Source: Heterotrichella gracilis
Lineage: Eukaryota; Sar; Xanthophyceae; Tribonematales; Xanthonemataceae
DNA length: 37,099 nucleotides
Reading direction: 5' to 3'
Assembly: GCA_032358255.1 (NCBI GenBank)
Contig: JAULBX010027440.1
Coordinates: forward strand, 1 to 37,099
Shown: positions 1-37,099 of the stretch, piece after piece
Layout: the number at the start of each line of letters is the position of its first letter
How positions within the stretch are numbered: position 1 is the stretch's first letter
The notes under the pieces: generated by a model
Database searches by the model: none
Told to the model about the DNA's origin: nothing
Seen by the model: the letters and a program-made list of their open reading frames with translations, nothing else
Made by a program: the position numbers and the translations under genes

Positions 1-148
1 GCACCCCCAACAGTCTCGCGAGCCCGGGTTGGCTCCCTGAATGTGACTGTCAAATAAATCTTGTAAATCTTGTAATTATCTCATAACGTTGTAATGTAGT
101 CCTGATGCTCACTCCCGTCCTCCCGTCACCAAAGCCCGCTTCTCTCAC

Positions 149-3100
149 CTGGGCATGCGCTGGTGCAGCCTGTCTTCCCGTTGCACTCCTTGCACCCCAG
201 CACCTCCTGGCAGCTGCGGCACACCTGGGACCCTAGTAGGGTGTTGTTGAGGTTGGGCACCAGCAGAAAGTTGACGGGGCAGGAGGTGCAGCCCTTGGTG
301 GAGTCGCACTGGGCACACCTATAGTTTAGGGGTTAGGGTTCATGGTTTAGGTGTTTGAGTGGCAGGGCAGGAGGCGTGACCCTTAATAGGGTCTCACTGG
401 GCATACCTGTAGCAAAACCCAAACAAGGGTTACACGGGTTGGAAAAGCAGGTCAAGCAGGGCAAATTGAATGGAGGAAAACAAACAAAAACCGTTTCAAG
501 GGTAACCTGATGCAACCACCTGGCACCATTTGGTTCATAGCTTCAACAAACAGCCAAGCTATTTCACTCCTGGGGCTGGGTGGCCTCGTAGAAAGGAATT
601 CGGGGTATTTGTGGGCAATTGATTAAGGGTTTAGGGTTTGGCTGATGTGGATTCTGTATTTCCCATTGCTACATCAAAAGCTCGAGTTGTCCTTCGTCCT
701 CTCCGGAATTGGGTAGATTGGGGAAAGCTCCACCCAGGATTTGCCTATGGCCATGCCATGTATGGCTATGTTAACCCTAAACCCTGCATCAAAACCCCAC
801 CCACCTGCCATGGTCTGCGCAGCTCTTGCATTGCGTGTTGGCCAGGTTGAGTGGTAGGGTATGTGCTGCACCAAACAGGGTCCCGCCTGAGATTGGCGCC
901 TGGTAGAGCATATATCCAGGGTTGCACTGGGAGCATGCGCCACTGGTCGCAAACGCCCTGCACAGGGGAAATGTGTGCGGCTTGATGCAGGGTTACAATC
1001 AGACGTTGGTAGTGGAGGTCTTTTCATGCAGCTAGCAAGCAGTGCGCAATGCCACAGCCTGGCTCGACACTTACACGAGGAATCACACCAAGAATGGCCA
1101 TGCATGGCTACTTTTGCATGGAAAAGGAGCATCAAAGCCAGAAGCGCAGTTTGGCAGCAAACAGCATGCATGGTGGGAAGGAATGCAGCTTGCAAGCAGG
1201 AGGCGTGGGCTGTTGAGGAAGGAATGAGGTTTGCTATTCAAATGCTTGCAGTGGAGCCCAAACCCCAAACTTCAAGCCCCAAACCCTTTCAGGTATACTT
1301 CTGTTTGCTTTGCCCCTCGATGTGCGGTGGTGCGCTTGCGGTGCGTATGTCAAGCACTCACTTGCAGTTTGCCTTGGTTGAGCGAGGTGAGGCCACGCAG
1401 GTGCGCACAGAGATGGGCACCCTAGGGTCGTCACTGAACCCTAGGTACTTGCCAGTGGGGCATGAGGTGCATCCGACTGTGTCCTTGCAGGCAGAGGCAC
1501 TGCAGCCCAGCTTGGAGCAGGACACGCAGGAAGACCCTGCGCAAGGGTTAGGATGTCACGTATTGTGAAGAGAGCAGCTAAATACTATAAGATTCCTTTC
1601 TAAGGGTCGCGCTTTGCTCGCAGCTGAGCTGTAGCATGCGAGGAGGGCACATTTGCGTGGAGAAATAAACGTTATATGAAGATACTGCGCAGGGCCCAAA
1701 CCATCACATAACAGCCATTAATACAGCTGCATATGATCATCGTGCATAAACCTTAAACCCTAAACCCTAAACCCTAATAGCTGCATATGACCATCTTGCA
1801 CAGACTATCAAACCACAGCCATGAGTACAATGGCTTTTGCCAACGCTGCAGCATATATATACCCAATAGGAAGGGAATAGGACTTGCTGCAGTTACAACC
1901 CAGCCGCACCGCTCACTGCAGTAGCTATATCTCAGCTCTCACTCCAGTACAGCATTGGTGCAGATGATACAAAACCTGCCACTGAAACGGAAAGATGACA
2001 CAAACGGCGCACATTATCTCTAGACACGCCATTTGACAATCTTGTTTGCTGTGACATTGCACCATCCACCCTCTCCTCCCGCTCAGCTCCACCCCCCCAC
2101 CTGTTGCGAATGCTGTGAAGTTGCTGGTGAACACGCCCTGCCTGGCCTCCAAGGCATACGCGTTGTAGTAGAACGCCTCAGCCACCTTGACTGAGCCTGC
2201 AGCAAGGGGGGGATTCCTAATAACCAAAAACAAAGGACCTAAACCCATGAACCCTAAAACCCTACACCCTGACGCGTCGTGGTAGTACGCCTCAGCCACT
2301 ATGGCGGAGCATACAGCAAAGGAGGCGAACCCTGAAACTTACACTTAACAAAAATCCTAAACCCTGCATCTGAGAGTGTGGTCAAGATGTGCATGCACCC
2401 TACTGATACCTTCACCTGTAGGACCCTGATCCCTGATCCCTAAACCCCAAACCCTGGTGCCTAGGCCTGCTGCACATGCGTAATCTCAGAACCCTGATCT
2501 TCTAATCCCTGGACCCTGAAGTCAAAGCCCTGGTGCCTAGGCGTGCTGCAAGTGCGCAATCTCAGAACCCTACTCCCTGAACCCTAAACCCTAAACCCTG
2601 GTACCTTGGCGTGCGGCAGGTGTGCATTCTCAGGATGACGGAATCGGTTTGTGGAGCTATTGGGCGGGACATTGGGGTCGTTACTTCAACCCTTTGACCC
2701 CGAAACAACATCAAGAATATCGTTTTTGTACAGAACTCCCATTGCTATTTTACTGAATCACACCTGTGGGGCATGTGAGGCATCCCAGGAAGTCAGCCGC
2801 AGTGGCGCACCCCAGGGATTGGGGCTTCACGCATCGCTGCACCTTGGCATTGACCAGGACGGTGAGGCCAATGTAGCCCCCATCGGACACTTCGGGAACC
2901 AGCTCCTGCATGAGGATGTCCCCCGCTGCGCATAGTGCACAGCCAAGACCTGCCAGAGAGGAGGGTCAAATGGTAAAGCAAATTTTAATAAATTGTTAGC
3001 GTTCTCTTTTGTTTTACCATTCTACTTTGTTCAATGTTTTCAGCATGAGGGGTCCTTTAATGCACTAACACTGTACGGGTAAACCTCCATGCATGTGGCC

Positions 3101-4968
3101 CCACCTGTGCACCAGCAGCTGGCATGGCAGCAGTGTACACCATTGGGGTTTAGGGTTTAGGGTTGGGTACTCCTAGGGTGGGGTGGGGGTGCGGTGGAGG
3201 GGGGATGGCGGGTTAGGGTTTAGCGCACCTGGCATGCAGCTCAGGGCACTGGGGCAGTGCAGGTCTGAGGTACAGCTGTAGCATAGGGTCTGCAGTACTT
3301 AGGTTTTATGATTAGGGTTTTAGGGTTTAACACATTCACCTGGCATGCAGCGCTTGGCACTGGGGCAGTGCAGGTCTGAGGTGCAGCTGTAGCACTTCGA
3401 CACAGGTGGCACGTGCAGGGTACTTGGGCCTTGGAAATTGGTGCCGATCAGTGTGTACCCAGCGTCGCACCTGTGCATATGGAGGATTAGGGTTTAGGGT
3501 TTAGGCCCTTTGACCTGCAAGTGTCAAGGGTGTAGGGTGTAGGGCGCCGATCAGCGTGTACCCACGCCGCACCTGTGCACAGACAGAGACCCAACTTCAA
3601 TACACTGAGGAGTGAAAGGAACAAAATACATTAACTAACTACACTCCTTGTCTCTAGCACTGTGCGTGTGGAGGTTTAGGGTTGAGGGTTGAGGCCCTTT
3701 GTCCAGCAAGGGTGCAGATATTAGGGTTAAGGGTTTAGGGTTAAGGGTTTAGGTTTTAGGCCGTTTGTCCATCAAGGTTGTAGAGATTAGGGCCCCAGCG
3801 AACCAGGGGGCACAAATGCCAGTGCCATAGCCCTATGGAAGGGTGTGGGTTCCAACTTGTTTGACCAACCCCTGGCCACCTTGACACAGCTGTGCCACAA
3901 GCGCTGCACCACTGCTGGCGCCAAGCTGCGTGAGTGCTTAGGGATTAGGGTTTATGGCACCATTAGGGTTTAGGGTGCACCACTGCTGGCGCCAAGCTGC
4001 GTGAATGCTTATGGTTTAGGGTTTAGGGTTTAGGGTTTGGGGCACCATTAGGGTTTAGGGTGCACGACTGCTGGCGTCAAGCTGCGTGGGTGTACACTGC
4101 AGACAGGCAATACTGCTGCACATGCTGTTACGTGTGAAAAAGATAGGACCCCCTTGGGAAACCTTACTCGGTAGCTAGGGTCAAGGCCCTAGGTCTATAA
4201 GAGGGTATGTAGGGTCTCTACAAGTGTCTCTTACTTGCTACAGTAGCTAGGGTCGACGCACTGTGCACAGTATGGTCTCCAAACCGTAGGAGGTTGGCAC
4301 TGTGCGCAGCCGGCTCTCCCAGCCTTGCATGAGGAGGTGGTAGCAGCCAGTACCAGCCTCCTTGCACCAGCCTCAAGCCCCTCTCCTGTGCCTAGCCCAG
4401 CTTGGCACACCACCAGCAGCAGCAACAACCCTAAAGCAGGGCACACCAGGAGTTACATGTTAGGTTGGAGCCAGGGATGCCGGAGGGCACTTGCAGGGAT
4501 AAAGGCGGCCACAGTAACGTTGGCTGCACATATGCCCCGATGGCATTAAGAGTTTAGGGTTGTGAGCCAGGGAGCATCAAGTACTGTATGCATTGAAAGG
4601 AAAGAACTCTCACAACGAACAGTAGGAGCACTGGTACTACCACTGTTGCCCCGGGCGCACTGATAGCGAGCTCAGCAGCCTTACTATGAAAGGACTGTGC
4701 ATGATGACCCTTTAGCTTGTGAACCCGAGTGTTGGAAACTCTTGCGTGTACACAGAGCGGTGCAGAGAGCCAGGTAGTGGTCTGCGTCACGTTTCGGCAC
4801 GGAAGTTGCAACCAAGCTGGCCGTTGGTGGCCACGCATAGCAGACAGCTCCTAGCTAGGCGTCCTTAGATGCTTGAGCCCAGCTGTATGCCCGAGTATCA
4901 CAGGTCATGGGAGGTTTCGCCTCACCTGCTCCCAGTGCCCTCCGCCTCCACCCATGGCCAGCTGTCAT
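149..4968 (-). CDS. Secreted cysteine-rich protein, tandem paralogue (copy A, 3' part outside window)
   Basis: Exons 4968-4926, 4430-4235, 3470-3340, 2949-2764, 2196-2101, 1536-1362, 957-805 and 318-149 match exons 1-8 of copy B one for one, with the same phases and nearly the same splice sites. They give 383 codons in the window with no stop. The gene must continue past base 1, because copy B's exon 9 lies about 400 bases beyond exon 8. The N-terminus is a signal peptide built across intron 1 (MTAGHG..., LLLLLVVC...). Exon 1 is 18 bases shorter than in B and exon 2 is 15 bases longer, adding one extra CxxC unit (YCAQC) before DPSYC. Exons 3-8 are very similar to B. It shares B's upstream element and has no visible disabling change, so it is probably functional. 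Confidence 0.82.
352..412 (-). repeat. Ghost of copy A exon 8 (5' part with acceptor)
   Basis: ggcaggaggcgtgacccttaa...tctcactgggcatacctgtag resembles the 5' part and acceptor of exon 8 (268-322), with substitutions and indels. The equivalent ghost in copy B lies at 10580-10641, so it is older than the gene duplication. Confidence 0.65.
1751..1777. repeat. Interstitial telomere-type tract (CCCTAAA)n
   Basis: Three to four CCCTAAA units between copy A exons 5 and 6. Similar short tracts occur at 2578-2600, 3485-3505, 4013-4040, 8696-8728, 10139-10160, 12311-12340, 13143-13158, 22059-22075 and 24228-24247, in both orientations, nearly always in introns or intergenic DNA. Confidence 0.85.
2274..2325 (-). 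repeat. Ghost of copy A exon 5 (5' part)
   Basis: gtggtagtacgcctcagcca followed by a decayed acceptor region matches the first part of exon 5. It is closer here to copy B's exon (gtggtagtacgcc) than to copy A's own (gtagtagaacgcc), so it may preserve the ancestral sequence. Confidence 0.65.
3225..3291 (-). repeat. Ghost of copy A exon 3 (3' part with donor)
   Basis: cacctggcatgcagc...ggcactggggcagtgcaggtc... repeats the end of exon 3 (3336-3395) including the donor, with a telomere-type tract on the intron side in both. A second ghost with the exon's 5' end and acceptor lies at 3542-3578. Copy B shows a more decayed counterpart at 13060-13110. Confidence 0.75.
3906..4090. repeat. Three-unit minisatellite with telomere-repeat length variation (copy A intron 2)
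   Basis: Units starting at 3906, 3977 and 4062 share gcaccactgctggcgccaag, then ctgcgtgagtgctta, then a TTTAGGG tract, then ggcaccattagggtttaggg. Periods are 71 and 85 bases. The 14-base difference is two additional 7-base telomere-type repeats in unit 2. Copy B has only one recognisable unit here. Confidence 0.85.
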
Positions 4969-5408
4969 TCAAAACAGCTGCTCGTTGAAAACGCAACTGT
5001 TGCGGCAACACAAGGCGGCTATTGCGCGGTTGGGAGGCACTATGATGGCCGGGCAGTGGGCGCAGTATGCTGTGAACCCAACTCCAGTGCGGGCGTGCAG
5101 CCAGAAGGTACTGAGTTTACGCAGGTAGTGAGTTTTTTAATACCTTTATGAGGAAGAAGAACGTATGAAAATACGCTTCAGTTGGGCCTCTCCACGTTAG
5201 CCCTAGTTTAGCATGATGCAGGCAACCCATGCTATGCAACAGCAACGGCCTTATCCCCAAGCTTGCGTGCAACCCGTTGTACCTGCATGCCTACTGGTCT
5301 CTGCTCACGGAGACAACTCCAGCCTGGTACAGAAGTACCTTGCGGGTCGTTCAACTTGAGTGTCGCATGGGTGGTAGGGTTTTCACACCTGGGTACCTAA
5401 GGGTTTTC

Positions 5409-5431
5409 GATTGGTATAAAGCGCGGGAAAA
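5409..5431 (-). promoter_or_regulatory. Conserved upstream element of copy A: CCAAT box plus E2F-like site
   Basis: gattgg (CCAAT on the gene strand) at 5409-5414 and gcgcgggaaaa (TTTTCCCGCGC on the gene strand, E2F/DP-like) at 5421-5431. They lie about 450 bases upstream of the ATG and recur in copy B with the same spacing. The sites are seen directly; factor binding is inferred. Confidence 0.5.
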
Positions 5432-5687
5432 TGCCAGGCAGTCACTGAAGTCAGCAAAGTTTTGGCAGTGACTTTCATACTGAACAAGAGTTCCAGCAGT
5501 ACAGCCAGACTAGCAGTCAGTCCTACATGCCTTGCGCCAAACAGCCTTGGCACTACTAATATCACCTCTGCATTGGCCACCAGGCGGTGTCAATGTCGCT
5601 AAAGCGGTGTCGGTGATAACGCTACGTCAGCCCAAGTGGCTCTGGGCTTCCTTGGCACCCTGCCCTGTTGACGTGTCAAAAAAAGCA

Positions 5688-5695
5688 CTTTTATA
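5688..5695 (-). promoter_or_regulatory. Possible TATA box of copy A
   Basis: The gene strand reads TATAAAAG about 720 bases upstream of the ATG. Copy B has ATAAAAG about 705 bases upstream (near 15068-15074). If used, the 5' leader would be long or spliced, and the CCAAT/E2F element would lie downstream of it. Confidence 0.25.
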
Positions 5696-5806
5696 TTCTA
5701 CTGTCTGGCATGCGCCCAGCATGCCCTATCCATTGTAGCCTGAGCAATAGTAGAAATAGCCTTGTAATTGCACTTGTCTAGCAAAACTTGCAACTGTACT
5801 GGCCCA

Positions 5807-5836
5807 GAGTTGACAATTTTTGAAAGTTGTCAACTC
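5807..5836 (-). terminator. Perfect 10-bp inverted repeat after copy B stop
   Basis: gagttgacaa (5807-5816) and ttgtcaactc (5827-5836) are exact reverse complements with a 10-base loop. They lie 69-98 bases beyond the stop codon, so probably in the 3' UTR. It would form a stem in RNA; a role in 3'-end formation or stability is inference. Confidence 0.4.
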
Positions 5837-5904
5837 TTGTAACCCTTGACGCCCCTTCCCTTGCTGGAGGCACCTTCTTTCAAATTTTAGCCGTCTGTTT
5901 GTTT

Positions 5905-8900
5905 TCACGCGCCAACGCACATCATCGTGAGGTCCTGCCCTACAAGCAATTTGGCGGCAAAGTGAGGGGCTGCCTTGGTTAGCTTCATTCCCACGGGGCA
6001 CTTGGTACAGCCCTTGGTGGGGTGGCAGTCGCCCAGGCAGTCCAGATACAGGGGGCAGCTGTTGCACTGCATCACTGCATGGCCCCCACCATCAGCGCCG
6101 TTTGTTGCAAAGAAGTTTGGCGCACATTGGGTGCAGCCCTTGCCATCCACGCACTTTGCGCAGCCGGTGGGGCAGGGGGTGCAGCTGGTGGGTGTCCTTG
6201 GCGTCTTGTAGTACCCCTTGGGGCAGGTCTTGCAGCCCTGTGGAGCATCAAGGAGCATTATGGTTATGGTAACCACCAGCAATCGATTTCAATCAATCAG
6301 GTAAGCGCCACCCTTTTGCGGCATCGCAATTGATGACTGCATCCAATGAGGTGATGATGACACGTGCTTGCAGCATCATGATCACAAGTATCACAGGTAA
6401 TGGTCAGCCATGCATACCTTTGTGGCATCGCAGTCGGTGCAGCCCATGCCCAGCACGGTGCACTTGGTGCAGGTGGGGGGAGCCCATTTCTTGCCGTTGG
6501 GTTTGCTCCCGGGGATGTGCACGTATCCCTGGGGGCACTTGCTGCAGCCCTCGCCATCCACACACTTGCGCGCCTGGCAGTCGGCCGCCGTGGTGGTTTG
6601 CGCAGCTGGAGACATGTTGCATGGCAGGCACTTGGAGGTCCACCTGCGCAATCGAATATTGCATCCAATGAGGTGATGATCACATGCAATTGCAGCAACA
6701 TGATCAACATGATCACAAGTAATTGCAGGTGATGTCAGGCACTTACTGGCACATGCACAGGAAATGTTGGCATTGTCTGTAGTACCCCTTGAGTGCACTG
6801 CAGTATGTTGACGCCATTTTGGTGAGAGGTTGCATGCCCTGACAGGTCAAGGACAACCTAAACCAGAAACCCTAAACTGGTGAAAGACAGCCGTGAAAAT
6901 CTGAACAGGTCAAGGGCAAGGCTTGCTCTGTGTACATGTGTGTTGCCTTCAAGTCCTTAGTAGTAGGGCAGCCCGTGCGGTCATGGGTGCCCCCCTTGCC
7001 GGTTGACTGCGCCAACTCGATCTTCAAACACCCAACACTTTTGAAGACGGTCATCTGCTATGCACCATGTGTCCAAGCCGCAGTACCCTGAGCTGCTTCA
7101 CCCACAGCCAATCAACAATTGTTGCCTTCACCTCCACCAAGGTTGCCTTCACCTCCACCTTGTAGTCCTACACAGTGAAGTGCCCTAGTTGGCCCCACTC
7201 ACATGCAGTACCCCGTGTTGCAAAGCAGCCGGGGCTTCCGGAGCAAGCCTTATCCCTTTTCCCCCAACCCCTAAACTCCAACGAGTCCAAAGCCCTAGTT
7301 GCCCGCACGCACATGTAGTACCCGGGCTTGCAGGAAGTGCACCCAGCCCTCCCGGAGCAGGCGGCACAGCCACCAGTCTTCTGGTAGCCAGGAGGGAAGG
7401 CCAGATCCGCAGGGTTGTCTGAGAAGAGGTTGCAGGATGGACCGGGGGTGCACGATCTGTAGCTTGCGGCCCATGGCGAATACCCTATATTGGAGTCGTA
7501 GCCGGCCTGCAGCGGAAAGAATAGGGTTTATGGTGTAGGATTTATGGTGTAGGGTTTCAGGGTGTAGGGTTTATTGACATAGTCATGGCTTGCTATGAAG
7601 CGTTGTGAACTCTCTCGGAGGCATTACGACAAATTGGTGCTTCAAGTTGATTTGCTTGTCCCTTGTTTGTGTTGGGTTCTCCATGTCCCTACCACCCATC
7701 TTGAATGTCGTGCCTGTCTGCAGTCCTGGTCATGATCACCGGTGGCGGGCAAAGGCTGCATCATGGGTCAAGGTTTAGGGTTTGAGGTTTGGGCTGCATC
7801 TGGTTTAGGGTAAGAGTGTGGGCTGCATCATGGGCTTAGGGTTGAGGGTACACGCTGTGTCGTAGTTGTGAATGGTCCACCGATGCCCTCGCCCCAGCCA
7901 AAAAGTACAAGACCCTAAAGCCTAGAGCCGAAACCCCGCACCTTGCAACTCCCACACCCGGTGTCCTCCACACAGGCCGCGCTGCACCCGGCGGGGCACT
8001 GAAGACACGCTGCAAAGTCAGGCTGGCCATCGTAGTTCAGCTCCTGCGTGCAAATATTTCAGGGTTTTAGGGTTACTGCCGGGGTACCCATCGTGATGTG
8101 CCTCCAACGCATACATTTATCAGCCGGGGCACTGAATGCCAACTTTTAGAGTCAGGGTTAAGGGTACAAGGTGTAGGGCTTGCAATCATGGTTTGCCTCG
8201 TGGAGATGCGGGTGCGTCAGTCAGCCGTTGGAGGAACCAATGAGAAGGGTTTAAGGTGAAGGGTTTAGGGTTTGCCATCGTGCTCTGGCCTCATATATGA
8301 TGCGGGTGCATCAGTGAGCCATTGACCCCTTGGAAGACAATCCCTCTCTTGGCTTGAGACATGTGATGCTGCACATGTCCACAGCATGCAACGTACGTGA
8401 CCAGAAGTGATAATCGCGCTGTCACCATTAGTGCGCCCCCGGGCCAAAACATGTATAGGAATCAATAAATATGCATGTATGATTGGGGTTCATTCAGGCC
8501 CTACCCAAACCCTGGGTTCTACCAGGCGTGTGGAAAACAACTACAGAGTATAACTGCAAAAACATTTGTCAGTATGTTGGCCGCATACGCATTTGACTAG
8601 TGGGCTATCAACTGAGGGAAGAGAACAAGGCCGCGCACAAATGCGCACCACCGTAGGGTGCAATGCACTACCAATAAGGCAAGGTATGCAGAGACCTAAA
8701 CCCTAAACCCTGAACCCTACACCCTAAACATGCGAGGGGGGGTAGGGGGGGAGCGCACCTTTATCAGGAAGTAGCCCTTCTTGCACGACGTGCACCCGTG
8801 GGCACCTGACTTGGCGCACTTCAGATCTGCAATGGCGATGCAGCGCCCACTTCCAGATATGAACTCTTGTAGCTGGTAGCCGGGCTTGCATGCCAAGCAC

Positions 8901-11900
8901 CCGCTGTAATTCTCGCACTTCAAGCAGTTGCTTGGGCACTCCGCCATACCGGTGCTTCCAAAATCATCCATCCACCACCAATACCCTTTGGGGATCGGGA
9001 AAAGCTCGAGGCATTTCGCCTCGTCACAAGCCTTGCAATTGTTACCATACTGCACATGCACACACGCAGCAGGGAGGTGTCAACCACAACGGGGTGTAGG
9101 GTTACGGTCAAGGGTCTAGGGTTGCTGCAAGCGCAAGAGGAATCGAGTTGCTGTACAACCATGTCACATAATGTGCGTGGCAGGGGTCAGACAAATCCCC
9201 CTATCTAATGTTAGGGATTTGAGGATTTGATGCCACATACTGTGCGTGTGGAATGCATGGACCAACCCAAAGTTGCCGTTATCAAATTCCTTGTAAACTA
9301 TGTAAACACTCTCAGTAAGGGCTCCCTGGCAATCACCTGCACAGCTGTATGCACCACCTTGGCAGCACAGGCACTGCTGGCACCTAGCTCTGCCTGCCTG
9401 CTCATCTAATCCAATCCAATCAATCCACCCCAATCTAATCTAATCCAATCCAATCCAATCCAACCCAAATAGCACAGCTTTATGCACCACATTTGCAGCA
9501 CAGGCACTGCTGGCACCTAGCTCTGCCTGCCTGCTCCCCCATCCACACAAATTTTGCATGCTTTGTAAGATTCCACTCACGTGCTGCGAACAGTAGTCTT
9601 GCGTTCCCACTTGCGGGCTGCACAGCGCGCCGTCGAGTGAGTAGCCTGTGGGGCAAGTGAGGCAGTTGCCGTCGTCGTCGCAAGTGTCGCAGGTTAACCA
9701 CTGGTAGCAGTATTCGCACTTTGGCCACCTGTAACAGCTCACACATGTGTTCTGGATGGATTTCAAATAGGCAGTGATGTAGCGGGTGGGAGGGGGCCAA
9801 TAGGCTGCCTGGGTCATCCTGGCCCCCGAATTGCACGCGGTGCAGCCTCTTTTTGGGCTGAAGGTTGCGCACAGGCTGCCGGGGCGGGGTGCGCATGCCT
9901 TGAGGCCGGCCAGCAAGGGGTTGGCTGGGTTGGAAGAGGTGACAGTGGCGGAAAAGGTGTTGCCTGCACACATGGGGCGGACATGCGAGAACACAAAATA
10001 GGTAAATATACCACTTGATTATACATGTAACAAGAGAAAGGTGGGTTGGACATGGGTGAACGGATAATAAACAATAAGATAAAAAACAATGCTCACGTCC
10101 TGCTTTCTAGCGGTAGTGCTGAACAGCACGCCTCAGTTTGGGGTTTAGGGTTTAGGGAATAGGGTTTGCAACAACCATGTGCAACTCCCGGGCAGAGTGG
10201 ATTGAAGCCCCAGGAGGCATGCAAAGAGCAACCCGCGCTCTTCATGCGGGAAGCGTGAAATAGTCTAGATAGGCATGTTGGTATGGCAACCTGATGATCC
10301 GTCATAAAAACCCCAACCCTTCTCTTATCCCTAACCCTCACCCCTCTCTAACTTCTCTCACCTTGGCATGCGCTGATGCACCCTATTGTCCCGTTGCACT
10401 CCTTGCATCCCAGCACCTCCTGGCAGCTGCGGCACACCTGAGACCCTAGTAGGGTGTTGTTGAGGTCGGGCACCAGCAGGAAGTTGGCGGGGCAGGAGGT
10501 GCAGCCCTTGGTGGAGTCGCACTGGGCGCACCTGTGGGTTAAGGGTTTAGGGTGCAGGAATTAGGGTTTAGGGGGTCTGGGTGTCCACGCTTGTTGGGAC
10601 ACGAGGCGCACCCCTTGGTAGGGTTGCACCGAGCACACTGTGCCATAACCCTACACAAGGGTTACGGACAAGGTCATCAAGCAATGGGAAAGGGGATAAC
10701 TAGATAAACAAAAGGACCAGCTCAGCCACAATTGGACTTTGGTGCAGTACCTAAACCCTGCTCCTTACTCCTCCTGTGCCACCCACCTGCCATGTTTTGC
10801 GCAGCTCTTGCACTGGGTGGTGGCCAGGTTGAGTGGCAGGGGGTGCGCTGCACCAAACAGGGTCTTGCCTGAGATTGGCGCCTGGTGGAGCAAGTAGCCA
10901 GGGGTGCACTGGGAGCATGCGCCACTGACAGCAAACGCCCTGCACAGGGAGAATGTGGGCGGCTTGATGCAGGGTTAAAATCATACTACAGTAGTGGAGG
11001 TCTCACCTAGCAAGGCGTGCGCCTGGCGCAATCTGGATCGGAGCGTACACGAAAGAAACACAGCAAGAAAAGGCATGCGTCTTTCTGCATGGAAAGCAAC
11101 AAAGCCAATAGCACAGTTTGGGCAGGAAATAGCATGCGGGGTGGGAAGGAATGCAGCTAGTTGTAAAGTTCAGAATGAGGGATACAAGCGGGTTCCAAGC
11201 ATGTTTTGGGCTATCGAGGAAGGAGGGAGGTTGCAATTCAAATGCTAGCAGTGGATCCCAAGCCCCAGCGCAAACCCCATACCCTAAACGCTGAAACGCA
11301 AAACCCTCAGGTATCCTATTGTTGCACATGCTTTGCTCCTCGATGCGCGGTGGTGCGCTCAAGCGAGTGCGGTGCACCTGACAAGCTAGCCAAGCACTCA
11401 CTTGCAGTTTGCCTTTGTGGAGCGAGGGGGGCCCACGCAGGTGCGCACAGAGATGGGCACCCTAGGGTCTTTGCTGAACCCTAGGTACTTGCCAGTGGGG
11501 CAGGAGGTGCATCCGACTGTGTGTTTGCAGGCAGAGGCGCTGCAGCCCAGCTTGGAGCAGGAGACGCAGGAAGACCCTGTGCAATGAGATCACAGACATT
11601 GCTACGCAGAGCATTTGTCGATGCTGCAGCACGCATGTAGCAGGGCGTACGGGAGGATAAGCACCCCTGGTGGTATCAGATTGCTGCTGTTGGCATCCCT
11701 CAAACATCCTCACTTTGGTCTGTGTTATCAATCAAACGCAGCATGGGTGCACTTGATAGAAAATATGCCACGTACAAATGACTGAAAACCACAAACGGCA
11801 TTGATGTTCACTAGTAACACCAGCTCGCGTGCCTTCCCGCTAGACCACCACCCCCTCTCCCGCAAGGAGTGTGAGGGTAACAGATTGCTGCAGTTGGAAC

Positions 11901-14365
11901 CCCGCCAGATCCTCACTGCAGTAGCGTTCTCCAAGCTCTCAATTAAGTGAGCTGCGCGTGGGTGCAGATGATAGAAAGTCCGCCAAATAATGGAATGAAA
12001 ACGCAAATTGGCTTTAATTATCCCTAGCAATGCTATTTAATAACACGTGTGCCTTGACATTGCACCATTTCCCCTCTCCTCCCGCTCAGCCCCACCCCCC
12101 ACCTGTTGCGTATGCTGTGAAGTTGCTGGTGGGCATGCCCTGCCTGGCCTGGAAGGCATACGCGTTGTGGTAGTACGCCTCAGCCACCTTGACTGAGCCT
12201 GCGGCAAGGGGCAGCCTTAAAACATTATAAAAAACCCTAAACCCTGCATCCAAGAGAGTGGCCAAGCTGTGCATGCACCATACTGAAACACTCACCAGGA
12301 GGACCCTAACCCCTGAACCCTAAACCCTAAACCCAGGTTACTGGGCCTGCTGCAGGTGCACAACCTTAGGATCACATAATGGAATTGTGGAGCGTTTTGG
12401 ACAGGAACCATCGGTTTGTGTTAATTTCAATCCCAATGCTGCTCCCTGAGTTGCACCTGTGGGGCACGTGACACAGCCCAGGAAGTCAGTCGCTGTGGCG
12501 CATCCCAGGAATGTGGGGTTTGAGATTTAGGGTGTAACATAAACCCCGGCAATCTCACCTTTGGGGCATGTGAGGCAGCCCAGGAAGTCAGCCGCAGTGG
12601 CGCACCCCAGGGATTTGGGCTTCACGCATCGCTGCACCTTGGCATTGACCAGGCTGGTGAGGCCACCATAGCTCCCATATAGCTCTGGAACCAGCTCCTG
12701 CATGAGGATGTCCCCTGATCCGCATAGGGCGCAGCCCAGGCCTGCCAGAGAGGAGGAAGTGTTCATGGTCAGTCTATGGAGTGCAAACAAATTTAAAGCA
12801 TGGTGCTTTGCAGTGGTAAACCAATCCCCTATTTGTGTACATATTATACCTAGGGCGAAAGAGCAATGCCAGCCCTTGTCATGTCACCAAATGTACCCTG
12901 GCGAGAATGGCTCTGAATGCATTTTGCAGTATTCTCGCGAGTATGTCCTTCCCTGCGCATTTTACACTATTGTAAACCCTATGCTTCAGATGCAGCCATG
13001 CCTGTCAGGAGGGGCGGTTCATGGATAGGGTGAGGGGTTTGGTGTAGGGTTTGAGGGTTGCGGTGGGAACCCGGCATGCAGGTTCCACTAGAGCAGCGCA
13101 GGCCCAAGCATAGGGTTTACGATATTTAGGGTACACAAATGCAGGGTTTAGGGTTTAGCGCTCGCACCTGGCATGCAGCGCTGCGCACTGGGGCAGTGCA
13201 GGTCTGAGGTGCAGCTGTAGCACTTTGACACAGGTGGCACGTGCAGGTTGCGTGAACCTTGAATATAGTTAGCGCCAATCAGCGTGTACCCAGAGTCACA
13301 CCTGTGCATATTCAAACAAACAAATATGTAAATTGATAACTAGCTTTTTAAACCCGATATCTATGAATACATGGATGCCTGCGCTCCTTGCCTCTGGCAC
13401 CATGTGGAGGGTTTAGGGGTCAGATTTTAGGGTTTAGGTAATTTAGGCCCGTTGTCCCACATATGTCAAGGGTTAAGGGTTTAGGGCGCCCAGTGAACCC
13501 TAGGAAGCACCGATGCCAGTGCCAAAAGCCATATTTAAAGCTGTTGGTTCCATTCCACTTTACCAGTGCCAACCAGCCCCTTGTCACCTCGACACAGACT
13601 ACGTGCGGTGCACCACAGATGCCCAGACACCCAGATGCAAACTACAGAGAGGCGGCACTGCAGTGCACATGCTGGTGCCTGTAAAGGTGACTGGCAGGAC
13701 TGTACCCTCAGCATGTCCTTACTTGCTGCAGTAGCTAGGGTCCGATACGGTATCACTCGGTGGGGGTGTGCACTCTATGCAGCCGGCCCTTCCAGCCTTG
13801 CAGGAGGAGGTGGTATCAGCCAGTGCCAGCCTCCTTGCACCAGCCTCCAGCCCCTCTCCAGCGCCTAGCCCAGCGTGGCACACCACCAGGAGCAGCAGCA
13901 ACCCTTCAGCAGGGCACACCCGTGGGGTTAGTTGGGTTTAAGGGTTTAAGGGTTTAGGACTCTGGAGGGCACTTCTAGGGTGGACAAACCAAGCTAGGAC
14001 AGCGTCCCAAGGGCAGCAGTGGCAAAGGAGGAGGGTTGTTTGTCTTTAGGCCAGGGGGTTATCGTGAAATGATGGTGGGTGAAAGCGGGGTGAATGCCCG
14101 CATAATCCAGTGGCAAGTCCCTCCAGTGGCCTCAGGACGCTTCAAGCATCACGGTGACTTGGCTCGCATAAGTATGTCTGGCAAAACAACATACTATGGG
14201 GAGGTGGAGGTGGCTCGCAGAATAAGCTGCAACTGCCTGCTCCCAGATAGGACCCTGTTTTGTGCCTCAGCGTAGTCCTAGCCTAGTAGGAGGTTTCGCC
14301 TCACCTGCTACCAGTGCCCCCGGGCTACGCCTCCAGCCGTGCCATGGCCCTTGGCCAGCTGTCAT
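5905..14365 (-). CDS. Secreted cysteine-rich protein with furin/GF-receptor-like CxxC repeats (copy B, complete)
   Basis: Exons in coding order: 14365-14305, 13903-13723, 13301-13168, 12741-12559, 12198-12103, 11576-11402, 10939-10787, 10531-10362, 9963-9581, 9049-8759, 8043-7942, 7506-7313, 7037-6936 (weak), 6643-6418, 6237-5905. Phases agree throughout and give about 927 aa ending MMCVGA-stop. The ATG at 14365 was chosen because exon 1 (20 codons) joins exon 2 in phase into a classic signal peptide: basic start, run of L/V, then AGLGAGEG near residue 38. The same join works in copy A. The rest is dense in CxxC and GCxxC units (e.g. CVDGxGCxxC twice near the C-terminus; CPTGY, CKPGY, CKKGYF), typical of growth-factor-receptor/furin-like cysteine-rich folds. 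No C-terminal membrane segment was seen, so it is inferred to be secreted or in the extracellular matrix. Exon 13 uses a weak acceptor (AAAAG) and a GTACAC donor and may be wrong. Ligand and function are unknown. Confidence 0.85.
6338..6731. repeat. Direct intron repeats flanking copy B exon 14
   Basis: tgcatccaatgaggtgatga and atgatcacaagta recur at 6338-6398 and 6661-6731, in the introns on either side of exon 14 (6418-6643). The exon is thus boxed between direct repeats. Exons 14 and 15 also both encode CVDGxGCxxC. Confidence 0.8.
7187..7250 (-). repeat. Ghost of copy B exon 12 (3' part with donor)
   Basis: ctcacatgcagtaccccgtg... echoes the exon 12 end and donor at 7308-7370 (cgcacatgtagtacccgggc). 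A cagccggggcttccggagca segment is also shared in form. Confidence 0.6.
9339..9536. repeat. 65-bp direct repeats around an AATCC microsatellite
   Basis: Near-identical segments at 9339-9403 and 9472-9536 (both with caggcactgctggcacctag) flank a run of aatcc/aatct units at 9404-9465. It lies in the intron between exons 9 and 10 of copy B. Confidence 0.85.
10580..10641 (-). repeat. Ghost of copy B exon 8 (5' part with acceptor)
   Basis: gggacacgaggcgcacccct...gttgcaccgagcacactgtg parallels the exon 8 5' part at 10490-10535 and the copy A ghost at 352-412. Confidence 0.65.
12450..12515 (-). repeat. Ghost of copy B exon 4 (3' part with donor)
   Basis: cacctgtggggcacgtgaca then cagcccaggaagtcagtcgc repeats the exon 4 end at 12555-12610, with point changes. 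Confidence 0.75.
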
Positions 14366-15624
14366 TTGAACTGATGCGGCAGCACCAGGCAGTTGTTGGC
14401 AGTACCGTACGCCCAGTCACTGACCAGGTGTGCTCTGTGTGCCGTGAACCCAGCTTCGGTAAACACTGTCCAGGGCAGGTGTACTCACGTCACACAGAGG
14501 AGCAAGCGTCGGGCATGACAACAAGGAAAGAAAGGTGTAAACGCGCCGGGACAGACACGCAGGTTGGACTGTGAAGTACCGTCCAGAAGGAGAAGAAGGT
14601 GTAAAAGAGTCTCCCAGTTGTGCATCCCAACGAGCCCTAATGATGCAGTCAAATGCAAACAACGGAGTTGCTGTGTGCTTGGGCGACTCTTCAAGAGTTT
14701 ATTCCCAAGCTTGCATACAATCTCGTTGTACCTGCATGCAAAATGGCTCTCGTTGTACCTCGTATGGGGTGTGCAGGTCGTCAAGTGTCGCATCGGCGGT
14801 AGGGGTTCAGGGTTTAGGGTTCAGGGTTCAGGGGTTCGGGGTTTCGATTGGCGAAAAGCGCGGGAAAATGATGTCAACACCCTGATCTGAACTCACTACG
14901 GTACTTGACAATGTCGCTGAAGCATTTGAGGGTGGAGAATTGCTGCTTGGCCTTGGATAACAGCTTCTGTCGTCGAATGGATCTGTGGTGTTGTATCCTC
15001 TCTAGACCTACTTAACCCAACCCAACGTGGATCTAGATCTACTGCTCGTAGGCCTAGCTAGGATCTTGCTTTTATGTCTCAGTGAGAACTAGCCTAGTTG
15101 AAGAACAGCGGCTGGATGCCTGCAGGGAGATATGCTGTAGTAATACTGGCAGTGTATGGTTGTGTGTGTGTGGCCTTGTTTGTGGCTGTGTTCACAGCAT
15201 GTATTGTACTGAGTGCGTGGGGACAGTATGCAAGTTTGGCTACAACAGGCTCATGGGGAAGAAAGCAGTTGAGGACAACTTGCCACCAAGCTCCTCTGTA
15301 GATTCAACCAAGTCCCAGGAGGTCCACATAAAACCCTATGGTAGGGTCTACCGTGGTGTCACACCTTGGAACGCCCAAAACCTCACCACAAACTGCCTCC
15401 AAGCCCTTCCGAGAGGCTCGCTCCACCACACCCTCGTTTCCAGAAGCCAAAACCGAACACACCCACCGACTGACACACCCCACCTCGCCCTCACCCCCTT
15501 TCCCCACCTCCCGGGGTGTGCACCTCAGAATAGTGCACCTTCGCAGCAGCTAGATTGCTGGCATCGTATATAACAAGCGGCAACAACGAGCCCTACACAC
15601 AGATACCATTCCCAAACGCTCGCC
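14366..15624. other. Divergent intergenic region between copy B and PDHA
   Basis: Holds the copy B upstream region (to about 14890), a short tandem of gggttcagg/gggtttagg units (14808-14840), a TG-rich stretch (15155-15190) and a C/A-rich tract ending near 15510 that may be the PDHA promoter/leader. A 163-codon open frame at 15082-15573 shows no recognisable domain and is not called. Confidence 0.5.
14846..14868 (-). promoter_or_regulatory. Conserved upstream element of copy B: CCAAT box plus E2F-like site
   Basis: gattgg at 14846-14851 and gcgcgggaaaa at 14858-14868, about 490 bases upstream of the copy B ATG. The surrounding sequence is more diverged than the element itself. It lies in the 1260-base gap between divergent copy B and PDHA, so it could in principle act on either gene. 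Confidence 0.5.
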
Positions 15625-18600
15625 ATGGCGATGCTACAAGGCTTTTTCAAGCTCTCGCCCATCGCCCGGCGGTGTGCGGGCACTGCGGGAGGATCATTCG
15701 CGCGGGGGCAGTCCAATGCCACCCACATCCTGCCAGTGCCTGGGGCACAACCTGCGTCTCGTTTTTCGACTGACGTGGCCGAGGAGGATAAGACTATCAC
15801 AGTGGATGTACGCAGTGGCAAGCTTTGCACTGATTGTGACAAATCCCCCGCACTGCAACACCCACCCACCTGCACATTTTGTCACATATGCATTGCACCC
15901 TCCAAGCACCTGCTGCCTAACCCTCCTATCACCACATGCTGTACACCTTTCAAACAATTGCTGCCCCCCTCTTCCTATGTTCAGGGATACCCGTACCCAA
16001 ATCACAACTGGTGTCAAATCCCCTCAAGTGATAACCGAACAAATGAGCTCACATTTGTTCGGTTTAGACCCCTTCCCCCCCCTTGCAAATAAACCACCTG
16101 CCACCATACGCCAAGGCAAACCCCAGACAAACCTAACAAGGACAACCACCTGGGCGCTGCCTGGTTCTTTCTCCACACACACCGGCGTACCTGTCAAAAC
16201 TCTAACAACCAAAACCCTAAATTCAACCCTAGAGCGCTCTTCTTGCAGGTAAACCTTACCAGGGACATCCCTTAGACAACCCGGTCAAACACCTCCTTCC
16301 AGTCACCTGCAGGGATCCCAGCAGCAACTTAGGAGACATATGGAAACACAAGCGTTAGAAACCCTTGAGGACCCTACAACGCACCCTGCTGGTGCAGGTA
16401 AGCCCTTCAGGGCTTCACGAAAATCCCCTTCCCCCCTCTCCACAAGTCAAACCCTACCAGGTCCATTGCCTAAACACCTGCCCGAGACCTCCTTCGCAGT
16501 CACCCGCAGCGAGCTCTCCAGCTACCTTGGGGACAAGTACCCTGCCAGAACCGTAAAACCCACCCTGCTTCCCACAGGTAGAGTCCTTGTGAGGGTTGCA
16601 CTAAACCCTAAAAATCAACCCTCTGTCATGCAGGTGAACCCTTATCAGGGCCACCGCTTGGATACCCTACCCGAGACCTCCTTCACAGTCACCCGCAGCG
16701 AGCTCATCCAGTATTTTGGTGACATGTACCGCATGCGGCGCATGGAGGTTGGCGCGGACATGCTGTACAAGCAGCGCCTCATCAGGGGCTTTTTGCACCT
16801 GGCGGATGGGCAGGAGGCGGTGTACGTGGGTGAGAAAAACCCTATCAAATCCCTGGTCAAAACCTTAATGAAACGCCCTATGAGAAACCCTGTTTGAACC
16901 CGGGTTTGGCAACATGGTACTGCATGCGGCGCATGGGGGATGGCGCAGATATGTTGTTGTGTTGACCTTCATTGATACAGGCAGGGAAACTGGGGCCTCC
17001 CAAGGCGACAGCATGACCCAATCCTACCGAGACCACTGCGACTACGTGGACAAGTGGTGAACGTGGGTGAACAGACCCCCAAAAAACGTGCAAAAGAGGG
17101 AGAAGAGTAAACCCTGACACAAACCGCATTTTATTTCCCCAACACCCTCACCAATTCACCTTATTCCAACAGGCATGGAGGCTGGGGCCTCCAATGGGGA
17201 CAGCATGCTCCAGTCCTACCACGACCTTTGCAACTACATGGCCAGGGGGGAACAAAATGAAGAGGTCAAAAATTGAAACTAGGCAGATGGATTACTTTTA
17301 ATGCTAGCGCACAATTGTTTTCAATCTGACTGAAAACCCTTGCCACCTGCACAGGCATGGAGGCTGGCGCCTCCAAGGGGGACAGCGTGATCCAGTCGTA
17401 CCGCGACCACTGCAACTACGTGGCCAGGGGGGGTAAAGTGAAGGAGGTCATTGCGGAGCTCATGGGCAGGGTGGATGGCGCGGTGAAGGGCAAGGGGGGG
17501 TCAATGCACATGTACCTGAAGAGGGGGAATTTCTACGGGGGGCTGGGGATCGTGGGCGACCAGGTGCCCCTGGGGGCGGGGCTGGCGCTGGGACACAAGT
17601 GAGTGGCACTGGGGATTTGGAAATGGCTTGAAGTGGGGAAATGTGGGTTTGTTTTCATGTAGATGGAGCGGTGGAAGAAGAGGGGGGTGCTTCAATATGC
17701 ACATGAAAATTTGGGATTTTTACAAAGGGCTGGGGATGGTGGGCGACCAGGTGCCTCTGTGGCGGGGCGGGCGCTGGAACACAAGTGGGTGGCGCTGGGG
17801 ATTGAGAAACGGGAGGAAAGGTGTTTCTTTTGCATGGGGTTGCGGTGGTTCCGAGGAGGTCTCAGTAGCGGTGCATTGCGCCGCAACTTCAAAATAACCC
17901 CATATATACGCTTCATTTAGCTTCAACATGTCTGCGCTAAACACCACAGTTTGCCCCAGAGGAGGAAATCAAACATGAAAATGCAGATATTACCCCAAAA
18001 TTACACTGGACTCAGCTGATTTGTCTCATCAGGTACCGCAAGGACGGCGGCGTTGCTTTTGCCATGTAAAGCGTTGGGACGGCCAAGCAGGGCCAGGTGT
18101 TTGAGGCATTTAACACATGTCTATCCTGAACCTTACAATTTGCCCCCAAAGCAGGAATAAACGCACAATCGTACAAATCACCCCAATGGTACCCTGGACT
18201 CGACTGATTCTGCCCCCTTCATCAGGTACCGCAAGGATGGCGGCGTTGCTTTCGCCATGTATGGCGACGGTGCCGCCAACCAGGGCCAGGTGTTTGAGGC
18301 CTTCAACATGTCTGCCCTGCTGAGCCTGCCAGTGGTGTTTGTGGTGGAGAACAACCACTACGGCATGGGCACCGCTGAGTGGAGGGCGGCCAAGGTGTCA
18401 AAGTACTACACGCGCGGCGACTACATCCCAGGTGCGGATTTGGGTATAGTATTTCAGGATTTCGAGGTAGGATTGGGTCATATTTTGGTGTCATTTTTGG
18501 TGTTTTTTGGTCAGCCTGCCTGTGGTGTTTGTCACAAACACCAGTGGTGGAGAACAACCACTATGGCCTGGGCACCGCTGAGTTGCGCCTGCCCGGGCTG

Positions 18601-20160
18601 CCAAGGTGTCAAAGTACTAGACAAAGGGGGACTACATCCCAGGTGCGGATGTCTCCGAATGTCATCGGGTATATTCTTTTTACTTTGTTCTACTGTTTTG
18701 GTGTTATTCACCGCCTTGGCTTAGGATTTCAATTTTGAGCAGGGCTGAGGCTCAAGGTGGCAAATGAGCATGTTGAACCCCCTATCCACACACTTTAGGC
18801 CTCGAGGTACCTGGCATGAATGTGTGCGTGGTCAACTTTGCCCTGGCCAGCGAGCCTCTTTGTCATGGAGCTTGATCGCTAAACCCTAAAACCCTAGACC
18901 CACCAACCTAAGAACCTCACCTGGAGATTAACACGCTCCACTTTGAATAACATCCTGCAGGCCTCAAAGTGGATGGAATGGATGTGTGTCCGGTGAAGCA
19001 GGCAACCAAATTTGCTCCCAAGTTTGCCCGGGCCAATAGAGCCCTCATCATGGAGCTAAAACCATAACACTTCAAACTTGCAAACCCTGTACCCGGTTGA
19101 CACCTACACCCTAACAAAACCCTACCCTGCAGGCCTCAAGGTGGATGGCATGGATGTGTGCGCAGTCAAGCAGGCCACCAAGTTTGCGCGCGAGTTTGCC
19201 CTGGAAAACGGCCCCCTCATCATGGAGCTCGACACCTACCGCTACCACGGCCACTCCATGTCAGACCCTGGGTCCACCTACCGCACCCGGGACGAGATTG
19301 CGCAGTGGCGACAGGCCAGGGACCCGATTGAGCACATCAGGTGCGTGGGGTTAGGGTCTTGGGTGTTAAGTGTTAAAGGACCATCTGGCTAGGGTATGTG
19401 GACTTGGAATAGCCAGTTCCGATTGAGCACAGCAGGTGCGTGGGGTTTAAGGGAACATGTTTAGGGTTTTATGTATCTGTCTAGGGTTTTGGGGCATGCC
19501 TGATTTAAATTTTTGAACTGTGGCAACAGGGCAGGGACGTTGTGGAGCATGTGAGGTAGAGGAGCAACTATAGGCAGTTGACAGAGTTTGAATATGTGCT
19601 GTTGTGTTGGTCAATTTTTAGGCGCCTTGTTCAAGACCTAGGCCTGAGAGGGTTTTGAGGGACTCTCTTGTTATACATTTGGCTCTGCCTTACCCCTGTG
19701 GCCCTCCCTGCAGGAACATCCTGCTCAAGTTTGAGCTGGTGGATGCCGCTGAGCTGAAAGCCATCGAGCGAAAGGTGAGCAGCCACTAGCTGAGCTACCT
19801 AGTTGGGTGCACAGCAAACTACTGCTGGCGCCAACACATATTCGTACGCAAACAAAACGGGCAATACATCAGCGCGCATATGCATATCAAGCCAATTGAT
19901 GGCCCAGCAGCATATTGGAGGTAGCAGACACCTCTCGAGCTGAACTCAAATGTCAAGCTATTTGCCTTGAAACATTGTTGCCGTGCTTTCTTTAGGTGAA
20001 GAAGGAGGTTGACAGCGCCATAGAGGAGGCCAAGAACAGCCCCGAGCCCCCCACGGAGCTGCTGACCAACGACGTGTATGTGGAGACCCTGGGGGCAAGC
20101 GCCAGGGGGGTGGACCAACAGACATGGCACAAGCTCACCGGTACCACCATGTCACAGTGA
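15625..20160 (+). CDS. PDHA: Pyruvate dehydrogenase E1 component subunit alpha, mitochondrial
   Basis: Exons 15625-15807, 16634-16829, 17355-17598, 18226-18431, 19133-19340, 19714-19774 and 19996-20160 join in phase to 420 aa, normal for the family. With E1 beta it decarboxylates pyruvate using thiamine diphosphate and acetylates the E2 lipoyl group, feeding the TCA cycle in the mitochondrial matrix. Residues 1 to about 50 ([17 protein letters not shown], then S/A/R-rich) look like a mitochondrial presequence; [10 protein letters not shown] opens the mature region as in mitochondrial E1 alpha. Key motifs: [34 protein letters not shown]; the ThDP/Mg motif GDGAANQG (221-228) through ENNHYGMGT (249-257); the phosphorylation loop [12 protein letters not shown] (312-323). 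The site-1 serine is kept (Ser318), and the usual site-2 serine position appears to be Thr325. The introns hold many broken partial copies of the exons (listed separately); exons were chosen as the intact, in-phase copy. Confidence 0.96.
16033..16064. repeat. Perfect 13-bp inverted repeat in PDHA intron 1
   Basis: aaccgaacaaatg (16033-16045), loop agctca, catttgttcggtt (16052-16064). It sits in a C/A-rich intron with no other strong structure. It may be a remnant of a small inverted-repeat element or an intronic RNA hairpin; no target-site duplication could be assigned. Confidence 0.55.
16245..16560 (+). repeat. Two ghosts of PDHA exon 2 (5' part with acceptor)
   Basis: Copies at 16239-16345 and 16445-16555 match the real exon start at 16634-16720. 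The second keeps cccgagacctccttcgcagt and cacccgcagcgagctc; the first is more decayed. Both lie in intron 1 upstream of the real acceptor. Confidence 0.85.
16906..17260 (+). repeat. Ghosts of PDHA exon 2 (middle) and exon 3 (two 5' copies)
   Basis: 16906-16965 repeats the middle of exon 2 (gcatgcggcgcatggg). 16976-17060 and 17168-17252 repeat the acceptor and start of exon 3 (ggaggctggggcctccaa), each with frame-breaking changes. The intact copy starts at 17355. Confidence 0.85.
17690..17800 (+). repeat. Ghost of PDHA exon 3 (3' part with donor)
   Basis: Contains a match to gcacatg...agggctggggatggtgggcgaccaggtgcc... and a donor-like cacaagtgggtgg, repeating 17500-17606 with deletions. A second, shorter echo follows near 17830. 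Confidence 0.8.
18026..18125 (+). repeat. Ghost of PDHA exon 4 (5' part with acceptor)
   Basis: catcaggtaccgcaaggacg... repeats exon 4 from 18221 on. The frame is broken (Met-TAA where the real exon has Met-Tyr), and a block at the GDG motif is altered. The flanking intron (tgcccc..agcaggaa..aa) is also repeated before the real exon. Confidence 0.9.
18512..18652 (+). repeat. Ghost of PDHA exon 4 (3' part with donor)
   Basis: Repeats cctg..gtggtgtttgt, ggagaacaaccacta and aaggtgtcaaagtacta, then the donor ctacatcccaggtgcgg. It has an insertion, a changed stretch and a stop. Confidence 0.9.
18797..19070 (+). repeat. Two ghosts of PDHA exon 5 (5' part with acceptor)
   Basis: 18797-18885 (poor) and 18957-19070 (better, with caggcctcaaagtggatgga and ccctcatcatggagct) repeat exon 5 from 19131. 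Telomere-type ccctaaa tracts lie between the copies. Short downstream echoes of the exon's donor end lie at 19411-19445 and near 19530-19560. Confidence 0.88.
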
Positions 20161-20214
20161 ATTCACCCTAAGGGTTTGCGACGATTGTTATGGTTGAAGT
20201 GAGCGCCCATCACG

Positions 20215-20257
20215 TGGCACAAGCTCACCGGCACCACCATATGGATGTCACAGTGAA
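20215..20257 (+). repeat. Copy of the PDHA terminal coding sequence in the 3' region
   Basis: ggcacaagctcaccggcacc, accat, an insertion, then gtcacagtga repeats 20126-20160 including the stop codon. Tandem duplication of the gene end; it lies after the true stop, so it should be untranslated. Confidence 0.85.
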
Positions 20258-20558
20258 GGGGTTGGCGGTCATTGTTTGGAGCTTGGTGGTTGACTTCCAG
20301 TTGGCCAACCATCATGATGACGCCATCAACATCTAAAGGTCCACTTGGAAAAAGTAACTGACTCAGCCAGGCCTAAATCCCTTGCTCAGCACCATGTATG
20401 ACCTGGGCTAGCGATGCCGCATTGCAGCGGCTAAGGGTTTGGGATGGGCTAACCCAAACCCTCCGCTCTGATGGACACGCTGGGGGCGCATGCTCACTGG
20501 CCCTAGTACTACCATGTGAATGGTTGTTGGCCATTGTTTATCGATAGCTATAGCTTTG

Positions 20559-20563
20559 TGTAA
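20559..20563 (+). promoter_or_regulatory. TGTAA polyadenylation signal, PDHA
   Basis: TGTAA lies about 400 bases after the PDHA stop. TGTAA is the common chlorophyte signal. Cleavage would fall some 10-20 bases downstream. Confidence 0.4.
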
Positions 20564-20636
20564 TCATAGTAATGATTCAGAATCTGCCATTGGCAACTAT
20601 ACCAAGGCTTCAGAGTATCACTAACCTTTGAAAGGT

Positions 20637-20695
20637 CACTCAGTCTGACTGTCACACTCAGCCTGACTGTCACACCCAGTCTGACTGTCAGCGCT
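20637..20695. repeat. Short tandem repeat, about 18-19 bp x3
   Basis: cactcagtctgactgt, cacactcagcctgactgt and cacacccagtctgactgt in a row. Confidence 0.85.
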
Positions 20696-20883
20696 GTGAT
20701 GCGTACATTGGTAAGCTGCCAAGCCTGGCCAAGCTCGGCGTGGGCTCGTATGGCTAGTAGTTAGCTAGACTACTAAGTACACTGTTACATCATGACTCGA
20801 CTGCCGCATTCGGAATGGTCCCTGTCAGTGACTGGCTAGGGTCTCTGTGACAGTTCCCTCAGGGAATGGGACACGGAGGGGGG

Positions 20884-20954
20884 ACCCGGTATTGCAATCG
20901 ACTGGGCCGGTATTGCAATCGACTGGGGTACCCGGTATTGCAATCGACTGGGCC
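20884..20954. repeat. Tandem repeat, 22-27 bp x3
   Basis: ccggtattgcaatcgactgg occurs three times in succession with variable short spacers. It lies in the PDHA/D27 convergent gap. Confidence 0.92.
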
Positions 20955-21164
20955 AGACAGGGGCTGGCATACGCCCTGGGTTGGCAAGTGCTGCATTGAA
21001 AATGAGTCATCCAACGGGCCGTTGCAGCCGCATCTTGAGGCTGAGGTTGTTGAACATGATAATTGTCAAGCCATTTTCAAAATTTAGGAAACATATATGC
21101 GTGTAAAATCCCGTAGGCTGTTTGTTGGATCTCCTGTCGCATGCGCATGCCTCTGCCCACCACC

Positions 21165-21270
21165 CGCCAGCATGCGCTGCCCTTCCCCCCCGATCCAAAC
21201 CCATCCCCACCGGCGCCCCATTCCTGGCAGTGCAAGCAGCGAGGGAGTGTCAAAGGCGCTATCCCCAACC
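21165..21270 (-). repeat. Ghost of D27 last exon, 3' end
   Basis: cacccgccagcatgcgctg, cccattcctggc and gagtgtcaaaggc recur from 21380-21465 with replacement of the middle part. It lies downstream of the D27 stop. Confidence 0.75.
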
Positions 21271-21359
21271 ACACCACACTGCTGCCTACGCCCCCGCAGA
21301 TGAAATCAAGCCGCGTCAAAATTGAGCTGTAAAAAAGCCGCAGCAACTCAACAGCACGC

Positions 21360-24300
21360 TTAGGCCTCTGCATTTGGCACCACCCGCCAGCATGCGCTGG
21401 CCTCCTTTCCTTGCCCATTCCTGGTGGGGCAGGCGGCGAAGCAGGGGGTGTTAAAGGCTGCATCCCCATCTTGGGGCTCGGGGGTCTTCCCAAATGCGAA
21501 TTGGCAGCTCAAATCCTCATAGTTGGGGGTCATGGTGAGCTGGAGGCCCATGTCCCGGGCAAAAAACTCCTGAGGACGGGGAAAGAGAGACGGTGCGGGT
21601 GTTTTAAGGTGTAGGGTGCGCAGTTTGGGCTGTGGATCAAAGTGCAGAGGAGCGGGCAACAGAGCAGGCGTATGAGGTTGGAAATAGCCCCATCTTCATT
21701 TCCCCCCTACACGCTGGTGTATAGGGTGGAAACGTGCCCTAAACCCCTGCCCCATCAGGCCCCCATGATGCACACAATGCACCGGGCTGGTTACATAAAC
21801 CATCCCGCTTGGCCATAGGAGCAGGCGCAGGTGCAGTAGGGTGGAGGGTGTTAGGGACCAGGATTGCCCTAGGGTTTTCCTTTGTAGGGTTGCAGGGCCA
21901 AGCCTGTTTTGGACAGCAGGGTTCAAAGTGCAGGGTTCAAAGTGCAGTCCCCAAACACAGGGGATTTACCTGTGTTGGTATCTTGCAGCTGTTGATGCAT
22001 ATGGAGGCGCAAGGTCCGGACTCCTCAAGGTACCGGCACCTGCAGGGGCATAAGGGTACTGTTAGGGTTTAGGGTAACAGGGATTAGGGTTTTAGGATGG
22101 TTCAGAATCCTCAAGGTACCGGCACCTGCAGGGCCAAGGGTATTGATATGGTTTAGGGTTTGGGACTAATCCTCAAGGTACCGGCACCTGCAGGGGGGCA
22201 AAGATTTCTAGTAAGTAGGGTCAAGGGATCTGCTAATTTGGTGGTACTGCTAGAACGCATGTTAGGATAACAGGCTTAGGTCGGAATGGGTTTATGTTCG
22301 AGGCACATGGGTGTGCATGGATTTGGCTCTTGCAGTGCCTGTGCTACCAGTGCCACCCGTGTATTTCCTTGCAGGATCAAGGTCAGGCATTTTGGGGTAT
22401 GATTAGGGTTTGCGGGCTTTGACGTTGATGAACAGACTGATTACTGCCGGTGCAGCGCAGTAAGAGGCCCACACACAAGGCTAAAGCCCTTAGTAAGGGT
22501 ATCGCCGTCAGCAGCTGCTCACCTAAGACCCTAAGGGTTTAAGGGTTTAGGGTTCACGCACCTTTCCACCAGCACCCCTTGGCCTGTGGCGATGCCCCCC
22601 CCGTCCACCTCCACATCATTCACCTTGCTGGGACCCATCAGCCATTGACAGGTCAGCGCAGTGACCAGGGCATTCATGCGGCAGCTCAGACCGGGGAGGG
22701 GCTGGGCAAACATGACCTGCAAAACCAGTGAAATTGAAATTAAACGAGATTCTGGGCTGATGCCTAGCCTTGATTTACTTGTAGTACTCGAGCGCCTGCA
22801 CAAATAACCTGGGCCCAGGCGAAATAACCCTAATCGTGTTCAGCCACTAGCACGCCAGCGCAGCGACCTGGGCAATTCATGGAAGGGGCTGGGCAAACAT
22901 GACCGCGGTAACATCATCATCGTCATCAATGATGATCTTGACGCAACATCATCATGATAGACACAGGAATCAAGCTGTGCGCTGCATGTGTTATGAGCAT
23001 GTGTAGTTGAGCGCCTGTACACAAAACCCTGATGCCTAGGCGCAGGCACGCAAAACCCTGATTGCAAAACCCTAACGTCAGGGCAGTGACCAGGGCATTC
23101 ACGCGGCAGCTTCGACCTGGGAGGGTTCTTGCACGCATAACATGCAAAATAACAGGAAGAACCTTCTGCAATAGCATTCACATCCTGTGTCGCATAGAGA
23201 AGTGGGCATGCGCACACCAAAAGCCTTCACCCTAAGCGCACACAACAAAACCCTACAAGCAGCAAGCAGGGCAACCTTGCGGCGGCAGCTCAGCCCAGGA
23301 TGTGCCCCAGCAAACATGAGCGTAGACGCCTGTGATCTGAAGCGGGTGGACATTGAAAGCTGGATATTGCATCTTGCTTGCGATTCTAAAACAAAAAGCA
23401 TTGTGGATCATTCTTGCTCCACGTTCCCGTTTGGGTATATTTGATTACTAAAATCAAGTACAATCTTGTGATCTTGATTACCCCCCCGCACCCACCTTGA
23501 ACGCCCCCGGCAGCCATAGAGGGAACAGCGATTTGAGTATCCTCCTGGTGGTGACCTGCACCTCCCTCGCAGGCCTAGTCGGGGCGTTGAGCTGCCGAGT
23601 GAGGTCGATGATGGCATCATACCTACATACATCACAAGCCCAATGGTATTATTTTCCATCAAAAAAGGTGTGTATTTCCTCAACAGGAGGTGGTAAGGGT
23701 GGTTGGATTTAAAAATTTAGTTTGAAGATTGAAGTGAAGGGTTGAGTATCCTCCTGGTGGTGACCTGCAGCTGACCGATTCGGAGCATTGAGCTGGCGAG
23801 TCAAGTCGATGATGGCGTCATACCTGCATACATCACCAGTACAAAAGCGCAATCTTTCATCAATAGGGCCCGGGTTTTGCGTGCTGGCATTGTGATTGCG
23901 GGCTGGCATTGTAATAATCCGCCAAAGCATTCGGCACCCAATTACATTCAGAGGTTCCGCATGCTACCCTACACGACCCCGTTTGCGCACTGCGGGGCGT
24001 GGGCGCCGCATGCACACAGGCTCCTGGGTTGTGCCATACACCCACGCCTGACCCTGGACCCCTTGGGCACATGCATGACATTGCTCGCTGCACGACCTCC
24101 CCTCGCATGCTGCCAAGGGGTGCGCATACCATGTGTTGAGCCACAGTGCCAACCCGTTGTGCATGCCGTACCTATCCCATCCTTCTAATGAACCTAACGC
24201 TATGCCAACATTGCCATGCATGACGACGGGTTTAGGGTTTAGGGTTTTCACCCACCACGCCAGAGCTTTGGTGCTGCCTTAATGCATGCACAAGTTTCTC

Positions 24301-25229
24301 TTTGAAACAACCCTGAAAGCCACGACGCCATTCTGGAGCAAAACTGCTCGTGCCGCAAACGGGGAAAAGTGCCTTGCGTCGCTCGGACGCATGGCGTTTT
24401 TTTCCGCGTACGCGCCAAGAGCAGTTTGCTCCTGAAGTGCGTGCAAGCACATGCTTATCCCCCACTGATAAATACCCTGGCACCGTGGTGCAACAGCAAG
24501 TGCAGGCGCCATCCCATGGGTGCATGCATCCCATTGTGCAAGTAACACGCGTTGCCAACCCTATAAACCCTGCTCAAAACCCTAGACCCAGACCTTGCCT
24601 GGCCGGTTCCAAGACCAAGGCATCATCTTCGACCTGAACAGCTGTGCAAAAGTCCTGTTGAGGGAACTGTGCAACGCCCCTTTCCACCCTCGCACCCACC
24701 ACACAAACACCCACACCCCACATATGCATGCATATCGCCGCGCCCCCACGCGCAGCCCTAGGGTTTAGGGTTACAAACCTCCGCGCTTAGCTCCGAATCC
24801 TGGCTCAGCTCGCTCACCATCTTTGATTCAAATAGCTGTGTGATGGCCCTGTTGAGGGGCTGTGCATTCCCCACCCGTTCCCCAACCACAATGCCACCAC
24901 CAAAGCATGCATTGCACTGCGCGTTCCCCCACAATCAGGGTCCTAGGGTTTAGGGTGAAGGCTTACCCGCTTAGCTCCGAGTCCTGGCCCAGCTCATCCA
25001 CCATCTTGGATCTGAAGAGCTGTGTGATGGCCTTGTTGAGTGGCTGTGCGTCCAGCTGGGTATAGTCTGGTGGGGGTTGGCTGGGACTGGGTGCATACTG
25101 GCACCGCACTGGGTGGTGGCGGGGGGTGGTGCTTCGGGTGGCGGGACGGCGGTGGAGGTGTTTTCCACCTGGTGCTGTGGCGGTGGTAAAGGGGGTGCGG
25201 TGGGGCGCTGCCAGCATGTGGGCGCCCAT
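21360..25229 (-). CDS. Beta-carotene isomerase D27-like protein (DUF4033), plastid
   Basis: Exons 25229-24967, 23622-23496, 22716-22562, 22039-21970 and 21569-21360 join in phase to 274 aa, about the usual D27 length. D27 proteins are iron-containing plastid isomerases converting between all-trans and 9-cis beta-carotene. In land plants this is the first step towards strigolactones; algal paralogues may serve other carotenoid steps. Family marks: GYDAIIDLTRQL (exon 1-2 join), LTCQWLMGPSKVNDVEV (exon 3), CRYLEESGPCASICINSCKIPTQ-type cysteine motif (exon 4), and LTMTPNYEDLSCQFAFGKTPEP then PCFAACPTR (exon 5). Residues 1 to about 55 are rich in R, S, T, P and H with few acids, fitting a chloroplast transit peptide; the ATG at 25229 is the in-frame start giving this. 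All introns contain partial repeats of neighbouring exons. It is convergent with PDHA. Which D27 subfamily it belongs to cannot be told here. Confidence 0.92.
22100..22200 (-). repeat. Two ghosts of D27 exon 4 (5' part with acceptor)
   Basis: cctcaaggtaccggcacctg + cagg occurs at 22023 (real exon border), 22110 and 22173. The separating intron pieces carry tttaggg tracts. The matches are exact over about 24 bases, so these are recent. Confidence 0.92.
22850..23325 (-). repeat. Three ghosts of D27 exon 3 (5' part)
   Basis: Copies near 22856-22905, 23072-23150 and 23262-23322 repeat the first part of exon 3 (22655-22720): cagtgaccagggcattca, gcggcagct, gggctgggcaaacatga. Each retains different bits. 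Confidence 0.8.
23734..23832 (-). repeat. Ghost of D27 exon 2
   Basis: gagtatcctcctggtggtga, cctgca, then ttgagctg..gagt..aagtcgatgatggcgtcata and an acceptor-like end repeat exon 2 (23530-23630), but with changes and lacking the exon's 3' end. Confidence 0.85.
24600..24875 (-). repeat. Two ghosts of D27 exon 1 (3' part with donor)
   Basis: 24783-24870 repeats the end of exon 1 (cttagctccga, gctgtgtgatggcc, ttgag) and is preceded by cctagggtttagggtt, exactly as the real exon end is preceded by cctagggtttagggt at 24942. An older echo lies at about 24618-24675. Confidence 0.85.
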
Positions 25230-25335
25230 AGTGGTGGGGGGTGGGGGGGTGGCTCAAAGTTGCCTCCAGGCTGTTGTGAGGACGACTGGAGGGCCTTGGT
25301 GGCAGGTTTGGAGTGGCGGTGGTGGGTTGTCCAGT

Positions 25336-25737
25336 ATGCTAAGGTGGGACCAACTTGGCTTGGTCCCCAACTGGACGATTTGTGCAGGTACCTATGACAA
25401 GGGTACGTCTAGAGATTACCTAGCCAAAAACTCTCCAACGGGGTTGGCATATGGGTCATACACCACGGAAAACGTTGCAAAGTGTAGCGCAACTGCCTCT
25501 CCCAGCGGTGTGGTGGTTGCAATGGTACTGAATGCGCCTATCCAGGGTACAGGCATGCAATGCATGCATAGGCTATATGGGCCCAATACGCTAACTTTAA
25601 AAGGTGTTTGTGACTTAGGCAGGACGTCAAACTTGACGTGCAAGTTGTATAGCCCTGGAAGTGAGAAGAGCCTGGTTGAGTGGAGACAGGTGAAATTAAC
25701 CAGAAAAGATGTAGAAAATACAAGGAAATTATTGTAA
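25336..25737 (+). CDS. Hypothetical ORF, 133 aa (doubtful)
   Basis: An open frame runs to a stop at 25737 and stays open upstream to 25126, overlapping D27 exon 1 on the other strand. The in-frame ATG at 25336 lies 107 bases from the D27 start, head to head. The stretch from 25388, which follows a good acceptor (tgtgcag), is more AT-rich than the neighbouring exons and encodes a mix with four cysteines and no motif I recognise. It could be an internal or last exon of a gene whose other exons I cannot see, a remnant, or chance. A donor-like cag|gtgaaa near 25687 would remove the last residues. Confidence 0.25.
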   Translation: MLRWDQLGLVPNWTICAGTYDKGTSRDYLAKNSPTGLAYGSYTTENVAKCSATASPSGVVVAMVLNAPIQGTGMQCMHRLYGPNTLTLKGVCDLGRTSNLTCKLYSPGSEKSLVEWRQVKLTRKDVENTRKLL

Positions 25738-27644
25738 AATAATAATTATACACCTGCTTGCTTTCATGCTACCCAGGGAGCCAGCCCAGGCTTACAAACA
25801 AAAATTGTTTTCAGATATTTACGATTACATTGTTTATTGAGTATAATAGCTGGGCTGCAAAAGCCGGGTGGGTGCATTTGCTGGAGGCGTCATGCGAAGG
25901 ATTGCGCAACTGAATATACTTTTCTCTCGGATACACAGATAGACTCATATATACAGTCGGGGTACAACACAGTCTTGATATACACAGCAAACCAACTACC
26001 GTACCCCTACTGAGGTGCATGCACAAGGGCATACACCTGAGTTCGAGTGAATGGGCCATCAAAGAGCAAACGCGTTCACTCCTTGGCAAAGAAGAAAGAG
26101 TAGTGGGGACCCTGCACAATGTGAAGGTACAGTAAACCCTAAACCCTCAGCCTGTTGGTGGGTTTAGAGCATACTAATTGTACACCACACCATTGTAAAA
26201 TTAATATCCAAATAGCCAATGGTTTTGCAAAGGCACATATAGCTGGAGAAGCCTTGCAAAGTGCAACGAGAGCCGGGAGTTTACAGCACCGGACATCTAT
26301 AAAACCGGATGGCAGGCACATGTATATGGCAGCTGGTTACCCTAGGGGCAAGTAGTTCCAATTCCTCAGCAGCTGAATACCCTTATGGTGCTTGCAGCTT
26401 GGGCAGGGATGCCTGGCACTGTGAAGCGAGTGCACTGTGGCGGAGGTGTGCACATGTGCTGGCGCATGGCATGTGCTTTCAATTACAACCACCATTGCTG
26501 TGGGTGAACTTGGAGCTGCCAACAATTATTACAAATAGGACCACAACTGCAACTGCAAACATGCCCGACATGGCAAACAATTCATTCATTTGGTGCTATG
26601 TGTTGGTGCATCGCGAGTGTGCCAGATCGAATTTCAATACAATAGGCCCTGGCAACAAACGTGGGATGCCACAGTGCACTGCACACGCGCATCGCTAAAC
26701 TCCAGGTCACAGGATTGCCCAGATGGCAATGGGCCAAGCCTTGTGAGAGTCTCAAAACCAGTGGCCCACCAGGCCCTAACTTGCAGCATCCCTGCCTTAG
26801 AATTGAATTCGTGACTTCACATGGACATGAACATCAAAGCGCTCCCATGTCCATGTTCATGCCAACAATCATTTATAGTGTTCAAATGATCAAAACACTG
26901 TTGGCAGAAAAGTCTGTGGCCACAAAGGAGCATTCATTGAGACAGCGGTTTTAACAACAGTTGCAGGATTGCATGTATACACCCAGTGCTGAGTCTCGGA
27001 CATGGCCCATGCTGGCAAACTGCTCTGTTTGTAACATGTGTGGGCCCCAGTGGGGCAACTCGAATCCTAGTGGATAGTTCATCCAGCCCCTGTGTTATGT
27101 GTCACCCCATCTGTTCCATGACAGATGTCTTGAAATGTTAACAAGCATCGTGGCCACACGCATGGTTGTCCATTATACATGCCTTTTCGCAAGCCCTAGA
27201 ATGGCATGATGCGTGGTGGTCAGGGATCCACGTCGGTATTGCTGCGCACGGGATGCGTGCGCCCGGGGCTTGCGCAGGGCTTGGCGACCCATGCGGGGTC
27301 CTGTTTTCAAACAACAATACAAGTGAGTCCATGCATACTGTGCATTGTACTGCGCATGGGGTAATTTGTCCCTTCGCCTTTTGTGCCTGGACGATTTGGC
27401 CCGTTTGCCCATTGGGGGGCTGATGCAACGTTTGAAAGCAGCTGTGCCCAATAGGGCTGGCTACCTCTCAGGATGACACAAGCTGACGCATCATCAGCCA
27501 ATGATGCACGTGGGCTGCCGCGCGGTTACAAAAAAGGTACACTGCACAAATTGTGGGCGGCATGTGCCACCCACAATCTGCTCCCTGGTACTTGGCCCCG
27601 GTTGAAGCACGCCTTCCACTGGTTTTTCCTAGCGGCGCGCTCAT

Positions 27645-27650
27645 TATAAA
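27645..27650 (+). promoter_or_regulatory. Possible TATA box upstream of the KH gene
   Basis: TATAAA in the context cattataaagc, 1.18 kb upstream of the ATG. It fits only if the gene has a long leader containing the predicted intron at 28470-28754. Confidence 0.2.
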
Positions 27651-28469
27651 GCAGCTGCGTTCTTGCATGAGCTTGTATACCTTGCAAGTTTTGAGCTGGA
27701 GGAGCTGAGTTTGGGTGTTTGAAGCAAGCTGTTGCCATTACCGTGAAGCAGTTGCATGAGCTGTTAAGCTGCCAAAGATTGCCAGTGCCTCAGGCGACGT
27801 AGCCCTGCATCACTTGTACCAGCACCCGTTACGCCGCCGTTTTGGTTGCTGAAGCTGTGTACATCAGCAGCGCTTTGAAGAGGGCCCTTTGTTTGCTTTG
27901 CTTGCTGCCTGTTCACAGCCTCTGAGGCTGAATTCAGGATAGGACCTACAGGGAGTCACCACTGCAGCAGTTGAAGTTCAGCCGAAGGTTGGGCGTTCAT
28001 GACCAGCCAGGTATCAGTTCAGTTTAGGCCCATGCCTAAACACTGTTGTAAGAGCCCTGTCGCAGTATGGCATGGCCTGTTGTTGCTCTGTTGATGTACT
28101 TGGTGGCCGCAATAACCTAACTGCCAGTCCGTAGCAGTCCACCAGGTACTGTACTTGTGTACCACCCAGGATTTTGAACCCAGTCTGGCCAACCTAGCAA
28201 TGGTTCATTAGCTCAGTTGAACAATAGTTTGCACTTGGGAAAGCAGTCGTGAGCACTTGGCATGTGGGGTGTTCATATTTAAGTACTACGGCTCACTATT
28301 CGAGACGTTTCCGGCGTTTTACCATGCCCATGTCGCCTTTTAGGAAGCAATGGGCCATTGTAAGCAGTCACTGGACGGTCCTAGCTTAGCCGAAGTCAAG
28401 GTGCACTTGCAGTTGGCAACCTTTGCACCCAGTCGCTTTCACTGTCCATCCACGCGCCACACACGGTTG

Positions 28470-28754
28470 GTAAGAAATCACCAATAATTATGTGTTGAAT
28501 TCGAAGGCCTGCCGTCTCATGCACCAGGGCCTGCTGTCTCGTGTCTCGTTGCTAAGGGTCCTAAAAGGTTTAATCGTTGACTGAATCCGTGAGGTTAACA
28601 CCAGTTTTAGAGCTCAACTTGCATGTGGGTCATCTGCGGCACTGCTCCACCTGGGTGTCCATCTGTCATTGCTGTACTACAGTGCTGAGTTGCTCCAACT
28701 GCGGCTCAAACGAGCCAGTAATATTTACGACTCTATTAATAACCTGTTTTGCAG
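28470..28754 (+). other. Possible 5' UTR intron of the KH gene
   Basis: A good donor (ttg|gtaaga at 28470) and a good acceptor (ctgttttgcag ending at 28754) lie upstream of the ATG at 28830. The leader may start near 27675 behind a TATAAA at 27645-27650. This is predicted from sequence only. Confidence 0.35.
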
Positions 28755-28829
28755 GACCTGCTTGGCTGCTAACCCGCAAGGCCTGAGCCCCAACACAACC
28801 GCCATATCCGGGGATACATCACGCCAGCA

Positions 28830-31800
28830 ATGACCACGTCCACTGTTTTACTTGGCCCAGCAAGCACGCCTACCATGGCAGGCCCTGGCCAAGCACAGCA
28901 GGCCAACTGCATCATGTCTCTGGAGGACATGCTCAACCACATCGCCTACAACAAGCTCACCCGCGAGGGCAGCTCCATTCTGTGCCTTGACGATATGGTG
29001 TCTGGAATGGACAACGGCGGCATGCCTGGCCACCCCTCCAAATGGTTCCAGCCAAGTGGTGAGTTTTTGGTCAGTTTGGGTCTGTAATGAAATGCCCATG
29101 TGCCCTGTGAAAGTCGCCCTCATTGCGCAACGCGCATGTCTGAAAAGGGCCTGCAAAGTGGCGAGTTTTAGCTGGTGGGTTTTGGAATAGTAGCTTTTGG
29201 GGGAAGTGCCCACGTGCCCTCCACAAGTCCTCCTGTTTGCGTGTTTGACAAGATCAAATTGCCACCATGGGCATATTGCAAAATATCTGGGCTGTAGCCT
29301 ACCAAAATGACCATCATATCAACACGTGTTGTGATGTATACCTCTGCGTCACTGAGCATTTGGATTTGAGACTGTGTATTTGCTGCAGGCCCCAGGAGGT
29401 CAGGTGAAGGTATCGAGGATGAGGAACAAGGAATCATTGCAGCGGAGAGGGCCCCTTCAGGGTAAGTCCAGAGCTGATAGCACTGAGCACCATAGTGACT
29501 CTGAGAATCATAGTGACCCTTGCTTCTCCTGCTTCATAGTGTGGCAACCATTCAAAATCTGAACTGCATGGTTCTGAATTGTCAGTGTGCACATGGTGTT
29601 GCAGAGGTGCGCTTCTGCGTATCACGCTCCTTGCTGCGGGGTTCATCATCGGTCCATCAGGTAAGCTCTATCTGGGTATCATTGTTTCATGTGAAAATGG
29701 CCTTTATTCTTGCTTCATGTCTTACCTTGCGCATTCAGCATGTTCAGCATGCCTGCCATGTGGTGGGTGCTATGGGCAAGTGGGTGACACCCACTTGAGG
29801 ACAGGTTAGCTGAGCCTAGAATCTAGTTGGAACCGTGCAAATTGTGGTGCAGGTATGAGTGTGCGCGCCATCACCAAGCAGACAGGAGCTGACATCAAGT
29901 CCTGGACAGAGCGCACTGCCCCTGGAATCGACAGGCCAACACGCACCTTCGTGGTTGAGGTATGCGCGTCCATTTTCTTGGATCCATCCATGGCCGTGAT
30001 GGTATCATGATCGTGATGGTATGTGTTTGGTCTGCAGCTAGACTGTCTGTGTTGATTATAATGCTCCATTACAACCTTTTTCAAGATACTGTTGGTAACA
30101 AAAACTAGTGGAAGCAGAGCGTTAGACAGGATGCAAGCAGTTGGTTTTAATCATTGTAGCTTGGCTCAGAATCTGGCTCACGTGTGGCTGTCACGTCCGC
30201 GCAGGGCAGAGTTGATCAACCCCCCTCCTTTGCTATTCAGGGTCGCAGCAGGTCAGTGGTCCTTGGCCTGGAGATCATCTGCGATGCAGTGGACAGGTAC
30301 AAGCAGCTGTGCGAGGGCTCCTACTGTGGCCAATATGTGAGCAGGGTGCAGCACATCCATGGCGTGGACTTCAGCTATCAGCCGCCGCCACGCAGGGTGG
30401 TGCCGTACGCTGCCGCCATCAGGGGCAACAACTTCAGGTGGGTGTTAATGGCAGAAAGGGAGGAAACTTGTGACTGCTATCTGTTGGCATGTATCGCCAA
30501 AGCAGCCTGTGTCTGATACCTAGCTATGTTTTTACTGCTCAACATCTGGAGTGGCTTTGCTGGTTAGCTAACACACTGCAAAGCTATCTGGGCAACAGCT
30601 ACAACTGTGGGGGGTTGCTCAGATCACTTTTGTGGATTTTCACTGACCAGATCGTCTACCATTGGACTGAAGTTCTCGTTGTGCAGCAGCACCTTGTGGT
30701 TTGGGGGTTTCTTCTTCTTTGACACATATGTCATTCCTGGGCAAAGATAACTGACCTTAAACCCCATGATTCACAATTTTTTTGGTTATTATTTTTTCTT
30801 TAGGGTTTTATTTGAAATATTTTTGAGCTGGCTGTGCGTTGTGCAGGAGCAAAACCCCATTCATTGGCGTCCAGGCCCAGAACGGCAACCCCAGCCACAT
30901 GAACCAGCAGCAGCAGTACGCAGTCAACAAGATCGCCTCCGCCATCCTGGCCGACGCCAGGGCGGCCGACACCCTGCACCAGCAGCAGATGGGCGCCCAC
31001 AGCGCTGGCCTGGCCACCATGGAAGATGGCTCCAGGAGGATGCGATCGGGGTACTCTGACGACACCCCCTCGCATGCCTCCACCCTGGTGCAGCTGGTGA
31101 AGAGCGCCAACCACGCGGCAGCGTCCGCCGCTGCGCAGGGCAGCAGCGACCACGGCTCCTCCAAGCCCATGGCCAAGACGGACGTGCTGCGCCAGTTCAG
31201 CGGGGACTACGAGCCGGGGGTCCCGGGGATTCTGGACAGCAAGTGCTCCCTGAGCTCAAGCTCATCAGAGGCGGGGCCTGGCCAGGTGTCCATGGACAGC
31301 CTCTCCATGATGAACGCACAGGAGGTACGGTGCAGACCCTTGAGGGGAGTGGTGCTGTAAATGACACATTTTGCTGTGGAAATTAATTGCAAGGCTTGCG
31401 CAATTGCTAATCTAGATTCAATGTGCGGTGCACAAAGTGTACAGGGCCTTGCTAAGGGCTGCATTGCTGTGAAAGTGCACCAATTGCTGCCCGCATTTTA
31501 CTTTGCAATGACCAGTCACAATGCAGATTGAACTGGCAAAGCACCCATTTCCAGTAAATCATGTGGCGGCGTTCTGATGCTGTGGCTGCTGCACAGGTGC
31601 TCAACAAGCTCCACACCACCCTGCCCACAGCCAATGGCATGGTCAGCCAGCAGGACTTCATGAACCACCTGTCCTTCCTGCTCAACACCAACGAGTCCCT
31701 GCCCAACGGCTCCCCCCGCACCTACGCGACCCCCGGCAACGGCAGGCCCCCTGTCTCCCCCTTGGACACCCTGTCCCGCATGTCAGACTCCCTGCGCACC

Positions 31801-33916
31801 CCCGACGCTGCCATGGCAGACCACGCGCGCCAGCTGGCGCCCTCTCCCTTCGCCTGCGCTGACCCCTCCCGGGAGATGGCTGGGACCCCCTTCAATCCCC
31901 AGGAGTATGACCGCCTGTCCCCCGACCACGGCATGTTTGGCCGCACTGGCCGCATGGCGCCGCGCAGCTACAGCAACCCAGATGCCATGGCCCTCCCTCC
32001 AACACCCCAGGCCATGGGTGGCTACCACATGGGCCAGTACCAGCGGGAGCAGTCTCACTCTGCTGCGGCGACGCCCTTTGGGGGCCTCTCCAGGTAATGG
32101 CAGGGAGCAGGGGAAAGGATGCAAGTTTTCTGTAAGGTGATAGTGTAAGTACTAGTTTTGTGTTTTTTAAGTAACATATTTGTTGTGAGGTCACGACTCC
32201 AGGAACGGCTCACCCTATATTTGCAAATGCAGGCCATTAAGAGACTGTTTAACATCATGTATTGCATGACCAGACGGGGCACCCCTGAGCAATTCAGTGA
32301 GCATGGAGTGCATGCATCTAGCTAAGCTTTCTATCCCATATTCTCCTTCCAGGCGCGGCTCCGGCGCTGTGAGCGACTACATGTACGACGTGGGTCAGGA
32401 GGGGATGGCCATGTCAGCATTTGGGGCGCAGCTGCCACGCCAGGGATCAGGCGGCATGTCAGACATGGGCTTGGGCCCTTTCACGGCACCAATGGCCTGC
32501 CAACCCCTGCCGGGAGGCTACCCCATGAGCCCCTTCGCCACACCCATGAGCTGCCAGGTAATGGTGGAGGACATAGCGGACTCTCTGCTAACTCCTCTTT
32601 CTTGACCAACGTGCTTGTTCAAGAAAAGGCTGCGTAGCTATCTATCTATTTATTCATTTATATATTAATATTTTACTTGCCAGGGGCTGCCGGGAGACTA
32701 CCCCATGAGCGTGCCAATGATGGGCCAGGCCCTGCCGGGAGACTACATCGCGAGCCCATTCACAGCGCCCTTGACCTGCCAGCCCCTGCAGGGCCCGGGA
32801 GGCTACTCCATGCAGCCCTCTCCTGGCTTTGCAGCTCCCCGCAGCTTCTCTGTGTCATCACAGGAGCAGATGTACCAGATGGCCGCTGGGTACGTTGTCT
32901 GAACCCTAAACCCTAGGAGGTACAGCGATGACCGCTGGGTACATTGTCAGAACCCTAAACCCTAGGAGGTACAGCGATGGCCACTGGGTACGTTGTCAGA
33001 AAATCAAGCATATATGTTTTTCATGCATTTGCTGTCCCATGTTATAAAATAACAGGAATATGGGCAGACATCCCTGATGATCATCATATGTGTTTAGCAG
33101 GCCATATGCCATTCTTGAATGCAGCATATTGCAAGTTTGACTCCAAACATGTGTGGCTTGACAAAGTACTACCCAATCACCTGCGTCTTCCACTATCATC
33201 TGCCCATGCATGAAGCCATGTATGGATGTATCTAGCAGCTTGCAGATGATGGCTCTCTTTGCGCAGGTCCTTTGGAGGCTATGGCGCCCCGGGCATGGGT
33301 GGCTTTGCAGGTCAGGCTGGGGAGCAGCTGCCCCATAGCTATTGCATGGATGGCATGCCAACCATGATGGGCACACCCGCGCCCTCGCTCACCGCTCCCC
33401 TGGCCGACTGCCACCTCATGGCCGCATCCCTGCAGCACAACCGCGACCTGGCACAGGTGAATATATACATGTCTTACAGGGGGGTACGGGATAACAACCC
33501 TACTGTAACAGGGTAGCTGCACAGCACCCGTGGATGTTGACACTTTACTTATGCCGCTCCCATTGTAAAAAGAATGTAACCTTGTCTTGTGCAACTGTGG
33601 AAGAATCCGGCTGGGGAGCAGGCTTTGCTGTCTGCGCGCAACAATAGAAAATGACCAGCATGTTTTATTATCAATACTTAAGAATAATGTTTGCTTTATT
33701 ATCAATACTTAAGAATAATGTTTATAATGTTTGCGATGGCCGCAGGTCATGCAGGATCTGGGTGCACAGCAGGCCACCGCGCCCCTGCGCAACCACCCTG
33801 GCCGCGCCTACGGGGATGCTGGCAGGTCCCAGAACAGCGCCCACGCCTCCGACAAGGGCGAGGGGTCAATCACCCACAGCCCATGCGCCCCTTCCTCACC
33901 CCAGATTAGGAGCTAG
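28830..33916 (+). CDS. KH-domain RNA-binding protein with long low-complexity C-terminal region
   Basis: Exons 28830-29058, 29389-29461, 29605-29660, 29853-29959, 30241-30437, 30847-31324, 31597-32093, 32353-32557, 32684-32889, 33267-33456 and 33746-33916 join in phase to 802 aa. One type I KH domain spans about residues 103-172. It starts LLRITLLAAGF, has the RNA-contacting IIGPSG loop (GxxG), then MSVRAITKQTGADIKSW, and ends in a helix with LGLEIICDAVDRYKQL. The rest is poorly ordered: Q/A/S-rich (about 220-400), P/S/M-rich (400-560), then a repeat region (about 580-665) with units like FTAPMACQPLPG and GDYPMS. Such a single KH plus disordered tail fits a post-transcriptional regulator of mRNA in nucleus or cytoplasm; targets are unknown. 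The start ATG is the first in a frame that stays open to the first donor. Orthologue identity is not assigned. Confidence 0.9.
32870..33000 (+). repeat. 49-bp tandem array at the KH exon 9 donor
   Basis: The border gatggccgctgg|gtacgttgtc is followed by two more copies with ctggg at 32886, 32935 and 32984 (period 49). Each spacer contains accctaaaccctagg. The last coding bases of exon 9 and its donor are inside the unit. Confidence 0.92.
33664..33723 (+). repeat. 31-bp tandem duplication before KH exon 11
   Basis: tttattatcaatacttaaga + ataatgttt occurs at 33664 and 33695 with no mismatch. It ends 22 bases before the exon 11 acceptor, so it may contain duplicated branch-site sequence (atacttaag). 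Confidence 0.92.
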
Positions 33917-33971
33917 CTGCCTACAACCGCAACCTGGCAAGTAGGTTGCAGAACTGTTCACTTGGATCAGG

Positions 33972-34001
33972 GGGGGCTAGGATAGTGGTATCCTAGCCCC
34001 C
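33972..34001 (+). terminator. Perfect 13-bp hairpin in KH gene 3' UTR
   Basis: gggggctaggata (33972-33984), loop gtgg, tatcctagccccc (33989-34001): every base pairs. It begins 56 bases after the stop codon at 33916. A GC-rich 13-bp stem with a 4-base loop should be very stable in the mRNA. Confidence 0.6.
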
Positions 34002-34223
34002 TGCTTGGATTGCTGCGCAGTGGCTCTTGTCGGCGCACAGGGGGTGCACCTAGTTGCGCCTGGTTGTCAGCACTTGGGGAGGAGGTTGGCACCGCGGTTC
34101 CAGCATTGGTGTCTTACAAATTGTGCACAGTACCTGCGCACTAGGACTAGAGGAGAGTGGTTGTTCAAGAGGGGTCTTGAGTTTTGCAGGCACACTCGTA
34201 CATTCATTGCTCATTGGTGGCAG

Positions 34224-34228
34224 TGTAA
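34224..34228 (+). promoter_or_regulatory. TGTAA polyadenylation signal, KH gene
   Basis: TGTAA about 310 bases after the stop codon and downstream of the 3' UTR hairpin. It is the first good match I noticed in the 3' region. Confidence 0.4.
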
Positions 34229-34599
34229 TGCCCAGTTGGCACATTTGGAGCCTTTGACCAGGGACATGTACCATGAGTTTTTCACAACGCCCCCATGTGC
34301 TGCCGGTTAGTGATTCAACATTGGTAGTCATGGCATGCAGTGGAGGTGTCGCCAGTTTGTAGGTTTCCAGATTCGACGTGTGATTGATTCCACAGAGCAG
34401 ATATATAGGATGGGGCAGTTTTCTGGTTGACTGGCAATGAGTCCACGAGAAGATACTGTAGTTGTAGAACTTTCCATATTGACCAAATTTCATACCCAGG
34501 TTTTTCTACTTTCGAGTTTTCTTCGAGTCAGGATGAGGGATTAACCCTCCAAGAGTTATAAAGTTTTACACAGTTTGGGTTGGCACCCATAGGTACTCC

Positions 34600-35225
34600 G
34601 CCATACCAGACGTGCAGCAGAAATGGTGCTTAGTATAACATACAGCCTGCAGTCAAAATACAGAAAAGCAGCAGAACTTGTGCTTACAATATATGCATAT
34701 TTGGAGCTGCAGTCGCGGAGTGCAACCTTTGGGGTTGTTTTGCTGTTTCCGTCTAAGGCCTTTTCAGGTTCAGCAACGCATGCTTTCATCAAGTGGGAGC
34801 GGTCAGACGTGCAGCTGCTGCAGGAAATTGTGTTTTTAGTACATATATAGCCTGCCGTCAAAGTCGATTCATGCAGCGGGAGGAGTGCTTAGTGTCTATA
34901 CATGCAGCTGCAACCATGAAGGGCAACCTTGGATTTTTGCTACCACAGGCCCCTGTTCTCGCCCATGTTCAGGCCCCTGTTTTGATTGTTTTGCCCCACA
35001 AAAAAATGCATGTTCTAAGCAACTTGGTCGACCAGGCTGAGCCAGGCTGTTTCACCTGGGGCTCACGGCCATAGAACCAGACATGCAGCAGTGCACAAGC
35101 TTAGTATATATCTGCAGGCCTGCAGACAGTTTATTGAGAGAAGCAGAACGTATGCTTATAAGTATAGTATATATGCATGGCTTGCAACGCCATTGAGTTG
35201 AGGCACCATGTTGGGATAGGGGTTG
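34600..35225. repeat. Three diverged tandem copies, about 200-270 bp period
   Basis: cagacgtgcagc or close (34606, 34803, 35076) is followed each time by a tgcttagt(a/g)t-type motif, an atatatagcctg / tacagcctgcag motif, a gcagaac-like stretch and tgcaacc/cttgcaacg. Strongly decayed. No coding potential seen. Confidence 0.6.
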
Positions 35226-37070
35226 GCTACTAGAGCCGACAGACTGAGTTGTTGCGAGGTTCAGCAATAAGGTTTCTTGTCCAGCACCGCGCACCTCCGG
35301 GATGTAGTTGTTTTTGTGAGATTAATACTACAATAGACTGTGCCACTATGCTAATTGGACGGGAAAGCTGTGTGAACAAATAGATTATTTAGATTTTTGG
35401 GTCCAGCACCGTGCGGCTTCCAAGGGTATATCACTTTTTGAGGGTGCAAATAAATTGTTTGTTTAGATGTAGGATGTATTGTGGCCCTGTGTTCAGGACA
35501 GAGAGCATTTTTAAATGTTTAATTAGATAGGCTATGATCCATGCACCATGGTGCACGCATCGTTTCGAGTGCACCAACCTTTTGAAGGTGTGCCTCACAC
35601 CTTTTCAAGATACACGCACCTTTGCAAGACTTTTGTGCAAACAGGCTGTCCTGTTATCTAGGTTTAAATGCATTCAATACATTTGGCTTATTTTGGGCCT
35701 TGGCACTGTTGCCTCCACTGCAGTCATCATGACTCATCGATGAGTGAATTTTGTGAGCATTGTAGGTTAGCTGTTGAGTAGATCATGTACTGCAACAGTT
35801 GCCAGACTTAGGTCATGCATTATGCACAGGATTCATTCCAGTGAAAGCCCCATTTTAGACTAGGTACCAATTTCAGTTGTTGGTCTAAGACCAAGTAGTG
35901 CTTTGGTAGTACTTTTGCTGTGCCGCGGTGGCCAGAGATCCTCCGTATTAGTGGCAAATAGTCACTAGCAGTTCGGAACATGTAGAATGTCGTTGTTTGT
36001 GAACATTCAATGACGTAGAACACTCCATTGGCATTGCTTTGAAATGCTAGATTTAGGCCTAGGCTATGCTTTGATAATTCATTTTGGCCGCCATGGCATG
36101 CTGCAGGCTGTCACTTGCAGCCCTGGGCGTGGTCAGGTTCAGTTTTGGCTGAGGCTCAGCCATTAAGCATTCGCCTTCAAGCTGGCAATCTGAGCCACCA
36201 AGCCTGGCAAATGTGTGTACAAATTGTACCCATGCTTGTAATAAAACATGATGCACACTATCAGCTGAGGGCTGCAGCAATTACCAACACAGGCCGCCTC
36301 AGTGACTGCCAGTGTGCCACTGTGGCATCACCAGTGACTGTCACCGGGTGCAGTGCGCAGTGACTGTCATAGTGTGCCACATTCATTGCAATACGAGTTG
36401 GCCGTCAATACGAGCTGGCCGCCAATGGATTCTAAGTTGCCGCCGCAGTGACTGTCACAGTGTGCCACATCTAATCAGAGTTGGCCAACAAATTGCTGCA
36501 ACCACTGCAACGACTCATCATTGCATGCTCATGGCATGCAACCCTTACGCTGGTCTGCTGACAGTGTAAAATTCAAATTAAGGTTGGCAACTTAAATGCC
36601 AATGTGGCCATGGGGCGCGCGCAGGTCACAAATTTAGTTCTGACCAATGATCATTCAGTGTAGTGAAGCAGGTCTTGGCAGCCTGCCAGCCAGTACGTCG
36701 CTGAAGTCAGACTACAACACTATTTGTGACATAATGTCAGTGATCAGGGGGGTGAATAAGTACATGTTACATCCAGCCCACCTGGTCCAGTCGATTAGGC
36801 GGGGGCATTCTCAATTATTTCCCAATGGGCAATGCCATGCACACTTGAAAATGCCATGCGATGCACATTAATAAATGTATCAGTTGGATATTGGGGAGGT
36901 CAGTCGCCCTGACAATGTCCCCACTCCATTCCTTGCCAATAGGACCATATGCCTTCCGCCCCACCATGACAGGGGGTTGTAACCCCCCTCCACAGTCCAC
37001 CCCCTTGGTTCCACCCCACCATCACATGGTACAACACCAACAGCAGCGCTGCACCCACCGGTGTGCGGGT
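35225..37070. other. Right-end region without recognised genes
   Basis: Apart from the repeats listed, I see no exon chain, RNA gene or transposon. A weak repeat (tccagcaccg at 35281 and 35402, each followed by an aaatagatt/aaataaatt stretch) suggests another decayed duplication. Confidence 0.5.
36298..36475. repeat. Interspersed cagtgactgtca / gtgtgccac repeats
   Basis: cagtgactg(t/c)c occurs near 36300, 36331, 36357 and 36446, mostly followed by agtgtgccac(at). Also cgagttggccg and cgagctggccg side by side (36394-36424). Confidence 0.75.
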
Positions 37071-37099
37071 GGGGGGGGGGGGGGGGGGGGGGGGGGGGG
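37071..37099 (+). other. Terminal poly-G run
   Basis: 29 consecutive G to the window end. More likely an assembly or sequencing end artefact, or a real homopolymer that stopped assembly, than a functional feature. Confidence 0.7.

Follow-up and report, generated by a model that had tools for sequence, protein, structure and literature searches.

Decaying partial copies of exons (ghosts) lie beside their source exons in the introns of Heterotrichella gracilis, and this observation, first made in the window (the whole stretch of 37,099 nucleotides analysed here), holds genome-wide. Local break repair is probably recorded by these decaying partial exons. We favour, at a probability of about 0.55, the reading that ghosts are decayed tandem duplications produced by staggered-break fill-in and end joining, that the short ones were patched by telomerase, and that those spanning an exon border survive by way of splicing. 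A telomeric patch in the joint between the copies and a drop in size near 210 bp are two features that were absent from the initial annotation of the window.

Local direct repeats across the genome

The window and 26 arbitrary stretches, each 10 kb long, of this 68.5-Mb genome together contain 142 direct versus 5 inverted local repeats at offsets below 210 bp. At least one such direct pair is present in 22 of the 26 arbitrary stretches (range 0 to 21 pairs, with four stretches having none), in agreement with the view that ghosts are a property of the genome rather than of particular genes. The initial annotation had named as refutation a self-alignment in which the copies are no better than shuffled introns; dinucleotide shuffles of a slightly smaller set yielded 0 pairs.

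Within the window, screening at offsets below 1,200 bp and at least 30 bits, with telomere heptamers masked, revealed 46 direct pairs, and at offsets below 210 bp and 33 bits there were 34 direct pairs and 0 inverted ones; 28 clusters of repeats were listed. The repeats are adjacent direct copies of limited size, the form expected of fill-in tandem duplication. It should be noted that between 25,050 and 36,290, a region that includes a gene at ~28.8-33.9 kb, the screen finds only the repeats at 32475-32818 and an array at 32878-32997, so that the claim of ghosts in every gene stands in its genome-wide part and is too strong for this region. An assembly artefact is given next to no weight: the genome is a draft of 903 contigs, but the window copies are 69-100% identical, mostly 70-97%, and their divergence, their presence in most of the arbitrary stretches and the differences between two Cys-rich paralogues, as read from the sequence, argue against assembly duplication.

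Partial copies at exon borders

A three-periodic coding model assigned only 9% of the window as coding, with zones that lacked a clear pattern, and was replaced by homology-anchored genes; a protein search with a single exon found no homologue. The geometry was analysed in two genes whose exons were placed by homology, namely the pyruvate dehydrogenase (PDH) E1-alpha gene of the window (human PDHA1, 1.2e-112; Pfam E1_dh, 7.3e-110; Table 1) and CHD1 at another locus (L011). Among their 53 pairs, 40 have one copy inside a real exon, 13 lie with both copies outside real exons, several of these being ghost against ghost, and exon-exon pairs number 0. The rule that upstream ghosts carry the acceptor plus the 5' part of the exon, and downstream ghosts the 3' part plus the donor, is obeyed to within 12 bp of the border by 33 of the 40 exon-containing pairs (19/24 upstream, 14/16 downstream), as had been described from the letters alone; the other seven stop short of the border, for example 16905-16957. 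A ghost at an offset below 230 bp accompanies 15 of the 18 exons of both genes, and copy-plus-gap units cover 4,830 of the 6,736 bases of intron in CHD1, with 1,878 of 3,273 in the PDH gene. The screen and the homology-anchored exons thus agree with recurrent local tandem duplication across one exon border, followed by decay of the outer copy.

Border-spanning pairs make up 26 of 33, compared with 35% predicted by random placement among tolerated placements (P = 5e-7). This excess is no longer significant (P = 0.14) once intron-only pairs are assumed to fade at four times the rate, and therefore border hugging need not reflect a mechanism aimed at borders.

Table 1. Genes, ghosts and repeat copies located in the window
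Feature	Position	Strand	Remarks
PDH E1-alpha gene	15625..20160	+	Homology-anchored, 420-aa open frame
PDH E1-alpha exons	15625-15807, 16634-16829, 17355-17598, 18226-18431, 19133-19340, 19714-19774, 19996-20160	+	tblastn with algal homologues
Two decayed part-copies of exon 16634-16829	16291-16338, 16477-16541	+	~190 bp apart; alignment begins 32 bp inside the exon
Downstream ghost, middle of exon 16634-16829	16905..16957	+	Donor not reached; exception to the rule
Two upstream ghosts of exon 17355-17598	16962-17062, 17155-17268	+	Acceptor + 5' part
Downstream ghost of exon 17355-17598	17659..17812	+	3' part + donor
Upstream ghost of exon 18226-18431	17926..18128	+	Alignable intron included; internal stop codon
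Downstream ghost of exon 18226-18431	18544..18650	+	3' part + donor
Two upstream ghosts of exon 19133-19340	18797-18835, 18954-19057	+	
Downstream ghost of exon 19133-19340	19419..19442	+	3' part + donor
Ghost of last coding exon	20212..20257	+	Beyond stop codon
Three copies, acceptor + 18 bases of putative exon start	22013..22196	-	D27-like gene; telomere-like patches between copies
Repeat copies	22638-22717, 22840-22904, 23077-23149	-	D27-like gene
Repeat pair	23533..23839	-	D27-like gene; offset 209
Three repeat copies	24621..25049	-	D27-like gene; offsets 194 and 184
Pair, telomeric joint	277..411	-	Cys-rich gene A; counterpart in paralogue B at 10489-10536, 10596-10642
Pair, telomeric joint	2158..2325	-	Only paralogue A, by alignment
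Pair, telomeric joint	3226..3394	-	
Pair, telomeric joint	3440..3579	-	Only paralogue A, by alignment
Three copies, telomeric joints	3906..4092	-	
Pair, partly telomeric joint	12454..12622	-	Only paralogue B, by alignment
2.5 copies of a 49-bp unit	32878..33001	+	CCCTAAACCCTA in each joint; putative donor

The exact 24-mers noticed earlier at 22110 and 22173 are real and belong to 28-bp copies with 100% identity (22106-22133 and 22168-22195), with a third copy at 22022-22048. Read on the minus strand, they consist of CCTGCAG and the next 18 bases of a putative exon start. Pfam identifies the gene at this place as D27-like, as judged from pieces outside this exon, which we take to belong to the D27 gene.

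Homologous sites were compared in the Cys-rich paralogues A and B, where some pairs occur in one paralogue and some in both. The ghost in 3226..3394 shares 93% identity with its exon copy and 74% with the paralogous ghost at 13069-13102. The filler at 3487-3548 of paralogue A resembles the intron of B at 13427-13490, so it may not be new, a point against the favoured model.

Telomeric patches in the joints

At least 12 bases of the alga's telomere repeat fill the joint in 21 of 44 pairs with an offset below 120 bp, compared with 8 of 49 longer pairs. The cleanest joint consists of 34 bp, a 25-bp TTTAGGG patch and the identical 34 bp; clean patched examples are found at three loci (L005 4478-4570, L032 2312-2395, L036 3049-3147). 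This anatomy of copy, patch and copy is observed directly, and the enzymes that would have made it are suggested by it. That the longer class, with offsets of at least 120 bp, is mostly devoid of a patch counts against the favoured model.

It could be argued that replication slippage or template switching makes the duplications and that telomeric motifs, common in introns, fall in the joints by chance. Telomeric heptamers already make up 1.9% of all sequence, one joint is filled by an ATCCA microsatellite rather than by the telomere repeat, and the longer class contains little telomeric filler (3.8% and 5.9% in gaps versus 1.6% and 4.2% in flanks). Nevertheless, this explanation seems doubtful: short-class gaps have telomeric densities of 28.5% and 19.8%, versus 5.1% and 2.1% in the outer flanks, a 5- to 9-fold enrichment of the joints, and in a 25-locus set a heptamer is present in 42 of 96 gaps, whereas 2,000 relocations gave 16.6 on average and 30 at most. 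Moreover, the flanks of telomeric tracts are duplicated far more often (35 of 158) than nearby positions (46 of 955), although these controls, which have no stop-free frame of at least 70 codons and represent only 4-21% of each locus, are imperfectly matched, 113 of the 158 tracts themselves lying in such open frames. In the window alone, the same test with 130-bp flanks is weaker (17/44 at score 32, P = 0.0007; 11/44 at score 40, P = 0.08).

Genome-wide, contig-end arrays included, there are 5,629 double and 834 triple TTTAGGG units, compared with 5 and 0 for the reversed control, and seven-unit arrays are situated at contig ends in all 11 of the 11 contigs that have them. The interstitial repeat is thus the chromosome-end repeat located away from the ends, as in inserts of the break-repair type.

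The arrangement of copy, insert and copy would also be expected of a mobile element with telomere repeats, an introner-like insert creating long target-site duplications. This is improbable, given that the copies are ~21 to >100 bp long, that the fillers, inspected by eye, have no family in common apart from the telomere unit, and that a 283-bp query comprising a PDH ghost and its exon matched, in its own genome, itself, its tandem copy and one further stretch of 53 bp. With this one query and the fillers by eye, the dispersed copies of one family that define introners were not found.

Many offsets are 170-200 bp, but a nucleosome-length unit was rejected, as the peak is not significant against a smoothed bootstrap (P = 0.81); of the offset distribution, the fall near 210 bp is the one feature retained. 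A comparison of offsets between ghosts that have alignable intron and ghosts that lack it, on hand-sorted lists of 8 and 12 that omit a pair with offset 95, gave P = 0.70.

Unequal decay of exon and intron parts

The exon parts of border ghosts are 77-97% identical to their sources, and the intron part is alignable in only ~8 of 21 examined. Such persistence of exon parts beyond the adjoining intron parts is not accounted for by simple neutral decay; this contrast, not predicted by plain tandem duplication with neutral decay, speaks against the favoured model. In 22 hand-listed pairs, differences number 48/595, 41/598 and 110/593 at the three codon positions, an excess at the third.

This excess and the better conservation of exon parts would be compatible with partial copies that are alternative exons under selection. 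We regard this as highly improbable, since 5 of the 199 differences in these pairs make stops and 90 change the residue, and since in 0 of the 53 pairs of the two genes, leaving aside a CHD1 exon truncated where L011 ends, has a complete exon been copied together with its two splice sites, as happens in tandem exon duplication.

Mechanism and relation to known systems

Vaughn and Bennetzen in 2014 and Schiml in 2016 reportedly traced small tandem duplications to the fill-in of staggered breaks. A mechanism of this kind would start with a staggered break whose two ends each retain one strand of the same stretch as an overhang; once both overhangs had been filled in and the ends joined, two direct copies would result. 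In the shorter class, telomerase may extend one 3' end before joining, resulting in copy, TTTAGGG patch and copy. The geometry suggests that duplications within an exon would be purged by selection and that border-spanning ones would persist because their outer copy is spliced out; that copy would then decay while the introns grow. Matches to TERT and Ku were found in the genome; CTC1 was not found, but the search with CTC1_2 gave no match anywhere and is uninformative.

A broader proposal is made only tentatively: telomerase-patched repair of staggered breaks might be a main engine of intron growth in this lineage, the introns of some genes being successive border duplications, many of them glued by telomere repeats, with the ghosts kept recognisable as the real exon converts them.

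According to the accessible part of Nergadze et al. 2007 (PMC2246262), mammalian telomeric inserts are products of break repair, with telomere repeats at internal repaired breaks and a target that is sometimes duplicated, as observed here. In the portion available, target duplications are given for 6 of 130 rodent and 4 of 25 primate loci, deletions being commonest, whereas in the alga 35 of 158 tract flanks are still visibly duplicated and exon borders are involved. This suggests that internal breaks may be acted on by telomerase more often in the alga than in mammals. The fill-in of 3' overhangs that yields small tandem duplications (Schimmel et al. 2021, PMC8355091, in extract) likewise gives local direct duplications of limited size without a need for prior repeats, but the extract describes no telomeric filler, in contrast to the short joints of the alga. 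New introns of Daphnia (PMC4202315, in part) also have direct repeats at staggered breaks, and repeated events lengthen them; the intron/exon repeats reported there are 4-12 bp long, whereas the present copies are far longer, include splice sites and are situated inside introns that already existed. In intron gain by tandem genomic duplication (PMC3443670, sections available), a second splice site is created, as here, but in the alga it is introns already present that become longer. The accessible part of PMC11782384 mentions direct repeats close to splice sites. Telomere-patched duplications of exon borders did not appear in the titles and abstract openings found, a search beyond which most of the subscription literature lies. 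The component processes are already known, and their combination and abundance look new.

The origin of intron sequence is a long-standing question, and a genome with duplications of many ages beside their source exons, together with a recognisable signature of repair in the joint, would allow break repair and intron growth to be dated and counted directly. By eye, no rule was apparent between patch strand and gene strand. The patch may aid splicing, because CCCTAAA is pyrimidine-rich and branch-point-like.

Local direct duplications across the genome

The window and 26 arbitrary 10-kb stretches, taken at fixed positions in numbered contigs, were each compared with themselves (297,099 bases in total; simple repeats and telomere heptamers left out; cut-off of 33 bits; offset, the distance between two copies, under 210 bp). 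This yielded 142 direct pairs (108 in the stretches and 34 in the window) versus 5 inverted pairs (5 and 0, respectively), and dinucleotide shuffling of 24 stretches and the window yielded none. The shuffle comparison had been named as a possible refutation in the initial annotation, which described decayed partial exon copies ("ghosts") in introns or just past gene ends; these copies are thus real, and, with at least one such direct pair in 22 of the 26 stretches, they are a property of the genome rather than of particular genes, as had been claimed. The observation of ghost exons is confirmed and extends genome-wide, and its earlier interpretation was mostly right; the new elements are a telomeric patch (TTTAGGG filler between the copies) and a drop in size near 210 bp. 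Merging of overlapping pairs gave 119 clusters, with the best pair below 400 bp in 117; the best offsets ranged from 59, a minimum imposed by the score threshold, to 333, with 39 at 150-209 versus 6 at 210-269.

In the genome searched (68.5 Mb, 903 contigs), the window is contig C493. It encodes a PDH E1-alpha (Pfam E1_dh, 7.3e-110; human PDHA1, 1.2e-112), for which the closest named matches are from green algae, for example, Micractinium, Parachlorella and Coccomyxa (59-66% identity), and a D27-like protein (PF13225, 1.3e-15, concatenated pieces searched). Judged by the PDH matches, the genome is that of a green alga. No Pfam family matched the Cys-rich paralogues A and B or the searched pieces of the gene at about 28.8-33.9 kb, and a further Cys-rich region gave no match over the Pfam cut-off. 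About 33 consecutive G residues close the window (37067-37099), possibly an assembly edge.

Coordinates of genes, telomeric contigs and copy-patch-copy examples
Feature	Location	Description
Cys-rich paralogue A	window 139-4450	minus strand; duplication set differs from B
Cys-rich paralogue B	window 10352-13920	minus strand; duplication set differs from A
Contigs ending in at least 7 perfect TTTAGGG units	G000: C70, C140, C173, C460, C607, C609, C660, C712, C717, C770, C872	
Copy-patch-copy	L005 4478-4570	34 bp, 25 bp (24 of them TTTAGGG repeat), the 34 bp repeated with one change
Copy-patch-copy	L032 2312-2395	similar to the L005 example
Copy-patch-copy	L036 3049-3147	similar to the L005 example
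Copy-patch-copy	window 3906-4011	similar to the L005 example
Copy-patch-copy	window 22106-22195	similar to the L005 example

Alignment of the paralogues placed pairs 2158/2272 and 3440/3543 only in A, 12454/12556 only in B and 277/365 in both, bearing out the proposal that duplication is recurrent. The filler adjoining 3440 resembles B intron sequence about 120 bp further on, so insertion alone does not account for that event. In A, the ghost at 3226 matches its own exon copy at 93% identity and the same-place ghost in B at 74%, suggesting that the exon converted it or that the duplication was renewed.

Geometry at exon borders

Exons were placed by homology in PDH and, in L011, in the chromatin remodeller CHD1 (human CHD1 match, 2.4e-185); L011 is also the repeat-richest stretch. 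Among 53 pairs classified (at least 30 bits, offset under 700 bp), 40 had one of the two copies within a real exon, 13 had neither there and 0 were exon-to-exon. The proposed rule, that upstream ghosts carry the acceptor with the exon's 5' part and downstream ghosts the 3' part with the donor, held for 33 of the 40 exon-anchored pairs (upstream, 19 of 24 ghosts came to within 12 bp of the acceptor; downstream, 14 of 16 extended to the donor or gene end), and failed for 7 that fell short of the border. A ghost at an offset under 230 bp accompanied 15 of 18 exons.

Border-spanning was observed in 26 of 33 pairs versus 35% expected for same-size units placed randomly among tolerated placements (P = 5e-7, the pairs not being fully independent). 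If border pairs were detectable 1.5 times longer, P rises to 9e-5, and if 4 times longer, to 0.14, and thus the preference for borders may reflect survival plus detectability instead of targeting. At L011 8143-9249, a CHD1 exon is followed by an array of its 3' part and donor, with copies about 189 bp apart.

Exon parts of 21 border ghosts were 77-97% identical to the real exon, and the adjoining intron scored above the highest control in 9 (in two of these over 5 bp only); the intron of a further ghost (L011 8457) aligns in a longer comparison, and the truly alignable intron parts number about 8 of 21. The ghost at L011 9926 has 97% identity in its exon part and no intron homology at that offset. 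Ghosts with and without alignable intron had like offsets (8 versus 12, P = 0.70). Exon-to-ghost conversion would explain the contrast between exon and intron parts; copies with true ends at the splice junctions would be a stranger case. Across 22 pairs, differences by codon position (48/595, 41/598 and 110/593; 104 synonymous, 90 changing and 5 stop-making) come near to those expected when a ghost evolves neutrally next to an exon under constraint, apart from a small excess at third positions. The downstream duplication at L011 5718-6174 has the opposite of the usual contrast (exon part 91% identical, intron part nearly identical).

Telomeric patches in the joints

In all 11 contigs with seven perfect TTTAGGG units, the units are correctly oriented and lie within 140 bp of an end; therefore, TTTAGGG is the true telomere of this genome, and these ends are probably chromosome ends. 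Genome-wide counts, which take in overlapping windows and contig ends, were 5,629 double units (2,845 and 2,784 by strand; reversed control 5) and 834 triple units (reversed control 0).

Plain copy-patch-copy anatomy is visible in some short pairs whose copies are among the most alike. At least 12 telomeric bases occurred in 21 of 44 gaps at offsets under 120 bp and in 8 of 49 at 120-214 bp. Telomeric density in gaps versus outer flanks was 28.5% versus 5.1% at offsets of 50-89, 19.8% versus 2.1% at 90-119, and 3.8% versus 1.6% and 5.9% versus 4.2% in the two longer classes, the copies themselves being telomere-free through masking and uninformative here. The 75-bp flanks of telomeric tracts were mutually similar in 35 of 158 cases, versus 46 of 955 nearby control positions (P = 2.5e-11) and 26 of 1,264 more distant positions within these loci. 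With flanks of 130 bp, in a set that included 8 loci chosen for their telomeric tracts, the figures were 59/172 for tracts, 0/1,032 for mismatched flanks, 0/172 for inverted flanks and 122/1,032 for random positions. The joint of a 65-bp duplication at window 9339-9536 (95% identical) is an ATCCA microsatellite, not the telomere repeat. A perfect 31-bp tandem duplication (33664-33723), apparently intronic in the 28.8-kb gene, has no filler.

A proposed break-repair origin and intron growth

The following scheme is inferred with regard to the enzymes involved, the sequence of steps and the part played by selection. A staggered break filled in on both sides would produce direct copies, and telomerase acting on the same 3' ends would leave a patch between them in either orientation; patches do occur in either orientation, and TERT and Ku matches are present in this alga's genome. 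Fill-in of 3' overhangs by CST-guided Pol alpha-primase is described for mouse and human cells in PMC8355091. In mammals, telomeric inserts are known as products of break repair that rarely come with duplications (PMC2246262; 6/130 rodent, 4/25 primate), whereas in this genome tract flanks are alike in 35/158. The duplications look like a variant of known break-repair scars, and, judged on this one algal genome, their abundance is striking.

A duplication within an exon would break the gene, and one spanning a single border would be spliced out and decay, lengthening the intron. In CHD1, 4,830 of 6,736 intron bases fall within copy-plus-gap units with offsets under 230 bp, as do 1,878 of 3,273 in PDH.
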